Notes under the pieces: model-generated
Database searches by the model: none
Seen by the model: the letters and a program-made list of their open reading frames with translations, nothing else
What the model was told of the DNA's origin: nothing
Program-made: the position numbers and the translations under genes
Assembly: GCA_011033025.1 (NCBI GenBank)
Contig: WFMF01000028.1
Location: forward strand, 1-64,000
Origin: Beroe forskalii
Lineage: Eukaryota; Ctenophora; Nuda; Beroida; Beroidae
Reading direction: 5' to 3'
Length of the DNA: 64,000 bases
In this document: positions 1 to 64,000 of the stretch, one piece after another
Numbering within the stretch: the stretch's first letter is position 1
Layout of the letters: every line of letters starts with the position of its first letter

Positions 1-13
1 AATTTTGAAATTA

Positions 14-96
14 GCCTCCACTTAGGCTCCACTCAGCCTCCACTCAGCCTCCACTCAGCCTCCATGGAGGCTAATGGAGGCTAATGGAGGCTAATT
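14..96. repeat. short inverted tandem repeat
   Basis: About four copies of an 11-bp unit (CCTCCACTCAG) are followed directly by three copies of GGAGGCTAAT, its approximate reverse complement, so the stretch can fold into a hairpin. No coding signal is visible here. Confidence 0.6.
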
Positions 97-849
97 TTTG
101 TCGTGTTCCTGTGGTACCATTTTGCCGGTTGGAAGCCAGAAAGCCAGGCACTTGCAGTATTGAGCAAGATCGTTAGCTTCACTTCATAATTACCAAGGTG
201 ATTATGGTGCAGAATAACGTAATTATAACGACTCTAACTTGAAAAACTTCGTGGCCAACGAAGTGCACACTCAACTACACCCTGCTACTTGAGTTAAGTA
301 GGTACATAACACCAAAAATACGAGAAATACCAACTTTCCCAAAAAAATTCCAAAAATCTTGTTGTACGATGTGTAACGTTACATTTTCCCAAACCCCCAT
401 CTCCACCTATGTTCGCACTATGTTCCCCCCCATGTTACAAATTTTAAAAAAATCCCTTAATTTAAACTAACTATCATTGGTATATACCATTACTACGCTT
501 TCTAGCTCATATGACCTCATATGACACCAAAAGGGAAACCAGTTTCAAGATTATTCGAGTGATCAGGAAAATGGAACACAAAGCCTTTCAAACAATCGCT
601 CTTGCAGTCCCTAAATAGGTTTAAAGCCTAAACTATTGAAGTCTACGTCTCAAAAGCTGTTCAATCAACAAATTTGAAATGTGTGTGTCGTCTATCATTG
701 TATTGTAATGCAGAAGATTGCCTTTCACAATCGTAGGGTTCATAAAACAAATACATTCTCCAGTCCACCTTTTTCAGTGAGTACATTAGAATCGGCAGCA
801 GGTGGTTTGAAATGTATTAAAGTTCGCATATTTGCAGGAAATTGGCGCC

Positions 850-1030
850 TTGCTCAGCCAATTGTCTGCCTTTCACAGTACGTGATGACTTTAAGGTGCT
901 CACGTACTGTGAAAGGCAGATAATTGGCCTTATGTAACGTAAACAAATAAATAAACCTATTTGGTGGTTAAATTTGACGATTGTAACATCACATTTAACC
1001 GTGATCACGTGAGAGGCAGTGTATCGGCCA
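850..1030. repeat. foldback (MITE-like) element
   Basis: A near-perfect inverted repeat has arms at about 858-885 and 900-927 that share TGCCTTTCACAGTACGTGA. A weaker further inverted copy (ACGTGAGAGGCAG, then TCGGCC) follows at about 1007-1030. The short ORFs over it are shadows. 931-1697 otherwise holds nothing I can support. Confidence 0.5.
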
Positions 1031-1697
1031 TTCGGCCGAGCAATGCACCAAGGCATTTAGTCAGCATGTCGCTGTTCTCTATCTAATTTAGTTCCGCTCA
1101 CTATAATAATGCCTGGATTAGGTCTATTCAAGGTCATGCAGAAGTGAAAAGGTTCTCTGGAAAAGTGGAAAACACCTATAAGTCGATATGATGAAAATAA
1201 TGAAGCTAGAAGTAAAGCTCTGGTCTTATAAACTGTTAGGTGTTATAAAGTGAACTGTGATGATAGCCAGGGGGAAACAATGAGAAAATTACATTTTAAT
1301 TAATAAAATAACGGAAATCTTGGATTAAAACAAATGAAAGAAATAAAATCTATAATTACAAATTAATTTGTTTCATCACCACCCTTGATAATGATAACAA
1401 TTTATCAAACCATACAGTACGCCGTACAGGGCTAGTAAGGTGGTAATTGGAGTCACCATTTTACCAGTCTAAGTAATGAAGATGACACCTCTATTGCAGG
1501 TTCATCTGCCTAAATGGTGTGAGCCACCTTCAACACTAGTAATCAGCTGTCATAATTAAAAAGTTATTCCCGTCGCCACACATGCCTCATTTAATCTGTA
1601 GTTTCCCGACCTTCAAGATCTATTGCGACAAGGGGACTCGCTGCAGCACATGGCAGCGTACAAATGTTTGTTCAACCTTACAGTTTTACTAATACTA

Positions 1698-2400
1698 CTA
1701 GAAAAGCCCGTTGGGCCTGCTAGATAATACAGGACCAAATAATAAGCTCTCAAAAAGTTTATAGTACAAATTTGCCATTATTCTTTGATTACTTTTAGTA
1801 ATGCTGGACCGGGCAAGTTTTGATTATAACTTGCTATTGTATGAATGTATGATCTTAAAATTAAAACCGAGTATCGTATTCAAACTGACCGTTGAATTAA
1901 AGCATTGATTTACGCCAAGAGCTGTCTTCCAAAATCGCAATGTGCTATGCCCAAATTAGATTCAATTTGATTTTGCTTCTGTTCAATCTTAAATTGCTCT
2001 AAATTCACATTTTTCCGTTACCATCAACTCAGCATTAATTTAAATTGACCGACGTCTGCCAAAGATTTATGAATAGATGCTATCGGAAATAGTCTCCACG
2101 ATGCCAGTCATACCCGTCCTCTATCTTCGGATCTTGAATTTGAAATGAAAAACAGCAAACAGGCCGTTCTTTCAAACGCTACAGTGCAGCAGTCAACAAC
2201 GTATCAGAAAGCACTCGCATAGAAATGATCATAATCTGCACGTGCAGAATATCTGTATCCATAGCAACGGCGCGACTTAGCCCAGCTTAGCCTTCGTTTC
2301 TCTTGATATTTTCTTGGCAAGGTCAAATTTAATTGTGTACGGAAGCACAAACATTATTCACGTGCTCTTACGAAATTATAATTAAGATACTTGCAAATAG
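1698..2400 (-). mobile_element. dispersed ~0.7-kb repeat, Helitron-like 3' end (copy 1)
   Basis: This is the reverse-complement copy of 37385-38074. Shared landmarks include TGCTGGACCGGGCAAG, GCACGTGCAGAATATCTG, and the end motif near 1698-1725. Read on the minus strand the end is CCCAACGGGCTTTTCTAG followed by T, a short hairpin then CTAG, as at Helitron 3' ends. The copies differ by many substitutions and small indels, so the insertion is old. No open frame survives. The 5' boundary is approximate. Confidence 0.6.
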
Positions 2401-3115
2401 AAAGTCTACTTTTGTGCTGTTACTGTCATGCGCCGCAATATAAAGCACCATTGCACACTGAACTTACCTGTCTTAAGTTCCAGACACCAGTGATTTAATC
2501 TTAAATAATAGTGGTTACTTGGAAATCCGTCGATGTTATTTGTGAAGTGTGAACCACTAAGTCAACAGTACTACTTTGTTAGCCATTATTTCTATAGTAG
2601 TAGCCAATTGAGCAATTAGCTCTACCCACACCACAATTACTTCAGGTCATCGCTTAGTAGACACTTTGAATAATTGACATTACTGAAAACGAATTAAAAT
2701 GTCTGGTCTTATGAGAAAATTTTCTGTAATTAATATCATCATAGAAATTAAATAATCTGTCATAAACATATTAATAATATTCAAAACTATTTAATAAATG
2801 TAATATTTATAACATCCATGATATGCACCGTAGGATATGCAATGAGATTACCTTCATTACCTTTGTTATGCTTTGATTTCTTTTTCATAAAATTCACATA
2901 TTATTCCATCTTATCGCATCTCATGATCGTTATTTCTAACTTTCCCCATTTTCCTTTGTTCCACCTACTTCTATTGCTTCTTTTTTAATGCTATCAATTA
3001 CGATCTTTGATTGTATTTCATGTGAATGAGTGCGAAATGAAGTAAGTTCTAGGTTGCCTTTTCTAGATATGCACGGTCCAAACTACAGCTGCACTTCTGT
3101 ACTGTAGATTGAAGG
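2401..3115. other. AT-rich intergenic DNA, nothing recognised
   Basis: AT-rich sequence with frequent stops in all frames. I see no exon with matching splice sites, no RNA gene and no repeat structure. Confidence 0.4.
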
Positions 3116-3258
3116 GTTTAGTAACGAGTAAAAGTTACTAAACGTAATATTACACACGAGGGCCGGAGGCCCGAGTGTGTAATATGGCATTGAAAAACCG
3201 AGGCCGAAGGCCGAGGTTTTTTAATGCTGAGTTTAGTAATTTTTACGAGTTATTAAAC
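3116..3258. repeat. nested foldback element of four hairpins
   Basis: The outer arms 3116-3143 and 3231-3258 are reverse complements of each other, and each arm is itself a hairpin (GTTTAGTAAC...GTTACTAAAC). Between them lie two more hairpins built on GGGCCGGAGGCCC and GAGGCCGAAGGCCGAG. The structure is symmetrical at two levels and looks like a foldback or MITE insertion. Confidence 0.7.
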
Positions 3259-4739
3259 TGAATTATGCACCGTAATTACTCGAAAAAATGGCAATATTTT
3301 CAAACACAAGGAAATGTTTTAAATCAAGATTTGAAGCTACTGTTTGCCCAACTGTGTGAAATAAATTGTTACGCACTGTTCTACTGCACCATAATAAATT
3401 ATTATGACCTACAGTGCGTAATAAATCCGGATATCGGCACTACAGTGCGTAATAATTTATTGCGCACGGTACCCTGGTGCCTATAGGGTTTTTGAATACA
3501 TAGCATAAACACGCCTGGAAGGTGCATAATGTAAATTAAAATTTAAAAAATATATATCACTTATTCTGTATCACACCATATGCCACGTGCAAATCATGAT
3601 AATGGTGTCGCTCTCAACCGGGTATACCATAACTTGCACATGCAGGCGTATAATCATATGCAATAGTAATGATGAAAATGTGACTTATAATATAATGGGG
3701 ATAATACATCAAAATTGTTCTCTTTATAATAAAAAAGAATTGTTTTTAGATAAAACTGAAACCCCATTCGCGGTTCTCACAGTGTTATCTGAACTCTCAA
3801 CACTGATAGAATCAATTGACGGGTGCAACTCTTCTAATTAACTCACGATTAAAAATAGAAAGAAATTGAAAATAATTGCAAGAGTTCAATTGCAAATTGA
3901 GCTGCAACAATAAGATGGCATTGATTGTCATTCGACGTTCATCCTCAACAATCGTCGAAGATCAATGAATTCATACCCATGAGCTTCAGTCACTCTTCAA
4001 AGCTAACGAATAACTAATTTTGCTTTGATTAATCCAACATAATTTGAGTTATGAGATGCCTATAGAATTAGCTGGACTCCAAAAAGATGCAAATATTGAA
4101 GGTCTGACACATGATATAATGATATGGCAGAAAATTTCTAGGATTTTTCTACTTTGATTATTGATAATTGCTCTTTGAAACAAACTGGTACCAATTTTTG
4201 GTAGAAAATTGTCCATCCAACCAGGAAAAAATCATTGTGAACTCTTAAAAGCTTAAACTGCTGATGTGGCAAACAGAGAGGAGAGTAATTGGCTAGTCAA
4301 GGTAACCATAGACTCCGTTACTCCGGAGAAAATGTTAGTTAAACTGAAAAAGTATTGTACCATCTCAGAAACTTATTTTAGGGTCTCAAGAATAACCGTG
4401 TCACTTGTCAACATACAAATACCAGGTTAATGTAAGCATGCATATTTTAGTAGTTCCTCAACCACCACACATGTCTCAAGTAGATATCTTCCATGGTTTT
4501 ACTTCCATGGATCCGATTGATCTGATAGTCTATTTACTTACATGTAAAAGAATCCTAAAAGATCAGATTAAATGATTTCCACTCTGTTCAATCAATTCCG
4601 AAAAGGCCGGTCTTTATCAACAATAATCATAGTCATTCCATCCTATTCTTTATATACAATCCTCCATAAAAAGACCAGGTTTTGGCAGGTTGAGTCAGAT
4701 AGCCATCATCATTCTAACCCTTTAGTAAGGTCATCCAGT
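3259..4739. other. intergenic DNA, no gene seen
   Basis: 3370-3480 has three copies of an ACAGTGCGTAATAA-like motif in both orientations, perhaps remnants of a small element. The ORFs at 3587-3841 and 4572-4835 have no recognisable product; the latter runs antisense to the last exon of the next gene. Confidence 0.4.
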
Positions 4740-6276
4740 CTAGTTCGTTGTTTCAGCCATCTCGAAGTCATGGTAGGACAGGGTAGCGTGGGGGATGGAA
4801 ACTTTTGCAAGGTACTCCTGCGGGGAATGGTGTGAGTCAATGGTTTGGAGAAACATTCAAAGATAACCAGGAAGTGGTCAGAAAGTTTCAAAAACACTCA
4901 TATTGGGACACGGATAATTGCTGATCATGATTAGCACTTCCGTACTGACGTTTGTAAAATGGGAAAAGGGTCAGCTAACGACATTACAAGGCTAAGCCAG
5001 AAGCAAGAACACAAAGTTTGATTTGTCTTACCTCCATCTCTCTGTCCTTCTGTTCCTTGGTCCTCATATCGTACCCACCACCAATAGGTTTAAACTCCCT
5101 TGCTTCCCTCTTCTTCCTGTTCCGCTTCTTGATCACCAGGCAGTAGTACAGGATACTTCCAAATAGAGCAATGAGGAATATTATTCCAACTGCTAGGATG
5201 ATGTACCAAACTGAAATAAGAGAGAATCATTATTTATTACATATCTCATAGAGAAATATCACGAAAAATTGTTGACGACTCTGGAAGATAAAGTGAAATT
5301 GTGTCAGCCCAATATAGAGCTGAAGAGCCGGGCCCAAGGACAAACACGGATAACAGCCGAAGTCGAGTTTGTATTTACAAGGCCTGTGCCAAGGCTGAGT
5401 TTATATAATTTTCATTAACCAAGGTATTGTACTAACAAGTACTAACAAGTTCCATGATTCTAATTCCCTTTAGTCTTAGATTCAGGTAAGCAGGTACCTG
5501 TGTAAGATAATCCATACTGGACCCCGTAGGGTGGTCTGACTCCTGACCTTCTTCTAGCTCCAACTTGCCTTCTTCGTCCAAATACCTCACCTGGGAGAAT
5601 GGTGTAAAAACATCGATACTTAAAGCAGGAACCACCCGAAACCACCCGAACCCATCCGCATCTTCGTTTTTTTCAATACTTTTCCAATCAAAATATGAAA
5701 ATGGCCCGAACACGACCAGAAACGAGCAAAAACTTTACTAAAACGTAGAACCACCCGGAACCAGCCAAAATTCAGTGCTTGACTGGGTTAGGTTTAGGGC
5801 TGGCCCCATCCCAAACCAAATCCAGTTAGGGTTAGGGACTAGGGTTAGGGTGTGTTTTGGTGGAACTACCCCAAACCACATAAACCCATCCGAAACAAGC
5901 GGAACCAGGCGAACCTACCCAAAATATAAGTTTTTGGTAGTTTCGGGGTGGGTTCGGATGGTTTCAGGTAGATTTGGTGCTTTCGGGTGTATTCAAGGCT
6001 AAATCCGGTGGATTCAGGGATTGAGGAAGTATTCAATGTAAGGTCGGGAATGAAGCTTGTGGTTTTTGCATCATATTCACAGATTCAATAACAGATTCAA
6101 TAATATTCAATAAGAAAAGAAGAAAAGAAAGATATGAAATTTATCTAAAATTATCAAGCAGTATCTTTCAATCATCTTATAACATAAGCTGGTTTAACTG
6201 GGAAGATCGTCTCACCTGTAACGAGGGAAGCTAGCTGCAGGAGGAGATACCATACCACGATGTGTGGACTCTTCAT
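4740..6276 (-). CDS. small single-pass type I membrane protein, four exons, 136 aa
   Basis: Exons on the minus strand are 6216-6276, 5498-5590, 5032-5210 and 4740-4817 (phases 1, 1, 0), all with GT-AG introns; together they give 137 codons including TAG. Residues 1-20 (MKSPHIVVWYLLLQLASLVT) look like a signal peptide. About 31 residues follow that are rich in Arg/Gly and lack Cys. A transmembrane segment begins near residue 52 (WYIILAVGIIFLIALFGSIL), then a very basic stop-transfer stretch (KKRNRKKREAR) and a charged cytoplasmic tail ending SYHDFEMAETTN. The order is that of small adaptor-like type I proteins of the CYYR1/VOPP1/shisa kind, but the ectodomain lacks their cysteines and I recognise no family. 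The start was chosen because this ATG opens the signal-peptide exon. The exon model is firm; the function is unknown. Confidence 0.8.
5630..6010. repeat. foldback repeat with TTAGGG-like core inside intron 1
   Basis: This lies in the first intron (5591-6215) of the small membrane-protein gene. ACCACCCGAAACCACCCG on the left is inverted at about 5940-5975 (TTCGGGGTGGGTTCGGATGG). Between the arms is a patch of TTAGGGTTAGGG-like sequence at about 5825-5860. The same arrangement recurs at 11438-11664. Confidence 0.5.
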
Positions 6277-9180
6277 TCTATGAGGAATCAGGGTGAAATA
6301 TTCCTTCAATATTCAAGATATCAGCAAAATTTAAGCGGGAATTAAGCACAATTAAAGCACAGTGCAAGCAGAATATAACAACAACTGGAGCAAAATGAAG
6401 TGCGCATCAAATGTACGAATATTGTATACAATTATACATTTCAAGACACACATTTAAGAAAAGAATGTTGTACACAGGGACGGCGGGGACCTGCTAACAC
6501 ATAAGAGCATAAGATAATCAAATTCTAACATTCTATGTACACGCTACACATCCTAACATAAAACATTAGTCATAAAATGGGATTGTACATTATGATATTT
6601 TGTTACACAGAATAATTGTCAAGCACGCGTTGAGCTTTGCATCCTAGTGAGGGCCCAATTCCAGCAACTTTTAGGCTCAATTCATAATATACTGTCGGCG
6701 ACAAAAATCAGATACTGCTTTACGATCATTAATCAGCGGGTCAAATGCTGGCAGTCGAATCGATGAGATCACCACCCACCAGTTCATTCAACTAATTATT
6801 CAATACTTTGCTTTTAAAAATCAACTCAATCGAAACAACAAGCAGAGGAAAGAAAAGACCGAGTTATTAATGGTATTTACTGTGAACTGCCGTTCCTAGA
6901 AATTCTAATCTACACTTTCGCGAAAAGATCGATTAAAATGCTTCCCAAGGGGGTCTCAACGTTTCAACATACAAATTCATCACCGGGGGAGGTATAAAGT
7001 CATGTGAAGTTTGAATGAATGGTATGTTGGACCCGAAATGGAGCATGGCAGCAAGCATCGTTTCTACGAAGTAAAGGAGTAACACTAGGGAGCATCAATA
7101 AATTTAGAAGTGATTCACACACTCACGAAGGAAGGTCCTTATACCTACAAGATGTGTGAGTGTTGACCCTCTGTAACTCCATGAAATGTGATATAACTTT
7201 ATCTCAGATGCCTAATTAACTTCGGCTGGTTCTGTGTAGCATATAATGATGGTAGATAGGTCGCCAGTGATTTGATAGGTCATTGCCGTGATACACTGGA
7301 TTGAGGTGAAGATCACATGCCTACTCGTAAATGGGCACTATTTGAAGGGGTGTTTCATAATATGGAAAATTTTGTTGGGAGGTGAATGGTTGGATAAATA
7401 GCTAGGATATCTGGGGAGAATTCAGATTTTTCTGATACTATAATAATAACCCGTCAAAAATGACGAGGAGAGAGAATTGAATGGTGACATCATTGTGTAA
7501 GGCATATCTTATCAGAATGGGAGTGGCCAATGGTCGTAACGGCTTTCATAAACAGTATCAAGCTAGTGGAGGACTTCCTAATACACGACACTTTTAGAAT
7601 TCAAAGATCTTGACTAGAAAAATCAAATTGCCGTGGTGCATTCTTAAATTGTAATTTCATGGGAAGGAATTGGAAATATTTGTCCTCAATGTAAATAACC
7701 TCGGTCACAGGAAGCCAGTCTGTACTCCGAGTAAAGAGTAAAATAAAGAGTAAAATAGAGTCCGGTAAGGGCAAACTATAAACGACCAATCAGTGTACTG
7801 CTATAATAGAACGGACACAAGGCGACTAGGAGTGCGGTGGAGGATAAGGATCTGATAGGTCCGTACAAACAAATTACTGGCAAGTATATTATGATCTATA
7901 TAGGTCGTGGAAAAATATCCAAAGGTTTGGCGTCATAATTATTGTCTAAAACAGTAAATTGGTGATCTATCTTATGATGTACAGTGATCTGTATACAGTC
8001 TGTTGTTGGATGTACAGTTCATGAGATCCTTATACACATACCATTGGACAATGATCTGATGAGGCACTGCTCTGTGTATTGTCATTAGACTATGTACACA
8101 GATCACTTTAGATCTCTATGGAGGGGAAGATCTCTATAGAAGATGGGGAAGGTGGTAAAGTGGTAAATTTCATGGAAGTGATCGAGAAGATCTGAATGTG
8201 AGCTGAAGGGAAAGATGTAAATTACAAAAGAGAGCTGAGAGAGAAAGAGGATCTGACAAGGTATAAATGTAAAGTAAAGATAGAAAAGGATCTGAAAGAA
8301 GGGATCTGAGCTGCACGAAGGGATGGATGCAAAGTAAAGAGAGGGATCGAGCTGTCTGAATTCACACAAAGGAAGGGATCTTGAAGGAAGGGATCTTGGT
8401 CCTTGAAGGTAGGGGAACTGGGATCTAAATCTCAAACGATCTTGGAGGTAGATTTACTTGGACCAAAAGCTCAAAGAAAGGGAACTGATCGGACCTGGAT
8501 CTACAGAAGCAATGAGAAAGATAGAGCCACAAAAAATAGCAAGGAGGGGAGATCACAAGCAATTAGGTCGAGAGCAATATAACTTTAGCTCTTGTACACA
8601 ACTATAAAATACCAGAGGTAGGTAATCTCACAACACAAAATGATATGGTAAGTAGGTATTTCAAGAGTACAATTGTTACTTAACTAGGCGATAATATTTG
8701 AAGGGAGAAGGTACAGCATGAAGCATGTCCAGAGATTTTTGCAAGTTTCATACTCGAATTAATGAGAAAGGTGTGTTTCAATCATATCACAAGTATGCTA
8801 AGTGAATCAAATATACAAGGACAAGACTTTGTTAAGCATGTACACGAAATTTGAAAGAAAAGTAAAGCAAAGCAGCAATCACGAAATAAAACACAGCGAT
8901 AAGTCATAGACTAGATGTTTATTCAAAATTTAAACTCAACAAAGATAAAGTCACTACACGGTAACTAATCAGTATATTTAATGTTGTACTAGCAGTATAT
9001 TCATAAACAAAGAAGTCAGCAGAGAGCTAAAGTTACGGCTTATGGAAGTGTAAACAATGAAAACAGACAAAAGTGTACATATTTCTCTACACAGTGTACA
9101 ATACATTCCAAATTCAATATATTGAGGCACTGGCAAGGGTCCAAATCGAGAAGATTCCCGGAAAACACCAGTTGGTAGGA
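6277..9180. other. intergenic DNA, no gene seen
   Basis: No exon could be built. 8100-8470 is strongly purine-rich on the plus strand and carries GGATCT many times (GAAGGGATCT, AAGGATCTGA), giving a long pyrimidine-rich minus-strand ORF (8103-8435) that I read as a composition artefact. Further short ORFs look random. Confidence 0.4.
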
Positions 9181-9184
9181 ACCA

Positions 9185-10130
9185 GGCACCACGATACTAT
9201 ATGTATGTGATTTTAGCAAGTTAGAATGATTAAAGTTAGGTTCCTGGTACCTGATTAATGAAAAGAACGAGTGGTTAATATTCACACATTATATTAACCA
9301 CATTATACAATGTAACAAAAGCTGCATTAAAGAACCATCTGCAACAACCCACAGAGGCCAGAGCACAAACAAACCGGATGCCACAGGACCACTATCAGGT
9401 AATATACCCCGTGGCGTCGTCAACTAACCACTCAATTACATGATGATGACGTCATCTGACCGCATACTATCATACCCAGTGAGCATATATTAGGGCATAT
9501 AATACATCCTTATTTAGCTCTGATCTAACAGGGGAACACAGCAAGTGAAATGTGAATCATGATGGAATATGGACTCAATGTGTACACTGTACACGCCAAA
9601 TTGTGTGTTATGTTTCACAATTAGATAAATTACACAAGCGTCAAAGGAAGAGCCATGGTACTGGTTACGTCATGGGACTCTGTCAGCCTGGTCTGCAAGG
9701 GATATTTGATGAATATCAAAGAACTGAGGTGCCAGAGTAAATAAACGGGTTCTGTCAAACGATAAAAGGGTGTCACGTGTCAGATTAAATCCAAATGCCA
9801 AATGCAAAATGAAAGAAAAGCAGATGATCAAACCGATTACAGATCAAACTGAACAAAATCTCTTCCTTTCAAGTAAAAAACGGTGACATATTGAAAGAAA
9901 AACATATCAAAAGAAAACTTCATGCCTCTCGGGTAAATAACTGAAAACAACGGGACCCAGAAATAAAAGACAAACTTCTTCCCATGATTTTACTATTATA
10001 CGCACTACACAGCTATGAAATAGTCATCAAGTATTATAATTTACGACACGTTTCTTACCTAAGCAGCATGATTCCAGAATGAATTTTATTGGAATTTTCA
10101 TCATTTCTTCGGTTATTAGAACTTCATCTC
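9185..10130 (+). repeat. degenerate duplication, copy 1
   Basis: This aligns with 10540-11290. Shared landmarks in the same order are CCACGATACTATATGTATGT, AATTGTGTGTTATGTTTC, ACTGGTTACGTCATGG, GGCAGATGATCAAACCGATT (first copy AGCAGATGATCAAACCGATT), AAAGACAAACTTCTTCCCAT and AGCTATGAAATAG. Spacing differs through indels. No gene is seen in either copy. Confidence 0.7.
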
Positions 10131-10539
10131 ATGAATTATTAGAGTCATCTCTTGAATTTTACAATTATGTTTCTCGGAATATCATGCATCTGATTTTACT
10201 GAAATCTATAAAACACAGTACAAAGTTGCAGCGATTAGACAAGGTCATGTCTTCAGGGTTTTTAGTGAATTTATATGTAAAATTGGTAGGTGGTTTTTCA
10301 GGGACACAACCTCTTATTCGATAGAAAGAGAACACAGGAAGAAGGAACCAACGGAATATTTATCCAATGAAACTTTTTATTTTTGGAAAAAATGAGATAG
10401 AAGTTGGCAATGACGTCCTATAATGATGGCCTATAATCATGTACCAGGGTGGTCTAAGGATTTTCGGTGGTTTGAGCTTACATTTAGGAAGGAATATAAC
10501 CATAATCCACTTTTTGATTCAAATTATCAACATTCTTGA

Positions 10540-11290
10540 TTGGTACCACGATACTATATGTATGTTATTTTAACAATGGAATATACTCAATGTGTACATA
10601 TCAAATTGTGTGTTATGTTTCCAAATCAGATTGATAACACAAAGCGTCAAAGCAAGAGCCATGCTACTGGTTACGTCATGGTTACGTCAGAAGAACAGGA
10701 AATATCAAATAACATGAGCCAGCGAGGGCCCAGGTAGCGACCAGGAGAGGGAGCTACTGGCTGAGGCGAGCGCTCAAGCGCTCCCGGATGGGACGAGAGT
10801 CCCGTTCCTCCCCGGCAAAATCATGAGACAGTAAACGTTAACTGAGGTGTCTGATTAAACTACTGGTTTCTGGGTAAATTGCTGCCAAATGAAAACGATA
10901 ACAGGGTGTCAGGTAAATAAATCAAAATGCAAAATAAACGGAAAGGCAGATGATCAAACCGATTTCAGATCGTACAGCACCATTGAGGAAAATTCTTCCT
11001 TTCAAGTAAGAAAACAGTGGCAGCAAGATTGCCGAGCTAAAACTAAGCTACAACCACATCTTTGACATATTGAAAGAAAACTTCATGCCTCACAGGTAAC
11101 TGACTACAAACGGGAACCAGAAATAAAAGACAAACTTCTTCCCATGATTACGCAGGCAGCTATGAAATAGCCATAGGCCGTATTAATTGCGATAAATCTC
11201 TTACCTTGAAAGCAACATTCAACATTCTTTCCAAAACGAATCCTATTGGACTTTTCATCATTTCTCCGGTTATTATGTATTTTTATCTAC
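10540..11290 (+). repeat. degenerate duplication, copy 2
   Basis: This is the partner of 9185-10130. It differs by an inserted GC-rich module (10722-10807) that is absent from copy 1 and has a relative at 54463-54556, which suggests that module is itself mobile. Confidence 0.7.
10722..10807 (+). mobile_element. short structured dispersed repeat (SINE-like), copy 1
   Basis: A GC-rich island in AT-rich DNA. It shares with 54463-54556 the blocks GCGAGGGCCCAGG, CTGGC...GGC.AGCGCT and GATGGGACGAGAGTCCCGTT. The last contains a hairpin GGGAC-GAGA-GTCCC with a GNRA-type loop. A tRNA-derived SINE is possible, but I cannot place convincing A and B boxes. Confidence 0.5.
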
Positions 11291-11437
11291 AAACTACAGC
11301 ACAGAATTGCCGTAGTCTGTACTCTGTTCTGCCATGTCAAAAAGATTAGTTAAATAAAATGATCGTTCCGGTTTCGAAGCTTATTCAATAGACAATAGTA
11401 AATAAACTGAGTTGATAAAGATCTCGTTCTAGGGTCA

Positions 11438-11664
11438 GTCTCCCATATAAACGGGAGCCTTCATTATCTATGACAACAGAAAATATAATTAAGCGCATCT
11501 AGCGCTTTAAGCAGTAAGGTTAGGGTTCTGGTTAGGTCAGGATTTGTTACGTTTAGGATAAGGATTAAGGTTAGGGTTTTGGTTAGGGCAATGGTTAGGT
11601 TTAGGATACAGAAAAATTGACGTTTAGATCTGTGACGTCACTCAGAGCCGTTTTTATGGGAGAC
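11438..11664. mobile_element. TIR element with TTAGGG-like interior
   Basis: The ends are inverted: GTCTCCCATATAAACGG on the left and CCGTTTTTATGGGAGAC on the right. The interior (about 11515-11610) is degenerate telomere-like sequence (AAGGTTAGGG, GGTTAGGGTTTTGG). CGTTCTAG occurs on both flanks and could be part of a target-site duplication, though not directly abutting the ends. It has no coding capacity, so it would be a non-autonomous DNA transposon. Confidence 0.6.
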
Positions 11665-12835
11665 ATACCCGTTCTAGAACGTGGAAAGAAGAATGAACTT
11701 AACGTTATCGTTTTGGTGCGTACATAGGCTAACGACCACATTCCAAAAAACCGAACATTTAAATTAACCATAAATTGCGTGTTTAATACCTTGATAAATA
11801 ACAATAACGCAGTAAATCAATAATGGAGCACAGTTTACAATTGCAATTACAATAAAATTAAAAAACCTTCTGGTTAATCACTATCCAAACAACTAACGAT
11901 GGACAGAGGGCTTGATTTTTGAACTCAAGTGCATATTTTTCATAAGCTAGGTATCGGTTATTATTTACCTATCAATCATTATTATCTTTTATCATTATCA
12001 GTGATCTCGACCCATATTCTGGAGTACCTGGTAGACATAAAAACCGAAAAAGTGAAAAAGAATGTAAAAGATATCAAAAATACAAAAATACTGCGAAAAT
12101 ACTGCGAAATCCACGTGAATATTCCCCAAAAGGTCAAACACCAACCTTCACAAAGTTATAATTCCAGGCATATGGACGTCAGTTAGTTGACATGCCTGGG
12201 AATCCGGACCTATACATACCATAGGTTTACAGAAATGATAGCAACCCGACATATTGTGTCAATTGAGACCGTGAGAACATTTGATAAGGTAAATTTACCA
12301 GATGTTTTCAGGGAATTATCCACTAACGAATCATACCTAATAAGCACTCATTAAGAAACCAAACAAGTCTCTAGGATTAAATAATTAGCAATGCCGAATG
12401 GAAATTGCCATCAATCCAAAATTCCACGGAGCCCAAAGTTTCAAATTACGCCTCGAATTCAACTGAGATGGGGTAAAATGGTAGGGGTAGTTATATATTC
12501 AAACATATTCACATATTTCATAAATATGCATGGGCCTGATGTTTCACCGGATTTCATGAACTCGAGCTTCCGATGATGCGATTTTCATCTGAAAGGTTCT
12601 AAGAAACTGCAAATAAAACAAACTCCTAGATTACCATGCAGATTGGACTATTGGAGTCATGTCTATTGAGTTATAAATGGCTAGAACAGTACAAACTACA
12701 ATATATCATGTGAGCCGCGCAATTACTCCCTTGCACGGTCCATCACTATCTGAATTATCTGATTAGTTTAAACAATTACACCGCAACGATCAACTGTGAG
12801 CGGACAAAGACCCCCCCGGACAAAAAGTATCGGCT

Positions 12836-12926
12836 AAATCCTATATATGCAAACCGCCGGTTCGGCGCCTATAATTTTTATTAGGCGCTTTGCGGCGCTG
12901 AATCGGCGATTTGCATAAATAGGAAT
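12836..12926. repeat. foldback element, ~90 bp
   Basis: AATCCTATATATGCAAACCG on the left pairs with CGGCGATTTGCATAAATAGG on the right. An inner hairpin is GGCGCCTATAATTTTTATTA followed by GGCGC. It lies directly before the TTAGGG-like stretch at 12963-13072. Confidence 0.6.
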
Positions 12927-12962
12927 TAGGATTACGCCAAAGTATCTACGTATACGCAGTTT

Positions 12963-13072
12963 CTGTTAGGATGAGGGTAAGGGTAACCGTTAGGGTTAGG
13001 GTTTGGGTTAGGGCCATGGTTATTGGTTACTGTTAGGGTTTGTGTTAGTGTTGTGGTAACGGTTAGAGTTTT
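12963..13072 (+). repeat. interstitial telomere-like (TTAGGG) sequence
   Basis: Degenerate runs of GTTAGGGTTAGGGTTTGGG and GTTAGGGTTTGTGTTAG. Similar patches lie at 5825-5860, 11515-11610, 42480-42510, 57395-57420 and 60730-60780. They are short and degenerate, so they are not a chromosome end. Confidence 0.6.
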
Positions 13073-13344
13073 TAGGAGGCGTTTGTCCGAGAATCCGATC
13101 AACTGTATCCGATTGGGGCAGCAGTCCGCAAACAAGCCTATCCCAACAATACCTATACAACGCGGCACCATAGAAATTGCTGAACAACAATACAAATAAT
13201 ATAAGCACATCATCGAACTATAGGCACATCAAGCTAAAGCCTCATTATACCGTGTGGCATAAGTAATGAATTGTATACTTCATACACAATACATACATCA
13301 GATGTCCTCGGACTCACATAATAAGGAACACGCTACCAAGACTA

Positions 13345-13415
13345 CAACAAATTCAAATGAGTGTACTGCCTATTAGCTCAACAAATTCAAATGAGTGTAC
13401 TGCCTATATTAGCTC
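13345..13415 (+). repeat. two-copy tandem duplication, ~35 bp
   Basis: ACAAATTCAAATGAGTGTAC and the following TGCCTAT...TAGCTC occur twice head to tail; the second copy has three extra bases (TAT). No function is apparent. Confidence 0.8.
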
Positions 13416-14454
13416 ATCACAGTCCCACCTACATGTCAAAACAAACAATGTGCGACTCTCAGAGAGAATGTCATCTGTGGAATTTATACACACAAAGACC
13501 CATGCCATGATAAATCAAATTATAATCCACCACTTTAGAACATGAAAATGACTTGCAGACCGAACTATATTGGACCATATGTATGAAAATAGCCAATAAA
13601 GCAATAACAAAAGAAAACACCAACAGGCTGGTATAATTTTGGCGTGTACAACACACGGTACTACAGCGTATATAAACCCGGTAGAAAGAGAACAAGACAA
13701 CCTCCCAGTGGCAGCAACAGGTGACCAGAGATAGAATTACAAATGTGATTTAGCGGAGAACAAAACACGATACGTCATGTATTGGGGGATCAGGTTTTAG
13801 GGGCAGGTGTGAAGGAGGCGGTCTCAACAAAGCTCCATTCCAAACCGTGGTAGTGAGTGTGGGAGGAGAATATGGTGTGGGAAATAGCGGAAGGACATTA
13901 GATTGCCCCACAATTAATAATTTTGAATATTGGAAATTGGTATTTGGTTCCGTAATTAGCGCGCGCACTTCATTATAGTACCCATGATTCTCGTTTGCCC
14001 GCAAAGATTCGCGGATACAATCAACTGAAGGCATATTCATCAGAATATGCGTTATTCAATTACCATTATGTTTCAATCACCTTAATTGCTACAGTATCAT
14101 CAGCTTTATGCTGCTCTGTAATTAGTATTATTCAATTACGACTATTACCGGAATACTGGATAAAACCTAGCGACTCTGCTACGGGGCAATACCAATAACC
14201 AAGCTTAAATAAACGTGTCGAATTAATTATGCGAATAACTAATTAACGGATATTCCGATTAAAATTTATCATAGATATAAAATGCTCATAATTGGGTGAA
14301 GATTTTCGCGAGAAAAGCGATCGAAAATACCAAATACACTTTTTAATACACACACTGACGCACGAACACTTTAAAATTGTTATTAAGGCCCCTCCTAAGA
14401 AATAACCTCACATGAATTTCGACAAAACCAACATTTTCAGTAATCATTCAACAG

Positions 14455-14715
14455 TCATCACTCATCACTAATCCATCATAACTCATTACTCATCGCTCAT
14501 CATTCAACAGTCATCACTTATCGTTCATCACTTATCAGTCATCAATCATCACTCATCACTCATCAGTCATCAGTCATCAGTCATCAGTCATCATTCAACA
14601 GTCATCACTCATCAGTCATCATTCAACAGTCATAGCTCATCAGTCATCATTCATGAATGATCAATCATCAATCATCATTCATCATTCATCAATTATCACT
14701 CATCACTCATCTTTC
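14455..14715 (+). repeat. TCATCA-type degenerate array, upstream of ORF1-like gene
   Basis: Dozens of 7-10-bp steps of CATCACTCATCAGT and CATTCAACAGT. The same type of array, in the same orientation, lies on the other side of the ORF1-like gene at 16005-16295. Confidence 0.8.
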
Positions 14716-14828
14716 ATGTCATTTTCATATATTTGCACTTATCATACGTTGCTCGTCTGTTATCTCTACAACTGATTGAGCATTAATAGCAGCTTGTAGC
14801 AATACACTGCTTTGTGGTGAATTGTACA

Positions 14829-15731
14829 ATGAGTATGACATCACAAACACAAAGATGGCTCGATTCAACGCTAAAAATGTTGGGATGTTCCAGTGTAAAA
14901 GATCTCACCCGCAGTAAATGTAAAGCCCCTGTCAAGGAGGAACTTGCCTCTACACTGCACGGAGCGTTGGTACACATTTCCAAGTTGATCGATGAAGTCA
15001 GAAGGTTGACTGAGGAGTCAGCCGAGTTGGAGGAAAAGCTTGAAGAGTCTATGGAAACGTCCGTTCATCTCAGCCAAGCTAGTGGCGAGACTCTCGTATT
15101 ACAGCAGAAACTTCTGGACTCCCAGGAAACTGTAGTTCAGCTCCAGAAACAGCTATTTGATTCTAAAGAGGAACAGTTACGTGCGGTGACAACAAGTGTG
15201 AAGACGTCAGTTCAAGAGACCGTGAAGGAGGAATTCAAGACGTACAGCTCCGTCGTCAAGTCGGGGCAGCAGCAGATGACACCTGTCACGCCAACCAACA
15301 TCGTATCAGTCGTGAAGAAAGTGGTGGAAGAGGAGGATAGAAGCAGGAGCATCATGGTTTTCGGACTTGTGGAAGGAGAAAGTGAGGACCTCGTGAAGAA
15401 GGTGGGTGATGTCATGGAGAAGATTAAAGAGAAACCGAGGATGGAAGTGTGCAGGGTGGGGAAAGATAAGGACGGCAAACCACGACCTGTGAAGATCACC
15501 TTATCCAGCTCCTTGAATGTTTCCCAAATTTTATCGAAGTCTCGCCGTCTCGGAGAGACTGCTCAGTATAAGACTGTGTTCCTGTCTCCGGACCGGTCGT
15601 ACGAGCAGAGGGCTGAGCATAGGACTCTAGTGGTGGATCTCAAACGGAGGAAAACTGCAGAACCTAACAAGAGACACTTCATCCGCAATGGGACTGTTAA
15701 CACCGTCGAGAAAACGGCAGCTCAACTGTGA
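14829..15731 (+). CDS. LINE ORF1-like protein (coiled coil + RRM-like domain), 300 aa
   Basis: An uninterrupted frame from ATG at 14829 (a GTG 15 bases upstream is in frame but is not a likely eukaryotic start) to TGA. Residues ~45-125 are heptad-rich coiled coil (SAELEEKLEES, LVLQQKLLDSQ). Residues ~170-240 form an RRM-like domain (RSIMVFGLVEGESEDLVKKV, then EVCRVGKDKDGKPRPVKI). Near the end, FLSPDRSYEQRAEHRTLV and RHFIRNGTV match the C-terminal half seen in ORF1-like proteins of invertebrate non-LTR retrotransposons. No reverse transcriptase follows. It is intronless and GC-richer than its flanks. It is either an ORF1-only retroelement relic still open over 300 codons or a domesticated gene. 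In the source elements such a protein coats element RNA; that role here is inference. Confidence 0.75.
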   Translation: MSMTSQTQRWLDSTLKMLGCSSVKDLTRSKCKAPVKEELASTLHGALVHISKLIDEVRRLTEESAELEEKLEESMETSVHLSQASGETLVLQQKLLDSQETVVQLQKQLFDSKEEQLRAVTTSVKTSVQETVKEEFKTYSSVVKSGQQQMTPVTPTNIVSVVKKVVEEEDRSRSIMVFGLVEGESEDLVKKVGDVMEKIKEKPRMEVCRVGKDKDGKPRPVKITLSSSLNVSQILSKSRRLGETAQYKTVFLSPDRSYEQRAEHRTLVVDLKRRKTAEPNKRHFIRNGTVNTVEKTAAQL

Positions 15732-16004
15732 ACCCATCAGTGCATGATGTTTTTTGACAAGGAATGTTTCGATTGCTGATGCGTCATAGCGTACTGTTGA
15801 GCTCATCAGCCGTTTATCGCGCACACAGGTCTTGAGTGATCTCGCAACATGAACTGCTGATATGATTTCTTGTTTTATTTGTGGTGACGTACCAAATTTG
15901 ATTTCATTCACATCGTGGAGTGCCCTAGATAGGGATTTTATATTTATTATGGTACTATTGTATTTCTTTCAAAGCCCTTAGTGGTACCCCAGCGTGGGTT
16001 TCAA
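15732..16004. other. 3' flank of ORF1-like gene
   Basis: No second ORF, reverse-transcriptase motif or long poly(A) is seen between the stop and the second TCATCA-type array. GGTACCCCAGCGTGG at about 15983-15997 directly precedes that array. Confidence 0.4.
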
Positions 16005-16295
16005 TCATGAATGATCATTCATCAATCATTTGTCATAATTCATCAATAAACAATTATTATTCATCAAGTCACCACTCATCAGTCAACAGTCATCACTTAT
16101 CATTCAACATTCATCACTCATCACTGATCACTGATCAGTCATCACTCATCGCTCATCACTTATCAGTCATCACTCATCGCTCATCACTTATCAGTCATCA
16201 CTCAACAGTCATCGCTCATCAGTCATCACTGATTATTTCATCAGTCATCAATCATCACGCATCAATCATCAGTCATCACTCATCACTCATCAGCT
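16005..16295 (+). repeat. TCATCA-type degenerate array, downstream of ORF1-like gene
   Basis: The same short-step composition as 14455-14715 (CATCACTCATCAGTCATC, CAACAGTCATC). The 116-aa Ser/His-rich ORF over it is a repeat artefact. Confidence 0.8.
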
Positions 16296-16670
16296 GTTGC
16301 GGCGTTGCGCGCGCACTACAACGCAGTATAATAACGCAACATTTGGGTGTCACATGACCTTTACATCACGTGATGCAGTACTATAACTTTATTATACGTA
16401 ACTAACCCGCCTACTGCTACTCTACTACTAGAGTACTAGTAGAGTGATCGGAAAGTAATCAAATTTGAGGTAGGATCCGATATATTTATTAAATACACTT
16501 GATAGATATGTAGCATATAGCTCTGATGTTATATATTTGCAGCGTTTGACTCCATCCGGTATAGTGACAGAGAGAAGATATCCTGTGTTATAGGTATTAT
16601 AGGACAGTTCATCATGGTCCACGTATTTAATTTATTAGTCCCGCACGCGGAGTGTACGCGACCCAACTTA

Positions 16671-16710
16671 CCACTTTGAGTTATGATAATGACGTCATAC
16701 AAGCCGCCTA
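16671..16710 (+). mobile_element. partial copy of CRE-containing MITE
   Basis: ACTTTGAGTTATGATAATGA followed by CGTCATAC and GCCGCCTATTT matches the core of the MITE at 18072-18155, 21515-21622 and 26619-26725. Only the central part is clear. Confidence 0.5.
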
Positions 16711-16807
16711 TTTGTTAGTGCGCGCATCGTAATAAAGTGGACCATACACGAGATCAGCATCGGTTTGTGGAATTGTGGCTTAAATGTGTCGTTTTTAACA
16801 GCTCTAT

Positions 16808-17068
16808 CACTAATACGAGATAAATGGTATTTTCTGAATTTCTTCTGTGATCTGATACGAAATAAATGGTATTTTCTGAATCTCTTCTCTGATATGATGC
16901 GAGATGAATGGTATTTTTTGAATTTCTTCTCTGATCCGATACGAGATAGATGGTATTTTCTGAATTTCTTCTCTGATATGATGCGAGATGAATGGTATTT
17001 TTTGAATTTCTTCTCTGATCTGATACGAGATAAATGGTATTTTCTAAATTTCTTTTCTGATCTGACCT
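16808..17068 (+). repeat. 42-bp tandem repeat, six units
   Basis: Six units of about 42 bp based on GATACGAGATAAATGGTATT then TTCTGAATTTCTTCTCT. Alternating A and B variants (ATACGAGATAA and ATGCGAGATGA) suggest an 84-bp higher-order unit. It is open on the plus strand as a 14-residue repeat (WYFLNFFSDLIRDK), but no flanking gene is visible. Confidence 0.75.
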
Positions 17069-18071
17069 TGTGAGTTTAGAATTATATTGCTTGAATAGTT
17101 GATAAATTGATATTATATTTAATTAAAATCGAATTGATATTTGAACTTACTTTCAAAACTTATTGACCGAGGACACGGCTTTGGTTTTCAAGGAGGATAA
17201 ACATTAAACGTGTTATCGAAGAATAAAGATAAGACCTCGGTCACAATTAAACCTATCCTCGGTTGATCATATTCGTACAAGTAAGAATTATATATCTACC
17301 AAATAATCTGTTGCGCGTTTCCGGTAAGACTCCTCATTTTTAGAGACATGAATCCGACAATTTCTAGAGGAATTTTAGCATAGGATTTTTAGTGACACAT
17401 TGGTCACTGTGTAGAGGACCTTTTCAAGTGCCTAACCGAAGGAACAGAAGGTAATGATGGGTCAAAGCTCTGATATAGTGCAACCACCTCGACTTCGTAT
17501 CAAAGGTATAGCTGTAAAGCTCTCAACGCGAGAAGATGTTAATTTTTGTAATACCAAAATATTGTCTTTTATTGAGTCGGCAAATAGCTAACATTTCTCC
17601 AAAATAACACATTTCATTGATCAGACTTACTAAACCTCCCGATAATGTGTTTGCTGATAGATAATACAATGAAACTATGAGCGAGGACATTTTCACATAT
17701 GTATGAAATATGCATGAAACAACTAAAGCACATATAAACCCATGCTATTGAGGTAGTACTACACTAGCACAGTTTACTGTAGAACTATGTAAATATCATA
17801 TCCACGCAAAATAGTGATAAGTGATCTGACACATATAAACTGGCCTCTGTGAACCTATACAGCTTGTTCAGGCATGACAGGCACCAGGATCTGACATCAT
17901 TGTCATGTTTTAAGACATGCCCTCAGACTACGCGATACCGCGATATCGCACGATGGAGCGACGTGTGAGAGAGGCCTTTACAACCTTTCATCTCGAGATT
18001 AAGGACCGGATTCTCGAGATCATTTTCACAAGGATATATTACTGCATACAACAAGACCTCATACTAAGGCT
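17069..18071. other. intergenic DNA, no gene seen
   Basis: GACCGAGG / CCTCGGTC and TCCTCGGTTG motifs at 17165-17265 suggest a decayed inverted repeat. Nothing else can be supported. Confidence 0.4.
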
Positions 18072-18155
18072 AGGACGCGAAAATAGGCGGTTGAACGTCT
18101 GTAACTCACTACATTGAGCTATGATAATGACGTCATCTTACCCGCCTTTCCTTCC
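18072..18155 (+). mobile_element. CRE-containing MITE, copy 1
   Basis: TAGGCGGTTGAACGTC at one end and ATGACGTCATCTTACCCGCC at the other are inverted relative to each other. The centre is CACTACATTGAGCTATGATA. It lacks the outer GCCGC arms present in the other two copies. Confidence 0.6.
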
Positions 18156-20097
18156 TGGGTGGCATATTATTATGTAAGTTTGTGTCATCATGTTAGATTA
18201 CTTCCCATCTGCGCTGAGCATATGTTTCTACTTTTCCTTGTCCGGTGAAAACACTTGCACGTAATATCATGCAATATTTGGAACTTTTACATAGACCGTG
18301 TCGATTTCGTTGCAAGTTGGTTCCGCATCGACTTTCTAACTTAGTACCTATGCCGACTTCCGTCCGGCACCGTGTCTACAGTGCGTAAAAGCATAAATTA
18401 ATTATTAAGCAAAACTTGATTCAGCTCTTGTCAAGATTACCCATAAAAGCCGAATGATTTTTTAATAATAATATTAGATTTCTGCACCGCTTAATAACCA
18501 TGTATAAGCATATTATCATAGCTGTTAACATAGAAGCGAGGGCTGCATTGCGCTGCTGCATTGCACTGCAGCAGCAGCTTTCGTAATCAAATGCTGGTTT
18601 TTAATTTTCTAGTACCTATTAATAATCCGCCGGCTATGTGACGTTACCAAACTGCAAGCACTGCTGCGCACAACGATGACGTAACCCGGGTATTTCTAAT
18701 GCACCGATATTTATAACAACAATTGATCAATCTTGATTGATTGCTATTTTGTAGTTTTCTGCAAACTTCGCGGGATTTCACAGTTGTTCTCAATGCTATT
18801 AAAACTGTAAGTTTCTTCAGAGCTTCAACTATGAAATTTATGATACAGTCTGCACAGCAGTTTATAACAGCAATAAAGCTTATATTATTAGTTTAAGATG
18901 GAGCGTTATTACCACCCACGGTGGGGTACCCATAAGGGCTTTAATACAATTAGCGATCAGCTAATATAAATCACAGCTAACTAATATAAATTGCAGGCAA
19001 CTATAATGCTATGCAATTTCACGACCTGCACTCCAATAAATCTCTCTCATAAAATCTGTAAGTTTTTTTGTTCGTCTGCACGTCCTTGTAAACAGATCTA
19101 AGGTGCCCACGACCCTATTGGTGTAATATGGATGTGGTTGCGCCCAGAAGCGATGCCACTTTGGTAAATTGGCTACAGCTAATTTTTCGCTCAAATCGCA
19201 ATAAATGCGCGCGTAACTGTGGTTGAAATATAGCTGCGCGTGCAAAATTGATCGCGCGCATGATGATTAATAATTATGCTGTTTTGAATACATGACCTAA
19301 AACTGTCATGCTGATTCATATTGTTTGATACATTAACAAGAATTGCGCCTGCCGGTGCTTTTCTTGTTTTCCGTTGTTCCCGTATGCAGGCGCTTAATTT
19401 CCCTCTCCTATGTGCTTGATTTAGCGCGCGCATGCCATGCACGTGGGCGAATGATCGGTCCGGATGCACGTGGCAAAATCTACGCGCGCGCAATCACCAC
19501 AATTCGTACAACTCTTTGAAGATTCGTTTGTTGCGCGCCGTTCCCAGTTTCATAACCAAAGGGTTTATTTTGTTACGCGTTACATTTTCTTTGCTGCTGA
19601 TATCAAGCCGTCGCACCTTATTGTTGCATCCCGACTCCTTTTGCATGAATTCAAGAGGTCAATAAACATGAAAATAGAAATGATGTGCAGGTACCAGAAT
19701 GAAAAAGATTGCAGATTTGCATATAATTACGGGGATAACTTCTACTCAATTCCTTGGACCATTCATCATGATCCATCGTCGCACGCAAGTTTCAAATCAT
19801 TAATTCATTGTCAGTTAGATCAAGATGCTCAATCTGAAAAAAGACTAAATGTTTCAAACTCCAATCGAAACTGTGAAAAAAATATTTTGAATTCATTATT
19901 TTATCGTGAAAGATTCGATGAAATCGATCTAGCAAGGTTTTGAAATGAATCAATTTCAAGGTTAGAATGACCTGAGCATTGAACCCATATTCCTGTTAGC
20001 TAACTGCAGTGTACAGTTTCACTCGATGCCACTACACCAAAAACTCCAAATACCCCGACCTGACTGATATTATAAAGGAGTTGTTGCATGATTTCTT

Positions 20098-20190
20098 ACT
20101 CCATTTGTGGAAATTTCTCCCCCATTTGTGGAAATTTCTCCCCCATTTGTAGAGATTTCTCCCCCATTTGTAGAGATTTCTCCCCCACCC
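20098..20190 (+). repeat. 20-bp tandem repeat
   Basis: Four units of CCCCCATTTGTGGAAATTTC / CCCCCATTTGTAGAGATTTC. The equivalent array in the second duplicate (about 25230-25315) has the same four units with small changes. Confidence 0.75.
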
Positions 20191-20451
20191 GGGCACTTTT
20201 CAGAATAACAGTACGGATAAAGGTAGTATACACAAATTCTCCCACAATCCTCAAAAACACGATCTCTGCTAACCCTCTCATTTACCTTTTTGTAAAACAA
20301 AAAAGCGATTGGAGAGGGAAAAAATTACGATTATACTTCGGAAGAATGGGATCATTTGAAAGTGAAACTATCGATGGAGTTGAGACTGAGATGTAAGAGC
20401 TGGTATGGTGGTACTCTCTGGCCGGCATTAAGTGTCCTCAGTCCTGTGACC

Positions 20452-20481
20452 TAGAAGACCCAACGGGACTTCTAGTAAAAC
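20452..20481 (+). repeat. Helitron-like terminal motif
   Basis: CTAGAAGACCCAACGGGACT followed by TCTAG and T, the same CCCAACGGG hairpin plus CTAG as ends the elements at 1698 and 38074. The duplicate copy is at about 25577-25600. The element body upstream is unrelated to the other two. Confidence 0.5.
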
Positions 20482-21514
20482 TATTAATCTAGATCTATCA
20501 AAATATATCTTATTTGCTAAATATTCAGAGTTCCCAATCTCCCAATACTTAAAATTTCATTTCCTATCCGTTTATAACACGATGCTTGCAATCCAGTAAT
20601 TCACTAACTATCCCGGGACAATTTAATTGGTTTTGACTCTTGGTGAATTTAGGGTGGCATTATTATAATATGTTGGAACCCAATCCGGGTGATATTTAAA
20701 CGAAGCATTTAAACTTTACTGGCAGAGTTTATTAGAAATTACAGCACTAACCAAGAGCTATGTGATGGGATATATGAAGGCTTTATAGAACAAATTAATT
20801 ATTATTTATATTGCCATTTATAAGTTTATAGCAGTAGCGGGTTTCTAGGACACTCCCATTCCTTACATTCTTCAATAAATGCCACTTTTGAACCACATTT
20901 TCTCATTTCGTGGTATTTGTCACGCATTGCTCTGTTGCGAAGACCAGCTGAACACAAGCCTTTTCAGGCAATTTTGTAATCTGGACACGCATCTCCAGCT
21001 GTACTTTGTATTCGGCTCAATGAACAGCAGAATGAGCATCTTGATGCAAAATGCTGATCTTTATAGGGATAGCTATATAATCAGCGGAAACGGACAGTTA
21101 TAAAGTTACAGATTTTTCATATTTGTCTGGAAATTCAGAACAAGATCTGCAGTTGCTACAGATCGAGGTCAAATTTCTATATTATTCATTTCTAAAGATT
21201 TTCAAAAATCTGATTCTTACGTCAGGCATTTTTTTACTAATTCACTTCGTGAATGAAGCATACGTCTGGAGACACAATATGTTGAATATCTAAGCTTGCA
21301 CGTTATTTATTATTTAACAACCCAGAAAACAGGTGAATACGTCACGCGCACAGTGCACACTCGAACAGGTGCATCAAGGGCTGAACTTGGCATACTATCT
21401 GCGTGTACTAACACCACTACACCTTGACATTGACATGGATTTGTCAAAAAGGGTAGCTGCAGCTGCAGATCACAAGGAACAATAACCTGGGAGATGTCGG
21501 GACGGTAGTAACTA

Positions 21515-21622
21515 AACGCCGCATAAGAAAAATAGGCGGTTCAACGTCATCAACTCACTACATTGAGCTATGATAATGACGTCATCTTACTCGCCTTTTT
21601 CTCGCGCGCGGCGTATAAGTTA
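21515..21622 (+). mobile_element. CRE-containing MITE, copy 2
   Basis: Terminal inverted repeats are AACGCCGCATAAGAAAAATA and, inverted, TTTTTCTCGCGCGCGGCGT. The core is the palindrome TGACGTCA-type AATGACGTCATC after TTGAGCTATGAT. Length 108 bp. Confidence 0.65.
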
Positions 21623-22135
21623 AATGGAATACCTAGTGTCTCACAATATAGTGTGTCTCGAGTGTGTTACTTGGGCACTTTCCTTCACGTCTGATATAAA
21701 TATCTTTTTAAGGTCAAAATCACACTCTCAGGCCATCTTCGAGATCCTTCATATGTGTGCGCCTCTTGTTGTAATAACAGGTCTTTGTCTTGAAGTTGAG
21801 CGAAATTAGGCATGTCTATTCCCAGCAAAATTAATCGTTTAATTCCAATTTTCAGACGGCAGACGCTTCCAATGTCTTGGATAAATTATCGCGTTCAAAT
21901 TATCAACAGTTTAACTCTGTATTTAATTTTATTTTGGTTGGAAGGAAATAAGACAAACAGTAATTGACTCAGCATTTGCTTCAACACATTGCGCCAATAT
22001 GCCTAACATACCATTATATTACCGTTTACCAACAGCTGATACGGATACCGCAAATTTATACCTTTCAACATGCGTTCAACTGACATTCTTAAGATTTTCA
22101 TTTCGATATTATGCGATTATATAAACATCACGATT

Positions 22136-23278
22136 GGGATCGTTCACATATTACGTAATCAGCCGAGGGGGGGGAGGGGGTTTCCAAATGATTACGTTTG
22201 ATGAGGGGGGGAGGGGGTTTGGCCAATGATTACGTAATAAAATATCTAAATTTTCATGAAAATTTCAAGGATTTTTATGAAAAATTTCGCGAATTTTATG
22301 AAAATTTCAGAATTTTCATAAAATAAAGAATTTTCATGAAAATTTCAAGAATTTTCATGAAATTTCAAGAATTTTTACGAAAATTTAAAGGATTTCCGAA
22401 TTTTATCACCAAAAATTAACCATTTGCAGAAAAATTAAAATTATGATTAAAACATGATCTACTCTTAACTCAATATGGTTCAGAAATGTATAGTTCCTTT
22501 AGTGCTGCCTATAGGAGGGATGTACTCCATTCAGTTGAACTCTTCCAAACCCTTTTAGTGCCTCTCTGTATGTAAGGTCATATTGCTCTGTGCTTGATCA
22601 GAGGTTTGGAGGCCTTTCTTTCCCTAGAGCTCTAGAGTTGGATGCCAGAGCAGGTCTTGGCGTATATCCGCAGCCCATTATCCAGGAATCAATCTTTTTG
22701 ATTAAGCTGTAGGAAGCTGCAGTTGTCTGTAGTTGCCAGACTCTGATCTGGCACTTAGGGGCTAGGGCTGATCTGGATCTAGGGTTCATCGGCAGATGAG
22801 CAGGACACAGATACCGAACTTTGGTTCCATCAGTTTTTTGAAGAAGGTTGAGGTGGGACCAAGACGTTGATTTCTGACTCTTTAGTGGAACTGGGGCCTC
22901 AGGTGTAGAGGAGGAGGAGGATGATCTGTTGAGGTAAAGGAGGATGATGAGCAGATGAGGATACTGAGGAAGGAGAAAGAGGAGGAGGTGTTCATCTCTA
23001 TTGTCAGAGGAGTTGTCGTAGCAGATTTCCAGGAAAAATTAAAAGAAGCTTTGAATGTCATCTTCAGGTCAATGATGTTGATGATTGAATTGAAACACAC
23101 GATACTGTTCTACTTTTTGTCAGTTAATACAGTTTTTGGTGACGTCAAAAAACTGAAGGAGGGGGTTGGGGCCATGATTACGCAATATTTCCGAAAAGAG
23201 GGGGAGCATGATTACGTTTTGATTACGGAGGGGGGGAGGGGGTAAAAATGCCCAAAAGGATGCAATATGTGAGATCCC
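22136..23278. mobile_element. non-autonomous DNA transposon, 1143 bp
   Basis: The left end GGGATCGTTCACATATTACG and the right end (reverse-complement GGGATCTCACATATTGCATC) are imperfect terminal inverted repeats. Both are followed inward by ATTACGTAA-type motifs and runs of GGGGGGG. The 3-bp ATT flanks both sides (22133-22135, 23279-23281), and the second tandem copy has an uninterrupted site there (CACGATTAT near 27231). The middle (22890-23090) is GA-rich and could be a decayed coding remnant. No transposase is recognised, so the superfamily is open. Confidence 0.8.
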
Positions 23279-24046
23279 ATTATGTGAGAATGCCTTAGGG
23301 ACGGACTATTTATCGTAATGACATGCCTAAACGCCTTGTGCAGTAGTCGCTATAATTCGCACATTATATGATCTAAACCAGTGGCTTCCATTCAACATGC
23401 GAGTATGACTGTGTTTATTTAATGTTTTGCTGCTTTCTGTCTTTCTCACGATCTCCTTTCTTCAGACGGTCAAAACTAGTTTTGTTGAATTCAAATTTTA
23501 TATTGAATTCAATCTTTTTTAATAGAAATATTATTTTTAATGCGAATGTTTTTATTGGTGCACAGCGCGTGATTAGCACAACTTAATGAGCCGTTTTATG
23601 GAATGAAGTCTGAAAAATACTTTGTCACTGTCAATTGCCAGGTTTCACAACACTTTCATGAAACACACGAGCTGAAAAACACTGTTTTTCTAGCCGTAAA
23701 AACACTCCGTCGCGAGGCTCAGCATGGCTGATAAGATAAATCGCGTATCATGTTTATTATTCTCATTTCCCGAACCTACGTCGACACCGGCATGCAAGCC
23801 TGACGCCGGGTTCGTAAGTTCGGCGAGTGGCGCGGAATCATATAATATCATATGTAGGGTGTTTCATAACAGTTCGAAATACCCACCAGCTCGGAAATTC
23901 TCTGAAAGACTGTTAAATCACTATCACGCACGTACAGTTACTGGCAGTCGTGCGGAACTGGAAATTACAAAAAGCGTTCTCAGAACTACGTAATATTTGA
24001 ATCAACCATTTCATTCATTTCCGCCTAATATCCATCTAATATTTTG

Positions 24047-27000
24047 GTCAATTTATTAAAATTGTAAGTTTCTTCAGAGACTTCAACTATGAAATTGCTA
24101 TAGTCTGCACAGCAGGGGCGACAGAATAATGATGGATATTATTAGTTTTAGATGTTGCATATTTTACCACAATATCTTTATTAAAATAATAGTTTTAATA
24201 CAATTAGCGATCAGCTAATATAACTGATCAAACATATAAACATAATATGTTTTCATGTTTGATTATTGATATGTTGTATCAGGAAAGCATTGAGTTTTTT
24301 GTCGCACGTCCTTGTAAAAAAATTCACCATCGACCCTATTATAATGATATGGATGTGGTTGCGCCCAGAAGCGATGCCACTTTGGTAAATTGGCTACAGC
24401 CAATTTTTCGCTCAATTTACAAAGGGGGCGTAACTGTTTTGAAGATAGCTGTTCTGCAAAATTTCGCGCGCATGATGATTAAATTATGCGACTTTTTGAT
24501 AGCATAAATAAAACTGTTTGACTATTGTTTGATAATAACAAGAATTGCGCCTGATTTCTTTTCTTGTTTTCCGTTGTTCCCGTATGCAGGATTCAAATTT
24601 CCTATTTTGATTTAGCGATTTTGCCATGCACATTTCAATGATCGGTCCGGATACGTGGCAAATGGCGCGCGCAAAATGATACAACTTTGAAGATTCGTTT
24701 GTTGTGCGCCGAAGGACATAACGTGAACGGTTTATTTTGTTACGCGTTACAAGTCTCATTTTCGTCTGCTGATATGAAGGGAAACTTATTGTTATCCTGA
24801 CTCTTTGCATGAATTCAAGAGGTCAATAAACATGAAAAGTCAATTTACAGTACCAGAATGAAAAAAATGCACGGTATAATTACGGGGATAACTGTCTCAA
24901 AAGTTGACCATTCATCATGATTTAATGCACCCAACTTCAAATGGATTATTTAACTACGATTAGATCAAGATGCTCAATCTGAAAAAGACTAAATGTTTTA
25001 AGTATTCCGAAACTGTGAAAAAATATTTTGAATTATTATTTATCGTGAAAGATTGATGAAACGATCTAGCCGGTTTTAAATGAATCAATTTCAAGGTTAA
25101 TGACCTGGAGCATTGAAATATATTCTGTTAAAACTGCAGTGTACAGTTTCACTTGATGTCACTACACCAAAAACCCAAATACCCCCGGACTAACTGATAT
25201 TATAAAGGAGTTGTTGCATGATTTTTACTTCCATTTTGGAAAATTTTGCACATTTGTGGGAAATTTCTCCCCATTTGTAGAGATTCCTTCCCCCATTTGT
25301 AGAGATTTCTCCCCACCCGGGCACTTTTTCAGATCAACAGTACGGATAAAGGTAGTATACACAAATTCTCCACAATCCTCAAAAACACGATTCGCTAACC
25401 TTCTCATTTGCCTTTTGTAAAACAAAAAGCGATTGAAAGAGGGAAAAATTACGATTATACTTCGGAAGAATGGGATCATTTGAAAGTGAAACTATCGATG
25501 GAGTTGAGACTGAGATGTAAGAGCTGGTATGGTGGTACTTCTGGCCGGCATTAAGTGTCCTCAGTCTCTGTGACCTAGAAGACCCAACGGGACTTCTAGT
25601 AAAACTATTAATCTAGATCTATCAAAATATATCTTATTTGCTAAATATTCAGAGTTCCAATCTCCCAATACTTAAAATTTCATTTCATCCGTTTATAACA
25701 CGATGCTTGCAATCCAGTAATTCACTAACTATCCCGGGACAATTTAATTGGTTTTGACTCTTGGTGAATTTAGGGTGGCATTATTATAATATGTTGGAAC
25801 CCAATCCGGGTGAAATTTAAACGAAGCATTTAAACATTACTGGCAGAGTTTATTAGAAATTACCGCACTAACCAAGAGCTATGTGATGGGATATATGAAG
25901 GCATTATAGAACAAATTAATTATTATTTATATTGCCATTTATAAGTTTATAGCAGTATGGGTTTCTAGGACACTCCCATTCTTACATTCTTCAATAAATG
26001 CCACTTTTTGAAACACATTTTTCTCATTTCGTGGTATTTGTCACGCATTGCTCTGTTGTGAAGACCAGTTGAACACGAAGCCTTTTTCAGGCAATTTTGT
26101 AATCTGGACACGCATCTCCAGCTGTGTTTTGTATTCGGCTCAGTAGAACAGCAGAATGAGCATCTTGATGCAAAATGCTGATCTTTAGGGTAGCTATAAT
26201 CAGCGGAAACGGACACAGTTAAAGTTGGTTGATGCTTCATATTTGTCTGGAGATTCAGAACCAGACCTGTGCAGTTGCTACAGACTGAGGTCAAATTTCT
26301 ATATTAATATTTTAAAGATTTTCAAAAAATTAGGTCAGGCATTTACTAATTCATTTCGTGAATGAAGCATATGTCTGGAGACACAATATGTTGAATATCT
26401 AAGCTTGCACGTTATTTAACAACCCAGAAAATAAGTCTCGAATGCGTCATGCGCACACAGGTGGTCAGGTGGATGGACTAACGGCCGCTGAACTTGGCAT
26501 ACTATCTGCGTGTACTAACACCACTACACCTGTCCATTGACATGGATTTGTCAAAAAGGGTAGCTGCTGCAGGTCACAAGGAACAATAACCTGGGAGATG
26601 TCGGGACGGTAGTAACTAAACGCCGCATAACAAAAATAGGTGGTTCAACGTCGTCAACTCACTACATTGAGCTATGATAATGACGTCATCTTACCCGCCT
26701 TTTTCTCGCGCGCGGCGTATAAGTTAAATGGAATACCTAGTGTCTCACAATATAGTGTGTCTCGAGTGTGTTACTCGGGCACTTTCCTTCACGTCTGATA
26801 TAAATATCTTTTAAAGGACAAAATCACACTCTCAAGCCATCTCTGAGATCCTTCATATGTGTGCGCCTCTTGTTGTAATAACAGGTCTTTGTCTTGAAGT
26901 TGAGCGAAATTAGGCATGTCTATTCCCAGCAAAATTAATCGTTTAATTCCAATTTTCAGACGGCAGACGCTTCTGTCTTGGATAAAATTATCTCGTTCAG

Positions 27001-28035
27001 ATTATCGTCAAGTAAACTCTGGATTTAATTTTATTTTGGTTGGACAGGAACTAAGACAAACAGTTATTGACTCAGTATTTGCTTCAACACATCGCGCCAA
27101 TGCCTAATAGGCCATTATTTTACCATTTACCAACAGCTGATACGGATACCGCATTCGCCTTTCAACATGCGTTCAACTGACATTCTTAAGATTTTCATTT
27201 CGATATTATGCGATTATATAAACATCACGATTATATGTTCACCCATTGAATCTAAAACTACCAATGGCAATTTCAGGCTCCGACGGACTATTTAATATCG
27301 TAATGACACGCCTAAACGCCTTGCAGTAGTCGCTATAATCACAATATCGCACATTATGAAGCATGACTAAACCAGGCGGTCGTTCCATTCAACACCGGCA
27401 CATTATTATTATATGACCAGGTTTATATGCGAGTAATGTTTTGCTGCTTTCTGTCTTTCTCACGATCTCCTTTCTTCAGACGGTCAAAACTAGTTTTGTT
27501 GAATTCAAATTTACATGAATTCAATCTTTTTAATAGCTTTATTATTTTAATGCGAATGTTTTGGTTGTACAGCGCGTGATTAGCACAACTTAATGAGCCG
27601 TTTTATGGAATGAAGTCAGCCACTTTGTCACTGTCAGTTAGGTTTCACAACACTTTCATGAAACGAGCTGAAAAACACTGTTTTTTGAGCCATAAAAACA
27701 CTACGTCACGAGGCTCAGCATTTGATAAGATAAATCGCGTATCATGCAGGTTTCTCATTTCCCGAACCTACGTCGACACCGGCATGCAAGCCTGACGCCG
27801 GGTTCGTAAGTTCGGCGCGGCATCATAAAATATCATATTATACAGGGTGTTTCATAAATAGTTCGAATAATTCGAACTGTACTGGAAATTCTCAGAACGA
27901 CTGTTAAATCACTATCACGCACGTACAGTTAATGGCAGTCGTGCGGAACTGGAAATTACAAAAAGCGTTCTCAGAACTACGTAATATTTGAATTCATCAT
28001 TTCCGTGTAATATCCATCTAATATATTGTCATTTC
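24047..28035 (+). repeat. large tandem duplication, copy B
   Basis: Second copy of 18803-24046 without the 1.14-kb transposon and with many small deletions. The divergence is mostly short indels and substitutions. 24080-24250 and 28120-28260 share AATATCTTTATTAAAATA and TGATTATTGATATGTTGTAT, so a remnant of a third unit may follow copy B. Confidence 0.85.
26619..26725 (+). mobile_element. CRE-containing MITE, copy 3
   Basis: The equivalent of 21515-21622 in the second tandem copy. It predates the duplication, since both copies carry it at the same relative place. Confidence 0.65.
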
Positions 28036-28117
28036 CGTCACATCGCAAGACTTAAATCAGGACTATAGGATGCACCGTCTTGCTCATGCGGAGTTGGGGG
28101 AGGAACCATGATGGACC

Positions 28118-28164
28118 ATTTTAATAAAGATATTGCATATTTTATGCAATATCTTTATTAAAAT
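28118..28164. repeat. perfect 2 x 22-bp palindrome
   Basis: Left arm ATTTTAATAAAGATATTGCA+TA at 28118-28139 and right arm at 28143-28164 are exact reverse complements with a 3-base spacer. In the tandem copy at about 24150-24180 only a decayed version of the hairpin is seen. Confidence 0.85.
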
Positions 28165-28808
28165 AGCCATGATCAGATACTCTAACACAAGGTATCAATG
28201 ATCAAACATGGAAACATAATATGTTTTCATGCTTGATTATTGATATGTTGTATCAGAGTATTTGATGATATTGTCCAGCCTGCACGTGCACCCCATCTAG
28301 TCATTATAATGACTAGATGGTGGTTTTCGTTACCTACGCTAATATGAGGGACACGAACCATGCTTGGGTTGTTACATTTTACGAAGGGGGTGTTACTCTG
28401 CATTTTCACAGAGAGTTGCTCCTACAAAATTTCGTCAAATTTAAATACGCAACTTATAATAAATTTAGTTTGAGGGGTTACATAATTTCTAAATTCTGAT
28501 TTCATTCTAATTCCGTTTTTCATTTAAGATTCAAATTTTGCTATTTTTGTTATACGATTTTCCTAGGTATTTCTAATAAGTCTGATCTAAAATTTATTTC
28601 TCAAAATGATGCATTGAAAATGAAATTTGAAAACGTTTCATCCGAAGACATAATGTGAAAGATTTTGTAATAATTCATGAAGTCTCATTTTCGTCTGTGA
28701 TTGAAGGGAAATCATAATATCCTATAAATACGCGACATCTTCGGTTCGACGCGTGCAAAGTCAATTACCACTGCCGACAAGTAATAAATGCAGTAATTAA
28801 GAAGTTAT

Positions 28809-28992
28809 ATTTGTCTTGAAAGTTAATTTAGAATTTGTTTATAATTTAAACAGATTTTAAGTTAACTTTCAAGACAAATGATGATCGCTCGGAATACTGA
28901 AGTAGTTAGATAATTGAAATAATTGTTGAGGTTATATGTAAATATTTAACCTCCACGATTATTTAACTACTCAAGTATTCCGACCGATCATC
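28809..28992. repeat. two adjacent long hairpins
   Basis: Hairpin one: ATTTGTCTTGAAAGTTAA (28809-28826) against 28862-28879. Hairpin two: 28880-28992, with arms starting GATGATCG.TCGGAATACT and continuing through AAGTAGTTA with a few mismatches. They abut with no spacer. Confidence 0.75.
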
Positions 28993-31559
28993 AAACCAAT
29001 GTCTGCGAGCGGAATCTCGTGATATTTATAAACACCGCCGAACTATAAATGATTCTCACGACATTAATGTACCCTTCAATAATCAAAACCCCCGTTTTCC
29101 TGGCAGATTTCACAATATTCACCTACTGTGCTAATTAAAATAAATAAGACACGCATTTCCTACGACTCACTTGGTGGTGGCCTCCGCCGGCATATTATTT
29201 ATTGCTTGTCAGCTCTTTGATGCGTTGCTCGCTCCCCCGGCTTCCATACACTCTGTTATGTTGCTCCGTGTTTTTCTGAGTGAGATAAGAGTATTTATAG
29301 AGAGTGAGATGTACCATGTTTAACAGTGAGTGAGATTTACCGTGTAGAATGAGATAAGAGTATCAATGTGAATTTTTAAGGAAATTCTTCAGTGGTTAAT
29401 TGCAATATAAATAGATTTATACATTATGTAATAAAGTTTTTAAAGCCAGTGGTGTCACTCCGGGGTTTTCAATCAAAAATCAATCAAAGCATAATGATAA
29501 ATAAATTTTCTAGTGGTCATTTCAAACTTTCAAAGCATAATCATTATTGAATTAAAAGGCCAATAAGCCATGTCATTAAGATTTAGTATTCACCAACACC
29601 TTGCCAACTACAGCGAGGCAAATAATGACCAATAAGAGATTGCCACCTCCGGCACTTACAATCTGTGACGTTTAGACTTACTATTATTAAGAGGTCTAGC
29701 ATTGCCAACTCCAGCAAGCTGTTCGCTAAGCACAAACGTCCCGATCTCCATATATCATTTGAATTCATATTACAAGTACACTGGTTGATGTATCGTAAGC
29801 TAGCTGTGTGTGATCAGGGACTCCATCTAGTGTCAACGTGTGCTGCTACTTCTCCTAGAGTAAATCATAAGCTGGTGTATTATCATTATTACTCAGACAT
29901 CTGAAGCACCATTTGCAGGGTGAGTGACGTCATTATCAGGGTTTATAGTGGGGTGTTTAAGGCGTAGGAGCGTCTATTTGTGGCGTGATATGAACCTCCA
30001 TAAGTTTGTGTCATGTAACTCATATTAATTTGATTTGTCTGCTGGCAATCTACTCCAATCCCGAGAGTACTGATTATTGACTTATTGATCTGCTACATTT
30101 TGCTTGCACTATGACTTTTTATCAAGGCAAGCTCTTACAAATACAAAATTCTAGCATTTACTACTATGATGAGATGCAGCAAAATTATTTGTGTAATTAT
30201 CATACATATTCAAATGCAATCAAGATATTGGCGTTTTGATTCTTGGCAGTATTTTATCCCTATTTCTTTGCAAAAAGCAATGTAACATATTACTGCGTCA
30301 TTGGATTTTTATGATAGGCTGTATTTGAAAATCTCAAAACAAAATTCTAATAAAATCACTCAAGAATATCGCGATTGTAATATGTTGGAGCGAATTTCAG
30401 GATCAAACGCTTTGACTTGTTCTTGAAATTAAAACGATGCTTAATAGTTTAATCGCTTAGCTTCCGCGCTATTTTCAGAATCGTTTTGGAACTGTCTGCC
30501 CAGTTTAGCAGTTTTCATGACCACTTTAGCGGAGATGATCACAGGATCGCAAATCATGTCATGGAATTTACAATTTCAGTTGCTGCTCTTCCTTACTTCC
30601 TCCAACCTTTAAATCCATCATATTAGATCCTAGTAAATCAAGGTATATTTCGACGTGGTAATCCACCAAGTTTACGCAGCACCCGAGTTCAGTTAAATAG
30701 TTGAGCTAAATTGTTAATTATGCTATTATGATGGAGCATGACTGAGATATTCTAAGTGCCTTTCCCAAAATAGTATATATGAGGCAGACTACTATTGTGT
30801 GCCATTCAAATTCATTACATTGGGAGCATATTTTCCCATACAATTTCCTTTTCCAATTACTCAATTACTGGTATATTTTAGTCATTATCAGTTTTACTCG
30901 TTATCATTTGTCCTCTAATTATTATCCAGTTGAAGACGAACAATAATGACGCATTGATCGTTTCTGCTATAATAGTTTTAAATTTAGGTTGACTTTTGTT
31001 TACTTCGCCATTGAAGATGAGGTAATTGATTGAGAGCGGCGAGCTAATATCTAAACAATATCAGTTGAATAGGTAGGACTTAGGAGTATTGAGATAATTG
31101 AGGTAAGTATTTAGTGAAGACCAATGACTCGACATTCAATGTTCTCTTATTAAAAGTATGACCAAGAAAGTTTGTCTTGGTTACTAAGACCGTCGTAATT
31201 AAGCTTTCATGCTTTATGATACCTTATTTCTTACGATCATATCTTGCATGATTATCTCTTGTTTTGGATCTGAGATTTCAGAGTTTTTTCGAGGACCTAT
31301 CTTGCTGCATTTTCATCCTTCTTTCAGGGCTGCATAGATGTTAGTTATGTATCGTTTCCAAAATTCCAAACATTCATAACATCATTATTTATCAAAATGT
31401 TCACATTAAGAAGCCCGCAATTCACATGACCACATACTGATTAACATAAGCGTCTCATAACTCGGATATAGTAATGACCGTCTGAGTAGAGACTGAGTAG
31501 AGGTTCTGTTGAGTTATTCTTCTTAGACTGCTTTTAAAAAATGCTTTTATACAAACATC
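28993..31559. other. long AT-rich stretch, no gene seen
   Basis: No exon could be supported. A 5' non-coding exon of the downstream GPCR could lie here, because every unit of the following array looks like a splice acceptor, but I cannot identify its donor. Confidence 0.4.
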
Positions 31560-33640
31560 ACCCCCCCTCTCAGTCTTATATCTCACTGACTTCTAACTCC
31601 TCAGGCTATGAATTACTCCTCACCCCCTGAGGCGCCCCCCTCTCAGTCTACACTATCTCACTGACTTCTAACTCCTCAGGCTATGAATTACTCCTCACCC
31701 CCTGAGGCGCCCCCCCTCTCAGTCTACACTATCTCACTGAGTTCTAACTCCTCAGGCTATGAATTACTCCTCACCCCCTGAGGCGCCCCCCCCTCTCAGT
31801 CTACACTATCTCACTGACTTCTAACTCCTCAGGCTATGAATTACTCCTCACCCCTGAGGCGCCCCCCCTCTCAGTCTACACTATCTCACTGACTTCTAAC
31901 TCCTCAGGCTATGAATTACTCCTCACCCCTGAGGCGCCCCCCCTCTCAGTCTACACTATCTCACTGACTTCTAACTCCTCCCTCGAGACCCCCCTCTCAG
32001 TCTACACTATCTCACTGACTTCTAACCTCAGGCAATGAACTACTCCTCACCCCCATCACCCCCCTCTCAGTCTACACTATCTCACTGACTAACCCCTGAA
32101 TCACCCCCCTCAGACTACACTATCTCACTGACTTCTAACCTGAACTACTCCTCACCCCCTGAGGCGCCCCCACCACCCCCTCTCAGTCTACACTATCTCA
32201 CTGACTTCTAACTCCTCAGGCTATGAACTACTCCTCACCCCCTGAGGCGCCCCCATCTCCACCTCTCAGTCTACACTATCTCACTGACTTCTAACTCCTC
32301 AGGCTATGAACTACTCCTCACCCCCTGATGCCCCCCACCCCCCTCAGTCTACACTATCTCACTGACTTCTAACTCCTCAGGCTATGAACTACTCCTCACC
32401 CCCTGAGGCGCCCCCCTCTCAGTCTACACTATCTCACTGACTTCTAACTCCTCAGGCTATGAACTACTCCTCACCCCCTGAGGCGCCCCCTCTCAGTCTA
32501 CACTATCTCACTGACTTCTAACTCCTCAGGCTATGAACAACTCCTCACCCCCTGAGGCCCCCCTCACCCCTCTCAGTCTACACTATCTCACTGACTTCTA
32601 ACTCCTCAGGCAATGAACTACTCCTCACCCCCTGATGACCCCATCTCCCCCCCCTCAGACTACACTATCTCACTGACTTCTAACTCCTCAGGCTATGAAC
32701 TACTCCTCACCCCCTGAGGCGCCCCCCATCACCCCCCCTCAGTCTACACTATCTCACTGACTTCTAACTCCTCAGGCAATGAACTACTCCTCACCCCCTG
32801 AGGCCCCCATCCCCCTCTCAGTCTACACTATCTCACTGACTTCTAACTCCTCAGGCTATGAACTACTCCTCACCCCCTGAGGCGCCCCCCCCCTCAGTCT
32901 ACACTATCTCACTGACTTCTAACTCCTCAGGCTATGAACTACTCCTCACCCCCTGATGCCCCCCATCACCCCCTCTCAGTCTACACTATCTCACTGACTT
33001 CTAACTCCTCAGGCAATGAACTACTCCTCACCCCTGAGGCGCCCCCCACCCCCCCCTCAGTCTACGTTGCCCATCACCCTCTTAGTCTACACTATCTCAC
33101 TGACTTCTACCCCCTCAGGCAATGAACTACTCCTCACCCCCTGAGGCGCCCCCTCTCAGTCTACACTATCTCACTGACTTCTAACTCCTCAGGCTATGAA
33201 CTACTCCTCACCCCCAGATGCCCCCCTCCCCCCTCTCAGTCTACACTATCTCACTGACTTCTAACTCCTCAGGCTATGAACTACTCCTCACCCCCTGAGG
33301 CGCCCCCTCTCAGTCTACACTATCTCACTGACTTCTAACTCCTCAGGCTATGAACTACTCCTCACCCCCTGAGCGCCCCCCCCCCCCACCACCCCCTCAA
33401 TCCTACACTATCTCACTGACTTCTAACTCCTCAGGCTATGAACTACTCCTCACCCCCTGAGGCGCCCCCACCCCCTCTCAGTCTATACTATCTCACTGAC
33501 TTCTAACTCCTCAGGCAATGAACTACTCCTCACCCCCTGATGCCCCCATCACCCCCCTCTCAATCTACACTATCTCACTGACTTCTAACTCCTCAGGCTA
33601 TGAACTACTCCTCACCCCCTGAGGCGCCCCCCATCTCCAC
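31560..33640 (+). repeat. 27-unit array of GPCR splice acceptor + start codon
   Basis: Twenty-seven units of about 55-85 bp. The core is CACTATCTCACTGACTTCTA, then ACTCCTCAG, then GCTATGAACTACTCCTCACC and CCCTGAGGCGCCCC. The first part looks like branch point, polypyrimidine tract and AG; the rest is the start codon and first codons of the GPCR. The last unit is the gene's own 5' end at 33600. Units differ in the length of their C-run and in single bases (GGCTATG / GGCAATG). Confidence 0.9.
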
Positions 33641-34814
33641 CCCCCTCGACCAGATAACAACCGTCATCATCCTCCTCCTCATGATATGCGGCGTCCACTT
33701 CAACCTCCTGGTGCTCTACCTGTTCGGCAAGCGGCGTCACTACCGCCTGCCCTCCCGTCTCCAACTCTTCTGCCTGGCGGTGGACGACATGGGCACTGCC
33801 CTCCTGGTGGAGCCCCTGGTCGTGGCTATGTTCTACCGGGGTGACGCCTTCGAGCGGAGCGACCTGCTGTGTCGGGTGTTCTCCAACCTGCTCCACGTGT
33901 TTCCATGGGGCTCAATAATCAGTCTTATTGTGCTGAGCTTTACTCGTGTTGTCATAGTGATCTACCCCCTCGCTTACAAGGTGTGGGTAACCAGGCAACG
34001 CATCATGCACGTCATCCTCGCTAAATACGTCTTTATAACCGTCTTCCTGGTGGTCTCCAACCCGCTCTGGCATGTCTTCTTCATCCCGAACATCCAGTCC
34101 TGCTTCGTCAGCTACGATCAGATGATAGCAGGTGACAAGGTGGTGCCGCACATCAACGTCATCCCCTACATCGTTCTCCTGGGCAGTGTCATTATCGTGC
34201 TGCTCTCTGCCGTCGTCATGGGCCAGATATTCAGACAGAACTTCTGTGGCTCGGGAGCCCGGAGGGTCGGGGCCCAGAACAGGGCCCAGATGCCGTGCAT
34301 AGCACGGGAGCTCTTCATTCTGGTGGTTATCTTCATCCTGACGAACATCTCCATCCCGCTGCTGGCCCTCAAGAACTACCTGCCCTGGAACCTGTCCCCT
34401 GACAGCGAGGTGGTCTTTGCGCAGATCGCTAAGATACTCTTCTACACGGGACCGGTAGCTAACCCCGTGATATACGCCTTGCGGAGGGAGGACTACCGGA
34501 GCAACCTCCACGCTTCCATCAACCTGACCATCAAATCCAAGAAACTAGCGCGACACACCCTCATAGCAGAGGCAGGCCTGCATCTCGTGGTGTGCACCAA
34601 GGACCAATCCAAGGCCCGTCACCTGCCTCCGGGATTCATCAGGAAGTGTGGTAGTGTGGCGTCCTTGCCGCAGCCCTACAAGTTTCCAGTGAGGGATCAG
34701 AGGAAGATACTGACCAGGACCAGGTCAGCCTCCCTGGATATCACGTCCGGGTTCATGGCGTTGGTTAAGAAGGATAAGGGGGTGGTGTATAAGAATAATA
34801 CGGCTGCTCTGTGA
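33600..34814 (+). CDS. class A (rhodopsin-like) G protein-coupled receptor, 404 aa
   Basis: An intronless frame with seven hydrophobic segments. TM1 contains GVHFNLLVLYLF; TM2 LFCLAVDDMGTALL with the conserved Asp; TM3 follows Cys near CRVFSNLL and ends FTRVVIVIYPL, where DRY is replaced by FTR; TM6 is LFILVVIFILTNISIPLLAL; TM7 is ILFYTGPVANPVIYALR with NPVIY. An N-glycosylation site (NYS) is at residues 2-4, and the roughly 100-residue C-tail is Lys/Arg/Ser-rich. The receptor acts at the plasma membrane; the ligand is unknown and I see no clear subfamily. The CDS is clearly GC-richer than its surroundings. The start chosen is the last ATG of the upstream array; many near-identical ATGs precede it. 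FTR in place of DRY is unusual. Confidence 0.9.
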   Translation: MNYSSPPEAPPISTPLDQITTVIILLLMICGVHFNLLVLYLFGKRRHYRLPSRLQLFCLAVDDMGTALLVEPLVVAMFYRGDAFERSDLLCRVFSNLLHVFPWGSIISLIVLSFTRVVIVIYPLAYKVWVTRQRIMHVILAKYVFITVFLVVSNPLWHVFFIPNIQSCFVSYDQMIAGDKVVPHINVIPYIVLLGSVIIVLLSAVVMGQIFRQNFCGSGARRVGAQNRAQMPCIARELFILVVIFILTNISIPLLALKNYLPWNLSPDSEVVFAQIAKILFYTGPVANPVIYALRREDYRSNLHASINLTIKSKKLARHTLIAEAGLHLVVCTKDQSKARHLPPGFIRKCGSVASLPQPYKFPVRDQRKILTRTRSASLDITSGFMALVKKDKGVVYKNNTAAL

Positions 34815-34976
34815 CAATAACAACACGAGTGTAGGGTTCGAAGTTAAGACCTGGAATAAGGTCTTGGAGCAATTATTGAATTGACGTGAAATGTGAATTG
34901 ACAATGTTTGACGTAGTATTCTGTGGTCATCTGATCGAACCAGAATTGGAGCAATTCCACAAGCGATTTGATTCCA

Positions 34977-34982
34977 AATAAA
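34977..34982 (+). terminator. candidate polyadenylation signal
   Basis: AATAAA about 160 bases after the GPCR stop codon, the first canonical hexamer downstream of it. Confidence 0.5.
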
Positions 34983-35638
34983 TCCATTCTTGATCACTTT
35001 AGCTCCCTATTTGTAAGGCGTATCGAAAAAATGCCCAATTATAGCTAATATTTTCCGAAAATAGGACTGAAAGACAAAGGTCTGTAACCTGTTTGCCACT
35101 TTCGCCCGGTGCCACGAGTCTTACGGCAGTTAATTTAATGCAGGTCTTGCGCAGACCAAACCTGCACTAGACAGAAGAGCTGCATTGATCCGGCGTAAGG
35201 CCTGTATTAGAATTAAGAACTATGAAAATCATGAAAAATCGCTTGGATCAGTTGTTCGGCAATTTTACCCCACTTTTAACTCACCCTTGACCCTTCAATC
35301 GAAGTGCCAATAGTAGAAAGTTTCATTGGTTTGGCAATGATTGAAATTTATCTGCCGAGAGAATGATTGAATTTATAGATACATTTACATTTCAGTTTTA
35401 CCAATTGGCAATGTTATTGGAATATGTTTTATGAAACCAAATAACAGTATTTTGAATTAATGAATTCTGACTTAGGACTAAAAAAGGAAAAAAAAGTGGT
35501 GTAGATAAAGTGTCAGTTGCACAAAAAATGGGCAGCTTATATGATCAATAGAATTAGAAAAAAATGGAATTAGAGAAAAAGATTTTATTTGAATTTAATT
35601 CTAATTAATTCAATTAAATGAAGTCATATAGGACTCAC
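34983..35638. other. intergenic DNA, nothing recognised
   Basis: AT-rich sequence without exon signals. The gene entering from the minus strand continues somewhere below 35639, but I cannot find its next exon. Confidence 0.4.
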
Positions 35639-37105
35639 CATGTCACCAGGTTGAGGTAGAACAAGTCGAGACTTCATAAACTCATCCATCTTCTTCCATA
35701 CTGCCCATACTGATACATAACCTAAAGTGGAGGAGAGCGTCAGTTATACATTCAATGGAGGCATTTCAATCACATTTTGTAAGATCAATTAGAATTTGCG
35801 AAGAAAATTTTAACGGAAATTTTGTAAAATCAATCTATCATTGTGTTATATAGATAATCAGATGAAAGTATATTTTCAGGGCAATTCCGATTTATCAAGA
35901 ATTTCAAAAATGATAGCGATTAAGATAGGTACGATGAAAAGCGAATGATAAAAGATATTTCTAAAACTGAAAACATTTCAAACGTATCGAATATTCGAAT
36001 AGATAATTGAATAAAAACAATGATTCATCACTCTTTCCTATTAGTAAAATTTTAAAAACCTGTAGGCATAACCAACAGTGAACATACGATAAAAACTAAA
36101 AGGTCAGATAAATTGTGTATGATGGAAAAGCATCAGTAAAAAGTAAGATAATTCAAAACTGGTCATTTGTTATTGACGAAATAAACATCAACATAATCAT
36201 TACTCTGAAAATTGTAAAATGGTTAAAAATGTAAAATGGGATAGAAACTGTGAAATGAAAATATGAATACTTGTTCCTGTTTCACTCAGAATACTTGTTC
36301 CACTCCAATGGTCTAATAATGTTACAAGCAATATCATCATGATTATGCTCATGATAACGAATCAATCATCACCTTGATCGATTAAATTCAGTAAAAAATT
36401 AAGAAGGAAGTGGAAAACAAAATAATTCATCTCACTTTTCTAACTAATAAGGTGAGGAAGGACAGTAACGTAGTGTGAAGCAAATAGAACACTATAAATA
36501 GGTTCTAGATCTACCACAACGACGAGGAAAGTTTGGCCATAGGTGTGGGCGCAAAGGGCTTTTCGACATTTAATCCAAAAACGTTTCAGACCTAATCAGC
36601 TAATTTACTTCACACAATGCTACAATTCCGAATTCCAACCTTTATTCCACATTTGTAAAGACAATGATAATGTCTTCACTCTCAATAAGATTCAGCATCT
36701 TCACGAATAATAATCAATCCTCACAAGAAAAGAAAAAACAAAGTTACCCAGCAGCTGACAAGGACTTGTCCAAATGGCGGAGTAACACTGTTGGAATCAT
36801 CGTCTTTAAACAGACCTGGCAAAGATGACAAGTGACAAGCTGGTCATCAAGAAAATACAAAAATCATGAAAAAATACGAGCGTAGTGCATACCGAATATC
36901 CCGATTATGTTTGTTTTCAACGAATTTTGATTTTGTGCATGATTAGATATGAAACCAACATATATCATGCTATAACTGGAATTTTAACAATAACTCACTC
37001 TCAGCGATGCTCCAGTAGAGGTGCTCGGAAAAGCTCGGCCCCACTACAGTCTCCTTGACAATGCACCTGATCCCACACCGCGAGGAGGCTACCCGCATGT
37101 CCCTC
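35639..37105 (-). CDS. two internal exons of an unrecognised gene (partial)
   Basis: Exons 36999-37105 and 35639-35721 have good acceptors and GTGAGT donors and are phase-compatible (phase 1 between them, phase 0 out). The first encodes RDMRVASSRCGIRCIVKETV, then VGPSFSEHLYWSIAE; after the junction comes SYVSVWAVWKKMDEFMKSRL and VLPQPGDM. I do not recognise the protein. The VWAVWKKMDEF stretch recalls the HU-like start of CCDC81-type ciliary proteins, but that is a weak guess. Neither the first nor the last exon was found. The acceptor of the upstream exon is repeated three times (37080-37215). Confidence 0.5.
35722..36998. other. intron of the preceding partial gene
   Basis: AT-rich, no ORF or repeat structure of note. 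If the two flanking exons belong together this is a 1277-bp intron. Confidence 0.4.
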
Positions 37106-37215
37106 CTGGGGGGAGGAGGTTTAAAATGAAATGCATGTCCCTCCTGAGGGTTGAAGGTTAAAATCAAAAGTATAAATCATATTCCTCCTGAGGGGGGAAG
37201 GTTGAAATCAAATGA
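37080..37215 (-). repeat. triplicated splice acceptor
   Basis: On the minus strand three units read TTTAAACCTCCTCCCCCCAG / GAGGGACATG, TTTTAACCTTCAACCCTCAG / GAGGGACATG and TTTCAACCTTCCCCCCTCAG / GAGGAATATG. The last one in gene order is the acceptor used in the model. Confidence 0.8.
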
Positions 37216-37384
37216 ATAAAACAAAGTTTATTTTAAAAATCCACGGGCATAATATAATAGGCAATAGCTCTCCCGGGCCATTTTTAAATATCATCGTAGC
37301 TTCATCATTCAATCCAGGTCCGAACCCCCCCTGTCCAACCCCCGTCCCCATCTGAGATCCAGACTGCAGTCTTATATAATATCT

Positions 37385-38074
37385 TTAATATAAAATGAAT
37401 TCACACGTGAATAATGTTTGTGCCGGCGTATACAATTAAATTTGAGCTTGCCAAGAACTTATCAGGAGAAACAAAGGCTAAGCCGGGCTAAGTCGCACCG
37501 TTGCTATGGATACAGACATTCTGCACGTGCAGATTAAGCTCAGTTCTATGAGAGTGCTTTCTGATACGTTGTTGACTGCTGCGTTGTAGCGTTTAAAAGA
37601 ACGACGTGTTTACTGTTTTTCATTTGAAATTCAAGATCTAAAGATAGAGAACGGGTATGGCTGGCATCGTGGAGGTTATTTCCGATGGCATCTCATAGAT
37701 CTGTGGCAGACTTCAGTCGATTTAAATCAATGCTGAGTTGAATGTTGATAATATAAACGGAAATAATTAATGTTAATTTAGAGCAATTCAAGATTGGCCA
37801 AAAGCAAAATCAAATTGAATCGGATTTGGGCATAGTACATTGCGAATTCGGAAAACTGCTCTTGCCTTGAATCAATTCAACGTTCAATATGAGTACGATA
37901 CTCGGTTTTAATTTTCAGATTTGACTTCATCATACAATCGAAAATCATAATTATCAAAACTTGCCCGGTCCAGCATGATACTTAAAGTAACCAACGAATT
38001 TGCTCCTTCATAATTTTTTTTATGAGCTTAGTATTTGGTTCTGTATTATCTAGCGAGCCCAACGGGCCTGCTAG
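37385..38074 (+). mobile_element. dispersed ~0.7-kb repeat, Helitron-like 3' end (copy 2)
   Basis: The inverted counterpart of 1698-2400. Landmarks are CACGTGAATAATGTTTGTGC, TTCTGCACGTGCAGATTAAG, GAAAGCAC-type blocks inverted, and ACTTGCCCGGTCCAGCAT. It ends GCCCAACGGGCCTGCTAG followed by T. No open frame. A CTAG end after a short hairpin with T following fits Helitron 3' ends; the 5' TC end could not be fixed. Confidence 0.6.
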
Positions 38075-38253
38075 TAAAATTATAATACATAAAATTTGGT
38101 ACTTCGTAAAATTTTGGTTCAAATTTGATTCTTCATAAATCACGAACAAATAAAAAGATTGGTCCAAAAAACAAGTTCATATGTAACATAACAATGGAAT
38201 GCAACAAATTTTGAGTCCGTAAGAACTGTATAAATCTTATCGCCTCCAACTCG

Positions 38254-39226
38254 CTATATACACGGCCGTGTTGTTTTCGCGCGTGCTGCATACGTATAAC
38301 CATCACTGATGGAGTTACGAAACCAGAGATGGAGTTATATAAACACGCGCGAAAGTCTCTCTCTAGAAACTCCATCAGTAGATTTCATAACTCCATCAGT
38401 AGTTTTCGAAAGTCCATCTCTAGATTTGTATTCGGATTCTGACACGCTGAGTTACCGATTGTTACAAAACATAATTAAACATGCTTGTACACTGTTTATT
38501 TACCCTGTTTATTTACCCTTTTCATTTACCCTGTTTATTTACCCTGTCTAGTGTTTATTTACCTTTATTTACCCTGTTTTACCTGACCCGTTTACTGTAT
38601 TTAGCAAATGTACACATGCACAAAAACGAACACCAAATACCAATCAACACAACACATTGTAATTACTGTGTACATTTGCAAACCGTTATATGCTAGACAA
38701 GTGTGTCACGTGACGTCTGCTCGTAACACAGGTATAGAATGGAATGTGGCTGCTATACATTTTTGAGAGTAATTACAGTTGCAAAATGCAAATGTCGATG
38801 TACACCATGAGTGGTACCTAGTTCTTTCGTTCTCAATTTTGATATTGTACACTTTGTTTGGTCGGTCCTTCGGTGTTCACATTCCGATGTATTGGTCTGT
38901 TGCTGATGATTAACACATTACCAATCATGTTATAGTTATACTCGTACAATTACCATTCAAATGTGAATGGATTCTTGAGAATGTGAGAATGTGTGAATCT
39001 TTAATATTCACTTCGTGATTGTATCTTTTCGATTTGTTTGTACCATTGATTTTGCAAAAGTTTATGGAAATGAACGTTTTTATGCTGATTGCTGCCTCTT
39101 CAAAAAACTTCAAAATGCTTCACAGACAATTCACAAATGAAGACTAATATAAATAATTCATAAGGTGTCCTGCTAGGGGTCTAAATCTGTCCAAATTAAA
39201 CTTACTTCGAATCGGCCGTGTATATA
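38254..39226. mobile_element. candidate TIR element, ~970 bp
   Basis: CTATATACACGGCCG at 38254-38268 is inverted at 39213-39226 (CGGCCGTGTATATA). Inside are a foldback (38309-38395, GATGGAGTT / AACTCCATC) and a pentanucleotide-like array of TTTATTTACCCTG (about 38490-38585). No transposase. The long spacing and short TIR leave chance possible. Confidence 0.4.
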
Positions 39227-39388
39227 CTATATAACCACGCGCCAAGAGAGACTTTTGATCTTCACATATAGCACTCACTGGCGTTCGTACTATATGAGCA
39301 TTAGACACTCACTGCGTTCATAATTTAATTCACCACGCTGCGCGTGGCGAATTGCAAAAGTCTCTCTCTAGTCGCGTGGTTATATAGT
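39226..39388. mobile_element. MITE overlapping the 3' end of the LDLa-GPCR
   Basis: Terminal inverted repeats are ACTATATAACCACGCGCCAA on the left and, inverted, CTAGTCGCGTGGTTATATAGT on the right, each with AGAGAGACTTTTG inside. The GPCR reading frame runs into the right arm and ends within the element at 39325. Confidence 0.7.
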
Positions 39389-41639
39389 CTATAAACATCA
39401 GCTGTGATCCAAATGTCAAAAGGTGTGAGAAACCATTTCTGAACAAACTTCCTCCAAAAGTTCCAGGTTTTCTTCATGACCTTCTTGTAGACCCCGCTAT
39501 AAAACACCGGGTTAAGGAAGCTGTTGAGTGGGATGAAGACCAGTGCAAACAACTCGAATACCAGGGGCGAAGCTGGCTCCGAAGCTATGTACTCGAAGTA
39601 GATAATGGTACCGATGTACGGTAACCAACAGGCAATTTGAGAGCCTATCATAAGGGCTACTTTCACGGTCATTTTACGGCACTGCAGATTCCTAACTCGG
39701 CTGGCCCCGGGATCGTTCTTTCCAACTGCAGCCAAGGCCCTCTTTAACTTTCTTTGTTCCGTCAATATTTTCAAGTAGGTGAGGCAAATGAATGCCAAAA
39801 CAACCATCAATCCAGAACAATAGCATATCTTGTAGATGTTATAGGATCCCTGGGACTTGAAGATGTTATGGATGCAGAGTCCTGTGTTGCCATAGTAACT
39901 CGTTTCCTTGATGTCGAATATGTCTTTCTTAGAAGTTGTATTCTTCAAGGTGTCAACGATCGTGTAGACATCATCAGTAGTGTTTGAGCGCCCCACAACA
40001 GCCTCGTAAAGCATTATTAACCGGGGCTGATCCACCGGATTACGGCTGAAGAAGGGGTTTTGGTCAAGGTTTGTGAAGTAAATCTCCGTTCTAAAGAATT
40101 CTCTGATGACTGCTATGGGCATCAAGGGTAAGTAGGAATGGAGCCAATTAAGGATGTCAACCACAGCTACCAAGAGAATAATAGACCTCTGCTTTACAAC
40201 GAATCCGATCTCACAGCACTTCCTGTACCTGATGTAACTCATCATGGCGAGGGTGAATAGGGAGCCATGGGCAGCCGAGGAGAAGATCATCCCGAAAACA
40301 GAACAAATCCAACTTGATCTCCACCCACTCTCCAACAAGCAGTACCTGCCTTTGAGTCTGATAACCAGAGCCGAGCTCACGATGCCTCCTAAATACAGCC
40401 CCATCATGAGATCGTGACTGAAAAGGTTGATGAGGAAAATCCTGTCTATTTGCTTGATGTTGGAAGGGCACTCCATGCTGAAACACCTGTGTATCTGCTT
40501 GCAGTTCATGACGATTATGAGTAATGACAGCAGTCCAGTAACCACCACAACCACCTTGGACTGTATCAGAAAGTCTGAGGATGAGAGAGACTGCCCGTGA
40601 CACAGGTACCACACTCGTCAGCTCCATTGTTACAATCCTTCACATGGTCACACACCTTGTCCAGTCCCACCCAGTCAGCCCTATCTGGACTGCAGTAGAA
40701 CCTCCCCGGACACCCTATCTCATCTGCTCCTGACTCACACTGAACCTCACCATCACAGATGGTTCGCATGGGCTGCAGTTCTGTGTAGGAGTTGACGTTG
40801 CATTGGAAGTCAAAGTCATTAACGGAACCCCAGAGGAGTCTGTCACAGAACTTGATCCAGTTGCCTTCATCAAACCCTTGAAAACGCGAACAGTGTGATT
40901 TGCAATAGTGGGAGACACTTCTAGAGTCAATTATGTCCCCCCTTTTACTGTAAGCATATTCCATGCAATCGAATAATGGAAAATCATACATCTTTCTACC
41001 TCTGAACTCGTTACAAGACAGATCGAGTATTTTGGCAGCATCATTCCCATATATTTTTGGTGGAAAATTTGCTGTTAAATTCCAACAATTTCTCCTGGGA
41101 ACACAGACCCGTTCTCGTTCATCAGAATATATAAGATACCCTGGACAAAAACACTCATCTGACCCATCCAGGCAATCCTGTATATCGTTGCAAAGTCTGT
41201 CGAACGTCAAGCAACCAGAACCGTCAAAACAGTAGAAAGTATCGGAAGTATAACCCTTCCTACTGGCACAGCCGCACTCGTCCGTCAGACAAATGGTCTT
41301 TCCGTCACATACCAAGCTCCTGTCATCGATTTCACAAAACCAATCGAACTTATTCGCAATTCCCAGTAGGGGGAAGTTTCCTGCGAACACCAAATTATCA
41401 TCAAAGTGAAACCTACAATAGAAAGAGTCACTGGCGGGAAGCATTGTCTTATTATAATACACTAAATATTCCTCCAATTCCGTAATGAAGTTTATGCTAC
41501 TAGTCATCAATTTTTCGAAGCAACTCGGTTTGTCGATCCTGTCCGGTGCTTGTAATTTCTTTTGAGAGTACTTGTAGAGATTGTAATCGGAGGACCCTAG
41601 GTCCACCAACACCAGCAGTAGGATCCAGCTCGACAACAT
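39325..41639 (-). CDS. LDLa-containing LGR/relaxin-receptor-like GPCR, with a frame break near 40.6 kb
   Basis: The start is the ATG at 41639 (MLSSWILLLVLVDLGSS, a signal peptide); the frame is open further upstream without an ATG. The ectodomain holds LDLa-like modules at residues ~124-165 (TFYCFDGSGCLTFDRLC...DCLDGSDECFC) and two more before the membrane (ICDGEVQCESGADEIGC; VCDHVKDCNNGADEC). No leucine-rich repeats are seen. The 7TM part is LGR-like: NLFSHDLMMGLYLGG in TM2, SWICSVFGMIFSS in TM3, YIRYRKC for DRY, NPVFYSGVYKKVMKK for NPxxY. Ectodomain and 7TM are in different frames that overlap at 40566-40614. A single-base error or mutation explains this; so would a 35-nt intron at 40575-40609 (GTACCT...CATCCTCAG, phase 1) giving ADECDFLIQ. 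The last ~20 codons come from a MITE. Confidence 0.8.
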
Positions 41640-42513
41640 GATCTGACAAGCGGAGAGTATAAGTTGGCACAAATTATTGACAAGGTTAACGACAGCTGCA
41701 GAAGTAGTATATACTGGATGATTTTGCGATATTACTATTTACGTATAAGGACACGGGTGGAAAACTTGTGCAACTTTTTAAGTGACCAAAATGGTGAGTT
41801 TCCACACAGCGATAGACCACTCAGAACGAAAATTTGTGAATTTTTTAGCAGAAACTCTTCAATTTATACTTCTTAGTCCAGGTGAATATTTTAATATTTT
41901 TCCAGCTTGCTTTATTTAACTACCCAAGACACTGCAATCACCTCTGTTGAATTATTTAAGTCTGCCAACTCGATTGCGTGGACTGTTGCCTTATTTTAAA
42001 TTCAGTGCATATATTATATATCTACCTATTGAACCGGGCAGCACGAGAAAGCTCGCAATCTAATATTCAGCAAAATGCCCTTTCAAAAACAAGTTGGCAT
42101 GGCTGGTTCACTAACAGCTTCTGCATTTTCATATTTGAGAGAAGTACTATATTTTTGACCTTGAGACTTGCGTTGTAGTACTCATTTTCGATTATGATGC
42201 AAATTTGCCAAAAGAAAAATCTCGAGGCTATTTGAGGGAAGTAATAGATTCGTGGAAAAAATGTCTGCACAATGCAGGAGCGGACAAAAAGTTGTGATTT
42301 ATGCCATATATTTTGACAAAAAGTTGACTGTGGGTGCCGAAAATTGGAACTGTTGTTCAAAAGGCACAAAATTTTAACTGTAAATGATACGATATTTCAC
42401 CAGGAAAATAAATGGCGCTATGATTGTAACTGAATCATTAATCGGGGCTAAACCAAACATATGATCTCTGTGCCAACCCTAAAGTTACCCCTAACCCAAA
42501 CCCCAACATTTGC
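41640..42513. other. intergenic DNA between LDLa-GPCR and Cys-rich gene
   Basis: No exon seen. 42475-42510 carries CCCTAACCCAAACCCCAAC, a telomere-like patch on the opposite strand from those at 11-13 kb. Confidence 0.4.
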
Positions 42514-45500
42514 TCAGGGTTGAAATACGAAGTAAAGTGCTGTGTTCCCCAACCAGTGAGATTCCCTCCCCGAACCTGCCAATCCGGGAGATTCAACCGC
42601 CCAACCGGCCAACCTGTGATATTCCCACCAGTCGGGGTGGGAGGAGTTGACTGCTAACCTGTGGGATGCCCACCAGTCGGGGTGGGAGGAGTTGACTGCT
42701 AACCTGTGAGATGCCCACCAGTCGGGGTGGGAGGAGTTGACTGCTAACCTGTGAGATGCCCACCAGTCGGGGTGGGAGGAGTTGACTGCTAACCCAGGGA
42801 GATGCCCACCAGTTGGGGGTGGGAGGAGTTGACTGCTAACCTGTGAGATGCCCACCAGTCGGGGTGGGAGGAGTTGACTGCTAACCTGTGATATTCCCAC
42901 CAGTCGGGGTGGGAGGAGTTGACTGCTAACCTGTGAGATGCCCACCAGTCGGGGTGGGAGGAGTTGACTGCTAACCTGTGATATTCCCACCAGTCGGGGT
43001 GGGAGGAGTTGACTGCTAACCTGTGAGATGCCCACCAGTCGGGGTGGGAGGAGTTGACTGCTAACCTGTGAGATGCCCACCAGTCGGGGTGGGAGGAGTT
43101 GACTGCTAACCTGTGAGATGCCCACCAGTTGGGGTGGGAGGAGTTGACTGCTAACCTGTGAGATGCCCACCAGTCGGGGTGGGAGGAGTTGACTGCTAAC
43201 CTGTGATATTCCCACCAGTCGGGGTGGGAGGAGTTGACTGCTAACCTGTGAGATGCCCACCAGTCGGGGTGGGAGGAGTTGACTGCTAACCTGTGATATT
43301 CCCACCAGTCGGGGTGGGAGGAGTTGACTGCTAACCTGTGAGATGCCCACCAGTCGGGGTGGGAGGAGTTGACTGCTAACCTGTGAGATGCCCACCAGAT
43401 GGGGTGGGAGGAGTTGACTGCTAACCTGTGAGATGCCCACCAGTCGGGGTGGGAGGAGTTGACTGCTAACCTGTGAGATGCCCACCAGTCGGGGTGGGAG
43501 GAGTTGACTGCTAACCTGTGAGATGCCCACCAGTCGGGGTGGGAGGAGTTGACTGCTAACCTGTGAGATGCCCACCAGTTGGGGTGGGAGGAGTTGACTG
43601 CTAACCTGTGAGATGCCCACCAGTCGGGGTGGGGAGGAGTTGACTGAGGAGTTGACTGTGATATTCCCACCAGTCGGGGTGGGAGGAGTTGACTGCTAAC
43701 CTGTGAGATGCCCACCAGTCGGGGTGGGAGGAGTTGACTGCTAACCTGTGAGATGCCCACCAGTCGGGGTGGGAGGAGTTGACTGCTAACCTGTGAGATG
43801 CCCACCAGTCGGGGTGGGAGGAGTTGACTGCTAACCTGTGAGATGCCCACCAGTTGGGCTGGGAGGAGTTGACTGCTAACCTGTGATATTCCCACCAGTC
43901 GGGGTGGGAGGAGTTGACTGCTAACCTGTGAGATGCCCACCAGTCGGGGTGGGAGGAGTTGACTGCTAACCTGTGAGATGCCCACCAGTCGGGGTGGGAG
44001 GAGTTGACTGCTAACCTGTGAGATGCCCACCAGTCGGGGTGGGAGGAGTTGACTGCTAACTCAGGAGATGCCCACCAGTCGGGGTGGGAGGAGTTGACTG
44101 CTAACCTGTGAGATGCCCACCAGGCGGGGTGGGAGGAGTTGACTGCTAACCTGTGAGATGCCCACCAGTCTGGGTGGGAGGAGTTGACTGCTAACCTGTG
44201 AGATGCCCACCAGTCGGGGTGGGAGGAGTTGACTGCTAACCTGTGAGATGCCCACCAGTCGGGCTGGGAGGAGTTGACTGCTAACCTGTGATATTCCCAC
44301 CAGTCGGGGTGGGAGGAGTTGACTGCTAACCTGTGATATGCCCACCAGTCGGGGTGGGAGGAGTTGACTGCTAACCTGTGGGATGCCCACCAGTCGGGGT
44401 GGGAGGAGTTGACTGCTAACCTGTGATATTCCCACCAGTCGGGGGTGGGAGGAGTTGACTGCTAACCTGTGATATTCCCACCAGTCGGGGTGGGAGGATC
44501 ATGACTGTTAACCTCTGATATTCCCACCAGTCGGGGTGGGAGGAGTTGACTGCTAACCCAGGGATGCCCACCAGTCGGGGTGGGAGGAGTTGACTGCTAA
44601 CCTGTGAGATGCCCACCAGTCGGGGTGGGAGGAGTTGACTGCTAACCTGTGATATTCCCACCAGTCGGGGTGGGAGGAGTTGACTGCTAACCTGTGAGAT
44701 GCCCACCAGTCGGGGTGGGAGGAGTTGACTGCTAACTCAGGAGATGCCCACCAGTCGGGGTGGGAGGAGTTGACTGCTAACCTGTGAGATGCCCACCAGT
44801 CGGGGTGGGAGGAGTTGACTGCTAACCTGTGATATTCCCACCAGTCGGGGTGGGAGGAGTTGACTGCTAACCTGTGATATTCCCACTAGTCGGGGTGGGA
44901 GGAGTTGACTGCTAACCTGTGGGATGCCCAACAGTCAGGGTGGGAGGAGTTGACTGCTAACCTGTGATATTCCCACCAGTCGGGGTGGGAGGAGTTGACT
45001 GCTAACCTGTGAGATGCCCACCAGTCGGGGTGGGAGGAGTTGACTGCTAACCTGTGAGATGCCCACCAGTCGGGGTGGGAGGAGTTGACTGCTAACCTGT
45101 GATATGCCCACCAGTCGGGGTGGGAGGAGTTGACTGCTAACCTGTGATATGCCCACCAGTCGGGGTGGGAGGAGTTGACTGCTAACCTGTGAGATGCCCA
45201 CCAGTCGGGGTGGGAGGAGTTGACTGCTAACCTGTGATATGCCCACCAGTCGGGGTGGGAGGAGTTGACTGCTAACCTGTGGGATGCCCACCAGTCGGGG
45301 TGGGAGGAGTTGACTGCTAACCTGTGATATTCCCACCAGTCGGGGTGGGAGGAGTTGACTGCTAACCTGTGAGATGCCCACCAGTCGGGGTGGGAGGAGT
45401 TGACTGCTAACCTGTGGGATGCCCACCAGTCGGGGTGGGAGGAGTTGACTGCTAACCTGTGATATTCCCACCAGTCGGGGTGGGAGGAGTTGAGGTGGAG

Positions 45501-48500
45501 AAGGTGGGACCAGCAGGTGCGACATGTCGTGTGGTGGGAGGCGTAGGTATTACACCACGTCCTGTTGGGAGGGGTGGTTGCAGGAGGGGGGGAGGTCTGT
45601 TCCAAAAAGTAACAATTGAAGATTAGCAATGAAATATTTACTCACGCTCTTTTTTGAAATAAGTCTGATTCGGAAAAGATCCCATAAGAACTGCTTACGG
45701 TTGCTGTTATTGGGATCAATTAGTGGTGGCAGAAGTTTTGCCAATATCTGGAGTCAAAAACTGGTATCAAATAATTAAGGGTTGAAAGCGTTTGAAAAGC
45801 CAAAAAACTAAAAATGTCATGGTAAGGGTACACACCCCAATACTTTGGCTCTCATAGCCAGCTTATAGAACTGTAAGCTCAAGTGTCGTTCCTCATCAAA
45901 CAAAGGCGCTGCCAGGTATGTGGAATTGTAGTGACTCATCTCATTCTCGGAGCAGCCCAGATTAGACAGACAGGTATACAGGTCCCTGAGAGAGAGGGGG
46001 TGAATGAAGGAAGAGATTATAATCATCAGTTGTGGAATGAGTTCTATTACTAAAAGAGTAAAAGGGGGACGGGCCAGGAAGACAACACTCAAAAGAGGAG
46101 GTTGTGGCGCGCAATAGCATCTGGTTGGATGAATTTTAAGTAGGAAATAACAATATCTAGCATCCCGTTAACTCAACATTGGATCCCGTTTATCCCTATC
46201 ACCTGCGCTGCCTACAAGCGTCCTCTTCCAATGAATCCCTCCAGGAGTCCTCTTCCAGCCAGAGGAGTGTGGAGATGTCGGAAGTTAGCGGGTACTCGTG
46301 GAAGCGTCCCCCAGAGCGAACTTCCAACGGCAGTGAGAAAGGTTCCAGATGCTGCAGACACTTAGGGGCACTGCAGGGGAGTGTATAAAAACTTTATTGT
46401 GTCAGCGTACTATACAGTGACATGGTGTTACTATATAGAGCAAACACTCGTGACCCAGAGGCACTGGGGAGTGATATTTTACGATCTTACTATAAAAGAA
46501 AACAGCGCCCTTAGGCAGTTTCGAAAGATATGTATCCAAGCAATTATATGGTTTGAATTTCTGCATTTTCCTGCCCGGTTTTCCACCCACCTTGCTCGAC
46601 GCCGGACTGCCTGTTCACCCACCACTGCAGATGGGATTCCTTGCACCCTGACGCCAGGAGTTGGGATGTTTTGGCAGTGATGTTGTACTCGATGAGCAGC
46701 TTGGTGTTGACATCTTCACATTCTGTAGGGATGAAAGAATCACTAGATAAATTGATGCTTTTTCATCAAAAGAATGGCGTTAATATCATGAGGATTGGGG
46801 GGTCGAATGATAGATAAAGGTCATATTTTTCGGATAAAGGTCATACTTTTCGGATAAAGGTCATATTTTTCGGATAAAGGTCATATTATTCGGATAAAGG
46901 TCATATTATTCGGAGTTTTTTGTAATAACTCCCATTTTCTCTGCAACTCACGGGTAGTGTCGATGGACTGGAGGCATATGACGGAGTAGAGCAACATGTC
47001 ACAGGTGTTGTGGGGGTGGTAGCCTTGGTTTTCAATATAACCAGCTAGCGGAAACTTATAGAACAGCTCTGAGGAGAGGCGGTGTCAGCTAAATACACAA
47101 TTTCGGTGTGGATTTTTCATATTCCACTCGGCTTCTCCTCGAGAAAAATGCCCATATTTACAGCTGAATAATGTGTTGTAACAGTATATTTACCACGTAC
47201 CTAACCAGTAGTGCCAGGTGTATTTCCTGTAAAAGGTGGAACACCTTCGGTTTACATTCCCTCTGCAGTCCGTTCTCGTAATCTGAGGATCGTTGATAAA
47301 TCAATGACAACCGATTTGGTAGCTCAAGTTGAAAATCTAATTCTAAAAAAACATTTACATCACGCCATTCGACTTTTTTTTAGAGAAGATGAATATGATC
47401 ACTTGAATAACACTTTTCGTACTCATTCAAACACGTATCGTACTCACTTAATAAACACGTATCGTACTCAATGGAACACGTATCGAACCCACTTCAACAG
47501 GTATTGCACTCAATTTTATACGCATCACACTCATTTCTACGTACTCATTTTTACTCATTTCAACAATAATTAAAATAATAAACACTATCCTACTCACCTT
47601 AAAACGTATTGTACGGCTTAATTCCGGGTTGGAGGTGGTGTAGTAGTAGGTTGTTGTGGGATTTTCATCAACTTGAGACGAATTTGCTGTTCTATTATTG
47701 TGCAGCAATGTGTTTTCTCTCCAGCTGACATTCCATGACAGTACTGCTGCTGGAGCTACAGTGGGAAAAACAGTTGCTTCACTGGAAAGATTGCGTGAAG
47801 TTTGTGTTGCTTGGTTGACAGCGGGTGAAGAAGTTGCTGATATCGTAGGTTCAGGTGATTGATCTGTTGAATCGGGAGGTTCACTCGATGGAATTGAGCC
47901 AGTGCTTACACCAGTTGATAAGGTTGTTTTTACGGCAGCATCTGGTGTCATGGTAGCAACACTTTTTGATGCTGTCATGTTAACCTCACTTGCTGCTGTT
48001 TTTATGGTAACTTCACTGGCCGGTGTTGTCATGGTAGCATCAATAGCTTTTGTCATGGTGACATCACTAGCTGATGTTGTCATGGTAGCACCAGCCGGTG
48101 TTGTCGTGATCACACCACTATAAGCAGGTGTTGTCATGGTAGCAGATGGGGAAGCTGTTCTCGTGACAGCAGATGGGGATGCTGTTGTCGTGCTGCTGAC
48201 AACAGTTGTCCAGGACCCGGAAGCGGTGGAAGGCCACCAGTTTGGAGTGAAGCGCTGTTCAGTGGTGTCATTTGCCAAACCACACGATACCCTGAACAAG
48301 AAAAAAAATTGCTTAAATATATCAAAACATCTGTGAAAATTGGGAAATTTACGTGGCAGCAGAAAAATCGAATACAAAGTGAATACAAAGTGAATACAAA
48401 GTTTTCCACATGAGCAAGTTGAAACCACGAAAGATTATGATCAGTGCAATAAAAAAATTTCGTTCATACTTTGGATCTTGGCTCATTTTACGAAGGTGAT

Positions 48501-51500
48501 TGTATTGTCTGATCATCCTGGGATATGAATCGGTGCTGTAACTTGGGGACCCGTCGGTGAACTCAACCTGATAAGAGAAAGAAAGGGTGGATTATTGGTT
48601 GACGAGAAGGGGGATTAAATGGAAGCCCACAAAGGACTGACACTTTAATGGGAGGGGAAACTGCTGTCTGAAAATGTGGGCGATTAAAAATGTGGGAAGT
48701 AGGATAAAGCAGCGCGCAGGATGTAGAATCGAATGATTCAAAGATTGGTACATGAACACGAGGAAGGAAGCGAGTAAACTATAGGACACGATATCAGAAT
48801 TACAGTGTTTAGGGAGCAAGTTGAAAGCGTTTAATGATACGAGAAAGTTTGTAAATCGGGATCTTTGGGATAGCATGTCGTCGTCAGTGTAACGATGTGA
48901 GGGGGATTGTTTTTATTTTTTGGGGTCAACAAAAAGGGAAATTATGTAGTGAGATGTTGCGATTAAGCATTTTAGGATAAGCATCTTTAGGCGATAGACT
49001 CTATCAGAGCGGCTTTGAATTCAGATGATGGAGTTAGTTGTTCTCTCACCTGCCAGCAGAAAGCACTTTCCTCCCAGAGCAGCATAGCCCGTCTGATGTT
49101 CGTACAGAAGTGGGTGATGTTGTACTTGCTGACATGTCGGGACTCTGACATCTCCAATATCTGCGCCGTGAGGTCGTCCCTCTCCCGGTCAAAACACCGA
49201 CCTGATCAGGGTAGGAAGATACCTCACAAGACATGTTTGTATATGGAACGAAATTTGGCACAAGAAGAGAAGAATAGGAGATGTGAAAAGCCTGATGCGA
49301 TCGCTGAGTTGATGTCTAGTCAAAACCTTCCAATATATGCCTAAAATATCATTATCAATTCATTTCGATACCAGCAATACCCCGCTCCTAACTCAAGGGG
49401 GGGGGGTCTAACTTACCGCACACATCTTCTGGGGTGAGGAATCTGTGCGGATCAGAGAACCTGTCCCTGACCGTCACGCCCTCGAGCGGTAGGGACACGT
49501 GGGGGTCAGTGGGTGCGAAGTCAGCCCAAGTGAGAGTGTGGGCGAGGGAGGGTGATCTGTAGTAGGAGTAGTCGTGGAGGGAGGAGTAGGTGAGGTAGGC
49601 GTTACCAGTGTACAGGTGGGGCAGCATGCAGCTTGGATAGAGAGGAGGTGGCAAATCATGGAATAGTTTATCAGAATGAATTGAAATACCTTTCCAAGGA
49701 TCAGAAAATAGATTTTGATTTCAATCGATTAAAGACACTGTAATTTTCATTGGCGTCAAAATATGTCCCTTTCTGATCAGGTTTATTTTGGTTTATACCC
49801 CCTCCCAACGGGCTGCACGGGTCTAACTGCATACATCCCTCGTGCAGCCCGGCTGCACCATCGTGAAGCATCCCATTATTGGCAGGGTAGGCGCGTGTCT
49901 ATGTATTCCAGAGACTCACTTGTAGGTGGTGTGAGCGAAGGAAGTATCATTTCTGAAGAGGTTGGTGATGTAAGCGTATACAATGAGTCCCTTGAAGGGT
50001 CGAGTAGCACCAAATGCGGGATACAAACTCCTTCCTGGAACATGGAAGAGTGAGCACTGAGGAGTTTTTTAGTCCTAGTTGTTCTTTTAAAACAGAGAAT
50101 TTTCAAGAAATTATGGAATTACAAATTTGAGTTTGGACTTCAGTCTGTTAAAAATCCCCTCCTCGATCATTAACTTATTGAAAATGGAAATTCACTGATA
50201 TTTACCGCTCTTACCCAAATTGACAATACTTACTTAAGGTGACAACACTTACCTAAGGTGACAACACTAACCCAAGGTGACAACACTTGCCCAAGGTGAC
50301 AACACTTACCCAAGGTGACAACACTAACCCAAGGTGAAAACACTTATCCAAGCTGACATCACTTACTCATGGTGATAACACTTACCCAAGGCAACAACCC
50401 TCACCCATGGTGACAACACTTACCCAAGGTGACAACACTTACCCAAGGTGACACCACTTACCCAAAGTGACAACCCCCGTTTCCAGCGCTCCCAGGTTTC
50501 TCTCCCTTAGCCATCCCTCTTTTCCACCACGCCGGAGTGTCCTGGTACACAGAAGTGAGCTGCACCATGAACTGACCACGCTGCTTGTACCAGGCCGTCA
50601 CATGACCTTTGTAGTGGTCGTACAGGATGCAAATAAACCGTAACAGGTCACGCGGAGACTGGGGGATTTCATTGTGTTTTAAGGGGGATAAGCTGATCTG
50701 TAAAAGCGTATATTTTAATTTTTCATGTCCAATGCAAAAATAAATAGGATAGTAATTTCAGATTGGAAACTGTAATTGTCATTAGAATCACTTTGATCTC
50801 CGAACACATCTACCTCGAATGTCATAATGAAAAAAATCTTTCTCACGGTGAGTTGGCAGAGTGCAGATGTCGAGGTAGTTGCAGAGCTCAAAAGATAAGA
50901 AAAAGTAAAAAGATGACCTTATAATAATTATGTAGTCCCTCTCGCTTTCTTACCGAAGGGTCGGGGTAGCTGTACGGTATGTTCCATTTGGTGGTGTGGT
51001 TGGAGTCCGGAGTAGCTACCACGAAGAAGAGTTCTCTCCAAGAGGCAATCACACTCAGGGTAAAGTGACCGCTAAGTGTCGACTCTGGGGAAATCACACT
51101 CAGGGTAAAGTGACCGCTAAGTGTCGACTCTGGGGAAATCACACTCAGGGTAAAGTGACCGCTAAGTGTCGACTCTGGGGAAATCACACTCAGGGTAAAG
51201 TGACCGCTAAGTGTCGACTCTGGGGAAATCACACTCAGGGTAAAGTGACCGCTAAGTGTCGACTCTGGGGAAATCACACTCAGGGTAAAGTGTCCGCTAA
51301 GTGTCGACTCTTGGGAAATCACACTCAGGGTAAAGTGACCGCTAAGTGTCGATTCTGGGGAATCCAATGTCTTATCTATAGAGGTGTATGGGTAAACTAC
51401 AAACATAACAAAATACTGCATATCGATTTTCTAATTCTGGGATTGACATGAGAGGGAAGAGACTAAACTAAGTGAATCATCTGGGGGAAATCACACTACA

Positions 51501-54500
51501 GTTGTAAAGTGAGCTGCCATCTGCGATGTAGGGTAAATCAGCAGGTGACAAAGGGAAACGGACAGTCGACTCTGGGGAAATCACACTCAGGGTAAGGCTG
51601 GGCCACCCAGTTCCGGATTCTGGGGAAATCAACACAGTTTAGAGGGAACTTGGGGAAAAAAGAAAAGAGTTCAGTAGAGGTGAAAGATCAATGATTGCTA
51701 TAATCGTGTGGAATATCTTAATAAAGTAAAACCTGAATTTTGTACGTTGGGGAAATCAAAGGGGAGGTTGCAGGCATCTACCTGTCCAGCCCCACATTCA
51801 GTCCCAGGGTAAATCATACAAGTTATTTGAGGTCAGCAACAAGCCATAACTAACCAGTACAGAATGTGACGAACCTCGTGCCAATACCTCAGGGTAAATT
51901 GGCTAAAAGTGTCGACTCTGGGAAATCACACTCAGGGTAAAAGCTATTCTTAAGTGTCGACTCTGGGGAAATAATGTCTACAAGATTGGAGTTACTATAT
52001 CCTGGAAGGGGGAATTCGTCGAATGGTTAAGTTAAATATACAAAATGATTTATAGTAATAAACAGAATGATTTATCGTTATTTGATGAGAAATAGGGCGA
52101 GTAAAGTTAATACAAACATCGTTTTTGTGAAAAAACATGAGATCGTAAAGTGAAATTTACCTTAGTACCTTGGAAGGACATGAATGATTTATCGTTATTT
52201 GATGAGGAAGGACATAAAGGATCTAAAGTTAAAATCGTTTTTGTGAAAAAACATGAGATCGTAAAGTGAAATTTACCTTAGTACCTTGGAAGGACATGAG
52301 ATCTTACTGTAAAATGTACCTTGGAAGGACATGATATCGTACAGATCGTCTGGATGCGCAGGCGAGTATTTGACACACCAAGCATTGGGCCGGGGGGCGA
52401 ACCCCACTTCATATTTTTCAGGAGTGAACGGTCGAACCACACCGTCCATAATGTTGTCACTCGCATTCCCTGTGAACTGGTACACGTGCTCGTCTGAGAT
52501 GGACCCGCGTGAGGGAGTGTGTGAGAGTGGAAAGGGAGTTTGAGGTTGGGTAAAGGAAGAAATTGGACATGGCTAGGTTTTTCTTGTTTCAGCCCAGTAA
52601 TTGTAATGAACTTGATTATGCCCATTATTTCATAGGCGGAAAGTGGTGTTTGGTAATGGACTTGGAATTTGATAATTTCCATGCTTACCTCTCGCACACC
52701 AACAGAGTCTCACGAAGTTTTCCTTCGTAGCGTCACACCTTTCAACTGCAGTGTAAGCCCTATAACTCCGCATAGTTGACCTGATCCTTATTCCTTCACA
52801 TATCGGACTATCACCAACTTCAAATCCTGAATTTTTATTTTGTTATATGATTAAAACATTCAATTATGATCAAATATTCAAGAAATCTTTACTCCTCACC
52901 ACAAGAAACCGATATTTCCGTCTTGTAAACATGCCAAATTAGAATAAAATCCTCGCCTGGCTGGTAGGTGCCTTGGTAGTCTCTCCTCAGCTCCTCAGCC
53001 TTGTCAACAGTACAGTTGTGCTGTGCGATGGTCTCCATGACATCAGGATAGGGGGTGTCAGCAGAACAAGTCATGGAGTGGGTGGAGCAGGCAGTGGTGC
53101 AGGACTCTCCTGGGGCGCTCCACACGTGGTCTGAGAGGGAGAGGGGGAGTGGAGTGGGGGCGTGAGAGGAAGGAGAGGGAGTGAGGCCTCACTCCCTCTC
53201 ACGCCCCCACTCCACTCATGAGGGGGAGTGAGAGGGGAGTGTGAGAGGGAGTGAGAGGGAGTGAGGTGGGGGAGTGGGGGGTGAGAGGGGAGACTGGAGT
53301 GAGAGGGAGTAGAGTTGGGGAGTGGAAGGGAGTGGAGTGGGGTGGAAGTGGGTGGGGGAGTGAGAGGGGAGAGTGAGAGGGAGTGGAGTGGGGGAGTTGG
53401 ATGGGGTGGAGTGGGGAGTGAGAAGGAGTTGAGTGGGGAGTGAGAAGGAGTGGAGTGGGGAGTGAGAAGGAGTGGAGTGGGGAGTGGGAGGGAGCGGAAT
53501 GGGGGAGTGAGACGGAGAGAGGGGGGTAGGAAAGGTGGTGTGAGAGGGAGTGGGGGAGTAGGTGGGAGTGGGGTGAGGAGTGAGAGGGAGTGGGGGAGTA
53601 GGTGGGAGTGGGGTGAGGAGTGAGACCTGACAGGGAGTTGAGTTGGAGTGAGAGGAAGTGTCGGAGTGGTCTGACGGGGGACTGGGAAGGATGGAGTGAA
53701 AACAAGCACTTCAGCTGTTTTGTGGATAAAAATTACACATAAAAAGTTAATTCACCTTGACCTACCTTTGTAAGGGTATGGATCCCCTCCTAAGTGCAAG
53801 AAATTATTCTTCGCGTCTTCGAACAAGGTCTTGTCATAACATCCTGCAACATGAAGGATTTAAGTATCAAACTTGAAATAGTATAGTAGTATACCAACTG
53901 TAGCATGGAATGATCGCAATTCACATCATAGCACACTGTCACCGGATGCGAAGTAACAACTACAAGTGCAATATTTCATCATTCCATAGATTACTGGAAA
54001 GCTCATGAAACTCGGAATGATAAAAGCCGGTGCATTAAAATGCTGAAGTCAATAAATCATGCGCGTTCATTACAAATAAAATGACACTCTATCATAAAAA
54101 GCGGTGTCATTTGCCAAATAGTGTCACAGTGCTGAATTAGTGAATAAGGATTAATCATACAAAATTTCAGATGGTCTCACCGTGTGCCTTGGCCATCTGT
54201 TCTGTCTGCTGCATGCACATCCTGGCGCTGTAGAGGTGTGCTACACGTTTGTCAAAGATGTAACCGAGGGAAGGGTTGTACGGACTGGATGAGAGGAACG
54301 CGTTGCAGAAGAACGGGTCACAAACTGAGATAAGATACACGAATTACCACAGTGGTGAAATGGGTCATTAACTGAAATTACACTGAATTACTTATTACGC
54401 TGAAACTTATCAAATTCAGAAGAATGTAACTTCATTACTACTAAAATTAGGGGGATGGGCCTGCGAGGGCCCAGGAGGTGCCAGGACAGAAAGCTGCTGG

Positions 54501-57240
54501 CCAAGGCAAGCGCTTTCGTGATCCCGGGTGCCTGGATGGGACGAGAGTCCCGTTCCTTAGTTCCCGGATGTAGCTTCATTGAATTTTCATGAATTCTGCT
54601 CTGTTTTTCTACACGGCAGTGTTGAAAGAGCTTGTCAAATTCAAAGAAAAAAAGAAATTACGTTAAGATATTATAACCTAATAGTACAGTCAAATCTGGC
54701 CGAAAATAGCCCAAAATCGGAACAAATTCTACACCAAGCGATTTTGACTGTTTTCTATAGTTTTTTGCCCAAAAAATCGATCTAGCAACTTTCCAAGACT
54801 TTCCAGGGTGGGGAAAGTGCCGAAAAATCGATTTTTAGTTGAGGCGCAGCCGACTGACCTGTGAAAAATCATAACTTGGCCCAGGAAGGTCGTAGAGACT
54901 TCGTTTTAAGATTAAAAGAAGCGCAATGGCCATGTTTATATACGAATTGTTAATAAACATATGTCCTAAAATGCTCAAGAACAGAGTTATGGGCAAAAAA
55001 CTGTTTTTTGGGCACCCGCCAGACATTGTGGAAGCGATTTTTGTATCTCGATCCAGGAAGGTCGTAAAGACTTCGATTTGGGCTTAAAAGAAGCGCAATG
55101 ACCATGTTTATATACGAATTGTTAATAAACATATGCCCTAAAATGCTGAGGAACCGAGTTATTGGCGAAAAACTGATTTTTTGGGCACCGCGAGACATTG
55201 TGGAAGCGATTTTTGTATTTTGGCCCAGGAAGGTCGTAGAGACTTCGTTTAGGGCTTGAAAGAAGCGCAATGACCATGTTTATATACGACTTGTTCACAA
55301 ACATATGCCCTGAAATGCTGAGGAACCGAGTTATGGGCGAAAAACTGTGTTTTAGGCACCTGCGAGACATTGTGGAAGCGATTTTTGTATCTCGGCCCAG
55401 GAAGGTCGTAGAGACTTCGTATTTAGGGCTTGGAAGAAGCGCAATGGCCATGTTTATAGACGACTTGTTCACAAACATATGCCCTGAAATGCTGAGGAAC
55501 CGAGTTATGGGCGAAAAACTGTGTTTTAGGCACCTGCAAGGCATTGTGGAAGCAATCTTGGCCATTGAAGCTTGATTTTGGGTTTGGATTTGGAATGCTC
55601 CGGAACAAAGTTATCGGCGAAAAACTGATGTTTTGGGCATTATAAGACATGGCCAATATGCTATTTCTGCATCTCTGCCCAAGAGGCTTTTATATTTCAT
55701 TGTAGACCTCAGGTTATTAGCAAAAACCTGATGTTTGGTCAATGTCGGCCATGACTCATCAGACAATGGACATGGCTGAAGCAATTTTATATCCTAGCTC
55801 AGCAAAGCAGTATGGACTAAGTTTTAGGTATTGCCACACATACAGGTCGTAGAGCTAGGTGTCATCAATGAATCATCTATCATCATCTTTACATTAGCCC
55901 CTAATAGTCTACACGGTTGCCGTTCTTTTTAAGCCCTTCTTGGGGCAAAGCTGTGATTAGAAAATTGTGCTTATGGGAGCCCCAAATCAGTTCATCAAAT
56001 ATTCTATACAAGTCTGTATATATTAACATGGCTATTGTATTATTTTTATAAGTTTCAATGACCTTCCTAGGCTGAGATACAGTACAGGAAAATTGCCTCA
56101 ACTCAGAAGAAAACTAAAATTACATAACTTTGTTTTATAGCATTTTAGGACATACCTTTGATAACAAGTAGTATATAATACACATGCCTATTGCACGTAT
56201 TTACAGCCCACAATGAAATCTCTACTCAAGACTCTTGGGCCAAGATAAAAAGTTCAGTTTTTCGCCCATAACTCGGTTCCTCATCATTCTAAGGCATATG
56301 TTATTAACAAGTCGTATATAAACAAGGCCATTGCGCTTCTTTTAAGCCCAAAGCGAAGTCTCTACGTCTTTCATGGGCTGAAATACAATTCGCTTCCACA
56401 ATGTCTTACATGTGCCCAAAAACAGTTTTTCGCTCATAAATCTGTTCCTGAGCATTTTAGGGCACATTTTTATTAACAAGTTCTATATAAACATGGCCAT
56501 TGCGCTTCTTTTCAGCCCTAAACGAAGTCTCTAACGACATTCCAAGGCCGAGATACAAAAATCGCTCCCACAATGTCTCGCCGGTGCCCAAAAAATCAGT
56601 TTTTCGCCCATAACTCGGTTCCTCAGCATTTAAGGGCATATGTTTATTAACAAGTCGTATATAAACATGGTCATTGCGCTTCTTTTAAGCCCAAATCGAA
56701 GTCTTTACGACCTTCCTGGGCCGAGATACAAAAATCGCTTCCACAATGTCTTGCGGGTGCCCGAAAAACAGTTTTTCGCCCATAACTCTGTTCCTGAGCA
56801 TTTTAGGGCATATGTTTATTAACAAGTCGTATATAAACATGGCCATTGCGCTTCTTTTAAGCCTAAAACGAAGTCTCTACGACCTTCCTGGGCCAAGTTA
56901 TGATTTTTCACAAGTCAGTCGGCTGCGCCTCAACTAAAAATGGATTTTTTGGCACTTTCCCCACCCTGGAAAGTCTTGGAAAGTTGCTAGATCGATTTTT
57001 TGGGCAAAAAACTATAGAAAACAGTCAAAATCGCTTGGTGTAGAATTTGTTCCTGAAAAAATTAGGATTTGACTGTACTATAAATCTTTTTTGAAGAAAA
57101 TGATATAACCTATCATCTTATCATGACACTGTTACACTCACTTTCTCTGCAAACGGGCTCTTTAAGAGTGAAGAATTTGGCCCCCCGTTCTGAACAGGTC
57201 TCATTGAAGTACCACGTCTCAGTTCTATCCCACTTACCCA
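42514..57240 (-). CDS. large Cys-rich, partly mucin-like extracellular protein, 20 exons seen, 5' end missing
   Basis: Exons in gene order: 57142-57240, 54181-54324, 53766-53843, 52900-53130, 52689-52826, 52320-52493, 50954-51084, 50462-50658, 49920-50030, 49417-49631, 49050-49201, 48470-48567, 47598-48291, 46952-47066, 46587-46722, 46203-46370, 45844-45985, 45646-45747, 45457-45596, 42514-42613. Every junction is GT-AG and phase-compatible (about 1120 codons, TGA at 42514). The first exon starts in phase 1, so at least one exon, presumably with the signal peptide, is missing. Many paired Cys (GESCTTACSTHSMTC, RCFDRERDD...FCTNIRR...FCWQ) and NxS/T sites (NETCS, NASDN, NDTSF, NITHF) indicate a secreted or surface protein. 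Exon 13 is mucin-like. No transmembrane helix is seen and I recognise no family. Less certain are the donor at 46587 (46591 is a better site but breaks frame) and the acceptors at 47066 and 50030. Confidence 0.75.
42614..45456 (-). repeat. 45-bp x ~63 minisatellite made of a splice donor/acceptor unit
   Basis: On the minus strand the unit runs CAACTCCTCCCACCCCGACT, GGTGGGCATCTCACAG, GTTAGCAGT; variants have AATATCACAG. It begins exactly at the 3' end of exon 45457-45596 (last residues SHPDWWEYHR), so each unit repeats the exon end, the AG|GT junction and the first intron bases. The last unit supplies the CACAG acceptor of terminal exon 42514-42613. In the exon's frame the array reads as a 15-residue repeat (SHPDWWASHRLAVNS) for about a dozen units until a TAG at 44886, so read-through would truncate. 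A second minus-strand frame is also open, which explains the long shadow ORFs. Confidence 0.9.
46812..46915 (+). repeat. 20-bp tandem repeat in intron
   Basis: Five units of GATAAAGGTCATATTTTTCG, about 40 bases beyond the donor of exon 46952-47066. Unlike the other arrays it does not include the splice site. Confidence 0.8.
47598..48291 (-). CDS. mucin-like exon 13 of the Cys-rich gene
   Basis: A 694-base exon (phase 2 in, phase 0 out) within the gene at 42514-57240. It opens VSCGLANDTTEQRFTPNWWP and then becomes Ser/Thr/Pro/Ala-rich for about 170 residues, with irregular repeats of SDVTMTK.AIDATMTTPASE type (TMTTPA, TMTTSAS). Such a stretch is expected to be heavily O-glycosylated and extended. 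NxS/T sites follow (NVSW, NRTANSS). The internal repeats are degenerate, unlike the near-identical intronic arrays nearby. Confidence 0.75.
50229..50474 (-). repeat. 19-bp x 13 splice-donor array
   Basis: On the minus strand the unit is TGTTGTCACCTTGGGTAAG. The first unit is the donor of exon 50462-50658 (TTTGG|GTAAGTGG), and twelve more near-copies, most with GTAAGTG or GTGAGG, follow directly into the intron. Confidence 0.85.
51045..51360 (-). repeat. 45-bp x 7 splice-acceptor array
   Basis: On the minus strand the unit is TGTGATTTCCCCAG followed by AGTCGACACTTAGCGGTCAC and TTTACCCTGAG. Each unit has the acceptor and the first ~31 bases of exon 50954-51084. Because 45 is a multiple of three, using an upstream unit adds 15 residues (STLSGHFTLSVISPE) per step in frame. 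Decayed further units are scattered to about 51970. Confidence 0.9.
52156..52335 (-). repeat. triplicated splice donor
   Basis: ATGTCCTTCCAAGGTAC occurs three times on the minus strand: at the true donor of exon 52320-52493 and twice more in the intron (about 52281 and 52170). The two intronic copies share a longer context (GTACTAAGGTAAATTTCACT). Confidence 0.8.
53140..53690 (-). repeat. pyrimidine-rich minisatellite upstream of an acceptor
   Basis: Degenerate units of CTCCCTCTCACTCCCC and CCACTCCACTCC type extend the polypyrimidine tract of the acceptor of exon 52900-53130 by about 550 bases. It includes an inverted segment (GAGTGAGGCCTCACTCCCTC near 53180). The long Pro/Ser/Leu ORFs over it are artefacts. 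Confidence 0.75.
54463..54556 (+). mobile_element. short structured dispersed repeat (SINE-like), copy 2
   Basis: Related to 10722-10807; the shared end block GATGGGACGAGAGTCCCGTT has the GGGAC-GAGA-GTCCC hairpin. It lies in the intron upstream of exon 54181-54324. Confidence 0.5.
54687..57075. mobile_element. 2.4-kb foldback element with Tc1/mariner (pogo)-like ends
   Basis: The ends are CAGTCAAATC and GATTTGACTG with TA on both sides (54685-54686, 57076-57077), as for Tc1/mariner and pogo-type elements. The terminal ~900 bp on each side are inverted copies of each other. Each arm is itself about four direct repeats of ~172 bp (CCAGGAAGGTCGTAGAGACT recurs at 54881, 55053, 55225, 55397; inverted at 56358, 56526, 56700, 56873). 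The centre (about 55700-56200) is unique and non-coding. It sits in an intron of the Cys-rich gene between exons 57142-57240 and 54181-54324. The 60-147-aa ORFs over it are repeat artefacts. Confidence 0.85.
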
Positions 57241-59889
57241 CTGCGGAGGAAGGTGGTATGAGGTTAGAATAAACGAATAACGAACTTCTAACTTTCATTA
57301 CGAGGGATAGCCCGACTTTTCACCTGACGACGTTGATTGACCTCAAGTAGCAATTAATCTCCAGCAGTTCTGACCCTTACAGTAACTGCATAACATTAAC
57401 CCTAACCTTACCCAATTCCCACCCGGACTCTAATTATCGGTACGGTAGAATATGGCTCATATGGGCATGGCAATATAACTGAAACCTACGCAACTTAAGA
57501 AATAAAGGCGTGGGTTTTTCGGTTTTTTAACTTTATCTAAATTCTTTAAATGAAAAGCATGAGCAAAAACAATGATGCATTCGGGCATTCCATCAACTTT
57601 AGCCAATCCAACTTAACCCAATGAAAAGTATGGATTAGGATATGAATATGATTATGAGCACCCTTCTAAGCTACAACGGTGTCCAGCAATAATGGACATC
57701 ATGCATCACCCCAGCTGGCAGCTGCTATCATAGCTGAAGCGTTCCTTATAAATACTTGCCTTGTTGGGCCCCAATGAAGTCTCGAACAACCCAAAGAAAA
57801 AATAAACACAAGCGAAGCATTGCTACGAATGAGCTCATGAATTAGTCAAGAAGCACTATCAGCTTATCAGAAAATGGCAGTGGCAGTTAAAATGTTAATC
57901 TAAATCAGTAAATAAAATGTTCGATAGCGTGACGTAACAAATGTGTGAATGAAAAAATAAATATGGCCGACATAAATACCGCGTGATCTGGAAGAGGCGC
58001 GCGCGTCTCTTCCATTTCCGCCTTTAGCACTTACACCAACGCCTCTTCCACTACACACCTTAGGCGCCTCTTCCACGCCCCCTAATGTGAGTGTATCACA
58101 GCGACTGAAAGTGGGTAATGTGTAAAACGTGTACGGCATACCCAAAACCGAGTTTTAAAAACTTCCTGACATTCATGCAATAATTCGAACGTTTCTCCCT
58201 GCATGAATCTTGAATTCCAGTCTGCGGCCGGCCAGAATAATTAACTGCGACGAGTTTTCACCACACGTAATTTGGCCACCAACTATGCATACAAACAGCG
58301 GAGCATATTCGCAAAAACATTGAAAATAGTTGAAGTCAGAAATGCAAAACCCACACAGTAATAACTTAATAATATCTTAATGTGATAAAACTATTAAATA
58401 TTTAAATCATTTTTGGCAATGGGCACCCGTATGTGGTGAGAAACAGCTTCATATTTTTCTGTACCTACGTACCCTGTACCCATTTTACATTTTCCCAGGA
58501 CATTACATTTTTAAAGTTTTGTAGGTATTGCATGAGCCAACCAGGTTTTTAGGATAAACAAACTTTTAGTTTCACTATTACAGTTTTACTTTTATGAATA
58601 TGATGAACTTTTAAAGAAGTTCCGAAATAAAACAAACGGATAAGGATAACAAAATTCAAACACTCATAGTTCACTTATTTATATCTATAAAACACTTCTG
58701 AAAATGTCGACAAATTACTTTTTTTATTACTATATAGATCGCTATATAAATAGTGATATAATTAAAATACTAAAACTTACATATTTAAATAAAAATTCAA
58801 TCTACAGTATATCAGTATGAGAGCTCCTAGGTCAAAGTTTGTGAGCTTACAAGGATAATATTTCAGAAACATACTACAGATTAGGTGCAAGCAAGGCCTC
58901 ACCTTAACTCACATCTTGGGCCAGGTACGGTCGAGCTGCAGCAATTTTTAGGCTTTAGGAGAAAGTCTATAAGTATGAATACAGGATAATATTTTACAAA
59001 TTTGTCGTAATTTGATTGATATTTTAACTACTTAATAACTATCTTAATATAATAGTACTCAAAAGCTCAGTTAATCATTTAATGACGACATTCATATTCA
59101 TATGAATTTCATTAACAAAATATTGTTAATAAATCTATCTAATCGCTAATCAATATGAGTCAATGGAACTGGAAGGTCAATAAGCAATGTTCCATCATAA
59201 TGGAACATTGTAATCGTAAGCGTACACCAGTATATATACTGGTGTACGCTTACGATTGCTTACTCCAAACTTTTGAGCTTAAAAATTCAATCAGCCACGT
59301 ATATGACAGACAGCTTCATGCAATTGAAACAACCACATTTTGGCGACTAACATGAAGTACTAGTAGAAAATCAAGGAGCACTGAGCTATAATTGCGCCAC
59401 CTCTAATCTCTATTACATGGCTCATAAGCCCTTATTTGCAACCATATACATCGGGTTATTTCAATATTATAGGGTCGGGATGGATCCTATAACCCCATGT
59501 TATGTGGTCGTTTCCGACCCTATAAGCTGTGTTTACAATGATGACTCCGACGTAGATTCAATATGAAAGTTTATGACGTGAGTTGCCTACATATTTTTTA
59601 GCGTCGTTCGGATCCTAACTAGAAATTATTATAATTACTAAAATTCATCCGTCCTGTCGAAGTGACGAAGAAATAAGCTTGACACTCTATTAGCTTTCTA
59701 AATGCTGTCCTCACCATATTGTCCAACTCCCGCCTCGATTAACATGAGGTAACGTCAGTACTGTTCAGTTTATGGATGCAAACATCATCTCGAACTGAAG
59801 CTGAAGAAACACGGTTGCTCTGGAGTTCTGACCATCTCTGATATGTCGTCTGTCTATCTCTGATGTCTTCTTATGTTGTCTGATGTCGT
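57241..59889. other. stretch between Cys-rich gene and WDR47, no exon found
   Basis: The missing 5' exon(s) of the Cys-rich gene should lie here or beyond, but I found no phase-1 exon with a signal peptide. Repeats of GCGCCTCTTCCAC occur at about 57990-58080, and an inverted pair ATAGGGTCGG / CCGACCCTAT is at about 59469-59523. Confidence 0.4.
59185..59257. repeat. two adjacent perfect hairpins
   Basis: CAATGTTCCA (59185-59194) pairs with TGGAACATTG (59201-59210). Directly after it is a perfect 46-bp palindrome, 59212-59257, whose left half is AATCGTAAGCGTACACCAGTATA without spacer; only the first 20 bases need be read to see the pairing. Confidence 0.85.
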
Positions 59890-62800
59890 CTAATCCGCGA
59901 CCCCGTCCCTGGCAACCCAAAGACACGCCGTCCTGTCGGCACTGCACGTGGCAAACGCTTGCTTAGTCGGGTGCCATGTCGTCATGGTAACCTTATCTCT
60001 GTGGGTACCTAGGGATGGAATGTAAAGGGGAACGGATAATTTAACAGTTAACTCTAAACATTTCACCTCACGAAACTTTACCACATGATATTTCAATTAT
60101 AACCAAGCGTTTGGGCTAGGGTGAGGGCTCAGGTAAACAATTATTTCAGGTAAACAATTAGTTATTAATTTCTTGGCACTTTCACAATCAATATATAGAA
60201 TAAATATATTTTATATCTGAGAAATAGTGCTGCCTTTCTTTAAAATGAGCTGTGATGATCTAAAGATTGGTAATACTCTGAGGACTGTAATGGCCTCAGC
60301 AGTCATACCACAATACTGGAGGGTAATGTGGCTAATTTATTATCACTTTATACAGCCAATCAGACAACCAGCCCCATACTCATAGTCTGCATAAGGGCCA
60401 ACGGACATTCCCTGTCTGTAACTTGGACAATGACCTCTCCAAATCCAAACTATGGCCGCAAAGCCAGTTGTGACTCACTTCTGCACCTTTGAGTGAGCAT
60501 AATATACATTTAGTTTACATATTCGTTAGTAAATTTGATAGATTTCAAACATTTTAACTGCTTTATCTGCAAAGGCTCATTACAGTTGTGTATACAAACA
60601 ATGATGCGTTATATATAGGCTACCTATACTAAATTAAATAAGGAATAAATAAATAAATCATGAAATCTTTTCTAAATCCTTTAAAACCTCTTCTAGAGTC
60701 CAATGCCTTGACTCTAGTTCTTAACCAAACCCAAACTCAAGGGTTTGGGTTAGGTTAAGGTTATTGTCAGGTTCAGGGTAGAGAGATAAAGTGCCGTGAG
60801 GTGAAATGTCTGAAGTTGTAAGTTCAGGCTCCCCAAACACGATCAATCAAAATAAGAAGCTGTAATGAATAATTTTAAACCACCAAAAACCAACTCGTTA
60901 ATTTCACTGTGGAGCATTCTATGTATAACTTATCTTACTTGATGTTTAGATAATTATAGGTAAGCAACGAACCTAGTATCTCAGTGCAAGGGATGTCAGG
61001 ATTCAGCAGGACCTGTTCAGCACACGTTAGAGCTACCGTTCCATCGTACGATCCCGACAAGATGTACCTGGGCAAGGAGGGGATTCAGGAGTTTAGGGAT
61101 GTATTCTGGGATGTTTACACAGGGGTGCGTGTATTGGACCTCTGAGTGTTACAGGAATTGAGGGATATCTAACACTATTCACTTTGTCTGCACGTAAAAC
61201 CCCTTAATTACCCTTATGGTGTAATACTAATAAATAGATTGAGATTTTGGCGAATGCGACCGTGCAGGTTTTTACGCAGACACTAAACTTTGGTCTCGAC
61301 GTTCCATTTCCCTTACCCTTTTGTGATTTGTCACTTTTAGTTTTATAAATTTTCACGAAGAGACTGATTGGAAAGAGGGGAAACTTATAATTCATATTTC
61401 AAAGTTCTCAGTACCCATAGTAATAACTATTCACTGAAAAACAGTTATTTTTGTTGAAAGGCTCGATCCGTGACCCCTTTTTCTGTTGAGAATTCATCGA
61501 TACTGAATGCATGGCATTACAATGCTAACCATCAATGTAATCGCTAGGAACAAAGCAGTGCAATCATATTCTGAAGTAAGCGTACAAAAGAAGGACTTTC
61601 CGTAAATCAAATCAAGGTGAACATACGGTTTTTAGAATTGAAAATAAATGAAACTTTGTTCCATATAAGCAATAAGCATCGAGAAAACATATTGTTGTAG
61701 GGAAAAGATGAGGTGTTAAAAGCAGAGAATCATGCTGTATTGCTGTCATTAAGGATTCATTGCGGTGACATTGTGTGCAGTTCAGATTTGGTGTTTGATG
61801 ACTTAGTGTCATGAATCATGACCGCTAGGAGTTTTTAATTAGTTGATTGTTCGGGACCAATGGGCAACAGTAATTGTGAGTAAGTCCAGGGTATATCTCA
61901 CTCATATTGAGATATTCCAAAAAATTTGAGAACAGCATATACCTCGAATCCGGATTCTTTGGAAGTAAAAAATTAAGATGTGAGATATCGCATGTTGGAG
62001 AAATGATAATCATTTAAATGTAGTTGCCCGTGGGCACGTGTTTTACAGTTAGATTAGTATGATGTACGCACTATTGATGGTGGTCGAGTGGAAATTTAAG
62101 AAGGCGTTCGCACATTGACTCGCGACCTTAGCTACGCAAGGATTTAGAAATAGAGCTCACCTGGGGTTGCTATAGAGTTAATAGAGTTAGGATTTATACC
62201 TGGGGTTGCTATGGAGTCAAGAGAGTAGAGATTTAGAAATAGAGTAGACCTTGGGTTGCTATAGAGTCTAATAGTCTATGGAGAAAGGACTTCTAAAGCT
62301 CACCTGGGGTTGCTATAGAGTTAATAGAGTTAGGATTTATACCTGGGGTTGCTACAGAGTTAATAGAGTTAGGATTTATACCTGGGGTTGCTATGGAGTC
62401 GATGGAGTTAGGATTTGTACCTGGGGTTGCGATAGAAGTGCACTGATTTGCAGGGCGCTGGAGTGTGGGGTGAGAAAGCTGCCAGCAACTTTCCCATCTC
62501 AATGTCATAGAGCATGCAGAGGCCGTCATCTCGAGCAGCACAGAGCAGGTTACCGAAGTTGTTCAGGGAGAGAGAACCAACGCAGGAATTACCTGGGATG
62601 GGGATAGTGTGACATAGAGTGACATAGTGTGACAGAGAGCGACATAGGGTGACAGAGAGCGACATAGGGTGACAGAGAGCGACATAGAGTGACATGGAGT
62701 GACAAAGTTTGTCATTTAGCTACCACAAACATTAGTTTATACTGTAAGATGGTGGATTGGTGAGTAATGGGCTCACTAAGATAGTTTGTCATAGCTTGAC

Positions 62801-63710
62801 AGGTCATGGGCATATGTACAAAGCGGAGCGTAATATCGAGGAGGATTGGGGATCTTTGTACTTGGAGGGTTAGTGCTGTTGGGCGAGTAAAACGATGCGT
62901 GATTTTATCAAAGCTCTAAGTCAATGGTTCAATGGTACTAAGGTTCCTGATTACTGACCAGTGCCTATACTTCCATGGCACTTAGGTTCCTGAACACTCA
63001 GTACTCACCTTAAGCGCCTATGGCAGCGCCCATCAACCTGATTACTCACCTTTAGCGCCTATGGCTGCGCCCACCACGCGGGAACCTCACCTTTAGCGCC
63101 CATGACAGCACTCACCACCCAGACCACTCACCTTTAGCGCCTATTGCGGCGCCCACAACTCGGGAACAGAGGTTGGTTCTGCGGTCCCAGAGCCTAATGG
63201 TGGCGTCCTCACTCCCCGTCACGAACATGTCCTTGTGGGAGGTGACGGCGTGGACGGTGGCTGTGTGGCCGCTGTACGCCGCCACTTCAACCCCTGTAAT
63301 GCACGAGGTAAGGTGAAAAGTAAGTTCGGTTCGTCCGGAAAGGTTAAATGCTACGTCGGTATATACCAACTGGGACAAATGGTACAAGAGGCAAAATGTT
63401 CATAAATTAGGGACCTGAAAAGTAGAATTTAAGGAAATAAGTTCCAGAGAAATGGCTAACATATTGCAATAGGATAAATAGGATAGAAACCATTCTCAAT
63501 ATCTAATCAGTGAGGTGGACTTCATACCTTTCTCAATATCGGTGAGGTGGAGTAAGTTATCCCCGCCCCCAGCACTCAGCATCTGGCAACTGTCCAAGAA
63601 GTGAATGTCCCTCACAGTTCCCTTGTGGAAGGAAAACTCCCTGTCCGTGCCCGTGCTGATGCAGTTGTCAGCATCGAACCCAACAGCCACTATCGTCTTA
63701 TCGTTGGAAC
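59890..63710 (-). CDS. WDR47: WDR47 orthologue, C-terminal WD40 exons (partial)
   Basis: Exons in gene order: 63528-63710, 63132-63293, 62421-62592, 60973-61067, 59890-60008; phases agree (1, 1, 1, 2, 1) and the frame ends at TAG. They encode about 243 residues of a WD40 propeller. Motifs in order: GSNDKTIVAVGFDADNC; TVRDIHFLDSCQMLSAGGGD; YSGHTATVHAV...FVTGSEDATIRLWDRR; LCAARDDGLCMLYDIEMGKL; YILSGSYDGTVALT; THRDKVTMTTWHPTKQ; TCSADRTACLW. The opening GSNDK, CMLYDI, SGSYD and SSADRT-type blocks follow WDR47 (nemitin), a cytoskeleton-associated protein with an N-terminal LisH/CTLH that would lie beyond 64000. The penultimate intron is long (60009-60972). The donors of exons 2 and 3 are repeated in tandem. 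Confidence 0.85.
62150..62440 (-). repeat. 39-bp x 7 splice-donor array in WDR47
   Basis: On the minus strand the unit is ATAGCAACCCCAG followed by GTATAAATCCTAACTCTATT and AACTCT. The first unit is the end and donor of exon 62421-62592 (CGCAACCCCAG|GTACAAATCC); six more follow in the intron, each keeping an AG|GT. The next exon also begins CCCAG|GTACATC, similar to the donor side. Confidence 0.9.
62600..62700 (-). repeat. 10-bp array beside a WDR47 acceptor
   Basis: Units of GTCACTCTAT / GTCGCTCTCT lie directly upstream of the acceptor ATCCCCATCCCAG of exon 62421-62592, expanding its pyrimidine-rich stretch. Confidence 0.75.
63000..63140 (-). repeat. quadruplicated splice donor in WDR47
   Basis: GGCGCTAAAG|GTGAG at the donor of exon 63132-63293 recurs three more times in the intron (about 63091, 63048, 63007) in units of about 40-45 bp that also repeat the exon end (GTGGGCGC.GCCATAGGCGCT). 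Confidence 0.85.
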
Positions 63711-64000
63711 CTTAGGGGTGAATAATTAGATCACTGATAAGCATATTGATGAAGATATATCAAAAAACAAAATTTCCACTGATGTTCATAACAAGGATGC
63801 ACATAACTGAGGTATATAAAATATTTAAAAAGTCAAATAATCGAGAATCGACTTTTTTCGTCAATCACCAAAGAAATTTGGTGCCTTGGTATGAACCGCA
63901 TGAAAAAAAAAGGTCGACTCCATTTCATGATTCATCAACTCACAACAATACAATGTCGACATTCTTGACCGCTCATGTTCGCGACCTTCTGTTTTTTTAT
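63711..64000. other. WDR47 intron, running off the window
   Basis: AT-rich intron sequence upstream of the first visible WDR47 exon. No further exon is seen before the window ends. Confidence 0.5.

What the first reader, a model, noticed from the sequence alone, without database searches (positions are those of the whole stretch)
31560..63140. Tandem arrays repeatedly built on exon-intron junctions
Seen directly: eight arrays (31560, 37080, 42614, 50229, 51045, 52156, 62150, 63000) have units that contain the splice site of the adjoining exon plus flanking exon and intron bases, in four genes on both strands. Two more (53140, 62600) expand pyrimidine tracts next to acceptors. Chance placement of minisatellites would not hit splice sites this often in about 30 kb. 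Known background: tandem duplication of an AG|GT-containing segment is a proposed route to new introns. Inference: in this lineage splice junctions are hotspots of tandem duplication, so introns arise or grow this way and each junction carries many competing sites.
Basis: partly seen in the sequence, partly recalled or inferred. Interest (0 to 1): 0.93.

Follow-up and report, generated by a model that had tools for sequence, protein, structure and literature searches.

The report
Minisatellites grown across comb-jelly splice junctions
In a comb jelly (Beroe), short repeats have grown from DNA spanning exon-intron borders in three neighbouring genes, adding look-alike splice sites and lengthening introns, but it is not shown that splice borders attract such repeats across the genome.

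Summary
The genome is the ctenophore Beroe forskalii (COX1 100% identical over 435 aa). Homologues from Mnemiopsis and Bolinopsis support a 20-exon gene that owns five of the eight arrays; the others lie on a WD40 gene and a GPCR: three genes, not four. Five arrays strictly span a supported junction, one starts at an exon end, one holds exon-end copies 21 bp away, and the GPCR array (about 26 units of predicted acceptor plus start codon) is single-copy in a paralogue. At most junctions the copies beyond the exon-proximal one meet stops or shift the frame; the two 45-bp arrays stay in frame near the exon.

Chance in the window: 5 of 15 non-exonic arrays, expected 1.28, P=0.005, uncorrected for choosing the window. 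Outside it, no excess: 3 of 152 predicted junctions against 32 of 912 intron positions. Genome-wide, donor octamers recur in tandem 2-5 times more often than controls, yet array loci are equal (ratio 1.08, P=0.82).

Verdict: minisatellite growth, probably tolerated because the exon-proximal site suffices; it lengthens introns. Hotspot and intron-birth claims are unproven.

The parts
31561..33647 (+). Array of about 26 units (about 75 bp): branch-like TTCTAAC, acceptor-like CTCAG, start codon and first codons of a GPCR
   Evidence: single copy in the C403 paralogue
33600..34815 (+). Rhodopsin-family GPCR; only the last ATG of the array reads it (404 aa)
36999..37105 (-). Exon 20 of gene A
   Evidence: match to P0003
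37095..37168 (-). Array over the acceptor of exon 20 (TRF 2 copies; a third by reading, to about 37210)
42611..45493 (-). 64 units of 45 bp: end of exon 19 plus donor CACAG|GTTAGC
   Evidence: one unit-equivalent in homologues
45457..54322 (-). Gene A, exons 1-19 (exon list)
50210..50474 (-). 14 units of 19 bp with a donor, from the end of exon 7 into intron 7
51047..51362 (-). Seven 45-bp units over the acceptor of exon 6; all seven acceptors in phase and open
   Evidence: one unit-equivalent in homologues
52065..52299 (-). Two 116-bp units holding copies of the exon-5 end and donor, 21 bp from exon 5
53219..53660 (-). Pyrimidine-rich array 89 bp upstream of the acceptor of exon 3
60973..63710 (-). 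Four exons of a WD40 gene ('WDR47-like' is recall)
   Evidence: Pfam WD40; the last exon was not in that query
62159..62436 (-). 39-bp units (two TRF runs) carrying the donor of exon 62592-62421
62604..62708 (-). Array ending 12 bp upstream of the acceptor of exon 62592-62421
63002..63167 (-). 41/82-bp units carrying the donor of exon 63293-63132, four donor copies

Best explanation
These are minisatellites born from short tandem duplications that happened to span a splice junction, in a genome rich in tandem repeats. After such a duplication, use of the exon-proximal splice site leaves mRNA and protein unchanged, so the extra copies lie in the intron and are nearly neutral. Slippage or unequal exchange then multiplies them; the intron lengthens and is strewn with spare donor or acceptor sites that slowly decay. 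Shown: the anatomy, the single-copy paralogue of one array, and the stops or frame shifts that make most extra copies useless. Inferred: the mutational steps, the use of the exon-proximal site, and near-neutrality.
For: Array units contain exon end plus intron start at supported junctions. One unit in the paralogue against about 26 here. Reading past the proper donor meets a stop after 14 nt (exon 7), 44 nt (exon 5), 10 and 17 nt (WD40 gene); copies lying before those stops (exon 7 at +13; exon 5 at +35 and +43) shift the frame; 23 of 24 ATGs in the GPCR array stop within 17-63 aa. Diverged copies of the exon-6 unit further up intron 5 look like decay. Repeats are common: 6.5-24.1% of the four sampled stretches. 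Outside the window junctions carry no excess.
Against: Within the window junction-spanning arrays exceed random founder placement (5 against 1.28, P=0.005), and donor octamers are over-represented in tandem pairs genome-wide, which plain neutrality does not predict. The paralogue is broken, so contraction there is possible. No transcripts, so site use is inferred.
Confidence: 0.72

Rival explanations
1. Splice junctions are mutational hotspots of tandem duplication in this lineage, for example through transcription-linked breaks at exon borders or microhomology in AG|GT and pyrimidine tracts.
For: 5 of 15 arrays in the window against 1.28 expected. Tandem pairs per single occurrence: AGGTAAGT 5.66%, AGGTATGT 5.58%, against 1.05-2.93% for four control octamers. 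With satellite-span loci set aside, donor loci are 1.84 times controls, P=0.022. A duplicated exon end with donor at a predicted exon on C35.
Against: Array loci overall 41 of 17,185 against 36 of 16,224, ratio 1.08, P=0.82. Outside the window 3 of 152 predicted junctions against 32 of 912 intron positions. 104 other array units: no excess of splice-like sites.
Confidence: 0.18
2. The arrays are kept because they do something: they give length variants of the protein (the two 45-bp arrays) or regulated alternative splice sites.
For: Exon-6 and exon-19 units are multiples of three; all seven exon-6 acceptors are in phase without stops, and exon 19 stays open for over 500 nt.
Against: The other arrays shift frame or meet stops. 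Homologues have one unit-equivalent at exons 6 and 19. In the 19-bp array 2 of 14 units have lost GT by my reading.
Confidence: 0.07
3. Some of these introns were created by tandem duplication of an AG|GT-containing segment.
For: Units of the exon-19 array and of the 62.3-kb array contain both CAG and GT, so a unit could in principle be an intron.
Against: No intron here was shown to be absent in a relative; intron positions of the homologues were not available.
Confidence: 0.02
4. Copy numbers are partly assembly artefacts.
For: A 45-bp x 64 array is hard to assemble; no reads were available.
Against: Copies differ from one another and unit lengths vary.
Confidence: 0.01

Closest known systems
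Internal tandem repeats at exon-intron boundaries of human genes in segmental duplications (PMC2812944; passages seen)
   Same: Minisatellites (there about 30-bp units, 4 copies on average) at exon-intron boundaries, variable between paralogues, lengthening exons or introns
   Different: Here up to 64 copies, three neighbouring genes, sometimes both ends of one intron; no transcript data here, while the human cases have RNA support and report novel introns
Potato RdRp intron gained by tandem duplication across an intron-exon boundary (PMC4974935; abstract and section list seen)
   Same: The duplicated segment crosses an intron-exon boundary
   Different: One duplication that made a new intron; here arrays of many copies, and no new intron shown
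Drosophila introns from tandem duplication of coding proto-splice sites (PMC2891723; abstract and passages seen)
   Same: Tandem duplication supplies splice sites
   Different: There the duplicated sequence is exonic and gives novel intron positions
Repeat-rich ctenophore genome of Hormiphora californensis (PMC8527503; passages seen)
   Same: TRF marks 13% of that genome; nested intronic genes and spliced leaders are common
   Different: The passages seen do not mention arrays on splice junctions

Membership tests
Minisatellites at exon-intron boundaries | Tandem units of minisatellite size overlapping an exon-intron border | tested here: met
   Five arrays strictly, units 38-82 bp
Minisatellites at exon-intron boundaries | Copy number differs between paralogues | tested here: met
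   GPCR only: one unit on C403 against about 26
Minisatellites at exon-intron boundaries | Transcripts show changed splicing | not testable with these tools
   No transcripts held
Lineage-wide junction hotspot | More arrays on junctions than matched placement gives, genome-wide | tested here: inconclusive
   Window P=0.005; outside no excess; genome octamers high by pairs, equal by loci
Intron gain by tandem duplication | Duplicated segment carries AG|GT or a splice site | tested here: met
Intron gain by tandem duplication | Intron absent at that position in relatives | not testable with these tools
   Gene structures of P0002 and P0003 not held
Introner-like mobile element | Near-identical copies dispersed in many genes | tested here: not met
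   One array tested: the GPCR array matches itself and one paralogue only, 4 matches (lower bound, simple repeats skipped). Other arrays not tested

The most novel reading that the evidence does not exclude
In Beroe, exon-intron junctions are true birthplaces of minisatellites, which arise and expand there several times more often than elsewhere in genes; introns grow by accreting copies of their own ends, and junctions keep ladders of spare splice sites of which the exon-proximal rung is chosen by position.
Probability: 0.2. Interest if true: 0.85.

Novelty: new variant of a known kind. Interest (0 to 1): 0.5.

Why it matters
Where intron sequence comes from, and how a spliceosome picks one of many near-identical sites, are open questions. 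Genes with 14 tandem donors, seven tandem acceptors or 64 tandem exon-end copies are natural experiments for both, and the single-copy paralogue shows that such a ladder can change within one genome. If transcripts and a genome-wide count showed a real junction bias, it would be a general route for intron growth; if not, the case still shows how junction-spanning repeats can be tolerated.

Tried and rejected
Ab initio gene finding: the first self-trained model learned the coding arrays as exons, so I retrained without array exons. It still merges or splits genes; the first version gave 185 exons against 34 on reversed sequence. Predicted junctions outside the window (union of both versions) are therefore only partly real.

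Coverage test: supported junctions carry a local copy in 6 of 48, intron positions 45-300 nt away in 162 of 726; in the window as a whole 18 of 94 against 117 of 564. I do not read this as depletion, since an array rooted at a junction covers much intron; the founder test is the fairer one. It used 45449 as the exon-19 end, later mended to 45457; this does not change the class of that array.

Shuffled-unit test: arrays at 31-64 kb are donor-rich at the lowest threshold only (11 of 17 against 7.0, P=0.01; 5 against 3.6 and 2 against 1.8 at higher ones); 104 others are not, and are below shuffles for acceptors (4 against 7.7).

Octamer test: excess by pairs, but large arrays dominate. By loci on C1-C247, AGGTAAGT is 1.06 times TGAATGGA and 4.60 times AGTAGGAT; two donors against two controls 1.08; 1.84 with 15 control loci set aside; AGGTATGT against AGTAGGAT 1.19 on C1-C451. 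Only two of the four donor-type controls were listed by place. The set-aside satellite was recognised by span from four printed matches, not by reading each locus. Of the acceptor-like octamer, 96 of the 100 listed pairs lie on C1, C2 and C10, mostly in two large arrays; its loci were not compared.

Also dropped: dispersed introner-like element (one array); a myosin-exon map for a homology-based junction sample, because the letters were not available.
Full report
ORGANISM. The window is the first 64 kb of contig C336 of a 216-Mb, 1134-contig genome. Contig C1134 (13.3 kb) encodes a COX1 with TGA read as Trp that is 100% identical over 435 aa to Beroe forskalii COX1. Gene A has two relatives in the protein collection, from Mnemiopsis leidyi and Bolinopsis microptera.

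GENES. On the minus strand, 20 exons from 54322 to 36999 join into 1115 aa without a stop, 40-42% identical to the two homologues over the N-terminal half and 30-34% over most of the rest. Exon 20 was found by searching with the homologues, which makes the 37080 array part of this gene. An LDLa/7TM gene (41738-39325, minus) lies inside intron 19. At 63710-60973 follow four exons of a WD40 gene (one search tested three of them; 'WDR47-like' is recall). On the plus strand lies a rhodopsin-family GPCR at 33600-34815.

ARRAYS. Exon 6: seven 45-bp units, about 38 nt of exon start and 7 nt of intron end; each acceptor is in phase and open, while the homologues have one unit-equivalent. Further up intron 5 lie diverged copies of that unit, and near its 5' end copies of the exon-5 end with donor, so a good part of this 1.2-kb intron is made of its own ends. 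Exon 7: fourteen 19-bp units with TTGG|GTAAGT or variants; 12 of 14 keep GT by my reading. Two readings of the true donor remain: a weak GTTGTC in the right phase, or the first GTAAGT with a shifted exon-8 acceptor. Exon 19: 64 units of 45 bp; 57 CACAG|GTTAGC sites against 62 unit starts. Exon 20: three acceptor copies by reading. WD40 gene: six CCCCAG|GT and four AAG|GTGAG donors. GPCR: 26 units, 24 with CTCAGGC[T/A]ATGAA; only the last ATG reads the receptor (404 aa), the other 23 stop after 17-63 aa. That site may be a cis acceptor or, since spliced leaders are common in ctenophores (PMC8527503, passages), a trans-splice acceptor; this was not tested.

WHAT THE COPIES CAN DO. Past the proper donor the frame stops after 14 nt (exon 7), 44 nt (exon 5), 10 and 17 nt (WD40 gene). 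The copies lying before those stops (exon 7 at +13; exon 5 at +35 and +43) shift the frame. So with the neighbouring exons as modelled, only the exon-proximal site gives the protein there. Exons 6 and 19, whose units are multiples of three, are exceptions.

SINGLE-COPY STATE. The paralogous GPCR on C403, 84-86% identical in DNA, has one unit at the same place. It is split by a 3.9-kb insert with reverse-transcriptase-like frames (that label is recall), so it is probably dead and contraction there cannot be excluded.

CHANCE IN THE WINDOW. In the two genes with supported exons there are 16 merged arrays, one inside an exon. Of the other 15, five strictly span a junction. Random placement of founder units, rejecting exon-internal ones, gives 1.28 (SD 1.05), P(>=5)=0.005; with the two near cases (7) 0.0002. 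The window was picked for this feature, so this is not genome-wide evidence.

CHANCE ELSEWHERE. In the 244-kb sample I asked which predicted junctions have a second copy (at least 70% over 40 nt within 800 nt). Outside the window: 3 of 152, intron-side positions 32 of 912. In it: 18 of 94, and 117 of 564. One outside case looks convincing by eye: C35 (sample coordinate 10055), an exon end with donor repeated 124 bp downstream; no Pfam family was found for that predicted protein. Units of 104 arrays outside 31-64 kb hold no excess of splice-like sites over shuffles.

GENOME-WIDE. Same-strand pairs of an octamer 16-46 bp apart, per single occurrence: AGGTAAGT 455 of 8,045 (5.66%), AGGTATGT 510 of 9,140 (5.58%); controls TGAATGGA 201 of 10,531 (1.91%), TGTATGGA 66 of 6,271 (1.05%), AGTAGGAT 167 of 5,693 (2.93%), TAGGATGA 103 of 6,187 (1.66%); acceptor-like TTTTCAGG 637 of 19,494 (3.27%) against its reverse 180 of 9,235 (1.95%). 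Counting each array once on contigs C1-C247: two donors 41 loci, two controls 36, ratio 1.08, P=0.82; without 15 control loci that have the span of a dispersed satellite, 1.84, P=0.022; on C1-C451 AGGTATGT against AGTAGGAT 1.19, P=0.61. Donor-bearing arrays thus hold more copies, but a firm excess of such arrays is not shown.

BACKGROUND. Human minisatellites at exon-intron boundaries that alter splicing or make introns (PMC2812944, passages), a potato duplication across an intron-exon boundary (PMC4974935, abstract) and Drosophila introns from tandem duplication (PMC2891723, abstract and passages) are precedents. None of the titles and abstract starts listed in searches describes such arrays in ctenophores; these are short lists from an open-licence library.

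CONCLUSION. The simplest account is nearly neutral growth of minisatellites that happened to include a junction, in a repeat-rich genome (6.5-24.1% of sampled stretches). Growth of introns from copies of their own ends is directly visible. A mutational hotspot and the birth of introns remain possible but unproven.

Noticed in passing
window 39325-41738: An LDLa/7TM receptor gene lies on the same strand inside intron 19 of gene A (nested intronic gene); related LDLa genes are predicted at C336:67429-70115 and C25:340618-344280.
   Followed up: partly
L020, C403:393900-398270: The GPCR paralogue on C403 is interrupted by about 3.9 kb with reverse-transcriptase-like frames (label is recall), so it looks like a pseudogene.
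   Followed up: partly
window 54878-55553 and 56255-56894: Two arrays of one 172-bp satellite in opposite orientation, about 700 bp apart (TRF consensus units are reverse complements).
   Followed up: no
L012, C35:310055: A predicted exon end with donor is repeated 124 bp downstream: a two-copy junction duplication outside the window.
   Followed up: partly
L008, C25:323720-323870: 39-bp units each hold an acceptor-like CTCAG, 16 nt and a GTAAGT donor, like a repeated micro-exon, downstream of exons with a PB1 match.
   Followed up: no
G000 contig C1 and others: A dispersed satellite containing TGAATGGAGCCTAGTGGAGGC appears at several loci and inflates one control octamer.
   Followed up: no
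window 47973-48192: Coding repeats inside the Ser/Thr-rich exon 12 of gene A, a region much longer than in the two homologues.
   Followed up: no
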